Shown here: in pieces, positions 1-64,000 of the stretch
Position numbering within the stretch: the first letter of the stretch is position 1
Layout of the letters: each line of letters opens with the position of its first letter
Assembly: GCF_011612585.1 (NCBI RefSeq)
Contig: NZ_CP050133.1
Coordinates: forward strand, 1,488,001 to 1,552,000
Length of the DNA stretch: 64,000 nucleotides
Reading direction: 5' to 3'
DNA from: Streptococcus cristatus ATCC 51100
GTDB taxonomy: Bacteria; Bacillota; Bacilli; Lactobacillales; Streptococcaceae
The notes under the pieces: generated by a model
What the model was told of the DNA's origin: nothing
What the model saw: only the letters and a program-made list of their open reading frames with translations
Database searches by the model: none
Translations under genes and position numbers: made by a program

Positions 1-2489
1 TGCCATTTAGCGAGTTCCTTATCGAGACGAGCCAGTTCTTCTTCGACATTGAGGAGATCTGCGAGTGGCAGGTAGATTTCTGCTCCTGTGATGACGCTTG
101 ACATTGCGAGTTCAGGTGCAGAGATGGTTGATGCAATTTCTAAGTGCTCTGGATTTGTGAAGCGTTTGATGTAGTTGACATTGCTGTTAAAGAAGGCTTC
201 CAAGTCACTATCGCTAGTCTTAACAAGGATTGTGATTGGCTTACTTGGGGCTACGTTTACTTCCGCACGCGCATTCCGAACGGCACGGATCAAGTCTTTG
301 AGGCTTTCGACACCTGTGTGGGCAACAAGGTCTTCAAAGGCTGGATTTACAGTTGGATATTCTGCTGTCACGATCGAACCTTCTGAGATTTGTCCAAAGA
401 TTTCCTCTGTCACGAATGGCATGATTGGGTGGAGAAGACGAAGGATCTTGTCCAAGGTGTAAAGGAGAACAGAGCGTGTGATGACTTTCTCTTCTTCATT
501 ATCGCTGTAAAGGACTTCCTTAGTCAACTCAACGTACCAGTCCGCAAACTCATCCCAGATGAAGTTGTAGAGGATGTGACCAGCCACACCAAACTCAAAC
601 TTGTCAAAGTTGGCAGTTGCTTTTCCGATGGTTTCATTGAGGTTGTGGAGAATCCAGCGGTCTGTGACATTACCAGCTTCCTTGTTGACAACTTTTTCCA
701 CATTGGCAGTTGCTTGCTCGAGAGTCAAGCCTTCATTGTTCATGAGGATGTAGCGAGAGATGTTCCAGATCTTGTTAATGAAGTTCCATGAAGCATCCAT
801 TTTCTCGTAAGAGAAGCGGACGTCTTGACCTGGTGCAGAACCGTTTGAAAGGAACCAACGCAGGCTATCTGTTCCGTACTTATCAATAACATCCATCGGA
901 TCAATCCCATTGCCCAGTGATTTAGACATCTTACGGCCTTCCTCGTCACGAATCAGACCATGAATCAATGCATTTTTGAATGGCGATTTGCCAGTAAATT
1001 CCAAACCTTGGAAAATCATTCGAGATACCCAGAACGGGATAATATCATAACCAGTCACCAAAGTTGATGTTGGATAATAACGTTTGAAGTCTTCTGAGTC
1101 GACATCCGGCCAGCCCATGGTAGAGAATGGCCAAAGAGCCGAACTGAACCACGTATCCAAGACATCTTCGTCCTGAGTCCAACCTTCACCTTCTGGAGCT
1201 TCTTCGCCGACATATATTTCACCCTCGGCATTGTACCAAGCAGGGATTTGGTGACCCCACCAGAGCTGACGAGAGATTACCCAGTCGTGAACATTTTCCA
1301 TCCATTGAAGGAAGGTATCGTTGAAACGAGGTGGGTAGAATTCTACCTTGTTCTCTGTATCTTGGTTGGCAATAGTATTCTTAGCCAATTGGTCCATCTT
1401 AACGAACCATTGAGTAGACAAGCGTGGTTCAACCACAACACCTGTACGCTCTGAGTGACCAACACTGTGGACACGTTTTTCGATTTTAACGAAGGCACCA
1501 ATTTCTTCCAACTTGGCAACGACTGCCTTACGAGCTTCAAAACGGTCCATACCTGCAAACTCGAAGGCAAGCTCATTCATAGTTCCGTCGTCGTTCATGA
1601 CGTTGACTTGCGGCAAGTTGTGACGTTGACCAACCAAGAAGTCGTTTGGATCGTGGGCAGGCGTGATTTTCACGACACCAGTACCAAATTCAGGATCTGC
1701 GTGCTCATCCCCAACGATTGGAATCAATTTATTAGCAATTGGAAGGATGACATTTTTACCAATCAAGTCCTTGTAGCGTGGGTCTTCTGGATTGACCGCA
1801 ACGGCAACGTCCCCAAACATGGTCTCAGGACGAGTTGTCGCCACTTCAAGGGCGCGTGAGCCGTCTTCTAGCATGTAATTCATGTGGTAGAAGGCACCTT
1901 CAACATCCTTGTGAATTACTTCGATATCAGAAAGGGCTGTGCGAGCCGCTGGGTCCCAGTTGATGATAAACTCACCACGGTAGATCCAACCTTTCTTGTA
2001 TAGATCCACAAAGACCTTACGAACGGCTTTTGACAAACCTTCGTCAAGAGTGAAACGCTCACGAGAGTAGTCTACAGAGAGCCCCATCTTACCCCATTGT
2101 TCCTTGATTGTAGTGGCATATTCGTCTTTCCATTCCCAAACCTTATCGAGGAATTTTTCTCGACCGAGGTCGTAACGTGTAATGCCCTCACCACGCAAGC
2201 GCTCCTCAACCTTAGCCTGAGTCGCAATCCCCGCGTGGTCCATACCAGGAAGCCAAAGCGTATCGAAACCTTGCATACGTTTTTGACGGATAATGATATC
2301 CTGAAGAGTCGTATCCCAAGCGTGACCAAGGTGAAGTTTCCCAGTTACGTTTGGTGGTGGAATGACGATCGAATAAGGCTTAGCCTTTTGATCGCCTGAA
2401 GGCTTGAAAACATCAGCATCAAGCCATTTTTGATAACGACCAGCCTCAACCTCGGCTGGATTGTATTTAGGTGAAAGTTCTTTAGACAT
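1..2489 (-). CDS. valS: Valine-tRNA ligase (partial, C-terminus beyond window)
   Basis: Cytosolic class I aminoacyl-tRNA synthetase that charges tRNA-Val. About 829 codons are visible; streptococcal ValRS is about 880 residues, so roughly 50 residues lie outside the window. The HIGH-type signature ([14 protein letters not shown]) is near residues 44-57, and [10 protein letters not shown], the KMSKS loop, is near residue 520 (bases 918-932). The last visible residues ([15 protein letters not shown]) are the start of the C-terminal coiled-coil tRNA-binding arm. The ATG at 2487-2489 is preceded by AAAGGAC. Transcription comes from a T-box leader more than 400 bases upstream, with another small ORF in between, so the gene is probably controlled by uncharged tRNA-Val. 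Identity is certain. Confidence 0.98.
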
Positions 2490-2507
2490 GTTTTTGTCCT
2501 TTCTATT

Positions 2508-2909
2508 CTATTTTTTTAAATCATGAAGTAATTTTTCTTTTATTAAATATTGAGCTGATGTTTTATCCGTATTTGGATTTCCTTTTGGTTTTAAATTACG
2601 ATTTGTACTAAGGTAAATCGTACGTCCATTAACAACTAAAGTTTTTATTTCATTTTTTCTCCAACTAACATTGCTAGAAAATGACAACCATGAATATTCG
2701 TGTAATTTAGATAAATCATATTTAGAATCCGATTCTAACTGACTAAAAACTCTAGCAAAGTAACTTTTCACACTTTCGTCTTTTCTTGCATTATAATCAA
2801 ACGAGTTATTTTCTGACTCACCTTTTTGTCTTGATATTGCCCAAGAAATATAAACTCCAATCGCAGTTACTATCACACCTGATAGCGAAATTATGTCACT
2901 TGTACTCAT
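2508..2909 (-). CDS. Small single-pass membrane protein, unknown, between T-box and valS
   Basis: Not recognised. 133 residues with one hydrophobic segment at about residues 5-25 (ISLSGVIVTAIGVYISWAIS), then a polar, lysine- and serine-rich region and no known motif. The ATG at 2909 follows AAAGGAAATAGAAA, a good ribosome binding site, and the stop is only 18 bases before the valS start. The gene therefore sits inside the T-box-valS transcription unit and would be co-expressed with valS. Base composition is more AT-rich than valS, which suggests acquisition. A promoter-like pair overlapping the T-box terminator stem could also drive it. It is likely a real gene; its function is unknown. Confidence 0.6.
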   Translation of the reverse strand: MSTSDIISLSGVIVTAIGVYISWAISRQKGESENNSFDYNARKDESVKSYFARVFSQLESDSKYDLSKLHEYSWLSFSSNVSWRKNEIKTLVVNGRTIYLSTNRNLKPKGNPNTDKTSAQYLIKEKLLHDLKK

Positions 2910-2925
2910 TTTCTATTTCCTTTCA

Positions 2926-2953
2926 ATTATACAAATATCCCCATCCAGCTCAA
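2926..2953 (-). promoter_or_regulatory. Possible internal promoter inside T-box terminator stem
   Basis: On the minus strand TTGAGC (2948-2953) and TATAAT (2926-2931) are separated by 16 bases. The -35 lies in the loop and 3' arm of the putative T-box terminator hairpin. If active it would bypass T-box control of the small ORF and valS. Inference from spacing only. Confidence 0.35.
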
Positions 2954-3222
2954 GCTAGACAGGGACGAATGTGTTTATCCGCGGTACCACCCAATTTCGG
3001 GCAAGCGCCCGCAACTTTTCTCTTATTCTTTCTCTTTTATGACGGCGTTAAGTCGCTTTGGCATACGCTAGTATAGCCTGCAGCTCCTTGCCTAGTCCTA
3101 AAAGGAAACAAAAAGACACTTGTATTTCAATTTTTCATCCATCAGCAACCAGTTTTGACACATTTGTGGACTTCTCAGCACCGCCACTTTCTGTAAAATG
3201 CTTGACTCAAAACACCTCTGAT
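2936..3222 (-). promoter_or_regulatory. T-box leader (valine class)
   Basis: The minus strand carries the conserved T-box core GGGTGGTACCGCGG (about 2980-2994) that pairs with the acceptor end of uncharged tRNA, and an upstream Stem I containing the AGAAAGTGGCGGTGCTGAGA segment. A GTC triplet at 3157-3159, a valine codon followed by A, is a plausible specifier. Downstream, TCCCTGTCTAGC and GCTGGATGGGGA can pair along 12 positions with G-U wobbles, which would be the terminator stem. The T tract after it is weak (ATATTTGTATAATT). The regulated unit is the small ORF at 2508-2909 plus valS. Confidence 0.9.
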
Positions 3223-3228
3223 GAACCT

Positions 3229-3257
3229 ATTCTATCACCTTTCCAGCGAAAAATCAA
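3229..3257 (-). promoter_or_regulatory. Promoter of the valS T-box leader
   Basis: Minus-strand TTGATT (3252-3257) and TAGAAT (3229-3234) with exactly 17 bases between them, just ahead of Stem I. It overlaps the 3' end of the DUF1912 gene. Confidence 0.7.
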
Positions 3258-3508
3258 TAATTTCTCTCACCCAAAAGTCCATCTGGCAGGTCGTGAAATC
3301 CTTTGCCCGCCTGATAGTTGGCGAATTTTCCTAAAAGGAACTGGTAAGCATCTAGACGACTTTCATAGCGAATAGCCGCTTCCTTGGCCCTCTCGTCCTG
3401 GTCCGCCTCGTAGACTGCCTGACTCTCCTTGAGGGCCATCTCATTAATCATGACCTGGGTCTTGACCCAAGCTTCAAACTCCTGTAAAAATTCCTGTTCG
3501 TAACTCAT
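3254..3508 (-). CDS. DUF1912 family protein
   Basis: A small acidic, probably helical cytosolic protein of 84 residues, recognised as the streptococcal DUF1912 family by MSYEQEFLQEFEAWV at the start and ESRLDAYQFLLGKF plus the conserved tail ending GERNY. No function is known. I use the ATG at 3506-3508 (MSYEQ) because AGTGAG lies just upstream and the family begins this way; a GTG at 3517 would add three residues with a poorer site. The gene lies between the DUF438 gene and the valS leader and its 3' end overlaps the T-box promoter. Confidence 0.88.
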   Translation of the reverse strand: MSYEQEFLQEFEAWVKTQVMINEMALKESQAVYEADQDERAKEAAIRYESRLDAYQFLLGKFANYQAGKGFHDLPDGLLGERNY

Positions 3509-3534
3509 TTTTCTCACTTTCTAACTGCAAATAC

Positions 3535-4896
3535 CTAGTCCAAATCTCGGTAAAAATCACTGTCAATATCACGGAAGGGCTGAATGTCCTGTACATACTC
3601 CAGCACCCCTTGAAATTCACCGGCCTCATCCCGCACCGCCGCATAGGTCACATGGACAAACTTGCCCCGCGATTCCGACTTGAACCACATCTCAAACTTG
3701 TCCCGCTCTCCCTCGCGCAGAGCTTTGAAAATCCGCCGGACCTTATCCAAAAACTTGGGCGGGTGACAGAGCTCGACATCGCGCCCTATCTGGGACGGCG
3801 TCCGCTTGAAAATCATCTCGTCCGCCGGCACACTGTCATTATAATACTGGAAAATATCGTCCTTATTGACAAAGGTAATCTCCATGGGCAGATGGTCCAA
3901 AATCAGATTGGCCTCCGTCACCGACAGATAGCCATGGCCAAAAGGCTGCTGGGACTCCCGATTAAAGGCTTGCTCCTTCTTTTCCTTAGGCTTAAAGGAA
4001 ATGGTGACCTGACCATCTGGCGTATCAATGACCTGCTCAAATCTGCCATCACTAGTCTGCTCTGTGCTTGCTGGCGCTTCGCTTCCTTCATCAGCAGCAT
4101 TCCCAGCTTCCTCCTCCGAGAATGAGCGCCGCGCAGGAATCCATTTCTCCGTCGGCTTAATGATAGCATAGCCATAAGCATCACTCTCCTCAGCAATCTT
4201 GAGCCAGTCATCCTGATGAAAGGACTCAAGGAGTATCATGAGAAGGATGGATTCTTCCTTGAAAATCATAGCTTCAAACTCAGCAGCAAAAACCTCAAAC
4301 TTGTCCTTGACCTCTTGAATCGAAGTATCCGGCAGTTGCTCTGCAGCAATCTTAGCCTCTTGGAAAAGTTCGCGAATCTGGTCATCTACTCCCCACATGA
4401 CCTTGGGCGGCGAATCGTGGCCGTAGCTCTCCATGATAGGAAACATGAGCTCTTCCTTGCGCTGATAGTGGATATCAAACTGTCCCACCAAACCCAGCTG
4501 GCGTTGGAGACCCTTGCGGATTTCAGGAAGAAGCTCCTCATCTTCTGTACTTTCATAGGTGGATAGGAGCCTGCGAACCCGCATAAGGGCAGCCCGCAGC
4601 GCTAAATTTTCCTGCTTGAAGATCTGAACAGGATGGCCTGGATGGTCGGTATCAGCCACCTCCACATCCTGAATGGCACCTTTAAAGAGGTTGGCATGGA
4701 CATTGCAGAGGGACATGACATCTTCGAAAGTCACTCCCGTATCCGAGTTCATCAGCTCATGCTCCATCAGGCTGATTTCGATAGCGGACACACCAGCAAA
4801 ATGCTCATTGAAAAGCTCCTGAACGGACTCTGCAGAAGCTCCATTATGTAGGTCCAGCAAGATTGACTTGAGGACTTCAATGCGTTCAGTAGCCAT
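3535..4896 (-). CDS. DUF438 / hemerythrin HHE / PAS domain protein
   Basis: 453-residue soluble protein with three modules: an N-terminal DUF438 domain (about 1-85), a hemerythrin-like HHE cation-binding domain (about 95-230, containing FDIHYQRKEELMFPIMESYG) and a C-terminal PAS fold (about 325-445). The architecture suggests a di-iron O2/NO or redox sensor, but no output domain is present, so the partner is unknown. The start lies 2 bases after the stop of the DUF1858 gene, and the two form an operon; DUF1858 and DUF438 are a common pair. Known from family architecture; sensing role is inference. Confidence 0.9.
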   Translation of the reverse strand: MATERIEVLKSILLDLHNGASAESVQELFNEHFAGVSAIEISLMEHELMNSDTGVTFEDVMSLCNVHANLFKGAIQDVEVADTDHPGHPVQIFKQENLALRAALMRVRRLLSTYESTEDEELLPEIRKGLQRQLGLVGQFDIHYQRKEELMFPIMESYGHDSPPKVMWGVDDQIRELFQEAKIAAEQLPDTSIQEVKDKFEVFAAEFEAMIFKEESILLMILLESFHQDDWLKIAEESDAYGYAIIKPTEKWIPARRSFSEEEAGNAADEGSEAPASTEQTSDGRFEQVIDTPDGQVTISFKPKEKKEQAFNRESQQPFGHGYLSVTEANLILDHLPMEITFVNKDDIFQYYNDSVPADEMIFKRTPSQIGRDVELCHPPKFLDKVRRIFKALREGERDKFEMWFKSESRGKFVHVTYAAVRDEAGEFQGVLEYVQDIQPFRDIDSDFYRDLD

Positions 4897-4898
4897 TT

Positions 4899-5129
4899 CT
4901 AAATCCCCACCACTTCATAGCCGTTTAATTCCAGCGTTTGCTTGATTTTATCCAGGTCAATGCCATTCATGCTGGCTCCTTTTTTGATAGAAACCATGCG
5001 CCCGACTGTATTGCGCATGACAGGATTGGCCAGAGGCTTAAAGCCCAACTCGACCAAGACATCTAAAACTTCAGGCTGCTTCTCAATCACTTCTGCCACT
5101 GGAATAGACAAATCAATCACATTATCCAT
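4899..5129 (-). CDS. DUF1858 domain protein
   Basis: 76 residues, entirely a DUF1858 domain: DLSIPVAEVIEKQPEVLDVL followed by the helix-turn LVELGFKPLANPVMRNTVGR and an MSIKKG-type segment. It resembles the small helical domains found with hemerythrin/DUF438 proteins and probably works with the next gene, 2 bases downstream on the same transcript. ATG at 5129 with GGAGGTAGGGCAT as ribosome binding site. The family function is not established. Confidence 0.85.
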   Translation of the reverse strand: MDNVIDLSIPVAEVIEKQPEVLDVLVELGFKPLANPVMRNTVGRMVSIKKGASMNGIDLDKIKQTLELNGYEVVGI

Positions 5130-5362
5130 ATGCCCTACCTCCGTGTATTTTTTATTATTATATCACAAAAGATGCGTCCAATAAAAATCCTTTCCATCAC
5201 TTGCTCAAATCCAAGCTTGGAGTATATAACAAATTCTAATAGGCTATAAGTTATTGTTATAAGGACACTGATAAATTTAATTTCACAAGGAAAGGCTATT
5301 CTTATCAACCATTTCTGAGATTTCTTTCACAAACTCCTGGCTTTTGCCAGATTACAGCTTCA

Positions 5363-5391
5363 TTGAAAACGCTTTACTATAGTGATATAAT
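5363..5391 (+). promoter_or_regulatory. Promoter, with a cre-like site over the -35 box
   Basis: TTGAAA (5363-5368), 17 bases, TATAAT (5386-5391), then the FabK-like gene at 5423. The -35 region reads TTGAAAACGCTTTACTA, which departs from the CcpA operator consensus at two positions, so carbon catabolite control is possible. The rest of 5130-5362 shows nothing I can name. Confidence 0.7.
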
Positions 5392-5422
5392 GATTTTAAA
5401 TACAGAATAAAGGAGTTGCCCT

Positions 5423-6355
5423 ATGTCTATTACAAAATTGTTGAATATCAAGTACCCTATTTTCCAAGGAGCTATGGCTCAGATTTCCCACTACCAACTG
5501 GCGGCAGCTGTTTCAGAAGCTGGCGGACTGGGAATCATTGCTTCAGGTGGAATGACGGGTGAGCAGTTGCGCGAAGAAATCCGTGAACTGCGTAAATTGA
5601 CTGACAAGCCATTTGCCGTCAATGTCATGCTCATGATGAAAAATATCAAGGAGATTGTGACGGTCATCATTGAAGAAAAAGTTCCTGTCGTAACGACTGG
5701 GGCTGGTACACCAAAATTCATCATGCCTTATCTGAAAGAGGCAGGTATCAAGGTAATCCCTGTTATTGCCAGTGTCAAACACGCACAAAAAATGCAAGAG
5801 CTCGGAGTTGATGCCGTGATTGCTGAAGGTTCTGAAGCTGGTGGCCACATCGGTGAAACCAATACTATGGCTCTCATTCCTCAGATTGTTGACTCCGTTG
5901 ATATTCCAGTCATCGCTGCAGGTGGCGTTGCCGATGGTCGTGGTCTCGCTGCCGCTTTTGTCCTCGGTGCACAAGGGGTTCAGATGGGAACTATCTTCCT
6001 AGCTTCTGAAGAATGCCCAATTTCAGCAGGCTACAAGGATGCCATTGTCGCAGCCAATGACACTGCTACTGCCGTTACTGGTCGTATTGCTGGTGCACCG
6101 GTTCGTTGTATCCGCAATGAAATGACCGACCACTATATCGAACTAGAAAACAAGGGCACCAATCGTGATGAACTCGAAGAAATCACCATCGGTTCTCTTT
6201 CTAAAGCTGTTTATGAAGGAGATACCGTGCATGGCTCTATGATGAGTGGCCAAATCGCAGGCTTAGTCAAGGAAATTCGTCCATGTAAAGAAATCCTCGA
6301 CACAATCGTTGCCGATGCCCAAAAGGTTCTCCAAAACACTGAAATCAAGCTATAA
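5423..6355 (+). CDS. FabK-like / nitronate monooxygenase family flavoprotein
   Basis: 310-residue FMN-dependent TIM-barrel protein of the 2-nitropropane dioxygenase/enoyl-ACP reductase II family. Visible motifs: QGAMA near residue 15, TTGAG at 91-95, EGSEAGGH at 135-142 (the His is the usual active-site residue) and AAGGVADG at 165-172, which binds phosphate. Length fits the family (310-325). It is not in a fatty-acid synthesis cluster, so it is probably a paralogue of FabK rather than the main enoyl reductase; the substrate cannot be told from sequence. Strong promoter and AAAGGAG site upstream. It is convergent with rlmD, with a repeat element between. Confidence 0.85.
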   Translation: MSITKLLNIKYPIFQGAMAQISHYQLAAAVSEAGGLGIIASGGMTGEQLREEIRELRKLTDKPFAVNVMLMMKNIKEIVTVIIEEKVPVVTTGAGTPKFIMPYLKEAGIKVIPVIASVKHAQKMQELGVDAVIAEGSEAGGHIGETNTMALIPQIVDSVDIPVIAAGGVADGRGLAAAFVLGAQGVQMGTIFLASEECPISAGYKDAIVAANDTATAVTGRIAGAPVRCIRNEMTDHYIELENKGTNRDELEEITIGSLSKAVYEGDTVHGSMMSGQIAGLVKEIRPCKEILDTIVADAQKVLQNTEIKL

Positions 6356-6369
6356 TCCTCTAACTCAAA

Positions 6370-6549
6370 AGAGAGTGGGACAGAAATCGGTAATTCGTTA
6401 GAATTCGATTTCGTCGTCCCACCTCCGCACAGTTGAGTAGGGCTATAAAAGCTGATGAAATCAGCGTAGTAGAGCCCACTCAACCACTGCGTCTTGCTCG
6501 ATAATCCAAAGACAATTGAGAGGCTAGGACTTTTGTCCCAGCCTCTTTT
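6370..6549. repeat. 180-bp intergenic repeat, copy A
   Basis: One of five copies in this window, here in plus orientation. Begins GAGAGTGGGACAGAAAT and ends TTTTGTCCCAGCCTCTTTT, so the ends are complementary. Inside are three stem-loops: GTGGGAC/GTCCCAC, GTTGAGT-GGGCT/AGCCC-ACTCAAC and GAGGCTAGGAC/GTCCCAGCCTC. Located between convergent genes, where it probably serves as terminator for both. Confidence 0.9.
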
Positions 6550-6587
6550 GCTGTTCATTTAGGCTTGTTTCTAAATAAATCGCTCTT

Positions 6588-7946
6588 TTACTTGTCTTTT
6601 TTGACCAATTTCACGACTGCTTCGGTTCGAGCGGTATGGGGAAACATGTCAACTGACTGGATGTAGTGGACATCGTATACCTGACATAGCTTGACCAAAT
6701 CGCGCGCCAAGGTTGAGACATTGCAGGAAACATAGACCATCTTTTCAGGTGCATAGCGAACAATCATCTCCAGCAGCTTATCGTCCAGACCCGTTCGCGG
6801 CGGATCGACAATCAAGGCATTCGCTCGATAGCCCTCAGCATACCAGCGAGGAATGATCTCCTCTGCCGTTCCAGCCTCGTAGAGCGTATTGTCAAAGCCC
6901 ATCCGTTTCGCATTGCGCTTAGCGTCTTCAATGGCCTCAGGGATGATGTCCATGCCCCGCAGAGACTTGACCCTTTTAGCAAAGGCAAAGCCGATGGTCC
7001 CTACCCCGCAATAGGCATCAATCAAATGGTCTTCTTCCGTCACATCCAAAGCCCTGACCGCCTCCCCATAGAGCACCTCTGTCTGCTCAGGATTGAGCTG
7101 ATAAAAAGCACGAGGCGACAGGGAAAACTCATAGTCCAGCACACCCTCTTGAATGGCTTCCTCGCCCCAGATAATCTCTGTCTTATCCCCGTAAATCTCA
7201 CTGGACTTGCTCGTATGATAATTGACCGCTACTGTCTCCAACTCAGGAAATTCAGCCACTAGGTCTCGAACGACTGGAGAAAAGTCCAGCTTGCGCCCTG
7301 TCACAAAAATCATCTGCACCTGACCCGTCTTTCTGGCTCTGCGAATCATGACAGTGCGTACCCCAGCAGTCTTTCTCTCATCATAGATGGGCAGCCTGTA
7401 TTTACCTAAAAGCCGAGCCACCTTATTGACAATAGCCTGCGTTACCTTGTCCTGAACCAGACAGTTTTTCAGCGAGACCAGATAGTGGGAATTCTGGGCA
7501 TAAAGCCCCGCCTTAACCTCATCCTTAAATTTCCGAGTCTGAAACTGCAGCTTGGCCCGGTAATAGAGTGGCTCCTGCATGCCAATGGTTGGACGAATTT
7601 CATAGTTTTCATAGCCAGCTGGTGCAAACTTTTTCAGAGCCTGACGCAGCAAATCTTCCTTAAATTCCAATTGCTTGTCATAGTGGAGGTGCATGATTTG
7701 ACAGCCCCCGCAGCTTTCATAAATTTCACAAGGCGCTTCCACCCGAAATTTCGACCGCTTGTTGATGGTCAAGAGCTTGGCCTCGATAAAATTCCGCTGC
7801 ACCTTGGTCACCTGACAGTAGACTTCTTCACCTTTCAAAGCACCGGGCACAAAGACCAGCGTTTTCTTATAAAATCCAATTCCTTCCCCATTGATTCCCA
7901 TTTTCTTGATTTTTAGGGGAATTCTTTGCTTCACTTTTACATTCAT
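6588..7946 (-). CDS. rlmD: 23S rRNA (uracil-5-)-methyltransferase, RlmD/RlmCD type
   Basis: 452-residue SAM-dependent RNA m5U methyltransferase of the TrmA/RumA family. An N-terminal TRAM domain (about 5-65) is followed by Cys73, Cys79, Cys82 and Cys162, the four ligands of the family's iron-sulphur cluster. The SAM site ([14 protein letters not shown]), DPPRTGLD and VYVSCN with the catalytic Cys are in the C-terminal half. In Firmicutes this enzyme methylates 23S rRNA uridines; which positions is not decidable here. The ATG at 7944-7946 lies only 6 bases after TGG-TATAAT, with no room for a leader, so the mRNA is predicted to be leaderless. Divergent from the APH-like gene. Confidence 0.93.
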
Positions 7947-7952
7947 GCCTCT

Positions 7953-7961
7953 ATTATACCA
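7953..7961 (-). promoter_or_regulatory. Extended -10 promoter of rlmD, predicted leaderless
   Basis: Minus strand TGG-TATAAT (TATAAT at 7953-7958), 6 bases (AGAGGC), then ATG. Transcription would begin at or beside the start codon. Confidence 0.6.
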
Positions 7962-7986
7962 CGCTAGAGTCGATTCGTTGAGAATA

Positions 7987-7995
7987 TGTTACAAT
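7987..7995 (+). promoter_or_regulatory. Extended -10 promoter of the APH-like gene, predicted leaderless
   Basis: TGT-TACAAT (TACAAT at 7990-7995), 6 bases (AAAAGT), then ATG at 8002. No ribosome binding site exists between. Its upstream region overlaps the divergent rlmD promoter. Confidence 0.6.
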
Positions 7996-8001
7996 AAAAG
8001 T

Positions 8002-8778
8002 ATGAAAGCAGAAAAAATATCCCTTCCACTAGCCCAATTCCCTGAGCAAATCCGAACTTATCTAGAGGGAGCCAATTTTTACGACAGCTCCTCACATTCA
8101 AGCGCCCGTGTTTTCTATGCCGATACGGGCTATTATTTGAAAATTGACCAAAAAGGCAAGTTATCCCAAGAAGCCACACTTGCCAAATGGTTTGAGAAGC
8201 AAGAACTCGGTGTGCCTGTCATTCACTACCTATCAGCAGATCATGACTACCTGCTGACTAGAGAAGCCGAGGGCAAGGATGCCCTAGCCTTTCTTCAACA
8301 GCCAGAAGAGCTTTGCCAAACAATAGCTGCCGCACTCAAAAAACTTCACAGCATCCAACCCCAGCATTTCCCAATCCAGCATCGCCTCCAACACTATAAA
8401 GAGCAGGCAGAGGAAAATTATCAGAAAGGTTGCTTTTATCAAAAAGCCTTGCTGCCTCAATTTCACATCCAAAGTCGTGAGGAAGCCTACCAGCTTATCC
8501 AAGAACAGGGACACCTATTGACGACGGACGCCCTGATTCATGGAGATGCCTGCTTGCCTAATTTCATTCTGAAAGACGCTTCCACCTTCTCCTGCTTTAT
8601 CGACGTTGGTCTCGCTGGCCTCAGCGATCACCACATTGATCTTTACTGGGCGATCTGGTCTCTTACTTATAATTTATCTGACCCACAATACGCAGAGCTC
8701 TTTCTTGACTACTATGGCCGGAAGGATGTTGATACAGACAAACTTCGCTTGATAGCTGCCTTTGAAGCATTTGGCTAA
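8002..8778 (+). CDS. APH-type phosphotransferase family protein
   Basis: 258-residue protein of the aminoglycoside/choline kinase fold. The catalytic loop is HGDACLPNF (His180, Asp182, Asn187) and the metal-binding DxG is in [11 protein letters not shown]; the C-terminal layout resembles APH(3')-type enzymes. A chromosomal core location beside recX argues for a small-molecule or protein kinase of unknown substrate; resistance cannot be inferred. I chose the ATG at 8002 as the first in-frame start after the promoter; longer forms from 7891 would run into the rlmD promoter. No Shine-Dalgarno sequence is present. It probably shares a transcript with recX, 26 bases downstream. Confidence 0.8.
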
Positions 8779-8804
8779 AAGAAAGGATTTTACCAAAATC
8801 TCTT

Positions 8805-9581
8805 ATGAAAATCACAAAAATCGAAAAGAAAAAAAGACTCTACCTCTTGGAGTTGGACGACAGTGAAAAGCTCTATATTACAGAAGACACTATCGTCCGC
8901 TTCATGCTGTCTAAAGGGATGGAAATCACGGAGCAGGAGTTAAAAGAGATTCAAACTTATGCCCAATTTTCCTATGGAAAAAATCTAGCCCTCTACCATC
9001 TCTCCTTCAAGCAAAGGACTGCCAAGGAAGTTAATGACTACCTGACCCAGCACGATATCCAACCAGACGTCATCAGCCAAGTCTTGGACGCTTTGAAAAA
9101 AGATAATTGGATCAACGACAGAAAATATGCCAATTCTTATATCCAATCCAACCTTCTCACTGGTGACAAGGGCGCTTTTGTTCTCAAGCAAAAACTCAGT
9201 CAAAAAGGGATTTCTAGCACTATTATCGAAGAAGAGCTAAGACAATTTGATTTCCCTGAAGTAGCTGAGCGAGTTGCTGGGAAACTTTTAAAGAAATACC
9301 AAGGAAAGCTTCCTAGTAAAGCTTTGCAAGATAAAATCCTCCAAGCTCTGATAAACAAAGGTTTTTCCTATGGACAAGCCAAAAACGCCTATCAGCATTT
9401 GGAAATTGAAGAAGACCAGGAAAACCAGCAAGAGCTACTCTATAAAGAGCTAGACAAACAATACCGCAAGTACTCCAAAAAGTACGAGGGCTACGACTTA
9501 AAACAGCGTCTGACCCAAGCTCTGGCCCGCAAAGGCTATGATTTTTCGGACATTGCCAGCGCTCTAAGAGAATATCTTTAA
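8805..9581 (+). CDS. recX: Regulatory protein RecX
   Basis: 258-residue RecX, which binds RecA filaments and modulates recombination. It consists of repeated three-helix modules; recognisable are [28 protein letters not shown] and [15 protein letters not shown], and the repeats AKNAYQHL and [15 protein letters not shown] near the end. Length is typical for streptococci. The ATG at 8805 has its best purine-rich site (GAAAGGA) 17 bases away, which is long, so translation may depend on coupling to the upstream gene. No terminator is seen between the two genes. Confidence 0.93.
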
Positions 9582-9667
9582 GATTTTCTATGAAAACTTA
9601 GGCATTTTTATGAAAATATGTTACAATAAAGAGGATAAACTTATAAATTGTAGAAAGTTGGTAGGTT

Positions 9668-10201
9668 ATGAAACTTCCCAAAGAAGGCGACTTTATTACA
9701 ATTCAAAGTTATAAGCATGATGGGAATCTTCACCGCACTTGGCGAGATACCATGGTACTAAAGACAACAGAAAATGCCATTATTGGCGTTAATGACCACA
9801 CACTGGTAACAGAAAGTGATGGCCGGCGCTGGGTAACACGAGAGCCTGCCATTGTCTATTTTCATAAGAAATATTGGTTTAATATCATTGCCATGATTCG
9901 TGATAATGGTACTTCATACTACTGCAACCTTGCCAGCCCCTACTATCTGGACAATGAAGCCCTTAAGTATATCGACTATGATTTAGATGTCAAGGTCTTC
10001 ACAGACGGAGAAAAACGGCTGCTTGATGTGGAAGAGTATGAGCGTCATAAAAGGCAAATGAACTATTCGGATGATTTGGATTTCATTCTCAAGGAAAACG
10101 TCAAGATTCTGGTTGACTGGATCAACAACGAACGCGGTCCCTTCTCCGATGCTTATGTGAAAATTTGGTACAAACGTTATGTTGAACTAAAGAATCGATA
10201 A
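9668..10201 (+). CDS. DUF402 nucleoside tri-/diphosphatase (YgaC/Ntdp family)
   Basis: 177-residue cytosolic protein of the DUF402 fold, full length for the Gram-positive nucleoside tri-/diphosphatase family. Features include [13 protein letters not shown] at the N-terminus, the ERGPFSD segment near the C-terminus, and conserved Asp/Glu residues in [11 protein letters not shown]. Family knowledge: metal-dependent hydrolysis of nucleoside tri- and diphosphates. An extended -10 (TGT-TACAAT at about 9616-9624) lies upstream, this time leaving a leader of roughly 35-40 bases. A clean terminator follows the stop. Confidence 0.85.
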
Positions 10202-10209
10202 AGTTGTCA

Positions 10210-10229
10210 AAGAGCGCAAGCTCTTTTTT
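10210..10229 (+). terminator. Rho-independent terminator after the DUF402 gene
   Basis: AAGAGC-GCAA-GCTCTT followed by a run of T. Confidence 0.85.
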
Positions 10230-10388
10230 CTTGCTTTCTTTCTCAAAAATCCTTTGTCTAGCAAGGAAGCAATTTCTTGCAATTCCTACTTATTTCTTGT
10301 ATGATAGAACCATCAATGCTGCTAGTAAAGCACTAGAGGACCAATTTCTGCTCCTCCATAGCAAAATTTCCAGAAAGGAGTGAGTCTC

Positions 10389-10706
10389 ATGGCTTTTACC
10401 AATACTCGTGGTCGCTATGCCAGCTTTGGCGCTATCACTAGCCTCCCAGATGATGTGATTGACACTTTCTGGTACATCATCGACAACTTCCTTAAAGATG
10501 TTTTCCCTTTGAATAATCTGATTCGCTTCGAATTGATCAATAACGAAGGGAAGCTGACTTTTCGTTTTTCAGAGGACCATCTCGATACACTCATCTCCTT
10601 TGATTTCACCTATAAATTTGACCCGTTCTATCCTCGCATGATCTACGTTGTGGATAATAACGGCAGAGAGACGGTCATGTTAGCCGATGAATACTCCATG
10701 TTTTAA
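10389..10706 (+). CDS. DUF960 family protein
   Basis: 105-residue protein of the DUF960 family, which is largely confined to lactic acid bacteria and has no known function. It starts MAFTNTRGRYASFGAITSLP and ends ADEYSMF, as the family does; it looks like a compact alpha/beta cytosolic protein. The ATG at 10389 is preceded by AAAGGAG at good spacing; an in-frame GTG at 10380 lies within that site and is less likely. A monocistronic gene with its own terminator. The 180 bases upstream show no clear element beyond short AT-rich stretches. Confidence 0.85.
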   Translation: MAFTNTRGRYASFGAITSLPDDVIDTFWYIIDNFLKDVFPLNNLIRFELINNEGKLTFRFSEDHLDTLISFDFTYKFDPFYPRMIYVVDNNGRETVMLADEYSMF

Positions 10707-10712
10707 GAAAGC

Positions 10713-10766
10713 AAAATCCAGTTGAGACACCGTCACTATGAGCGGTTTTTCAACTGGATTTTTTTA
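10713..10766. terminator. Bidirectional terminator between DUF960 and GNAT genes
   Basis: AAAATCCAGTTGA pairs with TCAACTGGATTTTTT across a loop of about 24 bases; an A-run on one side and a T-run on the other serve both convergent genes. Confidence 0.85.
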
Positions 10767-11198
10767 TTTTTTGTAAATCATTTTGATATGAGGCGTCGAT
10801 TCAAAGATAAAGGGTTCTCCTTGACTTACAAAGCCGAATTTTTCATAAAGCCCCATGACTTGTTCCTGAGCTTCAATCTCAATCATTTTTCCCGGCCACT
10901 TTTTCTCACAAAGAAGCAAGATTTCCTCTACCAATCTATTCCCTAGGCCCTTTCCCCGGGCTGACGGGGCCGTCACAAGTCGACCAAAAACGACTTTTTC
11001 ATCTTCCTCAAACACGCGAGCATAGGCCTCTACTTCCTCTTGTTTATTAACATGAAAAATGTGAACAGCTTTTAAGTCTTTTTCATCCAATTCATGGTAG
11101 ATTCGCTCTTGCTCGACGACAAAGATATCGATTCGCAGTTTTAAAAGCTTGTAAAACTCTAGCGTGTCCAACTCTTGCAAATATTTTTTATACCACAT
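10764..11198 (-). CDS. GNAT acetyltransferase, ElaA family
   Basis: 144-residue single-domain N-acetyltransferase. The ElaA-type start (LRIDIFVVEQERIYHELDEKD) and the acetyl-CoA loop (VTAPSARGKGLGNRL) are visible; YEKFGF marks the C-terminal strand. The substrate is unknown. ATG at 11198 with AAGGA about 10 bases before it. The gene is divergent from marR and the two promoters face away from each other in the 60-base gap. Confidence 0.88.
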   Translation of the reverse strand: MWYKKYLQELDTLEFYKLLKLRIDIFVVEQERIYHELDEKDLKAVHIFHVNKQEEVEAYARVFEEDEKVVFGRLVTAPSARGKGLGNRLVEEILLLCEKKWPGKMIEIEAQEQVMGLYEKFGFVSQGEPFIFESTPHIKMIYKK

Positions 11199-11200
11199 AC

Positions 11201-11229
11201 TTGTTTCCGTCCTTGCTTTATTATATAAT
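11201..11229 (+). promoter_or_regulatory. marR promoter
   Basis: TTGTTT (11201-11206), 17 bases, TATAAT (11224-11229). The -10 runs directly into a MarR-type operator, consistent with autoregulation. Confidence 0.7.
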
Positions 11230-11247
11230 CATTGTAAATGCAACTAT
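11228..11247. promoter_or_regulatory. MarR operator, upstream copy
   Basis: Twenty bases ending TTGTAAATGCAACTAT. They match the palindrome downstream of marR at 17 of 20 positions and cover the transcription start. Confidence 0.6.
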
Positions 11248-11260
11248 CAAAGGAGTTCTT

Positions 11261-11686
11261 ATGGATTATCGTCAGTTATTTCGTCAAATGGGATTCATCT
11301 CTCGTCAAGCCATGATGAGAATGAACCAAGAAGCTAGCCAATACGGGCTTGATAATAATCTCTTTCTCATTCTTACTCGCATTGTTGAACATCCTGCCAT
11401 CCATCAATCCCAGCTGGCAGAGCTGGTTCAGATTGACAAGACTACCCTAAGCCGGTCTCTAAGAAAGCTGGAGGAAAGAGGCTTGATTGTCAAAAAGACC
11501 AAAGCTCAAAACAAGAAGTTCAAGGAGCTCTATCCACTGACTCCTGCACTAAAAGTATATGATAAGCTGATTGGCTACGAGGACAGATATATTCAGGCTA
11601 GTCTGCATAAACTGACTTCATCTGAACTCTTTCAGTTGGATCATATCTTACAGAAAATTCAGAGCTCCCAACAAGAAGAAGTATAA
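11261..11686 (+). CDS. MarR family transcriptional regulator
   Basis: 141-residue winged-helix regulator. The DNA-recognition region is QSQLAELVQIDKTTLSRSLRKLEERGLIVK (shown in parts: HPAIHQSQLAEL, KTTLSRSLRKLEERGL) and the wing KKTKAQNKKFKELYPL. I use the ATG at 11261 after AGGAG; the longer frame from 11201 runs through promoter and operator. The same palindromic operator occurs at its own promoter and just after its stop, so it probably represses itself and once controlled a neighbour. The ligand is unknown. Confidence 0.9.
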   Translation: MDYRQLFRQMGFISRQAMMRMNQEASQYGLDNNLFLILTRIVEHPAIHQSQLAELVQIDKTTLSRSLRKLEERGLIVKKTKAQNKKFKELYPLTPALKVYDKLIGYEDRYIQASLHKLTSSELFQLDHILQKIQSSQQEEV

Positions 11687-11692
11687 CACAAT

Positions 11693-11712
11693 ATAGTTGC
11701 ATTTGCAACTAT
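11693..11712. promoter_or_regulatory. MarR operator, downstream copy
   Basis: ATAGTTGCA-TT-TGCAACTAT, a near-perfect 20-base palindrome directly followed by TTGACA at 11713-11718. No intact gene follows in that direction. Confidence 0.6.
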
Positions 11713-11725
11713 TTGACACTAAAAA

Positions 11726-11808
11726 CTAAAGCTATTAAAAGCGGCTGCTTGCAAGTAACTGAGAAGACACCCTCGTCTCTGCATGCAAAACCGCCTTAAT
11801 AGCTTTTT
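11726..11808. terminator. Long bidirectional hairpin between marR and the ABC-F gene
   Basis: AAAGCTATTAAAAGCGG pairs with CCGCCTTAATAGCTTTTT, enclosing about 45 bases that can fold further (TTGCA/TGCAA; GAGA/TCTC). It serves as terminator for both convergent genes and overlaps the ABC-F stop codon. It is larger than usual for a terminator. Confidence 0.75.
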
Positions 11809-13348
11809 AAGTTAGTTGATTGAAATCCCAGATCTGATCCATCCAGCCTTCATAGAAATCAGGCTCGTGGCAAACCATGAGAATGCTGCCCTTGTATTCT
11901 TTCAGAGCGCGTTTGAGCTCTTCCTTAGCATCTACATCCAGGTGGTTGGTCGGCTCGTCCAGAACCAGAACATTATTTTCTCGGTTCATGAGAAGACAAA
12001 GGCGGACCTTGGCCTGCTCGCCACCTGAAAGAACCTGAATCTGACTCTCAATATGCTTGGAAGTCAAGCCACATCTAGCCAGAGCCGCTCGGACTTCTGC
12101 TTGATTTAGAGCTGGAAAGGCATTCCAAACTGCTTCGAGCGGTGTCTGACGATTGCCGCCTTCCACTTCCTGCTCGAAATAGCCCAGTTCTAAATAGTCT
12201 CCGCGCTCGACTTCCCCAGCGATTGGTGGGATAATACCTAGTAGACTCTTAAGAAGAGTGGTTTTTCCGATCCCATTTGCCCCGATGATAGCCACCTTCT
12301 GATTGCGCTCAAAAGTCAGGTTAAGAGGCTGAGTTAGAGGCCGGTCGTAGCCAATCTGCAAATCCTTGGCTTGGAAGATAAAGCGGCCAGGTGTACGGGC
12401 AGGCTTGAAATTGAAGGATGGTTTTGGTTTCTCACTTTGCAGCTCAATAATGTCCATCTTATCGAGTTTCTTTTGGCGAGACATGGCCATATTACGGGTC
12501 GCCACACGAGCTTTATTACGAGCTACAAAGTCCTTGAGGTCTGCAATTTCCTTCTGCTGACGCTCATAAGCTGCTTCCAGCTGAGATTTTTTCATCTCAT
12601 AGACTTCTAAGAATTGGTAATAATCCCCAGAATAGCGGGTCAACTGCTGATTTTCCACATGGTAGACGATATTGATCACATCGTTCAAGAAAGGAATATC
12701 ATGGGAGATCAGGACAAAGGCATTTTCATAGTTTTGGAGGTAACGCTTGAGCCAATCAATGTGCTCCGCATCCAGATAGTTGGTTGGCTCGTCCAAGAGC
12801 AGGATATCCGGTTTTTCCAGAAGCAATTTGGCCAAGAGAACCTTAGTACGCTGTCCGCCAGATAGCTCTGTCACATCGCTTTCCATACCGTAGTCCATGA
12901 CGCCCAGAGCCCGTGCGACCTCGTCAATCTTGGCATCTAGCGTATAGAAATCCCGGCTCTCCAAGCGGTCCTGCAGTTCGCCTACTTCTTCCATCAGGGC
13001 ATCCACATCCGCTCCATCCTCAGCCATGCTCATATAGATTTCATTGATACGGGCCTCAGTCTTGAACAGCTCGTCAAAAGCTGTCCGCAGCACATCGCGG
13101 ACAGTTTGGCCCTGCTCCAATACAGCATGCTGGTCCAAATAGCCAGCCGTCACATACTTGGACCACTCGACCTTACCTTCGTCCGGCAACATTTTGCCCG
13201 TCACAATGCTCATAAAGGTCGACTTCCCTTCACCGTTGGCACCAACCAGACCGATATGCTCTCCCTTGAGCAGACGGAAGGATACATCCTCCAAAATAGC
13301 CCGGTCCCCAAAACCGTGGCTGAGATTTTTTACTTCTAAAATACTCAT
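11807..13348 (-). CDS. ABC-F family ATPase (YkpA/YbiT-like)
   Basis: 513-residue cytosolic protein with two ABC ATPase domains and no membrane segment. Domain 1 has GANGEGKST and LSGGQRTKV with LLLDEPTNYLD; domain 2 has GANGIGKTT and LSGGEQAKV with LVLDEPTNHLD. The linker (about residues 230-300) is charged and helical, as in ABC-F proteins that act at the ribosomal E site. Length and motifs fit the YkpA/YbiT branch; this is a translation factor-like member and not a transporter. The start MSILEVKNL at 13348 follows AGAGGAGAAAAG; the longer frame from 13411 lacks support. Confidence 0.92.
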   Translation of the reverse strand: MSILEVKNLSHGFGDRAILEDVSFRLLKGEHIGLVGANGEGKSTFMSIVTGKMLPDEGKVEWSKYVTAGYLDQHAVLEQGQTVRDVLRTAFDELFKTEARINEIYMSMAEDGADVDALMEEVGELQDRLESRDFYTLDAKIDEVARALGVMDYGMESDVTELSGGQRTKVLLAKLLLEKPDILLLDEPTNYLDAEHIDWLKRYLQNYENAFVLISHDIPFLNDVINIVYHVENQQLTRYSGDYYQFLEVYEMKKSQLEAAYERQQKEIADLKDFVARNKARVATRNMAMSRQKKLDKMDIIELQSEKPKPSFNFKPARTPGRFIFQAKDLQIGYDRPLTQPLNLTFERNQKVAIIGANGIGKTTLLKSLLGIIPPIAGEVERGDYLELGYFEQEVEGGNRQTPLEAVWNAFPALNQAEVRAALARCGLTSKHIESQIQVLSGGEQAKVRLCLLMNRENNVLVLDEPTNHLDVDAKEELKRALKEYKGSILMVCHEPDFYEGWMDQIWDFNQLT

Positions 13349-13417
13349 CTTTTCTCCTCTATCATTGATTGCAGTTCCTTGATTATACCATCTTAGGAAG
13401 CCAATTGGCAAGAAAAT

Positions 13418-13600
13418 AAAAGAGGCTGGGACAAAAGTCCTAGCCTCTCAATTGTCTTTGGATTGTCGAGCAAGACGCAATGGTTGAGTGGGCTCTACTA
13501 CGCTGATTTCATCAGCTTTTACAGCCCTACTCAACTGTGCGGAGGTGGGACGACGAAATCGAATTCTAACGAATTACCGATTTCTGTCCCACTCTCTCTA
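13418..13600. repeat. 180-bp intergenic repeat, copy B
   Basis: Minus orientation, between two co-directional genes (CBS-ACT upstream, ABC-F downstream). Nearly identical to copies A and C, with a single-base difference CAATGG for CAGTGG in the middle stem. Confidence 0.9.
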
Positions 13601-13603
13601 ACT

Positions 13604-14260
13604 TTATAAAACTTTTGCGCTAGTGCGGGTAATATCTTCTACTTTTATATTGTGTGCTTCAAACTTGGACTTCAAGGAAACCAAGTCAATGTCTCCGTCA
13701 ATTTGTACCTCAATGACAACTTTACCGTCCTTACGAGGAATATTAACAGTGTTTGAAATATTGAGGTTTTCTTCGACAAGTAAGGCGATAATATGCGATA
13801 GGACACCAACCTCGTCTTCTGTGACAAAGCGCATTCGAACGCCCTTTTCGCCATAACCAGAAACTTCTAGAAAAGCTTTGAAAATGTCGCGATCCGTAAT
13901 GATTCCATAGACCTGCTCATTGTCAACAACTGGTAAGATTCCAATTTTATTTTTCAGCATCAAATAAGTCGCATCTTCCAGACTAGCATACTGGGAAATC
14001 GTAACGACATTGTGAATCATCACATCTTTTACCTTGGTTTTATTCAGAAGATAGTTCATTTCATAAATAGATAGGCTCGTTGCCTTTGATGGACTTGCTT
14101 CTGCGATTGTTCCTTCTGTCACAAGGCCCACCAGCTTATCATTTTCAATCACGGGCAAGCGGTGCAATTTTTGGTCGCGCATAATATCTGCCGCATGCGC
14201 AATCGTTGTGTCTGGGCTAATGTATACAACCTTGCGTGTCATAAAATCTTTTACTGCCAT
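13604..14260 (-). CDS. CBS-pair and ACT domain protein (AcuB-like)
   Basis: 218-residue cytosolic protein with two CBS motifs (residues about 1-130, with DFMTRKVVYISPDTTIAHAA and VMIHNVVTISQYASLEDA) and a C-terminal ACT domain (about 140-215, RMRFVTEDEVGVLSHI). CBS pairs bind adenosyl ligands and ACT domains bind amino acids, so it probably senses metabolites; the target is unknown. ATG at 14260 after GAGGAGGCTTCTC. A strong promoter with a cre-like site lies upstream, suggesting catabolite control. Confidence 0.9.
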   Translation of the reverse strand: MAVKDFMTRKVVYISPDTTIAHAADIMRDQKLHRLPVIENDKLVGLVTEGTIAEASPSKATSLSIYEMNYLLNKTKVKDVMIHNVVTISQYASLEDATYLMLKNKIGILPVVDNEQVYGIITDRDIFKAFLEVSGYGEKGVRMRFVTEDEVGVLSHIIALLVEENLNISNTVNIPRKDGKVVIEVQIDGDIDLVSLKSKFEAHNIKVEDITRTSAKVL

Positions 14261-14293
14261 GAGAAGCCTCCTCTAGTTTCTTTTTCTAATCTT

Positions 14294-14331
14294 ATTATAC
14301 TGTATTTTCCAACTAATTTCAAACGCTTTCA
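14294..14331 (-). promoter_or_regulatory. Promoter of the CBS-ACT gene with cre-like element
   Basis: Minus strand TTGAAA (14317-14322), 17 bases, TATAAT (14294-14299). TTTCAAACGCTTTCA on the plus strand (14317-14331) differs from the CcpA site consensus at one core position and covers the -35 box. Confidence 0.65.
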
Positions 14332-14450
14332 CGGTTTTCTCTTATGTTTTCAAAATTTAGAAAAATCAGGCAGGCTACCTATAAAAAAGTTAGATTCGCC
14401 TATGAGAAAACGAGGGGGAATATTTGACCCAACCTCGCTTTAGCCTATCT

Positions 14451-14537
14451 CTATAGTTTCTTGTCTAATACCACTAGCGACAAGATGACCAAAAACAATT
14501 GAAAGAAGAAATAGATCAGCCAAATGCTATTTTTCTA
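14451..14537 (-). pseudogene. Remnant: C-terminal membrane segment of a lost gene
   Basis: Immediately after the folD stop, in the same frame, an open stretch without a start codon encodes a strongly hydrophobic tail (WLIYFFFQLFLVILSLVV) followed by DKKL and a stop. This looks like the end of a membrane protein whose front has been deleted. No family can be named. The rest of 14261-14450 shows no gene. Confidence 0.35.
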
Positions 14538-15392
14538 TTATTTCTCTAAACTTCTAACAAAGGCCTGATAAGTCTGTTCCATTAGCATGGTAATGGTCAT
14601 CGGCCCGACCCCTTTTGGAACCGGCGTAATGAGACTAGCCACTTCTGCCACTTCGTCAAATTTAACATCACCAATCAGCTTGCCATTTTCGTCCCGATTC
14701 ATACCGACATCAATCACGACAGCTCCCTCCTTGACAAAGTCCTTGGTTACAAAGTGTCCTCGTCCGATAGCCACCACCAAAATATCAGCTTTCTTTGCAA
14801 TTTTCGCTAAATGATGGGTCCTTGAGTGCGTCAAAGTAACGGTCGCATTTTTAGACAACAGAAGCTGAGCCATAGGTTTACCGACAATATTACTACGACC
14901 AATCACCACCGCATTCTTGCCTTCCAAGTCCACCTTATATTCGCGGAACATTTCCATGATTCCTGCTGGTGTAGAAGGAATCATCAAGGGATGTCCTGAC
15001 CAAAGTCGCCCCATATTGGTTGGATGAAAGCCATCTACATCCTTGTCTGGATCAATGGCTAATAAAACCGCTTCATCATCAATATGGGCTGGCAAAGGAA
15101 GCTGGACTAGGATTCCGTGCCAAGCTGGATCCTGATTATATTTAGCAATCAAGGTCAGTAATTCTTCCTGACTTGTTGACTCAGACAGACGCACAACTTC
15201 ACTGCGGAAGCCTGCAGCTAGTGCAGACCGCTCTTTATTTCTCACATAAACCTGACTGGCTGGATTGTCGCCCACCAAAATCACCACTAAACCAGGTTCC
15301 TGACCTGTCTCTGATTTTAACTTTGCTGTTTTTTCTGCAAGTTTCGCTTGAAGCTTTTCTGCTAAAGCTTTCCCGTCAATAATGTTTGCCAT
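14538..15392 (-). CDS. folD: Bifunctional methylene-THF dehydrogenase / cyclohydrolase FolD
   Basis: 284-residue FolD, which interconverts 5,10-methylene- and 10-formyl-tetrahydrofolate for purine and fMet synthesis. Signatures: [13 protein letters not shown] with the catalytic Lys near residue 52, the DVDGFHP loop near residue 119, the NADP site [16 protein letters not shown] and the terminal signature [10 protein letters not shown]. Complete and of normal length (about 285). ATG at 15392 with GAGAAAAGA upstream. No operon partner is evident. Confidence 0.96.
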
Positions 15393-15510
15393 TCTTTTCT
15401 CATTTCTTTTTCACTATATTTATTCATTATATCAGAAATCCTTCTGTCCCACTTATACATTTTTCTTATATAAAGTTATAAGATTAAAGACTGAGCTTGA
15501 CGAGCAAAAT

Positions 15511-15534
15511 AAAAAAGCAGAAGCCTGCTTTTTA
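15511..15534. terminator. Terminator after the DUF1797 gene
   Basis: AAAAGCAG-AAGC-CTGCTTTT, symmetric with an A-run and T-run; on the minus strand it ends transcription of the DUF1797 gene. Confidence 0.8.
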
Positions 15535-15762
15535 GTATAATAATTCATAAATTTCCATGGCAATCAAGTCAATACTATCGAAAGTATAAGTCTCACGCGC
15601 TGCCACATCACGCAGAGTAAAAATTGGTCCATTTTCTTCGTCGTAGCTGTACGCCACTTCGGCAACAACTACTCCTTCACGTTCAAAATTACGTTTTAAA
15701 TTTCCACCATCTTTGGCCATAGCTTCCAAACGATTGATGATTCTAACTAAATGTGATTCCAT
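15532..15762 (-). CDS. DUF1797 family protein
   Basis: 76-residue protein of the DUF1797 family (MESHLVRIINRLEAM start, RDVAARETYTFDSIDLIA near the end). Small cytosolic protein of lactic acid bacteria and bacilli with no assigned function. ATG at 15762 after AGGAGAAATAAA; the longer reading frame to 15915 passes through the clpE promoter region and is not translated. Divergent from clpE. Confidence 0.88.
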   Translation of the reverse strand: MESHLVRIINRLEAMAKDGGNLKRNFEREGVVVAEVAYSYDEENGPIFTLRDVAARETYTFDSIDLIAMEIYELLY

Positions 15763-15898
15763 TTTATTTCTCCTATTTACTTGCTTCTCTCCTATTTTAC
15801 CATAAAAAGAAACTGAAATACCAGTAAAAGACCATTTTTTTATCTTTTTCGCGCTATAATTTCTCAAAAAATCAGTCTCAGGGAGGATTTTGTAGTAA

Positions 15899-15930
15899 AT
15901 TCTTGCATTGTGCAAGAATACTGATATAAT
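15899..15930 (+). promoter_or_regulatory. clpE promoter with a perfect inverted repeat over the -35
   Basis: TTGCAT (15903-15908), 16 bases, TATAAT (15925-15930). A perfect 9-base inverted repeat, ATTCTTGCA-TTG-TGCAAGAAT (15899-15919), covers the -35 and spacer and is separate from the CtsR box. Confidence 0.7.
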
Positions 15931-15943
15931 GAAACTATAATAC

Positions 15944-15960
15944 TTTGACTATTTTTGACC
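15944..15960 (+). promoter_or_regulatory. CtsR operator of clpE
   Basis: TTTGACT-ATT-TTTGACC, a direct heptamer repeat with a 3-base gap, matching the CtsR box of Gram-positive class III heat-shock genes. It lies just downstream of the -10 box. Confidence 0.85.
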
Positions 15961-16003
15961 ATTTAAAAATAGGTGGATCTACGGCCAAAGAAAGAGGTAG
16001 AAT

Positions 16004-18277
16004 ATGCTTTGTCAAAATTGTAAAATCAATGAATCAACCATCCATCTCTATACAAATGTAAACGGAAACAAGCAGCAGATTGACCTTTGTCAAAACTGCT
16101 ATCAAATTATGAAAACTGACCCTAACAATAGCCTTTTTCGAGGGCTGACTCAGGCTAACAATCAAGGAATTGATCCTATTGACGATTTCTTTAACAGTCT
16201 TGGTAATTTTCAACAACCCCAAGAACCAAATCCAAATATCCCGCCAACTCAATCTGGAGGAGGCTACGGTGGCGGTGGCTATGGTGGCAATTCCAATCAT
16301 GGAGGCGGAGCACGCCAACAGGCTCCGCAAAAGCCAAAAGGTCTCCTAGAAGAGTTTGGTATCAATGTGACTGAGATCGCCCGTAAAGGAGAAATTGACC
16401 CTGTCATCGGTCGGGACGAAGAGATTACTCGTGTCATTGAAATCCTCAACCGCCGCACCAAAAACAATCCTGTCCTTATTGGAGAGCCCGGTGTCGGAAA
16501 AACGGCTGTGGTCGAAGGCCTAGCCCAGAAGATTGTGGATGGGGATGTACCTCATAAACTCCAAGGCAAGGAAGTTATCCGCCTGGACGTTGTCAGCCTA
16601 GTACAAGGGACTGGTATCCGAGGTCAATTTGAAGAGCGGATGCAGAAGCTCATGGACGAGATTCGCTCTCGTCAAGATGTCATTCTCTTCATTGATGAAA
16701 TCCATGAAATTGTCGGAGCGGGTTCTGCTGGCGATGGTAATATGGACGCCGGAAATATCCTCAAACCAGCTCTGGCTCGCGGAGAACTCCAAATGGTTGG
16801 GGCTACTACCCTCAATGAATACCGTATCATTGAGAAGGATGCAGCCCTCGAGCGCCGCATGCAGCCAGTCAAGGTCGACGAGCCAACAGTAGAGGAAACC
16901 ATTACCATCCTCAAAGGAATTCAGAAAAAATACGAAGACTACCATCACGTCAAGTACACAGATGCGGCTATTGAAGCTGCGGCACTTCTCTCCAACCGCT
17001 ACATCCAAGACCGCTTCCTGCCAGACAAGGCTATTGACCTCTTGGACGAGGCTGGCTCTAAGATGAATCTGACCCTCAACTTTGTTGATCCCAAGGTTAT
17101 TGACCAGCGTCTGATTGAGGCCGAAAACCTCAAGGCTCAGGCGACTCGTGACGAAGACTTTGAAAAAGCGGCTTACTTCCGCGATCAGATTGCCAAATAC
17201 AAGGAACTCCAAAAGACGAGCGTGCTGGATAACGATATCCCAATTATCAGTGAGAAAACCATTGAGCATATCGTGGAGCAAAAGACCAATATCCCAGTTG
17301 GCGATCTCAAAGAAAAGGAACAGTCTCAACTGGTCAATCTCGCCAGCGACTTAAAAGCCCACGTCATCGGCCAAGATGATGCTGTGGATAAGATTGCCAA
17401 GGCCATCCGCCGCAACCGGGTCGGACTAGGAAGTCCTAATCGCCCAATCGGAAGCTTCCTCTTTGTCGGACCAACTGGTGTCGGTAAGACTGAGCTTTCT
17501 AAGCAACTGGCCATTGAGCTCTTTGGCTCTGCTGACAGCATGATTCGCTTTGATATGAGTGAATACATGGAAAAACACAGCGTGGCCAAACTGGTCGGTG
17601 CCCCTCCAGGCTACGTCGGCTATGAGGAAGCTGGCCAGTTGACTGAGCGAGTCCGCCGCAATCCATACTCGCTCATTCTGTTGGATGAGGTGGAAAAGGC
17701 CCATCCTGATGTTATGCACATGTTCCTACAAGTTCTGGATGATGGCCGCTTGACCGATGGTCAAGGTCGGACTGTCAGCTTCAAAGACACCATTATCATC
17801 ATGACATCCAATGCCGGAACGGGCAAGGCTGAAGCCAGCGTTGGCTTTGGAGCGGCGCGTGAAGGCCGCACCAATTCCGTCTTGGGTGAGCTGGGCAACT
17901 TCTTCAGTCCTGAGTTTATGAACCGCTTCGACGGCATTATCGAATTCAAGCCACTCAGCAAGGACAATCTGCTGCAGATCGTCAACCTCATGCTGGACGA
18001 TGTCAACCAGCGCTTGGCAACCAACGACATTCATCTGGATGTTACTGAGAAGGTCAAGGAAAAATTGGTTGACCTAGGCTACGATCCAAAAATGGGCGCT
18101 CGCCCACTGCGCCGTACCATTCAAGACCATATCGAAGATGCTATTACTGACTTCTATCTGGAAAATCCAAGCGAAAAAGAGCTCAAAGCTATCATGACCA
18201 GCAATGGCAAGATTCTCATCAAGTCAGCCAAAAAGGCTGAAGCAGAAAAAACCAAGCCCGATGAAAGCCAAAGCTAA
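16004..18277 (+). CDS. clpE: ATP-dependent Clp protease ATP-binding subunit ClpE
   Basis: 757-residue AAA+ unfoldase that feeds ClpP under heat or protein stress. The N-terminal zinc finger (Cys3, Cys6, Cys29, Cys32) is diagnostic of ClpE. A glycine-rich linker (about 84-103) precedes AAA-1 (GEPGVGKT near 161), a UVR-type helix pair (about 370-400) and AAA-2 (GPTGVGKT near 488, [16 protein letters not shown], then the sensor-2 region GARPLRR). Complete. Start at 16004 follows AAAGAGG. A CtsR box upstream fits heat-shock control. No clear terminator follows; mobile-element sequence starts about 50 bases after the stop. Confidence 0.96.
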
Positions 18278-18324
18278 CTGACTTTAACTCTGCGTCTTGA
18301 TAAACTTTTTAAAACAAAGCAAAA

Positions 18325-18352
18325 AGGAGCTCTTTGTCAACTGTAGTGGGTT
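18325..18352 (+). mobile_element. Solo end of an ISL3-type element
   Basis: GAGCTCTTTGTCAACTGTAG then TGGGTT, identical to the left end of the complete ISL3 element at 23721. No transposase remains next to it. It marks the clpE-side edge of the accessory block. Confidence 0.6.
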
Positions 18353-18405
18353 GATGAAAAGGGCTAGTAAGGTGAAACGATCTAATCGAGTGGTTATTCT
18401 AGGGT

Positions 18406-18830
18406 AATTAAAAACGATTTATCGTGCTGAAAATTTAGAAATGGCAGTACAAGCTTTAGAGAACTTTATCGCTGAATGGAAGCCAAAGTATAGGAAAGTC
18501 ATAGAAAGTCTGGAGAATACGGATAATCTTTTAACTTTTTTCTAGTTTCCCTACCAAATTTGGCACAGCATTTATTCGACAAAGCTCATTGAGTCTCTCA
18601 ACAAAGAAATTAAACGTCAAACGAAAAAGAAGGTTCTTTTTCCTAACGAAGAAGCCCTGGACCGTTACTTAGTTACTTTGTTTGAAGATTATAATTTCAA
18701 GCAAAGTCAACGAATCCATAAAGGGTTTGGTCAATGTTCTGACACACTTGAAAGCTTATTTGATTAGCACTCCATAACTCTACTTGAGTGTTTACACATA
18801 ATTATTGACAGTATCTAAAGCGTTTTTAGT
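18406..18830 (+). pseudogene. IS256-family transposase remnant (C-terminal part)
   Basis: Reading across frames gives AENLEMAVQALENFIAEW, then after a stop (about 18541) the typical Mutator-family tail: TKLIESLNKEIKRQTKKK, PNEEALDRYLVTLFED and HKGFGQCSDTLESLFD with a stop at about 18766. Only the last third of the transposase is left, with an in-frame stop and no start. GTTTACACATAATTATTGAC after it looks like the element's right end. Inactive. Confidence 0.8.
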
Positions 18831-18925
18831 GTAATTCGTATATAGTTGTTGACAAAACATTTTAACAGTAAAAGAGTGCAACTTTATTTGTTCACTCTTT
18901 TTTTGCGTATAACAGAAAAATTTTT

Positions 18926-18966
18926 GATAAATAGAATAGTATTGCTACTTATTTATCAAAAATTTA
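18926..18966. terminator. Terminator downstream of the histidine kinase gene
   Basis: TTTTTGATAAAT and ATTTATCAAAAA, a 12-base perfect inverted repeat with a loop of about 17 bases; read on the minus strand it is followed by TTTTTC. The rest of 18830-19094 shows nothing else. Confidence 0.65.
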
Positions 18967-19094
18967 CGATGATTAGACGAAAGAATACTTTGCCCCAAAA
19001 ATAGCATTTAGAAATATTTAGAAGATAAATAATGTGTCGCAATGCTCTAAATGGTTAGTGTTCTAAGTGTAAGCTTGTTCTTAGGGGCAGGTCA

Positions 19095-20405
19095 TTATTC
19101 CTTTACTAAAGGTAAAGAAATGGTGACTTTTAAGCCTGGATGATTGTCTAAAAAAACAATTTCACCTTGATGTAATTTAATAATTTGTTTGGTGATAACT
19201 GTTCCCATACCATGTGATTCATAATTAGTTGATTTTTGATTTAGCTCAGTAATTTTTTGAGCTGTAATATCTCCTTGATCCGCAATGACGATGAGCACTT
19301 TATTATCAGATAATTGATAAGTCAGATCAATCTGGTTAGAGCCGCTGTGCATAATACTATTAAGTAAGAGATTTCTAAAAGCTCTTGCTAATAAAGTTAC
19401 CTCTCCTTTTACCAACACTGTCTCGGCAGGCAAATCAAAATGAAGTGTAATTGTTTCATAATTATTCAATATATCGGCAATTACTGTTCGTAGGACAGTA
19501 ACCAAATCAAGATTGGAAAATTCGGAGTGACGCTTTTGGTTATCCAATAAGTAGCTCATATTGAGATTAGAAATCATTTCTTTCATAGTTTGAATCTGAT
19601 TTTCAATTTCCTCTGTCTGCTTTCCTTTGCCATATTGCTGCTCTAACTGACTGTTATAACCTGATATGAGCATAAGAGGATTGCGTAAATCATGACTGAC
19701 CCCTCTAATCCATTGCTCTTTCATCGTGTTGCTTTCTTCCAAAATATGAGATGTCTCATTGAGAGCCGTCTTAATTTCAGAGAAATTTCCCTTTTCTTTA
19801 AGAACGATATTTTGACCTTGAGATAAAGAAGTGACAGCAGTAATAATCGGCTCCATCTCCTTTTTAATACGCAACTTTGATCGGCTCAAAAGAATAAAAA
19901 TAAGTAAAAGAATAATACCCAAGAAAACAAGTCCCAAACTGAGAAAATTCCTAATAAATTGCGTATTAGCATAGAAATTAAATTTTGCTAAGGAATGCTT
20001 TTTAGGATAGCCCAAAACTAAAATTTGCTGACCACGTACATAGGAGAAAACAGGGTAATCTTCTAAATACCAACGTGAAAATTTAACCATATCAGCATTC
20101 GTATAATGCTTTTTGAGTCCTTTAGGTAAATGATAAGATTGGACAATATTGCCATCTTGATTCAGTACCATAGCCCAAGTATTTTGTTTATCCATTTCAA
20201 TTTTGCTGCTTTTATCAAAATTGAAATTATTCTCTTGACTCGATTGAGCGATTTTAGTGTAAAGTAGTTCCGGTTTTTCCTTTCCATAGAAACTAAAATA
20301 GGCTGAGAAAACCAAACCATAAACAAAAACAAGTCCTATGATTAAAGCCAAGATTAATAGAACATACCTGGTTAATAACTTAGTAAAAAATTTAACGGTA
20401 TCCAT
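19095..20405 (-). CDS. Sensor histidine kinase (lantibiotic-immunity locus)
   Basis: 436-residue membrane kinase. Two transmembrane segments (about 13-35 and 150-175) flank an extracytoplasmic sensor loop of about 115 residues. The dimerisation/phosphoacceptor box is GVSHDLRNPLMLISGY; the ATPase domain has RNLLLNSIMHS, IADQGD and GMGTVITKQII. Start is directly adjacent to the stop of the regulator gene, so they are co-translated. Divergent from an LctFEG-type transporter; by analogy with the LcrRS system of S. mutans it probably senses a lantibiotic. That ligand assignment is inference. Confidence 0.88.
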   Translation of the reverse strand: MDTVKFFTKLLTRYVLLILALIIGLVFVYGLVFSAYFSFYGKEKPELLYTKIAQSSQENNFNFDKSSKIEMDKQNTWAMVLNQDGNIVQSYHLPKGLKKHYTNADMVKFSRWYLEDYPVFSYVRGQQILVLGYPKKHSLAKFNFYANTQFIRNFLSLGLVFLGIILLLIFILLSRSKLRIKKEMEPIITAVTSLSQGQNIVLKEKGNFSEIKTALNETSHILEESNTMKEQWIRGVSHDLRNPLMLISGYNSQLEQQYGKGKQTEEIENQIQTMKEMISNLNMSYLLDNQKRHSEFSNLDLVTVLRTVIADILNNYETITLHFDLPAETVLVKGEVTLLARAFRNLLLNSIMHSGSNQIDLTYQLSDNKVLIVIADQGDITAQKITELNQKSTNYESHGMGTVITKQIIKLHQGEIVFLDNHPGLKVTISLPLVKE

Positions 20406-21095
20406 TTAATTCACCTTTAGTTTGTAACCCAAACCTTTAACCGTTATTAAGCTTTCTGGTTTAGAAGGATTGGCTTCAATCTTTTGTCGAATCTTACGAA
20501 TATGAGCCATTAGGGTATTATCATAGCCTTGGTATTGTAATCCCCAGACCTTTTCTAAGAGTTGGTCAAAAGTGACAATGCGATTCTTATTATCATATAG
20601 GATCTTAAGAATACTGTATTCCTTAGCTGTCAGCTGAATCTCTAGTTTTCCTTTGGTAATCAAGGCTTGGCTAAAATGCACCTGGCAAGCAGGCAAAACA
20701 AGGGTATCTTCCTTTTCGGGATAGGCTCTTTTTAAGATGGAAAGAATACGCAGCTCCAAATCTCTTGGGCGGAAAGGCTTGATAATATAGTCATCTGCCC
20801 CTAGCTCAAAGCCCTGATATTGTTTTTCTATATCGGAGATTGCCGACAAAAACAAAACAGGAACCGTTGAAGTCTTACGGATACCTTTTAAAACTTCAAA
20901 TCCTGATCCTTCAGGCAGCATAATGTCTAAAATAACTAAATCAAAAGATTTTTCTTCAAATTGCTCCAAAGCTTCTTTTTGTGATTGTACACTTGTTAGA
21001 TTGCTAAACCCAGCAATGATCAATGATTCTTGCACCATTTCTAAAATTTCTGGGTTATCGTCTAAAATTAAAATCTTCTTTTCTTTATAATTCAT
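20406..21095 (-). CDS. OmpR-family response regulator (lantibiotic-immunity locus)
   Basis: 229 residues: receiver domain with the acidic pocket ILDDN and phospho-acceptor Asp in LVILDIMLPEGSGF (about residue 56), conserved Lys in IIKPF, then a winged-helix output domain (about 130-228) with LTAKEYSILKILYDN and the wing GLGYKL. Pairs with the kinase immediately downstream. It most likely activates the divergent lctFEG promoter through the TTAAAGTAA-type repeats at 21148-21196. Regulation target is inference from position. Confidence 0.9.
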   Translation of the reverse strand: MNYKEKKILILDDNPEILEMVQESLIIAGFSNLTSVQSQKEALEQFEEKSFDLVILDIMLPEGSGFEVLKGIRKTSTVPVLFLSAISDIEKQYQGFELGADDYIIKPFRPRDLELRILSILKRAYPEKEDTLVLPACQVHFSQALITKGKLEIQLTAKEYSILKILYDNKNRIVTFDQLLEKVWGLQYQGYDNTLMAHIRKIRQKIEANPSKPESLITVKGLGYKLKVN

Positions 21096-21147
21096 ACTAT
21101 TACCTCAACAAGACTAGTATAACACATTGCTTCCTTAGTCAAGGACT

Positions 21148-21196
21148 TTAAAGTAAAAATTAAGGAAGAATTAAAGTAATGAACAGGTTAAAATAA
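21148..21196 (+). promoter_or_regulatory. Direct-repeat operator upstream of lctFEG
   Basis: TTAAAGTAA at 21148 and 21171, TTAAGGAAG at 21160 and TTAAAATAA at 21188. The first three are 11-12 bases apart, one helical turn, as for OmpR-type regulators. A TATAAT follows at 21208-21213. Confidence 0.5.
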
Positions 21197-21266
21197 AGGA
21201 GTTTCATTATAATAAAAATAGCGAAAGGATATAACATCACTCTAAGATTTTTAAAGGAGAAAACAA

Positions 21267-22175
21267 ATGAACAATTATATCGTTGAAACCAACCAATTAA
21301 GTAAGGATTTTTCAGGTGAAGTAGCCGTTAATCAGCTCTCTATTCATATTAGAAAAAATGAAATTTATGGTTTTTTAGGACCAAATGGTGCTGGTAAGAG
21401 TACTGCTATGAAAATGCTTTTAGGATTGTTGCAACCAAGCCATGGTTCCATTAAGCTCTTTGGCAAAACCTTTAATAGCAATCAAATATCACTCCTCTCA
21501 AATGTAGGTTCCCTCATTGAAGAGCCCTCTTACTATGCTAATTTGACCGGTTATGAAAATCTTGAAATTATCCAAAAATTGCTTAAATTACCAAAAAGAA
21601 ATATTGATGAAGTCTTAAAGATTGTCAGGCTTTTCGATCAAAAAGACAAGCTAGTTAAAAACTATTCACTAGGCATGAAACAACGTTTAGGAATTGCGTT
21701 AGCTATTGTTAAATTTCCTAAATTACTGATTTTGGATGAGCCAACTAATGGTTTAGACCCTGCCGGTATTCAAGAAATTCGTGAGCTTATCAAGTCTTTA
21801 CCACAAAAATACGATATGACTATCATCGTTTCTAGCCATATTCTTTCAGAAATTGAACAGATGGCTACAACTGTTGGCATTATCAATCATGGTCAATTAC
21901 TTTTTGAAGGCCACCTATCTGACCTTGAAGAAGATGAAAAATATCTGTTTGAGACCAGTGATGATGTAACTGCTAAAAGAATACTAATGTTCAATGGTTT
22001 TAATTTGGATGATGACCCAAAATTGATTATCAACGATAACAATAAAGTTAATATAGCCACTGCTATTCGACTCTTAGTTGAAAATAATGTTGATATTTAT
22101 CAAGTTCGTATGATTCGTCGATCGCTGGAAGATGTTTTCCTTGATATGACAGGACGGGAAGGAAGTGTCTTGTAA
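21267..22175 (+). CDS. lctF: Lantibiotic-immunity ABC transporter, ATP-binding protein
   Basis: 302-residue ABC ATPase. Walker A GPNGAGKST (about residue 38), signature YSLGMKQRLG, Walker B LLILDEPTNGLDPAG, and a C-terminal extension of about 80 residues typical of the LctF/MutF/BcrA branch. It would power expulsion of type A(II) lantibiotics from the membrane. First gene of a three-gene operon; the ATG follows AAAGGAGAAAACAA. AT-rich compared with core genes, suggesting transfer. Family assignment strong; the particular bacteriocin is not known. Confidence 0.88.
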   Translation: MNNYIVETNQLSKDFSGEVAVNQLSIHIRKNEIYGFLGPNGAGKSTAMKMLLGLLQPSHGSIKLFGKTFNSNQISLLSNVGSLIEEPSYYANLTGYENLEIIQKLLKLPKRNIDEVLKIVRLFDQKDKLVKNYSLGMKQRLGIALAIVKFPKLLILDEPTNGLDPAGIQEIRELIKSLPQKYDMTIIVSSHILSEIEQMATTVGIINHGQLLFEGHLSDLEEDEKYLFETSDDVTAKRILMFNGFNLDDDPKLIINDNNKVNIATAIRLLVENNVDIYQVRMIRRSLEDVFLDMTGREGSVL

Positions 22176-22915
22176 TGCTGAATTTACAATTAGAATTTAT
22201 CAAACTAAAAAGACGGTCTTTCTTGTTATCTTTGATTGCTATTGTAGCAGTGGGCTTGATTTGGAGTAGCGTTGTTATCAAATATGAATTACCTAAAACA
22301 CATGAGGCCTATAATGCCATTTATACCATGACTTACTTGAATGATTTTATTTTGCCACTTTTCATTGCAGTTTTAGCGTCTAGACTACTGGAATTGGAAC
22401 ATCTAGGCAAAACTTTTAAACTCTTGCAAACCAGTAACGAAAGTCCTTGGCAACTTTTTAAAGCTAAATTGACTGTGATGGCTATTTTTGCCTTTGTTGT
22501 CAGTTTGATTCAAACGCTTTTTCTGAAATTTATTATTCAAGGCATGCAGGTCAGTGTGACACCTGTTTCATTGAGTCTCTTTTTGTTCACAACTTTTTTG
22601 GTTTGTCTCTTTCTGTCTTGTTTACATCTTTGCTTAGCTTTTATCTATCCAAAGCCAAGTGTGACAGTAGTAACAGGCTTAATTGGTTCCTTCCTGTCAT
22701 TTGTAGGTATCGGTGCGTTACCAGTTCCTATTCGTATTTTCATTCCTTGGCAATATTTCTCTATGATGGGAATCGCTAAACGGGTGGCTGGAACTAACAC
22801 TTATCTTTTTCAATACGATAATGCTTATCCCTTTAAATTAGTCGTATTATTGCTTATCATTTTTTTAAGCATCTTTGCCAGTAAAAAACTCATTGGAAAG
22901 GCGGATCTATTATGA
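22175..22915 (+). CDS. lctE: Lantibiotic-immunity ABC transporter permease, LctE/MutE type
   Basis: 246-residue integral membrane protein with about six transmembrane segments (first at about 14-32, ending with LVVLLLIIFLSIFA). Starts MLNLQLEFIKLKRRSFLLS, the usual start of ABC-2 immunity permeases. Overlaps lctF by one base (TAATG) and lctG by four (ATGA), so the three are translationally coupled. It forms the membrane channel with LctG. Confidence 0.85.
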   Translation: MLNLQLEFIKLKRRSFLLSLIAIVAVGLIWSSVVIKYELPKTHEAYNAIYTMTYLNDFILPLFIAVLASRLLELEHLGKTFKLLQTSNESPWQLFKAKLTVMAIFAFVVSLIQTLFLKFIIQGMQVSVTPVSLSLFLFTTFLVCLFLSCLHLCLAFIYPKPSVTVVTGLIGSFLSFVGIGALPVPIRIFIPWQYFSMMGIAKRVAGTNTYLFQYDNAYPFKLVVLLLIIFLSIFASKKLIGKADLL

Positions 22916-23640
22916 TTACTTTTGAATTTAAAAAAATCAAAAAAAGTGCTATTCCGATAACGCTAATCTTCTTTAACCTTGTTGGGTCCTTATTGGGAGC
23001 AATGATTTACGCTCTCAATCAAAAGGTGCTCCTAGATGGTACACAAGCTCGCGTCCTTTGGGGACAAACAGTTTTCTATTCCTCGCAGGTATTTACTCCT
23101 ATTCTGATCGGGATTATCTGTTCCATCAGTTGTCAATTCGAGGAAAGTAATAAAAACTGGCAGCGCTTATTAAGTATTCCGGTTAAGGCCAATCGTATCA
23201 TTTTATCAAAAATCACCAGCTTATCACTAGTCATGGCTATTAGTCAACTGATAGTTCTTCTCTTATATATTATCAGCGCTTTGGTTTTGAAGGTACCTTT
23301 TGCAAATTATCTACTGGACTTTTTGCTTTGGTCTATCACAGGTTGGCTAGCAACCATTACTATTGTCACCATTCAAATTTTTCTTAGTATTCGCTTAAAA
23401 AATTTCGCAGTGCCTATTCTTATATCAGCTATTTTGGCTATGGCAGGACTTATGACCCTCTTTATTGGACAAGGTCTTTTTAGAATTTTCCCTTATGCTC
23501 AGATTGCTGTTGGTGATCGAGCTCGTTCCTTAGTCCCTTTTACCTTATCTGAATTTATCCTTTTCTTAGTTGTCAATAGTGCTTATATTTTTGTCTTCTA
23601 TACCTTAGCAGTTAGACAGCTTAAAAAGAGATTTATTTAA
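22912..23640 (+). CDS. lctG: Lantibiotic-immunity ABC transporter permease, LctG/MutG type
   Basis: 242-residue membrane protein with about six hydrophobic segments. It starts MITFEFKKIKKSAIPITLIF and carries the cytoplasmic-loop segment SNKNWQRLLSIPVKANRIIL typical of ABC-2 immunity permeases. Last gene of the operon. No transposase or bacteriocin structural gene lies with it, so this is an immunity/resistance module and not a producer cluster. Confidence 0.85.
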   Translation: MITFEFKKIKKSAIPITLIFFNLVGSLLGAMIYALNQKVLLDGTQARVLWGQTVFYSSQVFTPILIGIICSISCQFEESNKNWQRLLSIPVKANRIILSKITSLSLVMAISQLIVLLLYIISALVLKVPFANYLLDFLLWSITGWLATITIVTIQIFLSIRLKNFAVPILISAILAMAGLMTLFIGQGLFRIFPYAQIAVGDRARSLVPFTLSEFILFLVVNSAYIFVFYTLAVRQLKKRFI

Positions 23641-23660
23641 TCTCATTTATAGTGAAAAAC

Positions 23661-23720
23661 ATGAAGAAAGCGAAGATTTATCGTAATTATTATACAATTA
23701 ATGATCAGCAAATAAAAAGT
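23661..23720 (+). pseudogene. Start of a gene cut by the ISL3 element
   Basis: ATG at about 23661 opens a frame (MKKAKIYRNYYTINDQQIK) that runs straight into the insertion element end at 23721. Only about 20 residues are native. No family is recognisable. It may be the truncated fourth gene of the lct operon. Confidence 0.35.
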
Positions 23721-25127
23721 GAGCTCTTTGTCAACTGTAGTGGGTTCCCAAAAAGTCATACCCTGGAGAGGACCGAATTGGTTCTCTCCTTTTTAATATT
23801 CAAAGCGATGAGAATTCTAGTTTTAAAGTTGTCAAAGTTTCGGAAGCCAAAAGCGTTGCGCTTGATGACCTTGATGAGATTATTCGTAGCTTCTAGTTTT
23901 GCGTTTGAGTATGGCAGTTCTAAAGCGTTTATAATTTTATCTTTGTCCTTAAGAAAGGTCTTAAAAACAGTCTGAAAGATAGGATTTATACAAGCAATTC
24001 TTTCTTCAATGAGACCAAAGAAATGTTCAGCTTGTCTCTCTTGAAAATGAAAGAGTAAGAGTTGGTAGAGCTCATAATGTTCCCTTAGTTCTTGAGAGTA
24101 CGAGAGCAACTTTTCCAGAATCTCTCTGTTGGTCAAGTGCATGCGAAAAGTCGGGCGATAAAAGCGTTTATGACTTAGTTTCCGACTATCTTGTTGGATC
24201 AGTTTCCAGTAGCGTTTGATTGCCTTGTACTCGTGTGATTTTCGATCCAATTGATTCATGATTTGAACACGAACACGGCTCATAGCCCGGATGAGATGTT
24301 GTACAATATGAAAGCGATCGAGGACGATTTTAGCGTTTGGAAAAAGTTGTTTAGCCAAGTCGTAGTAGGGGCTAAACATGTCCATGGTAATGACTTTCAC
24401 GCGACTTCTCACCTGTCTAGAATAACGAAGGAAATGATTGCTAATGGTCACTTGTGTCCGCCCATCTAAGATAGCTAGGATCCTTCTTGAATCAAAATCC
24501 TGTGCAATGAAGCTTATTTTACCTTTCTTGAAGCTGTATTCATCCCAGCTCATGTGTTCTGGAAGGTAGTTGAGGTCAGTTGTGAACTCGAATTCTTTCA
24601 ACTTACGAATGACTGTTGACGTGGAAACTGCTAAGCTTTCAGCGATGGCCGTCATAGAGACTTTCTCGATCAATTTTTGGGCGATTTTCTGCTTGACAAT
24701 GGTTGCGATTTGGTGGTTTTTCTTGACTAAAGAAGTTTCTGCGACAGCCATTTTTCCGCAATCCTGACAGCGGAAGCGCTGTTTTCTCAACCGAATCAAT
24801 GTCTTATATCCCGCACACTCTAGGTAGGGAATTTTTGATTCTTTCTGGAAATCATATTTAGCCATTTGTCCTTGGCAGTGAGGGCATTTAGGTGCGGGGT
24901 AATCTAGCTTAGCGATGATTTCTTTATGTGTACCAGCATCTACATAATCTAAAATAGTGATGTTAGGGTCTTTTATTCCGAGTAAGTTTGTGATAAAATT
25001 TAATTGCTCCATAAGAGTCTTTCTAATGATGGTTTGGTCGCTTTTCATTATAAGTCTTATGGGACTTTTTTCTACAACAAATAGGCTCCATAATTCCTAC
25101 AGTGGTGTTACCCACTACAGAAATTAT
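23721..25127 (-). mobile_element. Complete ISL3-family insertion sequence
   Basis: Ends GAGCTCTTTGTCAACTGTAG... and ...CCCACTACAGAAATTATAGA-GCCC are imperfect inverted repeats (17 of 24 positions by eye). One intact transposase gene is inside on the minus strand. At the right end the terminal repeat is followed inward by an inverted copy (GGCTCCATAATTCCTACAGT), making a strong hairpin ahead of the transposase promoter. An exact target duplication was not evident. Confidence 0.8.
23756..25048 (-). CDS. ISL3-family transposase
   Basis: 430-residue DDE transposase related to IS1167-type elements. N-terminal zinc-binding region with CPHC (about 54-57) and CQDC (about 94-97), then a helix-turn-helix (MTAIAESLAVSTSTVIRKL), the catalytic DDE domain starting MSWDEYSFKKGKISFIAQDF, with ITMDMFSPY and VLDRFHIVQHL, and LEATNNLIKVIKRNAFGFRN near the end. 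Intact and of full length, so the element may still be active. A second ATG at 25012 (MEQLNF) matches the usual family start and may be the true one. Confidence 0.93.
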   Translation of the reverse strand: MKSDQTIIRKTLMEQLNFITNLLGIKDPNITILDYVDAGTHKEIIAKLDYPAPKCPHCQGQMAKYDFQKESKIPYLECAGYKTLIRLRKQRFRCQDCGKMAVAETSLVKKNHQIATIVKQKIAQKLIEKVSMTAIAESLAVSTSTVIRKLKEFEFTTDLNYLPEHMSWDEYSFKKGKISFIAQDFDSRRILAILDGRTQVTISNHFLRYSRQVRSRVKVITMDMFSPYYDLAKQLFPNAKIVLDRFHIVQHLIRAMSRVRVQIMNQLDRKSHEYKAIKRYWKLIQQDSRKLSHKRFYRPTFRMHLTNREILEKLLSYSQELREHYELYQLLLFHFQERQAEHFFGLIEERIACINPIFQTVFKTFLKDKDKIINALELPYSNAKLEATNNLIKVIKRNAFGFRNFDNFKTRILIALNIKKERTNSVLSRV

Positions 25128-25215
25128 AGAGCCCAAAAAGAGAACGGATAAAGTATTCTGTTCTCTTTTTGAATTCTATTAATTTTTAGTGGAGCTCACT
25201 GGATAGCCTTATCTT

Positions 25216-27270
25216 CTAGCGCTCTCTAGCGTAATTAACCATGTCATAAGGTAGAGTATTGGCTCTTTCTTTCAGTGAGTAATTTTCTAAATTATTGACA
25301 TTTTGGCGCAGGCGTTTAGCATAGCTACTTGAGATCAATTTCTTTTTCTCGTATTCAAAGATAATTTTTCTCTCCAAATAATAGCCCCAGATTATTTCTG
25401 AGATGTTATTGGGCTTGAATCGCGCAATAACACGCTCGACGAAGGCACCACTACCGATGATCTCCGTTTCCCTTAGTCGAGATTCCTGCAGAAAAGTAAT
25501 TAGAGAAGGCTTATAAATACCTTTTAGATGTTCCAAACTTTCGATAATGACTTCGGTATTGGACAGATAAAGCTCTGCTATATCCTCCATATTCTCAGCA
25601 GTTAGATGCTTAGCTCCACCTTGCCTCCAAGAGCGCCATCTGGCACCAAGAGTGACGATTTCATGGAGCAACATGCGCAATACGCGCAGTGTAACGAGAA
25701 ACATATAGGTAAATCGAGAAACTAAGTTTCGATTGATGTCCTGCTCAATATTATGTAGGTAACGCTGATAAAGATGATAGCTACGATCGCTGATTTTTCC
25801 TTCCTCAAAAGCTTGCTCCAAACCATCATTTTCGATACTCAAAATCAATAATTTCAGAGCTGCCAAGTCTCGCTGAGTGGCCTTATCTTCCTGTTCAAGG
25901 ATTAGGTTTTCGATACGACCATGGTAATTGTCAATAGCCGCATAGAGAGGTGCCTTAGCCTTGGTTTGCTTAAGGCCTGCTTCCAGCTCACTCACCACTT
26001 CATTTAAAATAGCAATGTGCATGAGGTGCTCGTTTTCCTCTTCTCTTTCCTCAGACAGATGAGGAAGAGTGAGCAAACCTGTCAGAAAGCTAAGAAAGGT
26101 CACACCTGCTACCAAGAAAAGCAACAAAGGATGATCTTGCTCCAATTGGCTCGGAATCAAAAGAATAGTCGCAATGGAGACAGTTCCTTTGACACCTGAA
26201 AAGGTCAGCAGCAGCATTTCCTTTAGGTAGTTTCCAACATTCTTGTGCAATCTTCTGATTCGAATGAAGTAAAAACTGAACAGCATAAGAAACCGAAGGG
26301 CAAAGAGTAAGAAAGTCAGAAGGACAATGCTCACGAGTAGCAAGAGATTATCGTAAATTGGGCTCTTTAAGATTGGCTCTGCAATCATCTTCAGTTCGAT
26401 CCCTAAAATGATAAAGACAGAACCATTGAGCATAAAGTTCACTGTATTCCAGATGGTTTCTGTAACCGAATCCACCTGGGCTTCCAGAAGTGTTATCCGC
26501 TTGAAGCGGCTAGCCTTAAAGATACCTGCGACGACCACTGCGATAATCCCTGAAACATGGATTTCCTCCGCTAAAAAGAAGGTAACCAAGGGTAGGCTCA
26601 GCTCCAGCAAGAGCTCACTAGCAATATCTGATACTTGGGCACTCATCAGCAGTTTATGCAACCAGCGATTAAGAGCTGCGCTGGCCATCCCGATGGCAAA
26701 ACCACCGATAATGGAAAGAACTAAGGATATACTAGCTTTTCCTAGGGAAAAACTTCCTGTAGTCCAGGCCAAAAGAGCCACACGAAAAGCAACCAGACCA
26801 GAAGCATCATTAAGCAATCCCTCTCCTTTTAGGATATTTTCCACCCGCTTGGGGAAGGAAAAACGCTCTGATAGGGAAGCAAAGGCAACCAAGTCTGTCG
26901 GACCCAAAGCAGCTCCTACGGCAATGCAGGCCGCCAAGGGCAAAGCAGCCCAGAGAAGATGAGCCAGATAGCCCAAACCAAGCGTTGAAATAAAGATAAC
27001 TGGAAAAATCAAATACAAAATGATTCGCCAGTGCTTGAGAATACTGGTAATATTGCTTTCCTCAGCCTCCCGAAAGAGCAATGGCCCAATTACCAAGGCC
27101 AAAAATAGCTCTGTATCTAAATGAAATTTCCCCTGAGGAAGGAGAAAACCAAGCGAAATTCCCAGCACAATTTGCACTAGAGGTAAAGGAAGCTGGGGCA
27201 GCAAGCGATTAGTCACATTCGATACAACCAATAAGAGCAAAAAAACAATCGTGTAGAGAAGGATTTCCAC
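25216..27270 (-). CDS. Na+/H+ antiporter, CPA1 (NhaP) family
   Basis: 684-residue integral membrane exchanger with about 12 hydrophobic segments in residues 1-405, then a cytoplasmic tail of about 280 residues. Family motifs: GAALGPTDLVAFASL (about 129-143) and EGLLNDASGLVAFR (about 157-170) with the ion-binding Asp, and GVKGTVSIATILLIP. The long helical tail is typical of this Gram-positive subgroup. It would exchange Na+ for H+ and support pH and salt homeostasis. It follows the small coiled-coil gene by 12 bases and is co-transcribed with it. Confidence 0.9.
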   Translation of the reverse strand: MEILLYTIVFLLLLVVSNVTNRLLPQLPLPLVQIVLGISLGFLLPQGKFHLDTELFLALVIGPLLFREAEESNITSILKHWRIILYLIFPVIFISTLGLGYLAHLLWAALPLAACIAVGAALGPTDLVAFASLSERFSFPKRVENILKGEGLLNDASGLVAFRVALLAWTTGSFSLGKASISLVLSIIGGFAIGMASAALNRWLHKLLMSAQVSDIASELLLELSLPLVTFFLAEEIHVSGIIAVVVAGIFKASRFKRITLLEAQVDSVTETIWNTVNFMLNGSVFIILGIELKMIAEPILKSPIYDNLLLLVSIVLLTFLLFALRFLMLFSFYFIRIRRLHKNVGNYLKEMLLLTFSGVKGTVSIATILLIPSQLEQDHPLLLFLVAGVTFLSFLTGLLTLPHLSEEREEENEHLMHIAILNEVVSELEAGLKQTKAKAPLYAAIDNYHGRIENLILEQEDKATQRDLAALKLLILSIENDGLEQAFEEGKISDRSYHLYQRYLHNIEQDINRNLVSRFTYMFLVTLRVLRMLLHEIVTLGARWRSWRQGGAKHLTAENMEDIAELYLSNTEVIIESLEHLKGIYKPSLITFLQESRLRETEIIGSGAFVERVIARFKPNNISEIIWGYYLERKIIFEYEKKKLISSSYAKRLRQNVNNLENYSLKERANTLPYDMVNYARER

Positions 27271-27282
27271 TTTGAACCTCCT

Positions 27283-27537
27283 TTATCTTTGCTGGCAGCA
27301 CTCTTTAAACAATTCTTTTTGCGCTGAAATCTTTTGATCAATTTTGGATAGGTCGCGGTGCTCAATCATCTTTTGGCAACGCTCCATTTCTAAATTCACC
27401 AATTTTTTCTTGATTCGCAGCATTTTTTTATTCATTTTGGCCTCGTCCAAAAGGCCAACAGTCATTTCTTCATTGGCAGACTCGACGTATTTGTTTCGTA
27501 AACCAGCCAATTTTTCATGCAAATATTGTTTGTCCAT
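27283..27537 (-). CDS. Small coiled-coil protein, unknown
   Basis: 84 residues, very rich in Lys, Glu, Met and Leu, with heptad-like spacing (LDEAKMNKKMLRIKKKLVNL) and a Cys pair near the C-terminus (KECCQQR). Not recognised. ATG at 27537 with GGAGAAAAA upstream; the stop is 12 bases before the antiporter start. It may be a small partner of the antiporter or an independent cytosolic protein. The coding assignment is good, the function unknown. Confidence 0.7.
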   Translation of the reverse strand: MDKQYLHEKLAGLRNKYVESANEEMTVGLLDEAKMNKKMLRIKKKLVNLEMERCQKMIEHRDLSKIDQKISAQKELFKECCQQR

Positions 27538-27584
27538 TTTTCTCCAAATGATTCCTTAGAAAGTTTTTAGCAAGCTTGGAATCC

Positions 27585-28133
27585 TTATTTTCCTTTTAAT
27601 TTCTCAATCATAACCAAAAAAGGCGGGTTGTTAATCTGATTGATGGTCTTGTAAAGGGCGACAGTAAAGTCCTGCTGGGGCAGCTGACTGACGAAGTCTA
27701 GCACCGCATCTTTTTCAACTTCACCACCTTCATGCCCGTAGTAAATCATGATAGCTGCACGGCCACCTTTTTCTAAGCCTCGGCAGACCTTTTCCAAAGC
27801 TTCCAGCGTCGTATCTGGTCGGGTAATGACAGACTTGTCCGCCGAAGGCAGGTAGCCCAGATTAAAAATCGCTGCCTTGAAATGGTCTGTGTATTGGTCC
27901 AGAGTCTCATGGCCAGCCAAGATTAGCTGAGCATTGTCCATGCCAGCTTCTGCTAAGCGCTGGCGAGTCTTGTCCACAGCCTGCTCCTGAATGTCAAAAG
28001 CATAGACTTGCTTGGCCAACTTAGCCAGAAAAAGGGTATCATGTCCATTGCCCATAGTAGCGTCCACTACAACATCTTCCTTGGTCACGACTTCTGCCAA
28101 AAATTCATGAGCCATCTGTAAGGGTCTTAACAT
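27585..28133 (-). CDS. mnmM: tRNA 5-aminomethyluridine methyltransferase MnmM (YtqB)
   Basis: 182-residue class I SAM methyltransferase. The N-terminus MLRPLQMAHEFLAEVV and motif I (VDATMGNGHDTLFLA, about 24-38) plus FNLGYLPSADKSV match the YtqB family, shown in Bacillus to complete the mnm5 side chain at tRNA U34. Overlaps the upstream mnmL gene by 7 bases, so the pair is co-translated. A decayed partial copy of this gene lies at 39672-39812. Ribosome binding site lies within mnmL. Confidence 0.88.
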   Translation of the reverse strand: MLRPLQMAHEFLAEVVTKEDVVVDATMGNGHDTLFLAKLAKQVYAFDIQEQAVDKTRQRLAEAGMDNAQLILAGHETLDQYTDHFKAAIFNLGYLPSADKSVITRPDTTLEALEKVCRGLEKGGRAAIMIYYGHEGGEVEKDAVLDFVSQLPQQDFTVALYKTINQINNPPFLVMIEKLKGK

Positions 28134-29065
28134 ACGAATTTCTGCTCCTTTGCTTTACAGCCTTGCTTGCTGCCACGACGGCGCATTTCTGCCTCAATGG
28201 CATTGAGAACTTCCCATTTATTGAGGCTCCACATAGGGCCAATCAACATGTCTCGCGGAGCATCGCCTGTGATACGGTGGATGACGATATGTTCGGGGAT
28301 AATCTCCAACTGGTCGCAGATGATGGAGACATATTCCTCCTGACTGAGTAGCTGCAGCCGTCCCTCATGGTAATCCCGTTGCATACGGGTATTGGTCATC
28401 AGGTGAAGCAGGTGAAGCTTGATTCCTTGAATGTCATTGTCCGTCACACAGCGGCGGACATTCTCTAGCATCATCTCATGGGTCTCTCCCGGCAAGCCGT
28501 TAATCAAGTGAGAGACAATCTCCGTCTTGGGAGCCAGCTTACGAACCTGCTGGACTGTTTCCACATAAAGCTCATAAGAATGGGCACGATTGATGAGGTC
28601 CGAGGTCTCCTCATAGGTAGTCTGAAGCCCCAGCTCTACAGTCACATGCATACGCTCAGACAGATCAGCCAAGTAGGCGATGGTCTCGTCAGGCAAGCAG
28701 TCAGGCCGAGTCCCGATATTGAGACCAACGACGCCAGGCTCGTTAATGGCCTGTTCATAGCGCTCACGGATCACCTCAAGCTTCTCATGGGTATTGGTGA
28801 AGTTCTGGAAATAAACCAGATACTTGCGAACATCCGGCCACTTGCGGTGCATAAAGTCAATTTCCTTATAGAACTGCTCGCGAATGGGCGCATCCGGCGC
28901 CACAATGGCATCACCAGAACCCGAAACGGTACAGAAAGTGCAGCCTCCATGCGCCACGGTGCCATCCCGATTGGGACAGTCAAAGCCCGCATCAATGGGC
29001 ACCTTAAAGGTCTTTTCTCCAAAAAGTTTTCGATAATAATCATTCAAAGCATTGTAAGATTTCAT
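28127..29065 (-). CDS. mnmL: Radical SAM protein MnmL (YtqA, TIGR01212 family)
   Basis: 312-residue radical SAM enzyme. Cys30, Cys42 and Cys45 (FDCPNRDGTVAHGGCTFC) bind the 4Fe-4S cluster; the arrangement resembles Elp3-like proteins. GDAPRDMLIGP near the C-terminus is a family hallmark. YtqA homologues act with YtqB/MnmM in tRNA wobble-uridine modification in Gram-positive bacteria. I use the ATG at 29065 (MKSYN). An upstream ATG at 29074 falls inside the -10 box. The start lies 7 bases after TGG-TAGAAT, so the mRNA is predicted leaderless. Confidence 0.87.
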   Translation of the reverse strand: MKSYNALNDYYRKLFGEKTFKVPIDAGFDCPNRDGTVAHGGCTFCTVSGSGDAIVAPDAPIREQFYKEIDFMHRKWPDVRKYLVYFQNFTNTHEKLEVIRERYEQAINEPGVVGLNIGTRPDCLPDETIAYLADLSERMHVTVELGLQTTYEETSDLINRAHSYELYVETVQQVRKLAPKTEIVSHLINGLPGETHEMMLENVRRCVTDNDIQGIKLHLLHLMTNTRMQRDYHEGRLQLLSQEEYVSIICDQLEIIPEHIVIHRITGDAPRDMLIGPMWSLNKWEVLNAIEAEMRRRGSKQGCKAKEQKFVC

Positions 29066-29072
29066 ACCTTCC

Positions 29073-29102
29073 ATTCTACCACAAAAAGGAGCCTAGAAAC
29101 AA
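29073..29102 (-). promoter_or_regulatory. Extended -10 promoter of mnmL, predicted leaderless
   Basis: Minus strand TTGTTT (29097-29102), 18 bases, with TGG-TAGAAT (TAGAAT at 29073-29078); ATG follows 7 bases later. A purine-rich GGAAGG lies between but is too close to the ATG to act as a normal ribosome binding site. Confidence 0.55.
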
Positions 29103-29133
29103 AAATTTCCCCCTTCACTAAGAAAGAAGAAAA

Positions 29134-29433
29134 TCATGCCTCCCACTGATAACGCTTGAGGTCCACACAGCCATTGACCTTCAAGTCTACTCCCTCCGCC
29201 CAGAGCAAGTGTGCTTGGTCTTCCCAGCCTGGTGCGAGGCGCCCTGCCGCATTGACCACCCGATGGCAAGGATGCTTGCCATCATAAAGCTCCGACTGGC
29301 TGAGAATCTTCCCGACTAAACGGGCGTTTTTAGGCCGCTCAATCAAACGAGCAATCTGACCATAGGTCGCCACGCGCCCAGAGGGAATCTCATCCACAAG
29401 AGCTAAAACCGACTTGATGGCTTCTGGATTCAA
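29134..29433 (-). CDS. MGMT-family alkyl-DNA binding/transfer protein
   Basis: About 100 residues covering only the DNA-binding domain of O6-alkylguanine-DNA methyltransferases: VDEIPSGRVATYGQIARLI and HPCHRVVNAAGRL. The active-site Cys is present (PCHRV), unlike alkyltransferase-like proteins with Trp at that position, but the N-terminal domain is absent. The start is uncertain: the GTG at 29445 sits directly on its AGGAGG, so the TTG at 29431-29433 (MNPEAI) is more likely. Role: recognition or repair of alkylated guanine. Confidence 0.82.
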   Translation of the reverse strand: MNPEAIKSVLALVDEIPSGRVATYGQIARLIERPKNARLVGKILSQSELYDGKHPCHRVVNAAGRLAPGWEDQAHLLWAEGVDLKVNGCVDLKRYQWEA

Positions 29434-29497
29434 AACGGATACCACCTCCTGATCTTACTTGCTCCTATCTTAAAGAAAGAGACTTTCTTTGTCAAGA

Positions 29498-29523
29498 CAA
29501 AAAGGCTGGCAAAGCCAACCTTC
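29498..29523 (-). terminator. Terminator after the PAP2 gene
   Basis: Minus strand AAGGTTGGC-TTT-GCCAGCCTTTTTG. Confidence 0.8.
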
Positions 29524-29534
29524 CTCATCTCTGT

Positions 29535-30185
29535 TTATTTCTGTTTTCCCCTGAAACGCCATTGAAAGCGCAGCTTGTCATAAAAGGGAAACTCGATATT
29601 GAGAATGGCAAAGCCCATCAAGGCTCCTCCAATCACATCTGTCGGATAGTGCACCCCCAGATAGACTCTGGATGCCATAATGGTCAAGATAAAGAGCAGG
29701 AGCAAGCCCTGTACCAGACGCTTAATTTGTTGATTTTGCATCCGTTGCTGGACAATGATAATCAAGGTCCCAACAACAATGGCTGTCGCCATGGCATGCC
29801 CACTTGGGAAAGAATAGCCTCCCTCTTCGACCAAATGTGAAATACTGGGCCGACTTCTTTGGTAGACGAGTTTAATCAGCTTAATCAAAATCCCATGTAA
29901 GACCAGATTTCCTGCCAGCAAGGCAGCTTCCAGCTTCCATTTTTTATAAAGGAAAAATAGGACAAGGGCAGAAACCCAGATAATAATTCCTAGTGGGTCA
30001 ATCACACTGGTCACTAGTTTGAAAAATGTCGTCAAAGCTGCAGGCAAGTCTCCTCGCAGCCAAGTTTGAATCGGGCTATCAAAGGCAACTAGCTGCTCTG
30101 GATAAAACTTGACCATGTAGCCTAATATGACGAAAAGTAAAAGGGCAAAACTGCCCTTCATTAAAAATGTTTGTTTATCTCTCAT
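29535..30185 (-). CDS. PAP2-superfamily membrane phosphatase
   Basis: 216-residue membrane protein with about six segments. The three phosphatase motifs are present: KLVYQRSRP (about 108-116), YSFPSGHA (about 128-135) and SRVYLGVHYPTDV (about 172-184). Probable undecaprenyl-diphosphate or lipid phosphate phosphatase acting on the outer face of the membrane. Its ATG overlaps the ribU 3' end by 11 bases, so it is translated from the riboswitch-controlled transcript; a link to flavin uptake is not obvious. Confidence 0.9.
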   Translation of the reverse strand: MRDKQTFLMKGSFALLLFVILGYMVKFYPEQLVAFDSPIQTWLRGDLPAALTTFFKLVTSVIDPLGIIIWVSALVLFFLYKKWKLEAALLAGNLVLHGILIKLIKLVYQRSRPSISHLVEEGGYSFPSGHAMATAIVVGTLIIIVQQRMQNQQIKRLVQGLLLLFILTIMASRVYLGVHYPTDVIGGALMGFAILNIEFPFYDKLRFQWRFRGKQK

Positions 30186-30738
30186 AATGTTTTAAGGTTG
30201 GTTTCAAGAGGACGTATAACAACCAGAATGAAACAGCAAAGATTACACCCTCAATCAAGTTGAAAGGTAATACCATAGTCATGAGGTAGTTGGAAAGTCC
30301 CATAATTTTTCCAATATCAAAGTTGGCAAACTTCGCGTACAAAGGAACAGCGTAAACATAGTTGAGAACCAACATAGCCACGGTTAAACCAATAGTCCCA
30401 GCTAGAGAGCCTAGTAGGAAACGAAGGGTTGTCCGTTCCTTTTTCCAAATCAAAGCAAAGACGATGACAAAAACTCCCAAAGCTACAATATTCATTGGCA
30501 AACCAATGTAAGTATTCACTCCCTGGCTGTTAAGAAGCAGTTTCAAGAGTGAGCGAAGCAAGAGAACTCCTAGAGCAGCAGGCAAATCCATGACCACCAA
30601 GCCCACAAGGACTGGCAAGATACTAAATTCGATCTTGAGGAAGGATGCCGCTGGTAAAAGCGGGAAGTCAAAGTACATCAGCACAAATGAGATGGCTGAT
30701 AGAATTGCAATGGTCGAAAGTCGACGTGCGTTTGTCAT
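30175..30738 (-). CDS. ribU: ECF transporter S component RibU (riboflavin)
   Basis: 187-residue membrane protein with about six segments. The N-terminus MTNARRLSTIAILSAISFVL followed by DFPLLP and FLKIEFSILPVLVG is typical of RibU. It binds riboflavin and works with the shared ECF energy-coupling module encoded elsewhere. ATG at 30738 after GGAGGAACCTG; an in-frame TTG further up is unlikely. The FMN riboswitch 160 bases upstream confirms the assignment and gives FMN-dependent repression. Confidence 0.94.
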   Translation of the reverse strand: MTNARRLSTIAILSAISFVLMYFDFPLLPAASFLKIEFSILPVLVGLVVMDLPAALGVLLLRSLLKLLLNSQGVNTYIGLPMNIVALGVFVIVFALIWKKERTTLRFLLGSLAGTIGLTVAMLVLNYVYAVPLYAKFANFDIGKIMGLSNYLMTMVLPFNLIEGVIFAVSFWLLYVLLKPTLKHYER

Positions 30739-30896
30739 AACAGGTTCCTCCAATTTTCTATAAAATCAGAAGAAGTTAGAAAGGATTCCTCTATCTATTC
30801 TCACTTTTTATATCCCAAAAGTTCCCTCTCACTCCATCAAAGCAAGCGGTTACAGTTTAGCTATAAATCTATCAGAACAGACAAAGCTATTCTTTC

Positions 30897-31108
30897 GTCT
30901 TCTCCCATCCAGACTATACTGTCGGTTGTGGAATCGCACCACATCAGCTTTCGCTCGCGGACTTATTTGGCTAAGATATTTTAGATTTATCTAGGCGTCG
31001 CAGTCGAAGATAATACTTAAAGTATATCGCGACAAGACAACGACGAGAAAGCTAAAATAGCTAGTCAAAATTACCGCCGGTCGGGAATTTCACCCTGCCC
31101 TGAAGACC
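30897..31108 (-). promoter_or_regulatory. FMN riboswitch (RFN element) with an enlarged arm
   Basis: Minus strand contains AGGGCAGGGTGAAATTCCCG, ACCGGCGGT, AGTCCGCGAGCG, GATGTGGTGCGATTCCACAA and AGTCTGGATGGGAGAAG, the full set of conserved FMN aptamer segments. Between ACCGGCGGT and AGTCCGCGAG lie about 100 extra bases (about 30970-31070), making the aptamer about 210 bases; the insert contains partly self-complementary GTCGTCGTTGTC/GACTGCGACG-type segments. No strong terminator is visible between it and ribU. Confidence 0.95.
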
Positions 31109-31113
31109 CTTTA

Positions 31114-31142
31114 ATCATAACAAAAAACGCTTGCAAGTGCAA
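31114..31142 (-). promoter_or_regulatory. ribU promoter nested in the trmL terminator
   Basis: Minus strand TTGCAC (31137-31142), 17 bases, TATGAT (31114-31119). The -35 lies inside the terminator stem of trmL. Confidence 0.6.
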
Positions 31143-31149
31143 GCTTTTT
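31124..31149 (-). terminator. Terminator of trmL
   Basis: GCTTGCA-CT-TGCAAGC followed by GTTTTTTG on the minus strand; an A-run on the other side makes it two-way. Confidence 0.8.
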
Positions 31150-31191
31150 GATTGATGTAATCAATATTATTTTAACTTAAGTATTTTTCAT

Positions 31192-31701
31192 TTATTTCAA
31201 CTTATCCGCTTCGTACTCATGTACCAAGTCTAGTCCTGCAAAGTTCTGTTGCCGTAGGGCTTCGTAGACAATCATGCAGACCGTATTAGAGACATTTAAG
31301 CTGCGGACATGCTGGTCATTCATAGGAATGCGCAAGGCCTTTTCTGGATGCTGACGCATAAATTCCTCAGGCAAGCCTTTGTCCTCGCGGCCAAACATAA
31401 AATAATGCGACCCTTCTGCAGCAAAATTCTCTTCCGAGTAGACCTTCTCGGCAAACTTGGATATCAGATAGAGTTGTCCGTCCATCTGCTTCATAAAGTC
31501 ATCTAGACCCTCATAGAAGCTAATATCCAGCTTATCCCAATAGTCCAGCCCTGCTCGCTTCATCTTACGGTCGTCAATGGGAAAGCCCATGGGCTTGATG
31601 ATATGGAGGGGAGAATTGGTCGCTGCGCAAGTACGAGCGATATTGCCTGTATTCTGTGGAATTTGTGGTTCAAAAAGGACAATATGATTTTGCTGAGACA
31701 T
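31192..31701 (-). CDS. trmL: tRNA (cytidine/uridine-2'-O-)-methyltransferase TrmL
   Basis: 169-residue SPOUT-class methyltransferase that methylates the ribose at position 34 of tRNA-Leu. Motifs: [15 protein letters not shown] near residue 13, [12 protein letters not shown] in the middle and [20 protein letters not shown] with the trefoil-knot SAM site. ATG at 31701; upstream CAGGGAAAAATC contains the ribosome binding site, and the frame to 31743 passes into a leader hairpin. Expression is probably set by the structured leader at 31735-31835. Confidence 0.94.
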
Positions 31702-31734
31702 GATTTTTCCCTGATTTTCATTAGAATAAAAAAA

Positions 31735-31835
31735 TAGCCACACTGCCCGGAGTCAAGCTCAGCAAACAGCGTGGTTAAGGCATCATTAACTTACATCACA
31801 ACAGGTTTGATGTAAATCAATGAGGGTACTTTCCT
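31735..31835 (-). promoter_or_regulatory. Structured leader of trmL, attenuator-like
   Basis: Minus strand from the promoter: hairpin TTACATCA/TGATGTAA (31791-31815), a small GTTAA/TTAAC hairpin, then CCACGCTG...CAGTGTGG (8 pairs) with an inner GAG-CTTGA-CTC and an asymmetric internal loop, followed by CTATTTTTTTA. This is a terminator before the gene, hence an attenuator. It recalls the 23S-methyl RNA motif described upstream of methyltransferase genes in Lactobacillales, but I could not verify this. Confidence 0.6.
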
Positions 31836-31863
31836 AGTATATCATTTTCTTCCGACAAGTCAA
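31836..31863 (-). promoter_or_regulatory. Promoter of the trmL leader
   Basis: Minus strand TTGACT (31858-31863), 16 bases, TATACT (31836-31841). Confidence 0.65.
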
Positions 31864-32006
31864 TAAAAATGACCTCAAAAAGTGAGAGTTTTGTAGGATT
31901 TCTTTTGAAACAGCTTACTATTCTGTAAAAAACGACTTTATTGAGATTTATAGATGAAATTTTATATAAAAAAAGGTATGATAGATACATATTCGGGAGG
32001 AATAAT

Positions 32007-33356
32007 ATGAAAATTATCGTCGTCGGAAGCGGTAAGGTCGGAGCCGCCCTTTGTCGCTCGCTCGTTGCTGAAAAGCATGATGTTGTTTTAATTGAGCAAA
32101 ATGAAGCTGTTCTAAATCATATTACAAAACGTTACGATATTATGGGCATCGTTGGAAATGGTGCGAATTTTAAAATCTTGGAGCAGGCAGATGTTGCCCA
32201 CTGTGATATCTTTATTGCCATGACTGAGCAGGATGAGGTCAACATGGTTTCAGCCGTTCTCGCAAAGAAAATGGGAGCTAAAGAAACCATTGTCCGTGTC
32301 AGAAATCCTGAATACTCTAATGCTTATTTTAAAGAAAAAAATATTCTAGGCTTCTCTCTGATGGTCAATCCTGAACTCTTAGCTGCTCGTTATATTGCCA
32401 ATATTATTGATTTTCCTAATGCTCTGTCATTGGAGCATTTTGCCAATGGCCGAGTGACCTTGATGGAGTTTAAAATCAAGCCAGAAAGCTATCTCTGCCA
32501 AATGAATCTCTCGCAATTCAGGAAGCATTTCCCTCACGTTATTATCTGTGCTATTGAGAGAGAAGGAAAACTCAGCATTCCAGATGGTGATTTCACCTTG
32601 CAGCCATCTGATAAAATCTTCCTGACTGGAAATCGTTCAGAAATTGTCCGCTTCCACAATAAAATCCGGCCAAGAGTCATCAAGAGCCTCATGATTATCG
32701 GGGCAGGTAAGATTGCCTATTATTTATTAAATATTCTCAAAAATAGCAAGATTGAGCTCAAGGTCGTCGAGATCAATCGCCAGCGGGCAGAGTTCTTTAG
32801 CCAAGAATTTCCTGAGCTCTACGTGGTCAATGGAGACGGTACAGCCAAAGATATTCTACTCGAGGAAAGAGCTGCGCATTACGATGCAATAGCTACTCTG
32901 ACAGGCGTCGATGAAGAAAATATCATCACCTCCATGTTCCTCAATAATCTTGGCGTTCAAAAAAACATTACCAAGATCAACCGGACAAGTCTCCTCGAGA
33001 TTATTGACAATCAAGACTTCGCAAGTATTGTCACGCCAAAAGGGATTGCTGTTGATACCATTATGCACTTTATCCGCGGACGGAATAACGCGCAATTCTC
33101 CAGCCTAGAAGCCTTGCACCATGTAGCAAATGGTCAGATTGAAACGCTCCAATTCCAGATCAATGAAGGAAATAAAATGATCGAACAGCCTCTTTCTCAG
33201 CTCAAATTGAGGAGCGGGGTGCTGATTGCTGCTATCATTCGTCAAGGTGTAGCCATCTTCCCAAGTGGAGATGACTATTTGGAAGTCGGAGATAAGATCA
33301 TCGTGACAACCTTGATTCAAAACATCGACAAGATTTACGATTTGTTAGAGAGGTAG
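32007..33356 (+). CDS. trkA: Potassium uptake regulator TrkA
   Basis: 449-residue cytosolic regulator with two RCK modules: RCK_N at about 1-130 (IIVVGSGKVGAALC, the NAD-binding loop), RCK_C at about 140-220, a second RCK_N at about 225-345 (LMIIGAGKIAYYLL) and a second RCK_C to the end. It gates the TrkH channel in response to nucleotides. ATG at 32007 after GGGAGGAATAAT; the frame from 31941 extends through the promoter. Four bases before trkH, so the two are one operon. Confidence 0.93.
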   Translation: MKIIVVGSGKVGAALCRSLVAEKHDVVLIEQNEAVLNHITKRYDIMGIVGNGANFKILEQADVAHCDIFIAMTEQDEVNMVSAVLAKKMGAKETIVRVRNPEYSNAYFKEKNILGFSLMVNPELLAARYIANIIDFPNALSLEHFANGRVTLMEFKIKPESYLCQMNLSQFRKHFPHVIICAIEREGKLSIPDGDFTLQPSDKIFLTGNRSEIVRFHNKIRPRVIKSLMIIGAGKIAYYLLNILKNSKIELKVVEINRQRAEFFSQEFPELYVVNGDGTAKDILLEERAAHYDAIATLTGVDEENIITSMFLNNLGVQKNITKINRTSLLEIIDNQDFASIVTPKGIAVDTIMHFIRGRNNAQFSSLEALHHVANGQIETLQFQINEGNKMIEQPLSQLKLRSGVLIAAIIRQGVAIFPSGDDYLEVGDKIIVTTLIQNIDKIYDLLER

Positions 33357-33360
33357 CCCC

Positions 33361-34800
33361 ATGAATAGACCTATGATTCGCTTTCTCCTCTCTAAACTCC
33401 TGCTCATCGAAGCGGCTCTCTTGTTGGTTCCAACAATCGTTGCCCTGATCTACCGTGAAGATCTTGAAGTCTTCCTTTCGATCGGCGCGACAATGATTAT
33501 TTTAGTGATTTTGGGTGGATTAGGTTCAGCCTTTAAGCCTAAGGATGCCCACATTTACACCAAGGAAGGGGTACTGATTGTTGCCCTTTGCTGGATTCTC
33601 TGGTCCTTCTTTGGCGCTCTGCCTTTTGTCTTTTCTGGCCAGATTCCTAATCTAATTGATGCTTTCTTTGAAGTTAGCTCTGGCTTTACCACTACTGGTG
33701 CTACGATTTTAAATGATGTATCTGTCCTTTCCCACTCCCTCCTCTTTTGGCGTAGTTTTACCCACTTGATTGGAGGAATGGGGGTGCTGGTCTTTGCCTT
33801 AGCTATCATGGACAATGCTAAAAATGGCCACTTAGAGGTCATGAAAGCAGAAGTTCCTGGACCAGTCTTTGGTAAGGTTGTGTCGAAATTAAGAAACACC
33901 GCCCAGATTCTTTATATTATCTATCTAGCGCTCTTTGCCCTTTTTACTTTTCTTTATTTCCTTGCTGGCATGCCACTCTTTGATAGTATCGTCATCGCAA
34001 TGGGAACGGCTGGTACAGGAGGCTTCACTGTCTTTAACGACGGAATCGCCCACTACAACAGTTCTCTAATCACCTACCTTGTCAGCTTTGGCGTTCTGAC
34101 CTTTGGGGTGAACTTCAATCTCTACTATTATCTCTTGATTCGAAGATTTAAAGCCTGTTTTCATGACGAGGAGTTGAAAGGCTATCTCTGGATTGTCCTC
34201 ACTGCCACTATTTTGATTAGCTTCAATGTTCTCCATGTTTACGGGGAATTTGCTAAAAGCTTAGAAATTTCATTTTTCCAAGTTTCCAACATCATTACTA
34301 CGACAGGATTCGGCTATGGAGATACCGTACAGTGGCCCCTCTTCTCACAAGTCATTCTGCTGCTGCTCATGTGTCTAGGAGGTTCTGCTGGCTCCACCGC
34401 TGGCGGTTTCAAAGTGATTCGTGCCATTATCATCGGTCGCATCGCTAAAAACCAAATCCTTTCCACACTTTCGCCAAACCGCGTTCTAACCATGCATATC
34501 AACGGTGCTGTTTTGGATAAAGATACCCAACACAAGGTTCTCAAATATTTAGCTGTTTATATTTTGATTATCGCAGCTTTGATTTTCATCATCAGTCTGG
34601 ACAATAACAATCTAATGACTGTTACCAGTGCTGTCATCAGCTGTTTCAATAATATCGGACCAATGATTGGAACCACCGAGACCTTCTCTATCTATAGCCC
34701 ATTTTCTAAATTCCTACTCTCTCTTGCCATGATTGCAGGACGTTTAGAAATCTATCCTATCCTGCTTCTATTCCTACCAAGAACCTGGTCTAATAGATAG
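33361..34800 (+). CDS. trkH: Potassium uptake channel TrkH
   Basis: 479-residue integral membrane protein of the TrkH/KtrB family, with four M1-P-M2 repeats. The selectivity-filter segments are recognisable: SGFTTTGAT (about 118), TAGTGGFTVF (about 217), TTTGFGYGD (about 317) and CFNNIGP (about 430). Works with TrkA; K+ uptake supports turgor and pH balance. ATG at 33361, overlapping the trkA ribosome binding context (GAGAGGTAGCCCC). Followed directly by IS200-type remnant DNA. Confidence 0.94.
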   Translation: MNRPMIRFLLSKLLLIEAALLLVPTIVALIYREDLEVFLSIGATMIILVILGGLGSAFKPKDAHIYTKEGVLIVALCWILWSFFGALPFVFSGQIPNLIDAFFEVSSGFTTTGATILNDVSVLSHSLLFWRSFTHLIGGMGVLVFALAIMDNAKNGHLEVMKAEVPGPVFGKVVSKLRNTAQILYIIYLALFALFTFLYFLAGMPLFDSIVIAMGTAGTGGFTVFNDGIAHYNSSLITYLVSFGVLTFGVNFNLYYYLLIRRFKACFHDEELKGYLWIVLTATILISFNVLHVYGEFAKSLEISFFQVSNIITTTGFGYGDTVQWPLFSQVILLLLMCLGGSAGSTAGGFKVIRAIIIGRIAKNQILSTLSPNRVLTMHINGAVLDKDTQHKVLKYLAVYILIIAALIFIISLDNNNLMTVTSAVISCFNNIGPMIGTTETFSIYSPFSKFLLSLAMIAGRLEIYPILLLFLPRTWSNR

Positions 34801-34828
34801 CAGGAAAATAGCTATTGTTACTTAACTA

Positions 34829-34856
34829 ATGCCCGTAAAAACGGGCTTTTATCTTG
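34829..34856. terminator. Hairpin end of an IS200 remnant, acting as trkH terminator
   Basis: GCCCGTAAAAACGGGC followed by TTTT. It has the form of an IS200-type subterminal hairpin and probably now ends trkAH transcription. Confidence 0.65.
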
Positions 34857-35238
34857 TTCTAAAACTACCATCTGAGAACGGATCCTCGTACGCTTTGACA
34901 CTTAACTTTTCAAGGACAATGTTATTTTTTCCCAATCCCGAATATATTTGACAGCTGCCTTTCCGTTTAGGCAAACGGTACTTACATATTTATCAAATAT
35001 CCCGTGAAATCAAAACTCGAAAGTTTTGGAGGGATCAAGACAAGTATATGAACATGATCTGGCACATCTGTCCCTCAATAATTTCCACACTTTTGTATTG
35101 ACATAGATGACGAAAATTCTCAATGAGATCTCGTCTTATTTTGTAGTGAATGATTTTTCTACGATACTTGGGGGTAAAGATGATAGGATATTTGCGCATC
35201 CATTTGGTATGTGATAAACTGTAACTGATTTTAGCCAA
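34829..35238 (-). pseudogene. IS200/IS605-type Y1 transposase remnant 1
   Basis: The minus strand opens with MAKISYSLSHTKWMRKYPII and FTPKYRRKIIHYKIRRDL, the clear TnpA start (ATG at 35238), and breaks after VEIIEGQ by frameshift. The C-terminal end is found downstream as YIRDWEKNNIVLEKLSVKAY followed by EDPFSDGSF near 34875-34950. The middle with the catalytic Tyr is missing or unreadable. Inactive. Confidence 0.8.
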
Positions 35239-35383
35239 TTCTTTTCCTCCTTTGTCTTACCTGAACAAGTAGATTCTACCAGGAAAAAGAAATGAAAGCT
35301 CAAAGCCTTGGCAGCCACTAGCTTAGCTGTGGTAGTTTTCTTGTTTTTCTCTACGAGAAAAACTGACTTGAAGACATAATGAA

Positions 35384-35416
35384 ATAAGACGGAAGGCCCT
35401 TCTTCCGTCTTATTTT
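35384..35416 (-). terminator. Terminator after the truncated PerM gene
   Basis: AAGACGGAAG and CTTCCGTCTT pair across a short loop; A-rich/T-rich flanks (AAAATAAGACGG on the minus strand). Confidence 0.7.
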
Positions 35417-35436
35417 CTGGTATCGAGACTCTAGAA

Positions 35437-35670
35437 TCAATCGATTCCAAGCTCTTCGTTCTTCTGCTGCTGGGCTTCCTTGTGATTGTCATAGCGATTG
35501 GCCAAGAACTTGGCGATTTCCTTGAGGATAGAATAGGTCGGGATTGCCACAATCATCCCCAGCACGCCATGGATATTGCTGGATAAGAGCAAGAGCACCA
35601 TGATGGTAATAGGATGGATCTTCATCACACCGTCAATAATACGGGGATAAAGGAAGATTATTGTTAGCAA
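35437..35670 (-). pseudogene. Truncated AI-2E/PerM family membrane protein (C-terminal part)
   Basis: 77 codons encode only the last membrane region of a UPF0118/PerM-type protein: PRIIDGVMKIHPITIMVLLL, then GVLGMIVAIPTYSILKEIAK and a charged tail. Full-length members are about 350-380 residues, so roughly four fifths is missing. No start codon with a ribosome binding site. The break near 35670 lies just before the divergent YlmA-type gene. Confidence 0.8.
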
Positions 35671-35738
35671 AAGGACCTACATCAGCTGACTTTTATAAAA
35701 CATCTGACTCCTCCTATCGGTTATTTTATCCTAAATTT

Positions 35739-35747
35739 TGTTATAAT
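35739..35747 (+). promoter_or_regulatory. Extended -10 promoter of the YlmA-type ATPase gene
   Basis: TGT-TATAAT (TATAAT at 35742-35747), leaving a leader of about 25 bases before the ATG at 35778. No good -35 box. Confidence 0.55.
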
Positions 35748-35777
35748 AAAGGAGTTTTAACGAAAGAGAGAGTAAAA

Positions 35778-36572
35778 ATGGAAAAAATTATCAAACTGGA
35801 AAATGTAAGCTTGACTAAGCAAGGCCGAACCATCTTAAAAGATCTCAACTGGCAGGTGAAAAAGGGGGAGCATTGGGCCATTCTCGGTCTCAACGGCTCA
35901 GGAAAGTCCACTCTCCTGCGCTTGCTCATGGCTGAACATTGGAAGACCGAAGGCAAGGTGACGGTTCTCGGTACGGAATTTGGTGCTGGAGACATTCCTC
36001 AGCTGCGAACTAAGATTGGAGTAGTTGGCTCCTTCATTGCTGAGCGCCTGCCCAGCCATCTCACTGCTGAAGAAATCGTCCTGACAGGAAAGTATAAAAG
36101 CAGTATTCTCTATGCTCCTTACGGACAAGAAGAACTGGACCAAGCTAGGGAAATGCTGGCTTCCATTGGCGGGCAAGATTTGATTGGCCGGAGCTACATC
36201 AGTCTGTCTCAAGGAGAAAAGCAGCTCTTGCTGATTGCGCGCAGTCTCATGGAAAAGCCAGAATTGCTTATCTTAGATGAAGCGACCAGCGGTCTGGATA
36301 TCTTTGCCCGCGAGAACCTGCTGGATCAGATTGGTAAGATTACGCAGATGGAGCAGGCCCCAACCATTCTCTATGTCACCCACCATGTAGAGGAAATCAC
36401 TGCTGCTATGGATCATGTCCTGCTCCTGAAAGAAGGAGAGATTATTGCCCAAGGTCCCAAAGAGGACATTTTTCACAAAGAGGTCATGGATCGCTTCTAT
36501 CCTCAGCCAGTCGAGCTGATCGATCTGGGAGAAGACCGTTATTTCATCAGGATGGAGAACAGGCCCTTATGA
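35778..36572 (+). CDS. ABC transporter ATP-binding protein (YlmA-like)
   Basis: 264-residue ABC ATPase. Walker A GLNGSGKST (about 36-44), signature LSQGEKQLLLIARSL, Walker B ELLILDEATSGLD and the switch His in THHVEEI. It resembles the stand-alone YlmA/MolC group. No membrane partner gene is intact next to it; the following frame is a hydrophobic fragment. ATG at 35778 after AGAGAGAGTAAAA; the frame from 35661 has no start signals. Flanked on both sides by IS200-type remnants. Confidence 0.87.
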   Translation: MEKIIKLENVSLTKQGRTILKDLNWQVKKGEHWAILGLNGSGKSTLLRLLMAEHWKTEGKVTVLGTEFGAGDIPQLRTKIGVVGSFIAERLPSHLTAEEIVLTGKYKSSILYAPYGQEELDQAREMLASIGGQDLIGRSYISLSQGEKQLLLIARSLMEKPELLILDEATSGLDIFARENLLDQIGKITQMEQAPTILYVTHHVEEITAAMDHVLLLKEGEIIAQGPKEDIFHKEVMDRFYPQPVELIDLGEDRYFIRMENRPL

Positions 36573-36622
36573 AGTAATTTTCTAACGTCATCTTCAAACT
36601 GGGCTAGGTTCTGATTCTGACC

Positions 36623-36838
36623 ATGACTGCGATTGTCTTGCTTTTCCTGTCTGGGCAGATTCTGCTGTCCCATACTTATATCCCTTTAAGGATTGCTGAG
36701 GAGTCCCAATTCGTCAGTAATCCTTGGTATTTCTACCCTATCCTCCTGTTCTCTCTCCTCAGCCTCTTTTTAATCCAGCCCCTGTTGGAAAAGTTCAGAC
36801 CAAGCATCTTTTTTGGATTTTGTCCCTCACCTGACTAA
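36623..36838 (+). pseudogene. Hydrophobic fragment, probable membrane-protein remnant
   Basis: 71 codons with two hydrophobic stretches (IVLLFLSGQILLSHTYI and FYPILLFSLLSLFLIQPLL). No convincing ribosome binding site and an abrupt end where the second IS200-type remnant begins. It could be a leftover of a permease or CPBP-type protein; I do not recognise it. Confidence 0.35.
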
Positions 36839-36990
36839 TACTATGACAACGGGATTTTACCTTGTGCTAAAACTACCATCTGAGAACACTTTAACTCTTA
36901 ACTTATCAAAGACAAGGTCATTTTTTCCCAATCGCATATATATTAGAAACTATCTTTTCATTTAGACCAACGATACTCACATAGTCTCCT
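36834..36990 (-). pseudogene. IS200/IS605-type remnant 2
   Basis: About 150 bases align by eye with 34825-34990: the shared block CTAAAACTACCATCTGAGAA and TTTTTTCCCAATC are clear, with small deletions. The hairpin end is degenerate (ACAACGGGATTTTACC). Same orientation as remnant 1. Nothing else is seen up to 37020. Confidence 0.7.
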
Positions 36991-37019
36991 CTCGCCCAAA
37001 ACTCTCAATTATCATAATA

Positions 37020-37058
37020 TAACCCCTCTTGTTCTTCAATCTGAACAGGAGGGGTTGT
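37020..37058 (+). terminator. Hairpin terminator, two-way
   Basis: AACCCCTC-TTGTTC...GAACA-GGAGGGGTT followed by GTTTTG; on the minus strand it follows the ABC permease gene. Confidence 0.7.
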
Positions 37059-37104
37059 TTTGAATAGCTTAGTTTTGTGTTATTAGCATTTTCATCACTT
37101 CATT

Positions 37105-37881
37105 TTAATCGTAATCAGCGTACCTCCACCAAGCTATTGTTGCGATAAGACCTAGAATACTGACCCCAAATAAACTGACAATGCTCCCAAAATTCAATAG
37201 TGCTTTTCCTGCAATACCACTTGCGAGTGCAGGAATCGCCCATGGAATGTATTTCCCAAAGTTAAGAGCAGAACCAAGCTGAGAAAAAATAATAGTAAAA
37301 ATAATAAATGCCAATGGTGACAAATATCCCCGGCCTAAACAAGCAAAAAAAGCCACTGGAGTAGATAGTACAATCGTAAGAGTAGTGCACAAAACAAAAG
37401 TAAGTATACCTTTGAAAATCACCGCTAAGCTCCCACCCTCAAGTCCAATCAGATTGCCAGCTAATAATCCCAATAAAAGTGCAAAAATTGATAGAATATA
37501 GCTCCATAGAGCGACAACGATAAACTTGGATAATACGATTGTATCCCTTCTTATCGGGAGTGCTAATAGGTCTATCATCGTTTTATCAGAATATTCTCTA
37601 CCAAAAATCCAAGATGCTGTAAATCCAAAAATGAGCAATCCCCCAACAGAAATGACTTGTGATACGGTCATTAAGTACGACGACCAGTCTGTTATCCTCA
37701 TCATTTCCATTTTTGCAGAAATCAAACCAAGATTTTTGAAATTCTCTGGATATTTCATCATAGTTGCAAACAACCCAACAATAAAAGGAACTAAACAGAT
37801 AGAACAAGCAGTTACGATGGAAAGTTTTGATTTTATTAACTTTCTCCATTCAATTAAAATACAGGAACTAAGCTTTTTCAT
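37105..37881 (-). CDS. ABC-2 type transporter permease
   Basis: 258-residue membrane protein with about six segments. Starts MKKLSSCILIEWRKLIKSKL and has the ABC-2 loop WIFGREYSDKTMIDLLALPI. The ATG at 37881 has a very good GGAGGTG 6-7 bases upstream; it overlaps the ATPase gene by 14 bases, so coupled translation is likely. Third gene of a TetR-ATPase-permease operon of drug- or peptide-export type. AT-rich. Substrate unknown. Confidence 0.87.
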   Translation of the reverse strand: MKKLSSCILIEWRKLIKSKLSIVTACSICLVPFIVGLFATMMKYPENFKNLGLISAKMEMMRITDWSSYLMTVSQVISVGGLLIFGFTASWIFGREYSDKTMIDLLALPIRRDTIVLSKFIVVALWSYILSIFALLLGLLAGNLIGLEGGSLAVIFKGILTFVLCTTLTIVLSTPVAFFACLGRGYLSPLAFIIFTIIFSQLGSALNFGKYIPWAIPALASGIAGKALLNFGSIVSLFGVSILGLIATIAWWRYADYD

Positions 37882-38821
37882 TCGAAACACCTCCATTATA
37901 GTCATTCAGTATTCTTAAGAAATAATGCTCTAAATCTTCTTTTTCAACAATCAGTGTTTTAGGTGGATAACCTGCATGGACTAGCAATGTAGCAACATCT
38001 TCCGGGCATTCCACAGATTTTGTATCAATTAGTTCTAAAAAATTGATATTATTTTCTGTGTCTGATCGAATGTTTACCTGATAGCCATGGTTAGATAATA
38101 CTTCTTTCATGGCCTTATTATTAGATCCAGTTACTAGTAACCTCTTTTCTAAGTACTGTTCTAATTCATTGCTTTCAACTTCTCTTATAAGTCTGCCCTC
38201 ATGTATAATGACTATTCTAGTAGCAATTTTAGATATTTCTTCCAGATTATGACTTGAAATAAGAACAGTTGTACCCAGATTATTCGCCAATTCCTTTAAT
38301 AGTTCTCTCACTTCAATAACTCCAAAAGGGTCTAATCCATTTGTTGGCTCATCAAGAATTAGAATTTTAGGTTTATGAATAATCGCTTTTGCAATTCCTA
38401 AACGCGCAACATTTCCTAAAGAAAGATGCTTCTCCTGTTTATGTTCATATTGCTTTAGTTTTAATTTTTCAATTACCCAGTCAATATTATCTTTATTAAC
38501 CCCTCTTAATTTACTAACGATTTCTAAATTTTCTCTCACAGTTAAGTCTGGATAAGAATAAGGCGTCTCAATAATATAACCTATTTCGTTTCGAAGTTCT
38601 AAATTATTCAGATCTAACTTTTTTTCTTGAATATAACATTCTCCTGATGTAGATTTTATCAATCCTAGCATCATTCTCATCGTCGTTGTTTTCCCTGCAC
38701 CATTTAGTCCTAAAAAACCTACTATTTCACCAGGTTTTATCGATAGATTCAAGTTGTTGACAACATTTTTTGTTCCATATCTTTTAGAAAGGTTTACGGT
38801 TCTAATTGCTTCTTGCACCAT
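37868..38821 (-). CDS. ABC transporter ATP-binding protein (export type)
   Basis: 317-residue ABC ATPase. Walker A GLNGAGKTT (about 37-45), signature LSLGNVARLGIAK (a variant LSLGN in place of LSGGQ), Walker B ILILDEPTNGLDPFG and the switch SSHNLEEI. A C-terminal extension of about 100 residues resembles the BcrA/CcmA-type exporters. Overlaps the tetR stop by one base (TAATG) and the permease by 14 bases. Confidence 0.9.
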   Translation of the reverse strand: MVQEAIRTVNLSKRYGTKNVVNNLNLSIKPGEIVGFLGLNGAGKTTTMRMMLGLIKSTSGECYIQEKKLDLNNLELRNEIGYIIETPYSYPDLTVRENLEIVSKLRGVNKDNIDWVIEKLKLKQYEHKQEKHLSLGNVARLGIAKAIIHKPKILILDEPTNGLDPFGVIEVRELLKELANNLGTTVLISSHNLEEISKIATRIVIIHEGRLIREVESNELEQYLEKRLLVTGSNNKAMKEVLSNHGYQVNIRSDTENNINFLELIDTKSVECPEDVATLLVHAGYPPKTLIVEKEDLEHYFLRILNDYNGGVSNEKA

Positions 38822-39417
38822 TACCTATCCTCCTTAGTAATTTGTTCCACAACTCCTTGTATGACTAACTTCAATGTAGTATCAAATTGTTTTTCACCTA
38901 TTTCCTCAATGTGTAATATAGTCATAGCAATCGTTCTAAATAAAGCAGAGACGATTTCTACCGATATATTTTCTCTAATGTTGATTCGGGATACAATTTT
39001 TTTAACCATCCTATCATCTATCAGATGATGATTTGTTACCACCTCTTTTGGCAATCTTCTTATGAGTAATTCCATTTCATGATTTTTAAATATGGTATAC
39101 ATAAATGAATAGCGAAAATCTTGATAAAAATCATAAAGTAACTGTACCAGACGATTTGTATCTATCGTTGTTTCCATACCTAATTGTTCTGTCAGGCGAT
39201 TCATAACATCTATTTGATATTCTTCTAAGACTGTAAAAAATAATATTTCCTTTGAAGAATAAAAATTATAAAAAGAGCCTTTGGAAATATCAGCCAAGGC
39301 CGCCATTTGGTCAACTGTTGTTTTCTTAACCCCATATCTTTGAAGGCATTCCTTTGCAACTTTATGTAATTTCTTTCTAATTACTTCTTTTTCTTCAGTA
39401 GTAAAAGCAGTAGCCAT
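38821..39417 (-). CDS. TetR family repressor of the ABC operon
   Basis: 198-residue regulator. N-terminal helix-turn-helix (about 25-70): GVKKTTVDQMAALADISKGS then FYNFYSSKEILFFTVLEEY, the usual TetR signature; the C-terminal ligand domain is unassigned. First gene of the operon; a palindrome lies 12-31 bases upstream of its ATG, fitting autorepression. ATG at 39417 after GGAGGAAGTT. Confidence 0.9.
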   Translation of the reverse strand: MATAFTTEEKEVIRKKLHKVAKECLQRYGVKKTTVDQMAALADISKGSFYNFYSSKEILFFTVLEEYQIDVMNRLTEQLGMETTIDTNRLVQLLYDFYQDFRYSFMYTIFKNHEMELLIRRLPKEVVTNHHLIDDRMVKKIVSRINIRENISVEIVSALFRTIAMTILHIEEIGEKQFDTTLKLVIQGVVEQITKEDR

Positions 39418-39428
39418 AACTTCCTCCT

Positions 39429-39465
39429 AAAAACGCTATGACGTTTTTTGATTTTTTAGTCATAG
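39429..39465. promoter_or_regulatory. TetR operator candidate
   Basis: AAAAACG-CTATGA-CGTTTTT (39429-39448), a perfect 7-base inverted repeat, partly nested with CTATGAC (39436-39442) and GTCATAG (39459-39465). Confidence 0.55.
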
Positions 39466-39585
39466 ATTATCATATAAACTGAAAAATGTCAAAAGCCTTA
39501 TATCTTCTATGTAAGAAAATATAAGATTTTAAATTTACATACACCTTAATTCTCTTCTTTTAGAGCTATTTATTTGATTTTCACG

Positions 39586-39655
39586 ATTTTAAAAATAAGG
39601 ATACAGTACTGAAAGCTCCTATTATCTGGCTTTTCTCTCTGTATCCTTATTGTAT
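39586..39655 (-). terminator. Long hairpin terminator beyond rny
   Basis: AATAAGGATACAG (39594-39606) and CTGTATCCTTATT (39639-39651) are perfectly complementary; minus-strand readout is followed by TTTTAAAATC. Confidence 0.6.
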
Positions 39656-39671
39656 CTCAAGTTCCTTCTCT

Positions 39672-39812
39672 CAATTTCTCAATCATGATCAAGAAAGGCG
39701 GGTTGTTAATCTGATTGATGGTCTTGTAGAGAGCAACAGTGAAGTCCTGCTGAGGCAGGTAACCAAGATTAGCTGAGCATTGTTCAAACAGCTTCTGCCA
39801 AGCACTGGCAGT
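39672..39812 (-). pseudogene. Decayed partial duplicate of mnmM
   Basis: About 90 bases match the 3' end of mnmM (27597-27690; shared AAAGGCGGGTTGTTAATCTG and ATTGATGGTCTTGTA) and a second block (CCAAGATTAGCTGAGCATTG) matches 27925-27975. The roughly 240 bases between are deleted. Frame is lost. It sits just downstream of rny in the same orientation. Confidence 0.85.
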
Positions 39813-39833
39813 TTACTACTTCATTTAAAACAA

Positions 39834-39868
39834 ACAAAAAGGTCGAGATATTGTCTCAACCTTTTTAT
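39834..39868. terminator. Terminator of rny
   Basis: AAAAAGGTTGAGAC-AATA-(T)CTCGACCTTTTTG on the minus strand; symmetric. It overlaps the rny stop codon. Confidence 0.75.
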
Positions 39869-41478
39869 TTAGCATAATCAACTGCTCGCATTTCGCGAAT
39901 GACTGTGACCTTAATATTTCCTGGATATTCCAAGGTGTTTTCAATCTTTTCACGCACATCATGTGCCAAGATTGTAATCTTGTCATCCTTGATTTTCTCT
40001 GGACTAACCATAATTCGGATTTCACGACCTGCCTGAAGGGCAAAGCTTGTCTTAACCCCTTCAAAGCTATTTGCAATTTCTTCCAAATCTTGCAATCGCT
40101 TGATATAGCTTTCCAGCGACTCACTACGAGCTCCCGGACGAGCTGCGCTCAAGGCATCCGCTGCTGCAACGATGACTGCAATGACGCTCTCAGGTTCCAC
40201 ATCTCCGTGGTGGCTAGCAATGGTATTGATAACAACTGGATGTTCCTTATACTTGCGAGCCAACTCTGTTCCGATTTCCACGTGGCTGCCTTCTACTTCT
40301 CGGTCGATAGCCTTACCAATATCATGGAGGAAACCAGCACGGCGAGCCAAGTTCGCATTTTCACCCAATTCTCCAGCGATAACTCCAGCCAATTTGGCAA
40401 CCTCAATCGAGTGACGGAGAACATTTTGCCCGTAAGAAGTACGGAACTGCAAGCGACCCATAATCTTCATCAAATCAGGATGCAAGTTTGGTGCTCCAAT
40501 TTCATAAGCTGCGGCTTCACCATACTCTCGAATACGATTGTCAATCTCTAAGCGATTCTTTTCGACCAATTCCTCAATACGAGCCGGATGGATCCGACCA
40601 TCCTTAAGAAGAGCTTCCATAGTCATCCGAGCAATCTCACGGCGAACTGGATCGAAACCTGAAAGAGTAACCACTTCAGGCGTATCATCAATGATAACAT
40701 CAATCCCTGTCAAGCTTTCAAAGGTTCGAATATTGCGACCTTCACGTCCGATAATCCGTCCCTTCATGCTGTCATCAGGAAGATGAACCGTTGAATTGGT
40801 CTGTTCAGCCACATAGTCACCAGCAATCCGCTGCATAGCTTGAACCAAGATATCCTTGGCCACCTTGTCCGAACGCTCTTTGATATCCTGCTCTGCTTCC
40901 CGAATACGAGTTGCAATTTCCTTGGACAGCTTGTCCTCGGTCTTGGTCAAGATAATCTCACGCGCTTCCGTCTGAGTCAGGGATGCTACCCGCTCAAGCT
41001 CAGCTTCTTTTTGCTGCTCTAGCTCAGCTACTTGTGCTTCACGCGCATCAATGTGTTTAGCTTTATCAGTAAGACTTTGTTCTTTGTGCTCCAAAGTCTT
41101 TTCCTTGTTGGTTAAATTATCATCTTTGCGGTCAAGACTACTTGCGCGCTCTGTCAAGCGGCTTTCAATTTGTTTTAACTCTTGACGCTCAGACTTAAAT
41201 TCTGCATCAACCTCTTCACGATATTTTCTGGCTTCTTCTTTTGCCTCCAAAAGTGCTTCTTTTTTAAGCGAACTGGTTTCGCGCATCGCTTCTTTGACAA
41301 TCAAATCCGCTTCGCGTTCTGCCTGACCGCGTAAATTGGTTGCTTCTTGTTCAGCATTTAAAAGAGTAAGTTCCGCAGCTTCTTTAGATGCTTTCATCTT
41401 AACCGCGATTCCTACATACCCAATCACTAAACCAATGATGGCAGCAAAAACAAAAGCAGCTATCGTATATAAGCCCAT
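39865..41478 (-). CDS. rny: Ribonuclease Y
   Basis: 537-residue membrane-anchored endoribonuclease that starts mRNA decay. An N-terminal transmembrane segment (about 3-25), a long Glu/Lys-rich coiled coil (about 30-220), a KH domain ([18 protein letters not shown], about 230-260) and an HD domain ([20 protein letters not shown]). Length is typical. ATG at 41478 after TTTGGAGTAAAAAC. A decayed mnmM copy lies downstream of its terminator. Confidence 0.96.
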
Positions 41479-41708
41479 GTTTTTACTCCAAATCTATTTA
41501 ATTATTGAATTCAAAATTCCTTTTTATTCTATCATAAATAGTAGAAATTCACAAATCAATTTTTTGAAAAAGAAGGCCGTTTTTTGCCTATTATTGGGCG
41601 AAAAGGCGCTAAATCAAAGAATTTAATATATAAAATTTTTTTATTTCCTAACTCTTATTTTTTTATGCTATAATCAAAAGGAAGTGTTTGAAATGTCGCT
41701 TTTGAAAC

Positions 41709-41735
41709 CTGATCTCATTTTCAGGTTCCAATTTT
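41709..41735 (+). promoter_or_regulatory. Hairpin in the luxS leader
   Basis: AACCTGA and TCAGGTT pair across about 9 bases in the 5' leader after the TATAAT at about 41672-41677. No T-run follows. Function unknown. Confidence 0.35.
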
Positions 41736-41755
41736 AAAATTTTAAAGGAGAAATC

Positions 41756-42238
41756 ATGTCTAAAGAAGTTATCGTTGAAAGTTTTGAGCTTGACCATACA
41801 ATCGTAAAAGCACCCTATGTTCGCCTCATTGGCGAGGAAACTGGTCCCAAGGGAGATATTATCTCTAACTTTGATATTCGTTTGGTGCAGCCAAATGAAG
41901 ACTCTATTCCGACGGCTGGCCTGCATACCATCGAGCATTTGCTGGCTATGCTTATTCGCAAGCGAATTGACGGTATGATTGACTGCTCACCTTTTGGTTG
42001 CCGCACAGGCTTCCATATGATTATGTGGGGACAGCACTCAGCAACCGAAATTGCTCAAGTCATCAAATCTTGCTTAGAAGAAATCGCTGAAACGACTACT
42101 TGGGAAGATGTCCCTGGTACTACTATCGAATCCTGTGGCAATTACAAGGATCACAGCCTTTTTTCTGCCAAAGAATGGGCGAAACTCATTCTCAGCCAAG
42201 GAATCTCTGACAATGCTTTCGAGCGCCATGTCCTCTAA
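41756..42238 (+). CDS. luxS: S-ribosylhomocysteine lyase LuxS
   Basis: 160-residue metalloenzyme that splits S-ribosylhomocysteine into homocysteine and DPD, the precursor of AI-2. Metal ligands His57 and His61 (HTIEH) and Cys127 (IESCGNY); catalytic Cys82 in FGCRTGFHM. Complete. ATG at 41756 after AAAGGAGAAATC. It serves the activated-methyl cycle as well as signalling. Convergent with ritR across a terminator. Confidence 0.97.
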
Positions 42239-42293
42239 GCAGAGGGATTTTAATCTTCTAGAATTTTATTATTTGCGCTAAAAATGAAAAAAA

Positions 42294-42332
42294 TCAACCC
42301 GCCCTTCTGGAAACAGAGGGCGGGTTTGTTCT
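42294..42332. terminator. Bidirectional terminator between luxS and ritR
   Basis: AACCCGCCC and GGGCGGGTT around a loop of about 13 bases, with AAAAAAT on the left and TTTGTT on the right. Confidence 0.85.
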
Positions 42333-42334
42333 TA

Positions 42335-43024
42335 TTATTCCTGCATAGCATAGCCGATACCACGGACAGTTTTGATATAGCTGGTCTGTCCAGCAACATC
42401 AATCTTACTACGTAGGTAGCGAATATAGACATCTACTACATTAGTTTCAGTGGCACCTTCATACTTCCAGACACGTTCTAGAAGTTGCTCGCGACTCATG
42501 ACTTTTGGACTACTCATCAGCGTCACTAATAGATCATATTCTCGTCGTGTCAAGGCAATCACTTCCTCTCCACGATAGACGATATGATTTTTCAAATCAA
42601 CTCGTAGATTGCGGTAAGCAGTCGGTGTTTTTAGCTTGCTACAATGCTGGTCAATAAAGTCCCGACCTCGAAAGATATCGGATACTTTCTCAACCAAATC
42701 GCTGATAATAAAAGGTTTGACGGTATAGGAAACAGCAAAGCGCTGAATCTCATCTGCATGTTCTTTGATCTCTTCACGGCTGGCTAAGACGATAATGACT
42801 GAGGCCGGCTTGAATAAACTCAGTTGCCTAGCAAACTCACTAGCAGTCATATCCTGCAGGTCATAATTAAGCAAAAATAGATCATAGTCATTTTCTCTAG
42901 CTAGTGCCAAACCTTGACTTCCTGTCTCAATTACATCCAAAAGAAATGCTTCCTTTTGCAGTTCCAAAGTCACAAATCGTGCAAGATTCTTTTCATTTTC
43001 TACTAATAAAATTCGCTTTGCCAT
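42335..43024 (-). CDS. ritR: Orphan response regulator RitR
   Basis: 229-residue OmpR-type regulator without a kinase partner. The usual phospho-acceptor Asp is Asn53 (FLLNYDL), and Cys128 lies in the linker helix (DFIDQHCSK), exactly the two hallmarks of pneumococcal RitR, which senses redox state through Cys128 and represses iron uptake. The DNA-binding domain (about 135-228) has LTRREYDLLVTLM and the wing RGIGYAMQE. Next to gnd as in pneumococci. ATG at 43024 after AGGATAGGCCT. Confidence 0.95.
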   Translation of the reverse strand: MAKRILLVENEKNLARFVTLELQKEAFLLDVIETGSQGLALARENDYDLFLLNYDLQDMTASEFARQLSLFKPASVIIVLASREEIKEHADEIQRFAVSYTVKPFIISDLVEKVSDIFRGRDFIDQHCSKLKTPTAYRNLRVDLKNHIVYRGEEVIALTRREYDLLVTLMSSPKVMSREQLLERVWKYEGATETNVVDVYIRYLRSKIDVAGQTSYIKTVRGIGYAMQE

Positions 43025-43033
43025 AGGCCTATC

Positions 43034-44458
43034 CTATTTTTCGTCATACCAAGAGTAGTGGAAGGTTCCTTCTTTGTCTTTACGTTGGTAAGTGTGGGCA
43101 CCAAAGTAGTCACGTTGTGCTTGGATCAAGTTAGCAGGAAGGTCTGCTGAACGATAGCTATCAAAGTAAGTAATAGCTGCTGAGAAGGTTGGTACTGGTA
43201 CACCAGCTTGAACAGCAAGAGCTACGATATCACGCACTGCTTGTTGGTATTTAGCAGTAACATCCAAGAAGTACTCATCCAAGAGAAGGTTTGCAAGGTC
43301 TGCATCACGGTTGTAGGCATCTGTGATCTTTTGCAAGAAACGAGAACGGATGATACAGCCATCACGCCAGATAGATGCGATATCCGCAAATGGCAAGTTC
43401 CAGTTGTTTTCTTTAGAAGCCACACGTAATTGGGCAAAACCTTGTGCGTATGAAATGATTTTTGAGAAGTAAAGGGCTTGACGAATCTTTTCGATCAACT
43501 CAGCCTTGTCTCCTTCAAACTTGAAGGCAGCTGGTTTTGGAAGCACCTTGCTAGCATGTACACGCTCTTCTTTGTAAGTAGAGATATAACGGGCAAATAC
43601 GGACTCAGTGATCAGTGACAATGGCACACCAAGGTCAAGTGATGATTGGCTGGTCCATTTACCAGTTCCCTTGTTACCTGCAGCATCAAGGATGTAGTCT
43701 ACGATTGGTCCATCTTGCCCTTCATCGTCTTTACGGCTCAAGATATCAGCTGTGATTTCGATCAAGTAGCTATCAAGCTCGCCTTTATTCCACTCAGTGA
43801 AGATTTCAGCCATGTCTTCTGCAGAAAGACCAAGCAAGTGTTGCATGAGGTCATAGCTTTCTGCAATCAATTGCATATCACCATACTCGATACCGTTGTG
43901 GACCATTTTCACATAGTGACCAGCTCCGTCAGGACCGATGTAAGTCACACATGGTTTACCATCTTCAGGTGCTTTAGCTGAGATTTCTTCGAGAACATCA
44001 GCAACCAATTCGTAGGCTTCTTTTTGTCCACCAGGCATGATAGAAGGACCTTCAAGGGCACCTTTTTCACCACCAGAAACACCAGTTCCGATAAAGTTAA
44101 TGCCTGAGTTTGCCAATTCTTCATTACGACGGATTGTATCTTTATAGAAAGTGTTTCCGCCGTCGATCAAGATATCGCCCTTGTCAAGGTGTGGAAGAAG
44201 GGCTTGGATAGTTGCGTCTGTACCAGGTCCAGCTTGAACCATGAGCATGATACGGCGAGGTTTTTCAATGGATTGAACGAAAGACTCTACATCGTAGCTT
44301 GGAACAAATTTCTTTTCAGGATGGCAAGCGATTACGTCTTCTGTTTTTTCTTTACTACGGTTGTAAATGGCAACTGTATAACCACGAGATTCGATATTTA
44401 GGGCAAGGTTACGACCCATTACGGCCATACCTACGACACCAAAATTAGCTTTTGTCAT
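43034..44458 (-). CDS. gnd: 6-phosphogluconate dehydrogenase (decarboxylating)
   Basis: 474-residue enzyme of the pentose phosphate pathway that makes ribulose-5-phosphate, CO2 and NADPH. NADP loop [15 protein letters not shown] (about 7-21), substrate signature [16 protein letters not shown] (about 184-199), KGTGKWTS (about 260) and the C-terminal tail. Complete. ATG at 44458 after ATAGGAGTAGAAA. Nine bases upstream of ritR, so the two are probably co-transcribed, linking NADPH supply and redox regulation. Confidence 0.97.
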
Positions 44459-44620
44459 TTTCTACTCCTATAGACTTAGTTGTTTAATCTGTTATATTTT
44501 AACATTTTTACATGGTAATGAAAAGTATTTAGCTGATAGAAATGCTTTTCTGTGGGAGGATACGCAAACAGCCAGAAGTTGCAACTCCCAGCTGTTTGGA
44601 TATCATAGATACATTTGGAT

Positions 44621-46084
44621 TTATTTCTCATCAACTTCGATGATCGCTTGTTCATCTTGTTTGAGCTTGTTGACAGTCATATTGACACCAAGTGCTCCAG
44701 CTAACAGTTGACGAATGTCAAAGCCTGCTCCTTGGGAAACTTGGTCAATGCTCTGCATGATGTCGCCGACCATTTTAGAAGCGTTGCCTTCACCATACAT
44801 AGTAATCTTGTCTACCTTGGTCAATGGCTCTGCTACCGCACGAGCGATTTCTGGCAGTTTATCGACAATCATCTCCGTAATCGCAGCTTCCTGCATCTTC
44901 TTCATGGCTTCGGCTTTCTTGTCCAAACCTTGGGCTTCCGCTTCTAGTTTAAGACGAATGGCTTCCGCTTCTGCACGTCCTTTGGCTTCAATAGCTTCTG
45001 CTTCTTGCAGTTGCGCAAATTTCTCAGCCTCGGCTTGAGCCTTGCGGGCTTCGGCTTCTTTTTGTGTTTCAAAGAGTTCCGCTTCGGCCTGACGCTGACG
45101 TTCAATCAATTGCGCTTCAGCAGCCTGTTGACGGGCATATTTTTCAGCTTCGGCTTGCTTGCGGATATTGGCATCCAATTCCTGCTCACGGACCTTAACT
45201 TCCCGTTCTTTGACTTCCGCTTCCTTTTCCTGCTTCATGATGTTGGCTTCTGCTGCCACACGTTCTTGTTCACGACGCTGGATTTCAGCCTCAATCCCTT
45301 TAGCCGCGTCAGCTTTAGCTTGTGCGATATCTGCTTCCTGCTTAAGGGCTGCTTGTTTCAGTTTGAGTTCATTTTGCTTTTGAGCAATTTCCAAGTCAGC
45401 AGCCACGCGCTTGTCGTTAGCCAACTTGTCCTGCTCAGCTTCAACTTCCTTACGCTCACGTTCAGCCTTCGCCTTGGCAATCAAAGCGTCTTTCTTGATC
45501 GTTTCGACATTTTCGATACCGAGATTGTCAATCACGCCACCTTCGTCAGAGAAGGATTGAACGGTAAAGGCAATGACTTCCAGACCCATCTTAGCCAAAT
45601 CTGGCGCCACGTTATCTTGCACTTTAGAGGCAAATTCCTGACGGTCATTGACCATCTTGCGCAGTTCCATCTGTCCGATTACCTCACGAAGGTTCCCTTC
45701 GAGAACATCTTGGACAGAGTTGGAAATATCTGTTGTGTTCCAATTAAGGAAGTTTTCTGCCGCACGCTCAATCATTTCATCCGTAGTACCAATCTTCAGC
45801 TTAACAGCTGCATCGGCACGAACGTTGATAAAATCAAGCGTTGGCACAGACTCAGAAGTACGGACGTCTGTAGAAAACTGCTCAATATCCAGATAAGAGC
45901 GCTGCTCTACAAAAGGAATCATGAAGCCAGCCTTACCTCTTAAATGACGCTGCTTACGCAGACCAGTAATAACGACTACTTCATTTGGCTTAGCATTGAC
46001 ATAGCCCTTAGCCAAAAGAATAATAAGCACAATGGCTGCAACGATTGCAAAAATCAACCAGCCTGGGATAAATAACATATCCAT
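44621..46084 (-). CDS. Flotillin-family (SPFH) membrane scaffold protein
   Basis: 487 residues: an N-terminal hydrophobic anchor (about 5-28, GWLIFAIVAAIVLIILLAKG), an SPFH/band-7 domain (about 40-190) and a long Ala/Glu-rich coiled coil (about 215-400, many EAE and AEAE repeats), then a C-terminal region (MYGEGNASKMVGDIMQ). This is the FloT/YuaG architecture; flotillins organise membrane domains and fluidity. ATG at 46084 after AAAGGAAGTTTCT; the frame up to 46111 has no better start. Single gene; a hairpin follows at 44560-44600. Confidence 0.9.
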   Translation of the reverse strand: MDMLFIPGWLIFAIVAAIVLIILLAKGYVNAKPNEVVVITGLRKQRHLRGKAGFMIPFVEQRSYLDIEQFSTDVRTSESVPTLDFINVRADAAVKLKIGTTDEMIERAAENFLNWNTTDISNSVQDVLEGNLREVIGQMELRKMVNDRQEFASKVQDNVAPDLAKMGLEVIAFTVQSFSDEGGVIDNLGIENVETIKKDALIAKAKAERERKEVEAEQDKLANDKRVAADLEIAQKQNELKLKQAALKQEADIAQAKADAAKGIEAEIQRREQERVAAEANIMKQEKEAEVKEREVKVREQELDANIRKQAEAEKYARQQAAEAQLIERQRQAEAELFETQKEAEARKAQAEAEKFAQLQEAEAIEAKGRAEAEAIRLKLEAEAQGLDKKAEAMKKMQEAAITEMIVDKLPEIARAVAEPLTKVDKITMYGEGNASKMVGDIMQSIDQVSQGAGFDIRQLLAGALGVNMTVNKLKQDEQAIIEVDEK

Positions 46085-46220
46085 AGAAACTTCCTTTCTT
46101 TTCCAGAGCAATAGACGAATGCATTGCCCAAATATATTTTTAGTTAGTATATCAAAAAATTAACAGTTTGCAAAACTTTTACTGCTACTCCTATCCAACT
46201 TCCAAAATTCCCCCTCAAAC

Positions 46221-46264
46221 AAAAAAAGATAGCCCCCATTCATTGAGGAAACTATCCATCTTTT
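46221..46264 (-). terminator. Terminator of the BI-1 family gene
   Basis: GATAG...CTATC stem with a purine-rich loop, followed on the minus strand by TTTTTTTG. Confidence 0.7.
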
Positions 46265-46265
46265 A

Positions 46266-46949
46266 TTAGTCATTTCTTCCAAAGATGCGAAGGATGCTGA
46301 GGAAGAGGTTGATAAAGTCAAGGTAGAGGCTCAAAGCTAGAGAAATAGCCCAGCCAAGACCTGCCTGTCCACCCGTTTGCTCATAAACGTAGCGAATTTT
46401 TTGATTGTCCCAAGCAATCAACCCTGCGAAAATGACGACGCTGACGTAGCTGACAATATAGTCTATCATGTCGCTACCGAGGAAAATATTGACAAAACTT
46501 GCGATCACAATCCCAATCAAACCTGCAATCATAGCTCGGCCCATGCCAGATAAATCTTTTTTAATGATGACGCCCATGGCTGCCATGACAAGGAAAACAG
46601 CCGCACTAACTGCAAATGCTTTGAAGACCACGCCTCCTGTGTACATGGCCACAATGAAACTCATGGTAAATCCGTTTAGGGCTGAGTAGCTCAAAAAGAG
46701 AGGAAGAGCAGCTGGACTATTACGAAGTCCTCTGCTGGAAGCTGACCAAACCAAGGCCAGCTCAATAAAGATAGCTCCATAGTAAATCCAGCTATAATGG
46801 AGCAAAATCTCAACTAGAGCTGTCTGGAAGGTCGTCAGCATTAAGCCTGAAACCAGAGCAGAGATGGCAATTCCCATCCCAACAAATCCGTAGACCTTAG
46901 AATAAAAACTAGAAAGTCCACTGTTTTCTTGAATAATTGTATTGTTCAT
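46266..46949 (-). CDS. Bax inhibitor-1 family membrane protein
   Basis: 227-residue protein with seven hydrophobic segments, matching the BI-1/YccA family: YGFVGMGIAISALVSGLML near the start, SFIVAMYTGGVVFKAFAVSA in the middle, and LDFINLFLSILRIFGRND at the end (the family's C-terminal signature with Asp). Members are pH-sensitive calcium leak channels or protease modulators; function in streptococci is not established. ATG at 46949 after AAGGAGGCATT. Confidence 0.9.
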   Translation of the reverse strand: MNNTIIQENSGLSSFYSKVYGFVGMGIAISALVSGLMLTTFQTALVEILLHYSWIYYGAIFIELALVWSASSRGLRNSPAALPLFLSYSALNGFTMSFIVAMYTGGVVFKAFAVSAAVFLVMAAMGVIIKKDLSGMGRAMIAGLIGIVIASFVNIFLGSDMIDYIVSYVSVVIFAGLIAWDNQKIRYVYEQTGGQAGLGWAISLALSLYLDFINLFLSILRIFGRND

Positions 46950-46968
46950 AATGCCTCCTTTTTACATT

Positions 46969-47460
46969 TTAACTTTTCATCATCTTTCGATGATACTTTT
47001 TACGCCCACTTAGCTTTTTTCGCCAAGGTGCCGTCGCTTCTTTGATCGCCCAATACTTGTCCACCATGGTCACAACGAAGGACTCCTTGTAGCGGGGTGG
47101 TGCTAAGGTCGCTCCCCACATGTGCTTGATGATAATATCTTCCTCAACTCGATTGAGCTTGGTAATCTTGCGGGCATTTCGGACTGCTAGGCGGGGATGT
47201 ACCCAAGCATGACTCTTTTTAAACTTGGTTTCGCGCCAGTCATAATAAAATAGATCATGCAGAAGAGCACCTCGTGCCGTACTGCGGGCGTTCCAGCCAA
47301 ATTTTTTAGCAATTTTATAACTAGTAAAACTGACATTGATTGAATGTTCAAGCCGATTGGAATGAATATGATGCGTAATTCCTTTTAAGCGTTGGACGCT
47401 AGGCTTCTCAATCAAATGCCCCACATAAGCCATAAATTCATCATCTTCTCTGTAAGGCAT
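46969..47460 (-). CDS. HD-domain phosphohydrolase-like protein
   Basis: 163-residue cytosolic protein with an HD motif: RLEHSINVSFTSYKIA supplies the first His, GALLHDLFYYDW the HD pair, and HPRLAVRNA a further His. HD proteins hydrolyse phosphate esters of nucleotides; substrate unknown. ATG at 47460 after GGAGGTGATAT. It lies 19 bases upstream of the BI-1 gene and shares its direction. Confidence 0.87.
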   Translation of the reverse strand: MPYREDDEFMAYVGHLIEKPSVQRLKGITHHIHSNRLEHSINVSFTSYKIAKKFGWNARSTARGALLHDLFYYDWRETKFKKSHAWVHPRLAVRNARKITKLNRVEEDIIIKHMWGATLAPPRYKESFVVTMVDKYWAIKEATAPWRKKLSGRKKYHRKMMKS

Positions 47461-47504
47461 ATCATCACCTCCATTTAGTTTTATTATAGAGAGATTTCTA
47501 AAAG

Positions 47505-48245
47505 CTAGCTTAAAGCAAACATCAGAATGCCAGCTGCCACAGCAACGTTAAGACTTTCAGCCTGCCCCTTCATGGAAATGTGAACCAGAACATCAGCCGC
47601 ATCCGTTATTTCTTGGCTGATTCCTTGCCCTTCATTACCCATGACTAGAAGGAAATCCTCATGTTTTTCGACCTTTTGATAATCCACAGAATCTTCTGAT
47701 AAGGTCGAAGCCAGAATTTGCAGGTCACTTTGACGAGCTAGGGCCAGCATATCCTCTCTGCTCACGCGATAAATGGGCAGATGAAAGTGGCTCCCCTGCA
47801 TAGAACGCAAGGTTTTGAGATTGTAAATGTCAGCGGAGTGACTAGAGATGAAAACTCCTTGATAACCCGCCGCATCCGCTGTTCGGATGATGGTTCCGAC
47901 ATTGCCAGGATCCTGCACATCTTCTAAAAAGAGATAGGCACCTTCCAACTTTTCTGGAATCGTTTGCTCCTCAAAGGCTAATTCTGCAACGATTCCCTGA
48001 GGGGTCTTGCTATCTGCCAAATCACTGAGAATCTCTGGACTGACAAAAATCGTCTGGGAAAATGCTGCCAAGCGCTCTTCGTACTCTGCCAAGGCAAAAA
48101 TTCGCAGAATCCGTGCCTGACTGGCCAGAGCCTCCTCAAAAAGATGCCAGCCCTCAATCAAATACGACTCGCTACGATATTTTTTTTGATGCAGCTTTTT
48201 AGCTTTTTTTACCACATTATTGGCTTTTGAGGTTATAATATTCAT
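47505..48245 (-). CDS. TrmH/SpoU-family RNA 2'-O-methyltransferase
   Basis: 246-residue SPOUT methyltransferase. An N-terminal substrate-binding domain (about 1-75) and a knot domain with LEDVQDPGNVGTIIRTADAA, LRSMQGSHFHLPIY, VMGNEGQGIS and MKGQAESLNVAVAAGI, all canonical. It probably methylates 23S rRNA or tRNA ribose; the target is not known. I use MNIITSKANN at 48245; the ATG is 6 bases after TGT-TATAAT, so the mRNA is predicted leaderless and the longer frame to 48323 is not transcribed. Confidence 0.9.
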   Translation of the reverse strand: MNIITSKANNVVKKAKKLHQKKYRSESYLIEGWHLFEEALASQARILRIFALAEYEERLAAFSQTIFVSPEILSDLADSKTPQGIVAELAFEEQTIPEKLEGAYLFLEDVQDPGNVGTIIRTADAAGYQGVFISSHSADIYNLKTLRSMQGSHFHLPIYRVSREDMLALARQSDLQILASTLSEDSVDYQKVEKHEDFLLVMGNEGQGISQEITDAADVLVHISMKGQAESLNVAVAAGILMFALS

Positions 48246-48251
48246 AAATAC

Positions 48252-48260
48252 ATTATAACA
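48252..48260 (-). promoter_or_regulatory. Extended -10 promoter of the TrmH-like gene, predicted leaderless
   Basis: Minus strand TGT-TATAAT (TATAAT at 48252-48257), 6 bases (GTATTT), then ATG. Confidence 0.6.
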
Positions 48261-48263
48261 CAA

Positions 48264-48374
48264 TCTAGCGGTTTTGAACTCATCCTCTAGACTTAGCTTC
48301 AGAGAAAATATTGTCTCCAGCAAGCAACTGCTCGCTACGCTATGGGCTGAGAAGCGAGTTTCAAACCGCTACAA
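48264..48374. repeat. 110-bp element with complementary ends upstream of acyP
   Basis: Ends TAGCGGTTTTGAACTC and GAGTTTCAAACCGCTA are complementary apart from a one-base offset. The inside (TCTAGACTTAGCTTCAGAGA ... GCTATGGGCTGAGAAGC) is partly self-complementary. It fills the gap between two divergent genes and would be the 5' leader of acyP. Confidence 0.55.
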
Positions 48375-48386
48375 AAGGAGGTAACG

Positions 48387-48665
48387 ATGCAAAAAGTAAG
48401 AATGATTGCGCAAGGACGAGTCCAAGGCGTCGGCTTTCGTTGGGGCGTTTACTCCCTTGCTTTGCAGATTGGCGGGATTACCGGTCGTGTCTGGAATAAT
48501 GACGACGGTACAGTCGAAATTTTGGCTCAAGCTGAAAGCTCTGCCCTCATGGCCAAGTTCATTCAAGAAATCCGCAAGGGACCAACTCCTTTTTCAAGAG
48601 TCAGCTATTTAGATGTCACCATGGCCAATTTTGATTCCTATACTGACTTTAAAATTGCAAATTAG
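48387..48665 (+). CDS. acyP: Acylphosphatase
   Basis: 92-residue enzyme hydrolysing acyl phosphates. The signature is [13 protein letters not shown], with catalytic Arg18, and [13 protein letters not shown] with the catalytic Asn at about 37. Complete. ATG at 48387 after AAAAGGAGGTAACG, an excellent site. Divergent from the TrmH-like gene and followed by yidC2, an arrangement conserved in streptococci. Confidence 0.95.
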
Positions 48666-48678
48666 GTCTGGAGAACTA

Positions 48679-48707
48679 TTGTATATTTCCTTAAAAAACA
48701 GTAGAAT
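48679..48707 (+). promoter_or_regulatory. yidC2 promoter
   Basis: TTGTAT (48679-48684), 17 bases, TAGAAT (48702-48707). Confidence 0.65.
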
Positions 48708-48747
48708 AGATAGGTATTATTTTTTTAGAAACAAAGGAAATGAACTC

Positions 48748-49668
48748 GTGAAAACATTTAAACGTATTTTATTCTCTGGAATGAGCTTGTCCCTCCTACT
48801 ATTATTGACAGGGTGTGTCGGACGAGACAAGGCCGGTAATCCTTCTGGTATTATTTGGGACGTGCTTGGTCGGCCTATGGCAGATAGCATCCAGTTCTTT
48901 GCTAAGAATTCAGGTCTCGGTTATGGTCTAGCGATTATTATCGTTACACTCATCGTGCGGCTGATTATTTTCCCACTGGGAATCTATCAGTCTTGGAAGG
49001 CTACTCTTCAGTCAGAAAAGATGAACTACTTCAAGCCCATCTTTGCCCCTATCCAAGAACGGATCAATAATGCCGAAACTCAAGAAGAAAAACTAGAAGC
49101 GCAGCAAGAACTTATGGCTGCCCAAAGAGAAAATGGTCTGAGTATGTTTGGCGGTATCGGCTGCCTCCCACTACTCATTCAAATGCCTTTCTTCTCTGCC
49201 CTCTTCTTCGCTGCCCAATACACAAACGGCGTAGCTAGCAGTACATTCCTTGGTATCAATCTAGGGAAACCTAGTCTAGCCTTGACACTCATTGTCGGTG
49301 TACTCTACTACATCCAGTCACTTCTCTCCCTACATGGTATCGAAGATGAAACCCAAAAAGCGCAGATGAAGAGTGCAACTTACATGAGCCCGATTATGAT
49401 CGTAGTCTTCTCTTTCATGTCACCAGCAGCTGTGACGCTCTACTGGGTAGTCGGTGGTTTCGTTCAAATTATTCAACAATTCATCATTAACTACTTAATG
49501 CGTCCGCGGATCAGAAAGCAAGTAGCAGAAGAATACAAAAAGAATCCTCCTAAAGCCATGAGCAATGCAGGCCGCATCAAAGATGTGACACCAAAAGCGA
49601 GCCAAGCAATCACTCATGGAAATAAAAAGAAGAAGAATCGCAACGCTGGTAAACAACGTTCTAGATAA
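48748..49668 (+). CDS. yidC2: Membrane protein insertase YidC (YidC2/OxaA2 type)
   Basis: 306-residue lipoprotein insertase. It has a signal peptide with lipobox LLLLTGC (Cys near residue 22), five membrane segments, and the YidC core ([32 protein letters not shown]). The long basic tail ([15 protein letters not shown]) marks the streptococcal YidC2 type, which binds ribosomes and can partly replace SRP. The start is GTG at 48748, after AAAGGAAATGAACTC; the long frame from 48613 overlaps acyP and is not used. Confidence 0.92.
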
Positions 49669-49681
49669 ATAATTATCCATG

Positions 49682-49724
49682 TCCCTCCAAGATTTCCTAT
49701 CTAATCTTGGAGGGATTTTTTTCT
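49682..49724 (+). terminator. Terminator of yidC2
   Basis: TCCCTCCAAGAT and ATCTTGGAGGGA with a T-run of seven. Confidence 0.9.
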
Positions 49725-49745
49725 ACTCGCCCTAATAATACTAAA

Positions 49746-49927
49746 AGAGAGGCTGGGACAAAAGTCCTAGCCTCTCTTTTGTATTTGGATTGTCGAGCAA
49801 GACGCAGTGGTTGAGTGGGCTCTACTACGCTGATTTCATCAGCTTTTACAGCCCTACTCAACTGTGCGGAGGTGGGACGACGAAATCGAATTCTAACGAA
49901 TTAACGATTTCTGTCCCACTCTCTCTT
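49746..49927. repeat. 180-bp intergenic repeat, copy C
   Basis: Minus orientation, between convergent yidC2 and pyrDA. The left end reads AGAGAGGCTGGGACA and the right end TGTCCCACTCTCTCT. Differs from copy B mainly at CTTTTGTATTTGG for CAATTGTCTTTGG and at AACGAT for ACCGAT. Confidence 0.9.
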
Positions 49928-49937
49928 TCTTAAACTT

Positions 49938-50873
49938 TTAATCAATATACTTCAACTTTCCACGGAAATCTTCCAAGCTTTCATAGCCTTTTTCTGCCAT
50001 AATCTCCTTGAGTTCTGCGGTAATGCGCTCGAAGGCTGCCACTCCTTCTTTATGAAGGGTTGTTCCTACCTGCACCATACTGGCTCCACAGAGGATATGC
50101 TCAAAAGCATCGCGCCCTGTCAGGACGCCACCAGTACCAATGATTTGGATTTCTGGTTTCAGGCGTTGGTAAAAGGCATGGACATTAGCCAGAGCAGTCG
50201 GCTTGATGTACTGGCCGCCAATACCGCCAAAACCATTTTTAGGACGAATGACCACTGACTCATCTTCTATATAAAGACCGTTTCCGATAGAGTTTACACA
50301 ATTGACAAACTTGAGCGGATAGTTGTTGAAAATCTCAGCAGCCTGGTCAAAATGCACGATATCAAAATAAGGCGGCAGCTTGATGCCTAGGGGCTTGGTG
50401 AAATAAGCAAAAACCTCTGACAAGATCTTTTCCGTCGTTTCAAAATCATAAGCAATCTGTGGCTTACCAGGGACATTTGGACAGGAGAGATTGAGCTCAG
50501 TAATCCCTTTAAAGTCACTTGCCTGCACTTTCTTAAGAATGGTGTGGGTTTCTTCTGGCGACATACCAACCAAAGAAAGGAAAAAAGTGCGATTTGGCTC
50601 GCTTTCTTGCAGCTCCAGCAAGTAGTCAAGATAATAATCTAAACCATTATTGGGCAGGCCCATGGAGTTGATAGAGCCCAATGGCACATCCTGATAGCGA
50701 GGCTCTGGATTGCCCTGACGAAAGTCCAACGTCGCTGTCTTGGTCACAAAGGTTCCTGCAGCAGAGTTTTTGACTTCTTCTAACTCTTCCACTGTCATAC
50801 AAGCCACTCCTGCAGCATTCATCAGACAGTTGTCAAATTCAAAACCTGCAATTTTTGTCTTGGTTGTCGTCAT
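49938..50873 (-). CDS. pyrDA: Dihydroorotate dehydrogenase A (class 1A, fumarate)
   Basis: 311-residue cytosolic FMN enzyme that oxidises dihydroorotate to orotate with fumarate as acceptor. The class 1A signature [14 protein letters not shown] with catalytic Cys (about residue 130), [11 protein letters not shown] and the phosphate-binding loop [16 protein letters not shown] are all present. Complete and separate from other pyr genes, as in streptococci. ATG at 50873 after AAGAGGTCAAAATA. Confidence 0.96.
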
Positions 50874-51028
50874 TATTTTGACCTCTTATTCCTTAATTTT
50901 CTCTATTATATCATTAAAATTCTTCCTATAAAGGATTTATCCTAATTTTCTAGCAAAAGGTTCGGCATTTCCACCTAGAATCTTCAAAAAAAATATTATG
51001 GAAATTTTCAGAAAATTCAACTTTTTTC

Positions 51029-52444
<1,416 letters not shown>

Positions 52445-52455
52445 ACCCTAAATTT

Positions 52456-52493
52456 AAAAATCAGCTTGCTCATTTGAGCAGCTGATTTTTTGT
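52456..52493 (+). terminator. Terminator of gdhA
   Basis: AAAATCAGCT...AGCTGATTTTTT with an inner GCTCATTTGAGC hairpin. Confidence 0.9.
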
Positions 52494-52514
52494 CTATCAA
52501 TGGATTGTAACGAT

Positions 52515-53255
52515 TTACCGAGCTGACTCTTTCAAAAGGGTCAGATATTCCTCCAAGACCAGTTGATGTTTTTGCATATATTGGGCCGACTCTACGCCAA
52601 CATAACGATAGTGCCAATTTTCAAAATTCACACCAGTAATATCGCTTTTCCCTTCAGGATAGCGCAGAATAAAGCCGTATTTAGGGGCAATTTCTGCAAT
52701 CTTATTTGCCACGCCATCTTCCTGACCTTCTGGCTCGCTCATATCAATCGCCAAGCCTGTCTGATGCTCACTGGCACCTGGCAGCTGGATCCGCTTTTGC
52801 ACTTCTTGCTCCGCTTCTTGCCGAGACAAGCCTTCTTCTTCGGCCAGAGCTAGGGCTTCTTCATAGAGCTCTGTCTGCTCCGCTCGGCTACGATAGCCCG
52901 AAATCAAAGTTTCCTCTGGCGCAATGGCCCGAGCTGCAGCCAAAAATTGTCTAGTATTTTCAGCAATCCGACTATCTACCTGAATATCATCGATTTGGGT
53001 CAACCTAGGATGAGACTCTTCCTGTAAATGGCTACGATTGATTAAAGTCAACTCCCAATCATCAACTGACACTTTGGGCAAGTCAGAACTCTGGGCTTTA
53101 AGAGCATGATTCATAAAAGTTGGCAAGTCTTCATCCATATCTTGCACTCGCAATAGAGCAAACAGCAAACTGATCCCAATTCCTAGAAATAAGAGCCTAT
53201 TTATTAGTCGAAACAGAGAGAGTTTTCTCTTTCTTTCATGGCGACCTCGTCTCAA
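52515..53255 (-). CDS. D-alanyl-D-alanine carboxypeptidase, M15/VanY family
   Basis: 246-residue wall enzyme. A basic start (RRGRHERKRK) is followed by one membrane anchor (about 16-36) and an extracellular peptidase domain with the zinc motifs SGYRSRAEQTELYEEAL, GASEHQTGLAIDMSEPEG and ENWHYRYVG. It trims stem peptides of peptidoglycan. Start is the TTG at 53253-53255, preceded by GGAGGACAAGTC; it overlaps the phosphatase stop in TTGA, so the two are translated together. It is not evidence of vancomycin resistance. Confidence 0.9.
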   Translation of the reverse strand: MRRGRHERKRKLSLFRLINRLLFLGIGISLLFALLRVQDMDEDLPTFMNHALKAQSSDLPKVSVDDWELTLINRSHLQEESHPRLTQIDDIQVDSRIAENTRQFLAAARAIAPEETLISGYRSRAEQTELYEEALALAEEEGLSRQEAEQEVQKRIQLPGASEHQTGLAIDMSEPEGQEDGVANKIAEIAPKYGFILRYPEGKSDITGVNFENWHYRYVGVESAQYMQKHQLVLEEYLTLLKESAR

Positions 53256-53941
53256 GACTTGTCCTCCAGCTCTTTCGCTCCAACTTCACGATAGGACATA
53301 TCACCGATAGAAACAACTGAAAATTGTCCATCTTCATAGTCTACGATGGTCACACTACCATTGCCTAGGCCATGAGGTTGCATGCGATTAATCAGGTAGA
53401 CAAAGGTTCCGATGGTCATGCCATGACTAACAACCAAAGCATTGCCACCGCCCGCAGCCTCCAGCTCCTCAGCAATCTCTGAGAAGCCTTGCCAAATTCG
53501 GCCGCTGAGTTTTTCCCAATTCTCAGCCCAGCCAGCCGTGTCGACTTCTACTAAGCCTTCTGCCAGCTCGGCATAGCTGAGTTGATGGACATGGTCGATA
53601 TTAAAGACCCTAGGCATAACTCCCATAAAAAGCTCACCATCATAGCCACCATCAAAGCTGCCAAAACACCACTCTCGAATGCGCTTGTCAAACCGATAAG
53701 GAATCTTTCCAGTCAAGCCCAGCTCTTCCAGAATAATTCCCATGGTCTGAATGGTTCGACCTGAATCACTGGATCTAGCTAGTTTAAAATCAATACCCGC
53801 TTTTCGCAAACCAATCCCTAATTCATGGATGCCACGTTCGCCTTCTGCCGTCAATGGACTATCACTCCAGCCCTGAGCTCGTCCGATTGTATTAAACATC
53901 GTTTTGCCATGCCGGATGAGGTATAATCTTGTTTTTGCCAT
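53252..53941 (-). CDS. Histidine phosphatase family protein, paralogue 1
   Basis: 229-residue member of the phosphoglycerate mutase-like superfamily. RHGKTMFNTIGRAQGWSDSP has the catalytic His; SSDSGRTIQT carries the second Arg; REWCFGSFDGGYDGE is the typical block, and VVSHGMTIGT the second catalytic His. Likely a small-molecule or protein phosphatase rather than the glycolytic mutase. A close paralogue lies 110 bases upstream. Start ATG at 53941 with GGGGGGAAGTGT. Confidence 0.88.
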   Translation of the reverse strand: MAKTRLYLIRHGKTMFNTIGRAQGWSDSPLTAEGERGIHELGIGLRKAGIDFKLARSSDSGRTIQTMGIILEELGLTGKIPYRFDKRIREWCFGSFDGGYDGELFMGVMPRVFNIDHVHQLSYAELAEGLVEVDTAGWAENWEKLSGRIWQGFSEIAEELEAAGGGNALVVSHGMTIGTFVYLINRMQPHGLGNGSVTIVDYEDGQFSVVSIGDMSYREVGAKELEDKS

Positions 53942-54050
53942 ACACTTCCCCCCTTATTCTCCTCTCATTATATCACGTTTCTGAAAAAAAGCAGTTTCTA
54001 AGATTGAGAGAAAACAGCTCAATAAGGCTCAATTATTGCCACGCTTTCTT

Positions 54051-54752
54051 TTAACTGTTTATTTCAGAATCTAAAATTTTAGCGCCAACTTCACGGTAGG
54101 ACACATCTCCCAAGATCTGAATCGTAAATTGCCCTTTTCCATATTCGACGACTGTCACACTGCCGTTGTCAACCTCAGGATTTTTGCTAATGGCTTTATC
54201 AATCAGATAAGCAAAAGTCCCGATGGTCATACTATGGCTGACAACCAAAGCATTGCCTCCACCAGCACCCTCCACTTCTTGGGCAATAGCTGTAAATCCA
54301 GCTAAAATCCGTCCGCTGAGTTGCTCCCAGGACTCAGCCCAGCCGGCCGTATCTACTTCAACCAAGCCGTCTGCCAATTCTGGGAAAGTCAGCTCTTTAT
54401 AATTGTCAGTGTCACGTACCCTCGGAATCACTCCACGGAAAAGATCGCCACCATAAGCCCCGTCAAAGCTCCCGAAGCACCACTCTCGGATGCGCTTGTC
54501 AAACTTATAAGGAATCTTCCCTACCAAATCCAGCTCTTCTAGGATAATCCCCATGGTCTGAATGGTTCGGCCAGAGTCGCTCGAGAAAGCCTTGGTAAAT
54601 TCCAAGCCAGACTCTCTTAGCCCAATCCCTAGCTCACGGATACCACGTTCGCCTTCTTCAGTTAAGGGAGTGTCCGACCAACCTTGAGCCCGACCAATGG
54701 TATTAAACATAGTCTTACCATGCCGGATGACGTATAATTTTGTTTTTGCCAT
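54051..54752 (-). CDS. Histidine phosphatase family protein, paralogue 2
   Basis: 233 residues, very similar to the next gene in the same direction (MAKTKLYVIRHGKTMFNTIG, SSDSGRTIQT, REWCFGSFDGAYGGD, VVSHSMTIGTFAYLID). Here the second motif is SHSM where the paralogue has SHGM. A tandem duplication that has diverged. ATG at 54752 after AAAGGAGATATTC; the longer frame to 54779 lacks a site. Confidence 0.88.
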   Translation of the reverse strand: MAKTKLYVIRHGKTMFNTIGRAQGWSDTPLTEEGERGIRELGIGLRESGLEFTKAFSSDSGRTIQTMGIILEELDLVGKIPYKFDKRIREWCFGSFDGAYGGDLFRGVIPRVRDTDNYKELTFPELADGLVEVDTAGWAESWEQLSGRILAGFTAIAQEVEGAGGGNALVVSHSMTIGTFAYLIDKAISKNPEVDNGSVTVVEYGKGQFTIQILGDVSYREVGAKILDSEINS

Positions 54753-54831
54753 GAATATCTCCTTTTTAATCAAGGCCACTCGTCTAAGAGTGGCTTATTT
54801 GTCTCACACTTGACTGAGCAAGGCAGAGGGA

Positions 54832-55009
54832 AAGAGAGTGGGACAGAAATTGGTAATTCGTTAGAATTCGATTTCGTCATCCCACCTCCGCACAGTTGAG
54901 TAGGGCTGTAAAAGCTGATGAAATCAGCGTAGTAGAGCCCACTCAACCACTGCGTCTTGCTCGACAATCCAAAGACAATTAAGAGGCTAGGACTTTTGTC
55001 CCAGCCCCC
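54832..55009. repeat. 180-bp intergenic repeat, copy D
   Basis: Plus orientation, between two co-directional minus-strand genes. Right end reads TTTTGTCCCAGCCCC; CATCCCAC replaces CGTCCCAC in the first stem and AATTAAGAGG replaces AATTGAGAGG. Confidence 0.9.
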
Positions 55010-55016
55010 TATATAC

Positions 55017-56354
55017 TTAGTTTTTAAAACTGTGAATCGGCGCAGGAATCTGACCGCCACGTGCGATAAAGGCAGCTGACGAAGCCTGATTGACCTTCAT
55101 AACTGGCGCTGTTCCCAAGAGTCCACCAAATTCGATCATATCGCCTTCCTTGCCCTTTGGAATAATCCGCACAGCTGTTGTCTTCTGATTGATGACACCA
55201 ATAGCTGCCTCATCCGCAATCATGGCTGCGATAGTTTCAGCCGGTGTCGCCTCTGGGATGGCAATCATATCCAAACCGACCGAGCAGATAGCAGTCATAG
55301 CTTCTAGCTTTTCTAGATTGAGCGAGCCATTTTGGACAGCTGCAATCATGCCCTCATCTTCAGAAACAGGAATGAAAGCACCAGACAGTCCGCCAACCTG
55401 ATTGCAGGCCATAACACCGCCTTTTTTAACTTGATCATTGAGCAGGGCAAGCGCCGCTGTCGTACCATGAGTGCCAACTGTTTCCAAGCCCATTTCTTCC
55501 AAGACACGGGCCACTGAGTCCCCGACTGCTGGCGTCGGCGCCAGACTCAAGTCAACAATCCCGAACTTGACACCCAGACGCTCGCTGGCCATCTGACCGA
55601 CCAACTGGCCGATACGGGTGATTTTGAAGGCCGTTTTCTTGACCGTTTCAGCCACCACATCAAAACTTTCACCACGGACCTTTTCCAAAGCCCGCTTTAC
55701 AACACCAGGCCCAGAAACACCGACATTGATGACCACATCTGCTTCACCGACACCATGAAAGGCGCCCGCCATGAAAGGATTGTCTTCGACCGCATTGCCA
55801 AAGACGACCAACTTGGCGGCCCCCATGTCAGAAAGCTGGGCCGTTTCCTTGATAATCCGCCCCATATCCGCAACTGCCGACATATTGATGCCAGTCTTGG
55901 TTGAGCCGATATTGACAGAGGAGCAGACCTTATCTGTCTCAGCCAAAGCCCGCGGAATGGAATTAATAAGGATTTCGTCCCCTTTTTGATAGCCCTTTTG
56001 AACCAAAGCGGAGAAGCCACCGATAAAGTCCACACCGATTTCTTTTGCTGCCCGATCCAGAGCATGAGCCAGAGGCAGATAGTCCGTAGCATCCGTCGCT
56101 GCCCCAATCAGAGAAATTGGAGTCACTGAGACCCGCTTGTTGACGATAGGAATCCCCAGCTCGGCTGCAATCTCATTCCCGACTGAAACTAAATCTTTAG
56201 CCTTGGTCGTGATTTTTTTGTAAACCTTATCCGCCGCCCTCTCAATATTTGAGTCAATACAATCTAAGAGTGAAATGCCCATGGTGATGGTCCGAATATC
56301 AAAATTCTGCTCCTCAATCATGGCAATGGTTTCTGTAACTTGTCTAATATCCAT
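55017..56354 (-). CDS. PFL-like family protein (DUF711/UPF0210)
   Basis: 445-residue cytosolic protein of the DUF711 family, structurally related to glycyl radical enzymes but without the radical motif. Recognisable: [80 protein letters not shown] and the terminal [19 protein letters not shown]. Always paired with the small ACT protein just upstream (11 bases), as here. Function unknown. Confidence 0.92.
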
Positions 56355-56365
56355 GCGCCCTCTCC

Positions 56366-56632
56366 TTAGATATTGTACATCGCGTCAAAAATGGCTGCGC
56401 TTTGAATATTGATTTTGACATTGAGGGTCTGACCAAAGGCCTCAAATTCACTACGAAGCGCTGCAAAATCCTGCTTTTCATCGCTAGAAACGACAGCCAT
56501 CATAGTAAAAAATTCATCCAAAACAGTTTGTGAAATATCGTCAATATTGAGCCCCAGCTCGGCAATTTTACTAGCTACACCAGCCACAATCCCTGCCTTA
56601 TCTTTTCCAACAACCGTAATAATCGCTTTCAT
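56366..56632 (-). CDS. ACT-domain protein (UPF0237)
   Basis: 88-residue single ACT domain ([20 protein letters not shown], then [16 protein letters not shown]), likely an amino-acid-sensing regulator of the DUF711 protein. I use the ATG at 56630-56632 after TTGGAGCAAACG; a TTG at 56644 lies within that site. Operon with the DUF711 gene. Confidence 0.92.
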
Positions 56633-56852
56633 CGTTTGCTCCAATCATCTTTATTGCTAATATTGTAGCATAAATGCCTGGTTTTTGCATGAATTTGCAG
56701 AAATCCAAACTGCGAATCTTGCGGGCTGTTTAAATATCAGACTCAAATACTCTTCAGAAATTACACATATCTCTTCCTTTTGTTAGAAGTTTGTTTTTTA
56801 TCTATGTTTTCGTTTGTAAACGATTTCAATATTTATTATACTAAATTTAAGA

Positions 56853-57237
56853 ACATATTAAAATCGTTGCTATTTCTGGTAATTACAAGGAACATCCTCT
56901 CTTCGTTTATGCTGGAAATCCAACCAATCGTCTGCATACCATTCACTTCTACCGTTGGGTATCGAACGCTGTCTTTGGCGATCAATTGGCTGAGCTGAAA
57001 GATATGCCTGTCACTCATAAACCAAGTGTCGAAATTGTTGAAATTTTGAACCAAAAACCTCAAGCAGGTCAAGCAACCATAACAACCTACAAACCTACAC
57101 CTCAACTAGTAAGCGTAACACAGCAAGACCAACTGCCAGAAACAGGAAGCAAGGAAAACTCTGCTCTCTTTACAGTTGCAACGATTCTTCTGGCTACAAG
57201 CGGTGGTCTCATCTTGCTCAAAAAGAAAGAAGCGTAA
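56853..57237 (+). pseudogene. C-terminal remnant of an LPXTG surface protein
   Basis: An open frame without a start codon encodes NYKEHPLFVYAGNPTNRLHT, then FYRWVSNAVFGDQLAELKDM, a spacer and a sortase signal: LPETGSKENS, a hydrophobic stretch (ALFTVATILLATSGGLILL) and KKKEA. A stop lies just before the first readable codons. The body of the protein has been deleted; I cannot name the family. The remaining upstream 56645-56850 shows no gene. Confidence 0.75.
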
Positions 57238-57288
57238 GCATTTCTATTCTGCTAGATAGAACTTTGCTCATGATAGCTCCTTAAATAT

Positions 57289-57337
57289 AAAAATCGCATG
57301 GACAAATCATTTCAGATTCATCCATGCGATTTTTTCC
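57289..57337 (+). terminator. Terminator after the LPXTG remnant
   Basis: AAAATCGCATGGA and TCCATGCGATTTTTT around a loop of about 20 bases. 57338-57464 shows no gene. Confidence 0.85.
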
Positions 57338-57464
57338 GTGACTTATGATCTTGCAATTTGATCCGATATTGAGGAAAGCTAAATCGAATATAGACTTTCA
57401 TTATTAACCTAAATCAGTTAAAATAGCGCTCACAAGAGCCGTTTTCTGGTCTTTATCATGGATT

Positions 57465-57821
57465 TTAGGGCCTTGAATCATTGCTCTCTTCCACCATCTC
57501 AATCCAAGAATCAAAATACTGCTCCATAAATTGAGTCTGCTCCGCTATCAAAATTTTGTCAATCTCCTCATTAGCAGGAGCCAAGATCCACTTGTCTTCT
57601 ATATCATCACGCCGATGGATGATAGCAACCAACTTTCCTGTAAAATTTTCCAGAGGCTGCTGCTGGTCACGGGAAATAATATACACATCCTGCTCTTCGC
57701 CATCTCCACCCATCAGCTCAGGGATATAGCCATAGTTAATCAGATAGACATTCCCAAAAGAATCTTTAAAACCGACCGGCCGATCAATGACAGCACTAAA
57801 CATTGTTTCCTTGTATTTCAC
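57465..57821 (-). CDS. Short inorganic-pyrophosphatase-like protein
   Basis: 118 residues with family I pyrophosphatase features: VDRPVGFKDSFGNVYLINYG, YIPELMGGDGEEQDVYIIS (compare DGDPxD of true enzymes) and AEQTQFMEQYFDSW near the end. It is much shorter than typical family I enzymes (about 175). The central metal-binding Asp of DGDPxD is Glu here, so activity is uncertain. Streptococci use a family II enzyme as main pyrophosphatase. ATG at 57821 after AAAGAAAGGGTGAA. Confidence 0.75.
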   Translation of the reverse strand: MKYKETMFSAVIDRPVGFKDSFGNVYLINYGYIPELMGGDGEEQDVYIISRDQQQPLENFTGKLVAIIHRRDDIEDKWILAPANEEIDKILIAEQTQFMEQYFDSWIEMVEESNDSRP

Positions 57822-57864
57822 CCTTTCTTTACCTCCATCAGCTACTTTCTAGCTTCATTATACA

Positions 57865-57892
57865 AGAAAAATCCCGCCGGAGCGAGATTTTC
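57865..57892 (-). terminator. Hairpin terminator at the edge of the mobile-element remnants
   Basis: Minus strand AAAATC-TCGCTCCGGCGG-GATTTTT. It lies downstream of TnpW. Confidence 0.7.
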
Positions 57893-58002
57893 TATCTATA
57901 GCCTGATTATTCGTTTATATTTCCTATATTATGTAAGCCTTGCACCACATGAAATTAGAATAGACTTCGCTGTTTTTCCTGTTGCCACTTGTCAAGGACT
58001 TT

Positions 58003-58188
58003 TTAATCAAAATCATCTTTTTTTTCATTCGATTTTCTCCTAAGCTCCCTCAGCATTATTCTTGTAAGTTTATCTTGCATTGTTTCAGTTGCATTTTCAT
58101 CGAAATGGACAACAACCTCATAGGTGGTCTTTCCGATCTTTCTTTTTGTTCTAATGCCTTTTTTATCTGTGTTTTTCAGTTCTTCCAT
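58003..58188 (-). CDS. TnpW-like mobile-element protein
   Basis: 61-residue protein matching the small TnpW family found in transposons and ICEs (MEELKNTDKKGIRTKRKIGK, TTYEVVVHFDENATETMQDK, TRIMLRELRRK). It is basic and probably DNA-associated; function unknown. ATG at 58188 after GAAAGGAGAATTT. A decayed second copy lies at 59395-59495. It shows that mobile DNA once occupied this region. Confidence 0.82.
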   Translation of the reverse strand: MEELKNTDKKGIRTKRKIGKTTYEVVVHFDENATETMQDKLTRIMLRELRRKSNEKKDDFD

Positions 58189-58211
58189 AAATTCTCCTTT
58201 CCTCGTTGAAA

Positions 58212-58252
58212 TAAAAAAAGCGATTAGATTTTTTATTTTCTAATCGCTCTTA
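58212..58252 (-). terminator. Terminator of the SnoaL-like/GNAT unit
   Basis: Minus strand AGCGATTAGA...TCTAATCGCT followed by TTTTTTT. Confidence 0.85.
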
Positions 58253-58287
58253 CCAATATTTTGAAATTAGTTCTAAAACCAAGAAGC

Positions 58288-58692
58288 TCAATCATCTCTA
58301 AATTGAGGTTTCTCACTATTTTCATATGGATTATAATGATTGATGTTGCAGCCAAATTCTTTTAGTTTCTTGATTTTATTCTCCTTTGTCCACTCAACCA
58401 ACGATATACCATCAAAATCTTCTATTCTTCCATCATTCATCTTACTTTTGAAGTACCATTCAACAACTGTTTGATGTTCACTATGGAAAAACTGCTTTAT
58501 ATCCCACGCAAGCACTTTTCCTCTTGTATTCCACTCATTAAACCAATGCTTTACAGTTGCTCGATTTTCATATTTAGGACACCAACTTTCAGTATAAACA
58601 ACATCTTCCGCAAATATATCGTCTATTCCTAAATCTTGTTGTTTGAGCCACATATCAAACCATAAGCTAATGATCTTCTCTCGGTTTTTCAT
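58288..58692 (-). CDS. SnoaL/NTF2-like protein
   Basis: 134-residue protein with the cone-shaped NTF2/SnoaL fold, recognised by KIISLWFDMWLKQQDLGIDD and the helical-strand pattern DVVYTESWCPKYENRATVKH. Such proteins are enzymes or binding scaffolds of varied function. I use the ATG at 58692, ten bases from GGAG; the GTG at 58701 is too close. Adjacent GNAT gene upstream on the same strand. AT-rich, within the accessory block. Confidence 0.75.
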   Translation of the reverse strand: MKNREKIISLWFDMWLKQQDLGIDDIFAEDVVYTESWCPKYENRATVKHWFNEWNTRGKVLAWDIKQFFHSEHQTVVEWYFKSKMNDGRIEDFDGISLVEWTKENKIKKLKEFGCNINHYNPYENSEKPQFRDD

Positions 58693-58718
58693 ATTTATCA
58701 CGCTCCTAATGCTCGGAC

Positions 58719-59174
58719 TTATAAATCCATTTTTAGATAAATCATATCTACTAATTGGACACCTTCTTCGTAAATCGGATGTTCATAATTATCTATAAAA
58801 AAATTCTTGATGATATGAGAACGAATAAAGCCACATTTTTCATAAAAAAGGATGGTAGTCTGACTTTCTCCCGTTCCAACTTGCAATACGGAATATTCCC
58901 CTTTGTATTTCTCTATAATAAAATCAATGAAAGCCTGTCCGTATCCTTTTCTTTGATAATCCGGATGAATGGCAATACTTTTGATTTCAAGAGTATTATT
59001 CCCCACATTTAGGACAACACACTCGCCCTTTACTCCGTTATCGTCTAAAACATACATTGTGCCATCTGCTATATATCTGTCGATCATATCTTCTTGTTCA
59101 TCTGCCAATAATAAAAGTGATAAAAACTGCTTCTTATTTTCTACAACTTCTCTTATTTCTATTAATGTGAACAC
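58719..59174 (-). CDS. GNAT acetyltransferase; start uncertain
   Basis: About 150 residues. Acetyl-CoA loop IAIHPDYQRKGYGQAFIDF and YEKCGFIRSH are clear. The GTG at 59172-59174 sits directly on GAGAGG, leaving no spacing. The correctly spaced codon downstream is ATA, in the position where I would expect ATG before EIREVVENKK. Either translation starts at the GTG with poor spacing or the start codon has been lost. Substrate unknown. Confidence 0.72.
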   Translation of the reverse strand: MFTLIEIREVVENKKQFLSLLLLADEQEDMIDRYIADGTMYVLDDNGVKGECVVLNVGNNTLEIKSIAIHPDYQRKGYGQAFIDFIIEKYKGEYSVLQVGTGESQTTILFYEKCGFIRSHIIKNFFIDNYEHPIYEEGVQLVDMIYLKMDL

Positions 59175-59311
59175 CTCTCAAATCAATGATGTTTTATTTC
59201 TCTTAAATTTTATTATACCATTAATTTCCAAGCCTTTCCATTTCCAAATACCATAAAGGAATATTTTTAGTAAACCCACTACAAAACGATGGTAATCGTT
59301 TTATCAAACAA

Positions 59312-59375
59312 TAAAAAAAGAATTAAGCAAAACATCTTTCACTCAAATAGTGATGAAGTGTTCTTCTTAATTCTA
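59312..59375 (-). terminator. Terminator between the methyltransferase/TnpW remnant and GNAT
   Basis: Minus strand AGAATTAAG...CTTAATTCTTTTTTT, with further pairing inside (AACACTTCATCACT/AGTGAAAGATGTTT). Confidence 0.8.
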
Positions 59376-59394
59376 TAACTCCTGTTGCTACTTG

Positions 59395-59495
59395 TCATGG
59401 ATAAGAACCTCATAGCTGCTCTTTCCAATCATTCTCTTTGCACTAATGACTTTTTATCTATGTTTTTCAGTTCTGCCTTAAATTCTCCTTTCCGT
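59395..59495 (-). pseudogene. Decayed second copy of TnpW
   Basis: The plus strand around 59405-59495 matches 58105-58199 (ACAACCTCATAG..GT..TCTTTCC; TGTTTTTCAGTTCT.CC; TAAATTCTCCTTTCC) with several indels. No intact frame. Confidence 0.75.
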
Positions 59496-59510
59496 TTTTG
59501 AATTTTTGAC

Positions 59511-59552
59511 AATAAAAAGGAAGTATCGGCTATTTGCTTTTACTTCCTCTCT
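59511..59552 (-). terminator. Terminator of the methyltransferase gene
   Basis: Minus strand GGAAGTA...TACTTCC followed by TTTTTATT. Confidence 0.75.
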
Positions 59553-59652
59553 ATAATTTTATTTAATTGTTTTACTTCGACAAACTGGGATTTAGATTTT
59601 AACCCTTACGTAAAATAAAACGGGCTATTCTCCTGAAGTATGTTCTATAACA

Positions 59653-60417
59653 TTATAGTTTAATGCAAAGCGTAGCTATATAGTCATTTCCATAACGTGA
59701 TAATCGATTTCTTTTGTCACACGATTCATAAAAATCTATCATAGCGAGACCATTTTTAAGTTGCCCTCTAATCTGAGTTTCTAAGGTATGGCTAAATTCA
59801 TATCCATATTCTGGATTTATGGTTATCTTGCCTTCCTCTTCAAGCTCTTTTGAATTAAAAGGTAGTGAAAACTTTAAAAGTAATTCCTCATCGGGTTTGT
59901 CCCATACAATGTCAGCATCATACATGTATATCCAAGGGTTCATAAATCCGACCATTAACAATCCACCCTTTTTCAATACTCGAGAGGCTTCTTTATACAT
60001 GTTTTCTAAATCTTCTATATATACATTTGAAACCGGATTAAAAATAATATCAAACGTTTCATTTTCAAATGGAAATGGTTTTGTCAGATCACCTTGAACG
60101 GTAGTGATTTTTAAGCCTTCTCTTTCAGCAACCATCTCATCTCTTTGTAATTGTGATGTAGAAAAATCCATGATGGTGACATCATAACCTTTTGCAGCGA
60201 AAACTGGACCCTGCTGTCCGCCACCACAAGCTAAACCTAACATCTTTTTTCCGTTTGCTTTTTCAAACCATTCTTTCGGAACTTTTTTCCCAACAGTTAA
60301 TGCAACAGAAATGGGATGTTTTCTAACTTCTTCTAATTCTTCATGTGTCAAGGGCTCAGTATAATCATTTTTGACATTATTCCATCTATCTTCATTTAAT
60401 TTTATATAATTTGTCAT
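59653..60417 (-). CDS. SAM-dependent methyltransferase (type 11)
   Basis: 254-residue class I methyltransferase. Motif I is MLGLACGGGQQGPVFAAKGY, followed by DVTIMDFSTSQLQRDEM, DIIFNPVSNVYIEDL and the post-II segment VLKKGGLLMVGFMNPW. Substrate unknown. ATG at 60417 after CGAGGAGATTATAAG; the longer frame to 60507 has no site. Located in the accessory block and probably carried by the lost element. Confidence 0.85.
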   Translation of the reverse strand: MTNYIKLNEDRWNNVKNDYTEPLTHEELEEVRKHPISVALTVGKKVPKEWFEKANGKKMLGLACGGGQQGPVFAAKGYDVTIMDFSTSQLQRDEMVAEREGLKITTVQGDLTKPFPFENETFDIIFNPVSNVYIEDLENMYKEASRVLKKGGLLMVGFMNPWIYMYDADIVWDKPDEELLLKFSLPFNSKELEEEGKITINPEYGYEFSHTLETQIRGQLKNGLAMIDFYESCDKRNRLSRYGNDYIATLCIKL

Positions 60418-60539
60418 CTTATAATCTCCTCGTAATTTTATACTATTTCGATTTAAGTTAGATGTGTTGCCATCACTTAATTTCATTTTATTATACCATA
60501 TGTTCAATTACTATTTTTCATGCCATCTTTAAAATATTT

Positions 60540-60805
60540 GAAGCTTTTGTGCTAGCTATTCCTGCCATTCTAATTCAAATATTAAACGTCGTCGCTCAAA
60601 CTCTCGTACTAATGATGATTCTATTTCAACTCACATTTTTCGTCACACACATATCAGTTTTTTAGCTGAGCAAGGAATTCCAGTCGAAGCAATTCAAGAT
60701 CGTGTTGGGCATACACGAGGAAGTCGTGGCACAGATATCTATTTGTACCTTACACAAAAAAACAAAAGATCTCATCATTCCTGTATTAGATTCGTTAACT
60801 AAATA
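60540..60805 (+). pseudogene. Tyrosine integrase remnant (C-terminal part)
   Basis: Readable frame: SISTHIFRHTHISFLAEQG and IPVEAIQDRVGHTRGSRGTD then IYLYLTQK, which contains the HxxRH box, the later Gly-His and the catalytic Tyr position. Then a frameshift in a run of seven A leads from one frame to another ending KDLIIPVLDSLTK and a stop. The N-terminal two thirds is missing. It points towards the fba 3' end, as an integrase beside its attachment site would. Confidence 0.82.
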
Positions 60806-60832
60806 AGTGTGGCAAATTTGTGGCAAAACAAA

Positions 60833-60862
60833 GAAAAAGGTTTATCCAAATTGGATAAACCC
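60833..60862 (-). terminator. Terminator of fba
   Basis: Minus strand GGTTTATCC-AATTT-GGATAAACC followed by TTTTTC. Confidence 0.85.
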
Positions 60863-60888
60863 TGTTATATCAAGCTTTTACAAGCTTC

Positions 60889-61770
60889 TTATGCTTTACC
60901 TTCTGAACCGAAGACGTCAATACGTTCTTCAACAGAGGCTTGGATAGCTTTTACACCGTCAGCCAAGAATTTACGTGGGTCGAAGAGTTTCTTCTTGTCG
61001 TATTCTGCTTCGTTTGCTTCGTAATCGCGAGCAAATTTACGAGTTGCGTTAGCGAATGCGATTTGGCATTCAGTGTTAACGTTAACTTTGGCAACACCAA
61101 GTTTGATCGCTGCTTGGATTTGGTCATCAGGAATACCTGAACCACCGTGCAATACGATTGGGAAACCTGGAACTGCTTCTGTCAATTTTTGCAAGTGATC
61201 AAGGTGAAGACCTTTCCAGTTTTCTGGGTAAGGACCGTGGATGTTGCCGATACCAGCTGCCAAGAAGTCAATACCAGTTTCAACCATTGCTTTAGCGTCT
61301 TCGATTGGAGCCAATTCACCATCACCGATGATTCCATCTTCTTCACCACCGATAGTACCAACTTCAGCTTCTACTGACACGCCGTTTGCATGAGCAAATT
61401 CTACAACTTTACGTGCTTTTTCAAGGTTTTCTTCAACTGGAAGGTGTGAACCATCAAACATAACTGAAGTATAGCCAACTCGGATACACTCAAGTGCATC
61501 TTCGTAGTGACCATGGTCAAGGTGGATCGCTACTGGTACAGTGATACCCATTGATTCAACAAGGTTAGCGATCAAGTTGCGAGCAACTTTGTAACCACCC
61601 ATATATTTAGCAGCACCCATTGAAGTTTGGATCAAAACTGGTGCTTTTTTAGCTTCTGCTGCGCGCAAGATAGCTTGAGTCCACTCAAGGTTATTTGTGT
61701 TAAATCCACCAACTGCATAACCATTGTCACGAGCTGCTTGGACAAATTTTTCTGCTGAAACGATTGCCAT
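60889..61770 (-). CDS. fba: Fructose-bisphosphate aldolase, class II
   Basis: 293-residue zinc aldolase of glycolysis. Zn and substrate motifs: VAIHLDHGHYEDALECIRVG (about 77-96) with the two metal-binding His, EVGTIGGEEDG, GIGNIHGPYPENW, and HGGSGIP with the phosphate loop. Complete; codon usage of a highly expressed gene. ATG at 61770 with AGGAGGCCTATTACAA upstream. Its 3' end is a known integration target (fda) for ICESt-type elements, which fits the remnants just beyond. Confidence 0.97.
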   Translation of the reverse strand: MAIVSAEKFVQAARDNGYAVGGFNTNNLEWTQAILRAAEAKKAPVLIQTSMGAAKYMGGYKVARNLIANLVESMGITVPVAIHLDHGHYEDALECIRVGYTSVMFDGSHLPVEENLEKARKVVEFAHANGVSVEAEVGTIGGEEDGIIGDGELAPIEDAKAMVETGIDFLAAGIGNIHGPYPENWKGLHLDHLQKLTEAVPGFPIVLHGGSGIPDDQIQAAIKLGVAKVNVNTECQIAFANATRKFARDYEANEAEYDKKKLFDPRKFLADGVKAIQASVEERIDVFGSEGKA

Positions 61771-61951
61771 TTGTAATAGGCCTCCTCTTATTTTTTGTGG
61801 AATGAACCACTTACATTGTTTATTTTATCACTTTTTCACTGAAATTGCTAGTTTTTCCTGAAATTTTAAGTAATTCCCAAGCAATTTTTGAATTCAGGCA
61901 TCTTCAGTTCTTTGAGAAAACAAAAAAACTGACCGAAGTCAGCTAATCCTA

Positions 61952-62037
61952 TGCGGAGAGAGGGACTTGAACCCTCACGACCTAAAGCGGTCACAGGATC
62001 CTTAGTCCTGCGCGTCTGCCAATTCCGCCATCCCCGC
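61952..62037 (-). tRNA. tRNA-Leu (anticodon AAG)
   Basis: The minus strand gives an 86-base cloverleaf with acceptor GCGGGGA/TCTCCGC, a long variable arm as in class II tRNAs, T-loop GGTTCAAGTCC and anticodon loop CTAAGGA between CAGGA and TCCTG. The anticodon triplet is AAG, reading CUU. CCA is not encoded. Confidence 0.93.
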
Positions 62038-62123
62038 GATTGAGTACTTTACTAGTATAACAGGATAATCTCCCCTTGTCAACACCTTTTTTTCAAAACT
62101 TTTAAAAAGTCTTTTCAAAAATA

Positions 62124-62166
62124 GAAATGAGACAGGCTTAAAAACAAAAGCCTATCTCACTCTTTT
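62124..62166 (-). terminator. Terminator of rbfA
   Basis: Minus strand TGAGATAGGCTT...AAGCCTGTCTCA; a T-rich stretch follows. Confidence 0.75.
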
Positions 62167-62168
62167 CA

Positions 62169-62519
62169 TTAATGTTTTTCCAAATTGCGCAACATCTGAT
62201 CAATCTTATTACCGTACTCAATAGACTCATCTTTGACGAAAGTCAAATCTGGAATCTTATACATCTTGAGGTTTCGGCCCAGTTCACGCTTAATGGTGCC
62301 GGTTGCCTTTTCCAAGCCCAGCTGTGCCTTTTGATTATCCGAAGCCAAGTCACTCATGATGCTATAGTAGACCTTGGCCATAGACAGATCGCCCAGCATT
62401 TGGACATCGGTAATGGTCACACCTTGGACACGTGGATCACGGACCTTCTTTTGCAAAATCTCATTGACTTCGCGCTTGATTTCCATTCCTACACGGTCGG
62501 TACGAAAATGATTTGCCAT
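62169..62519 (-). CDS. rbfA: Ribosome-binding factor A
   Basis: 116-residue KH-like protein for 30S subunit maturation. [20 protein letters not shown] start, [20 protein letters not shown] in the core, [20 protein letters not shown] near the end. Complete. ATG at 62519 after AAAGGAAATCCT. It normally follows infB directly; here repeat copy E lies between the two. Confidence 0.96.
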
Positions 62520-62550
62520 AGGATTTCCTTTCTAATTTTTCTTCTGCAAT

Positions 62551-62729
62551 ATGAGGCTGGGACAAAAGTCCTAGCCTCTCAATTGTCTTTGGATTGTCGA
62601 GCAAGACGCAGTGGTTGAGTGGGCTCTACTAGGCTGATTTCATCAGCTTTTACAGCCCTACTCAACTGTGCGGAGGTGGGACGACGAAATCGAATTCTAA
62701 CGAATTACCGATTTCTGTCCCAGTCTCAT
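62551..62729. repeat. 180-bp intergenic repeat, copy E (between infB and rbfA)
   Basis: Minus orientation. Ends ATGAGGCTGGGACA and TGTCCCAGTCTCAT pair with each other, so the terminal bases differ from those of copies A-D on both sides in a compensating way. The middle stem has CTAGGC where the others have CTACGC. 62730-62847 holds no gene; GGAAGTCGATACTTC can form a weak hairpin. Confidence 0.9.
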
Positions 62730-62847
62730 ATGTTTAGTTTTAGTTGAATGAAATTCGCTCTAAGCTCTTTGCGAAAAAGGAACTTGGACTAGAAGTATCG
62801 ACTTCCATCAAATATGCTTTTCACTGAGAGTTTTCGACGGATTTCTC

Positions 62848-64000
62848 TTACTTCTTAATTTCTTCCATGATGTAGGCTTCAATCGTATCATCCACTTGGA
62901 TATCGTTGTAGCCATCAATCATGAGACCACCTTCGCGGCCGTTAGTGATTTCTTTGACATCATCCTTGAAGTGCTTCAAGCTAGCCAACTGACCATCGTA
63001 AATTACGACGCCGTCACGGATGACACGAACCTTGGAATCACGCGTAACTTTACCGTTGATAACCATGAATCCACCGATAGTACCAACCTTGGAAACCTTG
63101 AAAGTTTCGCGGATAAGGGCTTCCCCGATGATTTTTTCTTGGTATTCTGGGTCCAGCATTCCTTTCATGGCATCTTCCATTTCTTCGATAACCTTATAGA
63201 TAATGCTGTGAAGACGGATTTCTACATCATCAGCTTCTGCTTGCTGGCGAGCTTGCGGTGTAGGGCGAACGTTAAATCCAATGATAAAGGCATTTGAAGC
63301 TTCTGCCAAAGTTACATCGGATTCATTGATAGCACCAACTGCTGAGTGGACAATGGTAATCTTAACGCCTTCCACTTCAATCTTCTGCAAGGAAGCAGTC
63401 AAGGCTTCTACAGAACCTTGTACATCGGCTTTGATAATGACGTTAACAGACTTAACTTCACCGGCTTTGAGGGTATCAAAGAGATTTTCCAGACTGACAC
63501 GATGAGTAGCTTGACGTTGCTTGAGAAGGGCACGTTTAGCACGTTCTTCACCAGCTGCACGCGCAGCTTTTTCATCTTCATAGACGGCAAAGTGGTCACC
63601 TGCCATCGGAGTTTCATTCAAACCTGTGATAGAAACCGGCGTAGATGGACCTGCTACTTTGACACGACGGCCCAGGTCATTGGTCATAGCACGGACACGT
63701 CCGAAGGTATTTCCGACAACGATTGGATCTTGAACATTCAGCGTACCTTGTTGGACAAGAAGAGTTGCAACTGCACCTTTTCCTTTATCCAAACGGGCTT
63801 CGATAACAGTACCGATAGCACGAACAGTCGGATCTGCCTTGAGTTCTTGAATTTCTGCTACAAGCAGAACTGTTTCCAAAAGCTCATCGATGTTTTGGTT
63901 GAATTTCGCAGAGATTTCAACAAACTCAGAATCTCCACCCCAAGCAGTTGACATAACACCATGCTCAGCCAATTCACCAATTACGCGCTCAGGATTGGCA
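62848..64000 (-). CDS. infB: Translation initiation factor IF-2 (partial, N-terminus beyond window)
   Basis: The last 383 codons are present. The visible part begins in the end of the G domain ([38 protein letters not shown]) and continues through domain II ([20 protein letters not shown]) and the C-terminal fMet-tRNA-binding domain ([20 protein letters not shown]). The stop is at 62848. Full streptococcal IF-2 is over 900 residues, so most lies outside. Identity is certain. Part of the nusA-infB-rbfA operon. Confidence 0.97.

Follow-up and report, generated by a model that had tools for sequence, protein, structure and literature searches.

Putative leaderless genes behind closely placed extended -10 boxes form a genus-wide class in Streptococcus, in which RNA-modification enzymes appear over-represented

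The window analysed in this work is a stretch of 64,000 nucleotides from Streptococcus cristatus ATCC 51100, in which four genes carry an extended -10 box directly before their start codon. The first, rlmD (6588..7946, minus strand), encodes a 23S rRNA uracil-5-methyltransferase of the TrmA/RlmD family, and its product scores 441 bits against TIGR00479 (cut-off 183.6). Its predicted leaderless start is the ATG at 7944-7946, behind the box TGGTATAAT (7953..7961, minus strand) at a spacing of 6 (TGGTATAAT-AGAGGC-ATG). Divergent from it, with an ATG-to-ATG interval of 55 bp, lies the gene of an APH-fold kinase (8002..8778, plus strand; putative leaderless start ATG 8002-8004), which is preceded at the same spacing by TGTTACAAT (7987..7995, plus strand; TGTTACAAT-AAAAGT-ATG). 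The top PDB relative of its product is an aminoglycoside phosphotransferase (1e-19). Because the score against NF033068 (140.6 bits) is under the cut-off of 205, the predicted product is an APH-like protein and the gene not a confirmed resistance gene.

The third gene, mnmL/ytqA (28127..29065, minus strand), encodes a radical SAM tRNA-modification protein (341.8 bits against TIGR01212, cut-off 180). The predicted leaderless start, ATG 29063-29065, follows the box TGGTAGAAT (29073..29081, minus strand) at a spacing of 7 (TGGTAGAAT-GGAAGGT-ATG); a second in-frame ATG, with its first base at 29074, cannot start the protein of the mnmL transcript, because it lies inside the -10. A putative rRNA/tRNA methylase (27585..28133, minus strand; PF06962 'Putative rRNA methylase', 169.6 bits), which we take to be MnmM/YtqB, probably shares the leaderless transcript with mnmL, since its open reading frame (ORF) shares 7 bases with the end of mnmL. 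The fourth gene (47505..48245, minus strand) encodes a SpoU/TrmH-family RNA 2'-O-methyltransferase, for which the best NCBIfam model is RlmB (120.4 bits, cut-off 160) and which matches the PDB 'rRNA methylase' 7qiu at 5e-46. Its putative leaderless start is the ATG at 48243-48245, with TGTTATAAT (48252..48260, minus strand) at a spacing of 6 (TGTTATAAT-GTATTT-ATG).

An earlier note on this DNA had reported these four sites as TGN-TANAAT boxes 6 or 7 bases before an ATG, with no usable Shine-Dalgarno (SD) sequence, and all of them were found to be exact. No usable SD was found in the four gaps of 6-7 bases; the AGAGG of rlmD and the GGAAGG of mnmL both end 1 base from the ATG. The window holds three sites with the 6-base spacing (N6) versus 0.25 expected, a number reached by 0 of 100 shuffles, and one with the 7-base spacing (N7) versus 0.26 expected. 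As one N7 site is reached by 24 of 100 shuffles, the mnmL site taken alone is not beyond chance.

Over the whole genome, TGN-TANAAT-N6-ATG occurs 36 times versus 2 for the reversed pattern, and the N7 form 26 times versus 4. As a control the reversed pattern is lenient: an ATG at arbitrary offsets from the motif exceeds it too (16 versus 1 at N5, 15 versus 5 at N8 and 16 versus 5 at N12). It was thus dropped as the sole baseline and replaced by the N5, N8, N12 and GTG/TTG patterns. From the 62 N6/N7 sites we retained 41 candidates with an ORF of at least 57 residues starting at that ATG; 20 had shorter ORFs, and L035, which lies inside a gene, was excluded. Since off-spaced motifs also stand above the reversed control, part of the 41 candidates is due to chance, the excess at N6 and N7 over the off-spacing baseline being about 30 sites.

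A scan of streptococcal genomes for ATGs close to the motif, proposed in the earlier note, was carried out on 40 Streptococcus genomes and gave the anticipated excess at 6 and 7: 1728 matches at N6 (43.2 per genome) and 1186 at N7 (29.6), over 712 at N5 (17.8), 758 at N8 (18.9) and 593 at N12 (14.8). GTG or TTG at N6 in these genomes showed no excess beyond the level of the ATG off-spacings, with 733 matches versus 408 for the control, a ratio of 1.8 that lies below those of ATG at N5 (2.6), N8 (4.0) and N12 (3.5). Wider scans covered 398 genomes of the phylum and 198 of the order, and in the latter the 171 genomes of other families showed a weak excess (mean 12.7 versus 6.0). The motif counts place the four window sites in a real, genus-wide class of predicted leaderless genes.

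The distances between the -10 and the start codon were bimodal among 286 called genes, with seven at 6-7, none at 8-16 and the others at 17 or more (mode 27-31). An SD was present in 0 of the 7 close cases versus 58 of the 72 distant ones. The genes were called over 344 kb (76% coverage) with a simple caller that gave no leaderless bonus in the choice of starts and missed the mnmL start; it replaced a first caller with such a bonus (201 genes). The 14 sample stretches were chosen by hand, and 11 of them lie within the first 1.04 Mb. A pyrimidine at -1 was present at 37 of 40 candidate gene starts versus 7 of 22 ATGs that do not begin a gene (p 9e-7; L046 was left out of this comparison as well as L035), and versus 34 of 65 leadered starts (p 8e-6). 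With three genomes taken together, whose orthologues are not independent, the counts were 94/100 versus 18/46. Such a pyrimidine is what would be expected if transcription started on the A of the ATG.

The mRNAs should, according to the earlier note, start at the AUG, and at the level of sequence this is supported by the 6-7 peak, the lack of an SD, the AUG-specific excess, the -1 pyrimidine and the conserved spacing described below. Alternatively, the promoter might lie near the ATG while translation would begin at a downstream in-frame, SD-led start, giving mRNAs with short leaders. In L046 (PepF), judged by eye, translation probably begins 15 bases downstream of the ATG, preceded by a GGAGG, and six N6 sites (L018, L023, L025, L030, L057 and L059) precede an out-of-frame ORF starting 19-37 bases on. 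As an account of the class this is nevertheless highly improbable: the enrichment is limited to AUG, the -1 pyrimidine is specific to ATGs that start genes, and residue 1 of RlmH, MurT and YlxM aligns with position 1 of the closest family profile. RsmD aligns with its family profile only from profile position 13.

The spacing was then compared among relatives. For the rlmD family 119 relatives were found and 80 loci kept, all 80 with a spacing of 6; strict TGNTANAAT was counted in 40 and TGNTAAGAT recognised by eye in the other 40. For rsmD, 29 of 30 loci had a spacing of 6-7 and one of 10 (30 of the 31 best matches were examined). For rlmH, the spacing was 6 in 14/14 Streptococcus loci and 6-8 in 11/11 loci of a sister genus; across the family, with 50 of 54 matches examined, a -10 at 6-8 was present in 36/50 and absent in 14/50. 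Seven of these 14 loci without a close -10 carry an SD-like match (three in genus g325, two in g327 and two in g328), and two other genera of the family have an SD-led rlmH. In the diverged genome G012, 20 of the 34 ORFs behind N6 sites match the S. cristatus set, 17 of them at 57-90% identity; in G024, 19 of 26 do so.

Leaders might also be missing through genome compaction, the genes occupying short or divergent intergenic gaps. The upstream neighbour is indeed divergent in 21/39 leaderless versus 16/69 leadered genes (p 0.002), and the proximity of the rlmD and APH-like ATGs points the same way. We consider this explanation unlikely, as the median upstream gap is 116 bp for leaderless versus 162 bp for leadered genes (p 0.06), so that a leader of about 25 bases would fit in front of most leaderless genes, and as the 6-7 spacing is kept where the flanks change in the rlmD, rsmD and rlmH comparisons.

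The class had been described in the earlier note as consisting mostly of RNA-modification enzymes; these appear over-represented, yet they are a minority of its members. They account for 12 of the 41 candidates versus 2 of 55 leadered controls (p 5e-4), in a comparison where cases and controls were labelled from different libraries (NCBIfam, run on 40 of the 41 candidates with L052 assigned by Pfam only, versus Pfam) and where both control enzymes come from one sample stretch. The controls are the genes outside the window among 72 leadered genes in the sample; Pfam was run on all 55 and left three unmatched. Outside the window the enzymes number 9/37 (p 0.004), or 7/37 (p 0.02) without the two weakest names (U32 and TrmN-like). 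By matches above curated cut-offs only, the enrichment is 7/41 (p 0.03) and, outside the window, a non-significant 4/37 (p 0.17). Versus the same controls, G012 has at least 8/34 (p 0.006) and G024 at least 9/26 (p 0.0004), with genes shared with the S. cristatus set; these counts are lower bounds, as further identification among the unmatched ORFs (14 in G012 and 7 in G024) covered RlmB and RsmG only. Across the three genomes, 14 different RNA-modification families are predicted to be leaderless at least once. A hypergeometric test with guessed totals of RNA-modification genes was not used.

This enrichment would suit a functional circuit, in which ribosomes that are stressed, altered or under-modified would prefer AUG-first mRNAs, so that RNA-modification enzymes would be made when most needed. 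A conserved set of some 30-40 genes would then keep enzymes such as RlmH, RlmD, RsmD, RluA-family, TruA, TsaE and MnmL, with RsmG or RlmB in other species, on AUG-first mRNAs, and their synthesis would track the 70S pool as a feedback on ribosome quality. Both the circuit and the feedback appear unlikely to us in view of the curated matches, of the 29/41 members with other or unknown functions, of the leadered MnmA and MnmG, and of the SD-led rlmH mentioned above. Leaderless retention in G012 is about equal as well, at 7/12 for RNA-modification members versus 12/29 for the others (p 0.49), the latter counting distinct S. cristatus genes, including MarR with a match of only 25% identity.

The coordinated set suggested in the earlier note, with a response of its own to stress, is so far unsupported, the class consisting largely of unrelated housekeeping genes such as LigA, PolA, RuvB, PlsY, MurT, HemW and FtsK. 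DNA repair was considered as an alternative enriched class and rejected, as no bias was seen: LigA, PolA, RuvB and RnhC are on the leaderless side, and the leadered controls include MutL, RecA, UvrA, an HhH-GPD glycosylase and an MgsA-type ATPase. We think it very likely that these are leaderless genes whose AUG-first mRNAs are positioned by the -10, an architecture probably kept for steady low-level expression. A housekeeping sigma factor would recognise the extended -10 box (TGN-TANAAT), placed such that RNA polymerase would begin on the A of the start codon, and the resulting mRNA, with its AUG at the 5' end and no SD, would be initiated by 70S ribosomes. The architecture would most likely be maintained for steady, low-level and unregulated expression of stand-alone housekeeping genes, a reason suggested by the gene identities. 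In our reading, the leaderless architecture is a stable one that serves housekeeping genes of low abundance, and RNA-modification enzymes appear well represented in this group.

Leaderless bacterial mRNAs, which are translated by intact 70S ribosomes, have the AUG at or beside the 5' end, no SD and a -10 located 6-7 bases before the start codon. The genes described here share the position of the -10 and the lack of an SD, and their mRNAs would share the AUG at the 5' end. They differ in concerning a few dozen genes of an SD-using Firmicute, in being tied to an extended -10, in keeping this arrangement gene by gene throughout a genus and in the over-representation of RNA-modification enzymes. 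Sabelnikov et al. reportedly described, in 1995, pneumococcal extended -10 promoters, such as that of the DpnII operon, from which transcription starts at or near the start codon. The likeness lies in a TGN-TATAAT that needs no good -35 and in the start position predicted here; DpnII is one operon, whereas the present class comprises chromosomal housekeeping genes throughout the genus. For a genus of medical importance in which initiation is mostly SD-led, putative leaderless genes can now be listed and recognised by a sequence rule, TGN-TANAAT-N6/7-ATG with a -1 pyrimidine. If the enrichment is true, a feedback of ribosome state on rRNA- and tRNA-modifying enzymes becomes testable. A stronger -35 box was rejected as a distinguishing feature, with a mean of 3.0 of 6 matches in leaderless versus 3.3 in leadered genes (p 0.14); the class fits extended -10 promoters, for which a good -35 is not required, the TGN being built into the search motif.

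Each of the four sites of the window at which the earlier note had placed an extended -10 box (TGN-TANAAT) 6 or 7 bases before the ATG, at rlmD, the APH-like kinase gene, mnmL and the TrmH-like gene, was found to be exact in the sequence. With a gap of six bases (N6) the window (G000:C1:1488001-1552000) contains 3 matches against 0.25 expected, and with seven (N7) 1 match against 0.26. The whole 2.03-Mb genome holds 36 N6 and 26 N7 sites, versus 2 and 4, respectively, for the reversed pattern. In 40 streptococcal genomes the mean numbers of sites per genome were 43.2 for N6 and 29.6 for N7, against 17.8, 18.9 and 14.8 for N5, N8 and N12, giving an excess of approximately 25 N6 and 12 N7 sites per genome; these are the spacings expected if transcription starts on the A of the ATG. 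The N6 excess is specific to AUG, since GTG or TTG at N6 gave a ratio to control of 1.8, below the 2.6-4.0 obtained for ATG at the off-spacings. Streptococcus shows the class strongly; in the rest of the order it is less pronounced, the N6 mean in 171 genomes of the other families being 12.7 versus 6.0.

Gene starts were then compared in 344 kb of the genome (14 hand-picked stretches and the window; 286 called genes, 76% covered). Measured from TGNTANNAT, start codons showed a bimodal spacing, with 7 genes at 6-7 bases, none at 8-16 and a broad mode at 27-31. A Shine-Dalgarno (SD) sequence was present in 0/7 of the close-spacing genes versus 58/72 of the distant ones; mnmL is missing from the seven because the gene caller chose the wrong ATG. 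The base at -1 was C or T at 37 of 40 candidate gene starts, compared with 7/22 ATGs without a gene and 34/65 leadered starts. Adding two other species brought the figures to 94/100 gene starts versus 18/46, orthologues among them not being independent. Bacterial RNA polymerase usually initiates on a purine preceded by a pyrimidine, so this bias points to a transcription start at the A of the ATG.

The spacing is also conserved. The rlmD product is 97-99% identical to its S. cristatus, S. sinensis and S. sanguinis counterparts, which places the genome close to them. The 80 rlmD-family loci kept fall into two groups, possibly paralogous, by upstream sequence. All 80 carry the extended -10 exactly 6 bases before the ATG (TGNTANAAT in 40, TGNTAAGAT in 40), with a gap of variable sequence. 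In the second group (L090, L147 and similar loci), in which the -10 reads TAAGAT six bases from the ATG, it adjoins by eye a divergent TATAAT with its own ATG about 6 bases away. For rsmD the spacing was 7 in 28 of 30 loci, 6 in one and 10 in one. That of rlmH was 6 in 14/14 Streptococcus loci (TGN in 13) and 6-8 in 11/11 loci of one sister genus, and a close -10 was found in 11 of the 25 remaining loci of the family. The rlmH starts are SD-like in all five loci of two other genera of this family, g325 and g327 (L226-L229, L268), so individual genes seem to gain or lose leaderlessness separately. Of the 34 ORFs that follow N6 sites in a diverged genome, G012, 20 have a match in the leaderless set of the present genome. 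Identity is 57-90% for 17 of them, 43% for one, and 32% and 25% for two apparent paralogues. In the genome G024, 19/26 match.

The proposed leaderless class is supported by the N6/N7 excess, bimodal spacing, SD absence, -1 pyrimidine and conserved spacing. Judged from these sequence features, leaderless transcription driven by extended -10 promoters is the best reading of the candidates, whose mRNAs would be initiated by 70S ribosomes; pneumococcal DpnII is a precedent. Genome compaction is an alternative explanation, and a divergent upstream neighbour is indeed commoner in leaderless (21/39) than in leadered genes (16/69). The gaps upstream of leaderless genes show no clear shortening, however (116 versus 162 bp, p 0.06), and compaction by itself is therefore not a sufficient explanation.

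RNA-modification enzymes, said in the earlier note to make up most of the class, do so at the window sites (3/4) but not genome-wide, where they account for about three in ten (12 of 41 candidates). Seven score above curated cut-offs (RlmH, an RluA-family synthase, TruA, TsaE, RlmD, RsmD and MnmL); the other five are below and named by best relative, namely RsmC-like, SpoU/TrmH-like, RlmI-like and TrmN-like methyltransferases and a U32/TrhP-like protein. The last two are the weakest cases: a PDB search with the U32/TrhP-like candidate returned no relative, and the TrmN-like one fits PrmC (57 bits) best, then TrmN (55), its PDB relatives being labelled only 'methyltransferase' or hypothetical. 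Of 55 matched control genes, which share the extended -10 but have a leader, 2 encode RNA-modification enzymes (MnmA, MnmG). The enrichment was significant by Fisher's test (p 5e-4; 0.004 without the window; 0.02 without the window and the two weakest cases); with curated hits only, p was 0.03, and 0.17 without the window. Counting the RlmB and RsmG identified there, such enzymes make up at least 8/34 in G012 and at least 9/26 in G024.

The remaining candidates include LigA, PolA, RuvB, RnhC, PBP2A, FtsK, MurT, PlsY, PabB, HemW, YlxM, an ABC-F protein, Hsp33 and regulators. The PBP2A gene and that of the RluA-family pseudouridine synthase are divergent neighbours, both leaderless candidates (G000:C1:174277-174433; sites L003 and L033), and the same holds in G012 (L160). 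The APH-fold kinase gene (window 8002-8778), scoring below the APH(3') cut-off, adjoins rlmD and is followed by recX (window 8805-9581). At some further sites (L057, L059; genomes G008 and G017) the ATG of the -10-N6-ATG opens a 4- or 12-codon ORF directly before an SD-led gene. Such sites are identical in near relatives; they are possibly tiny leaderless upstream ORFs, or the identity may merely reflect close kinship.
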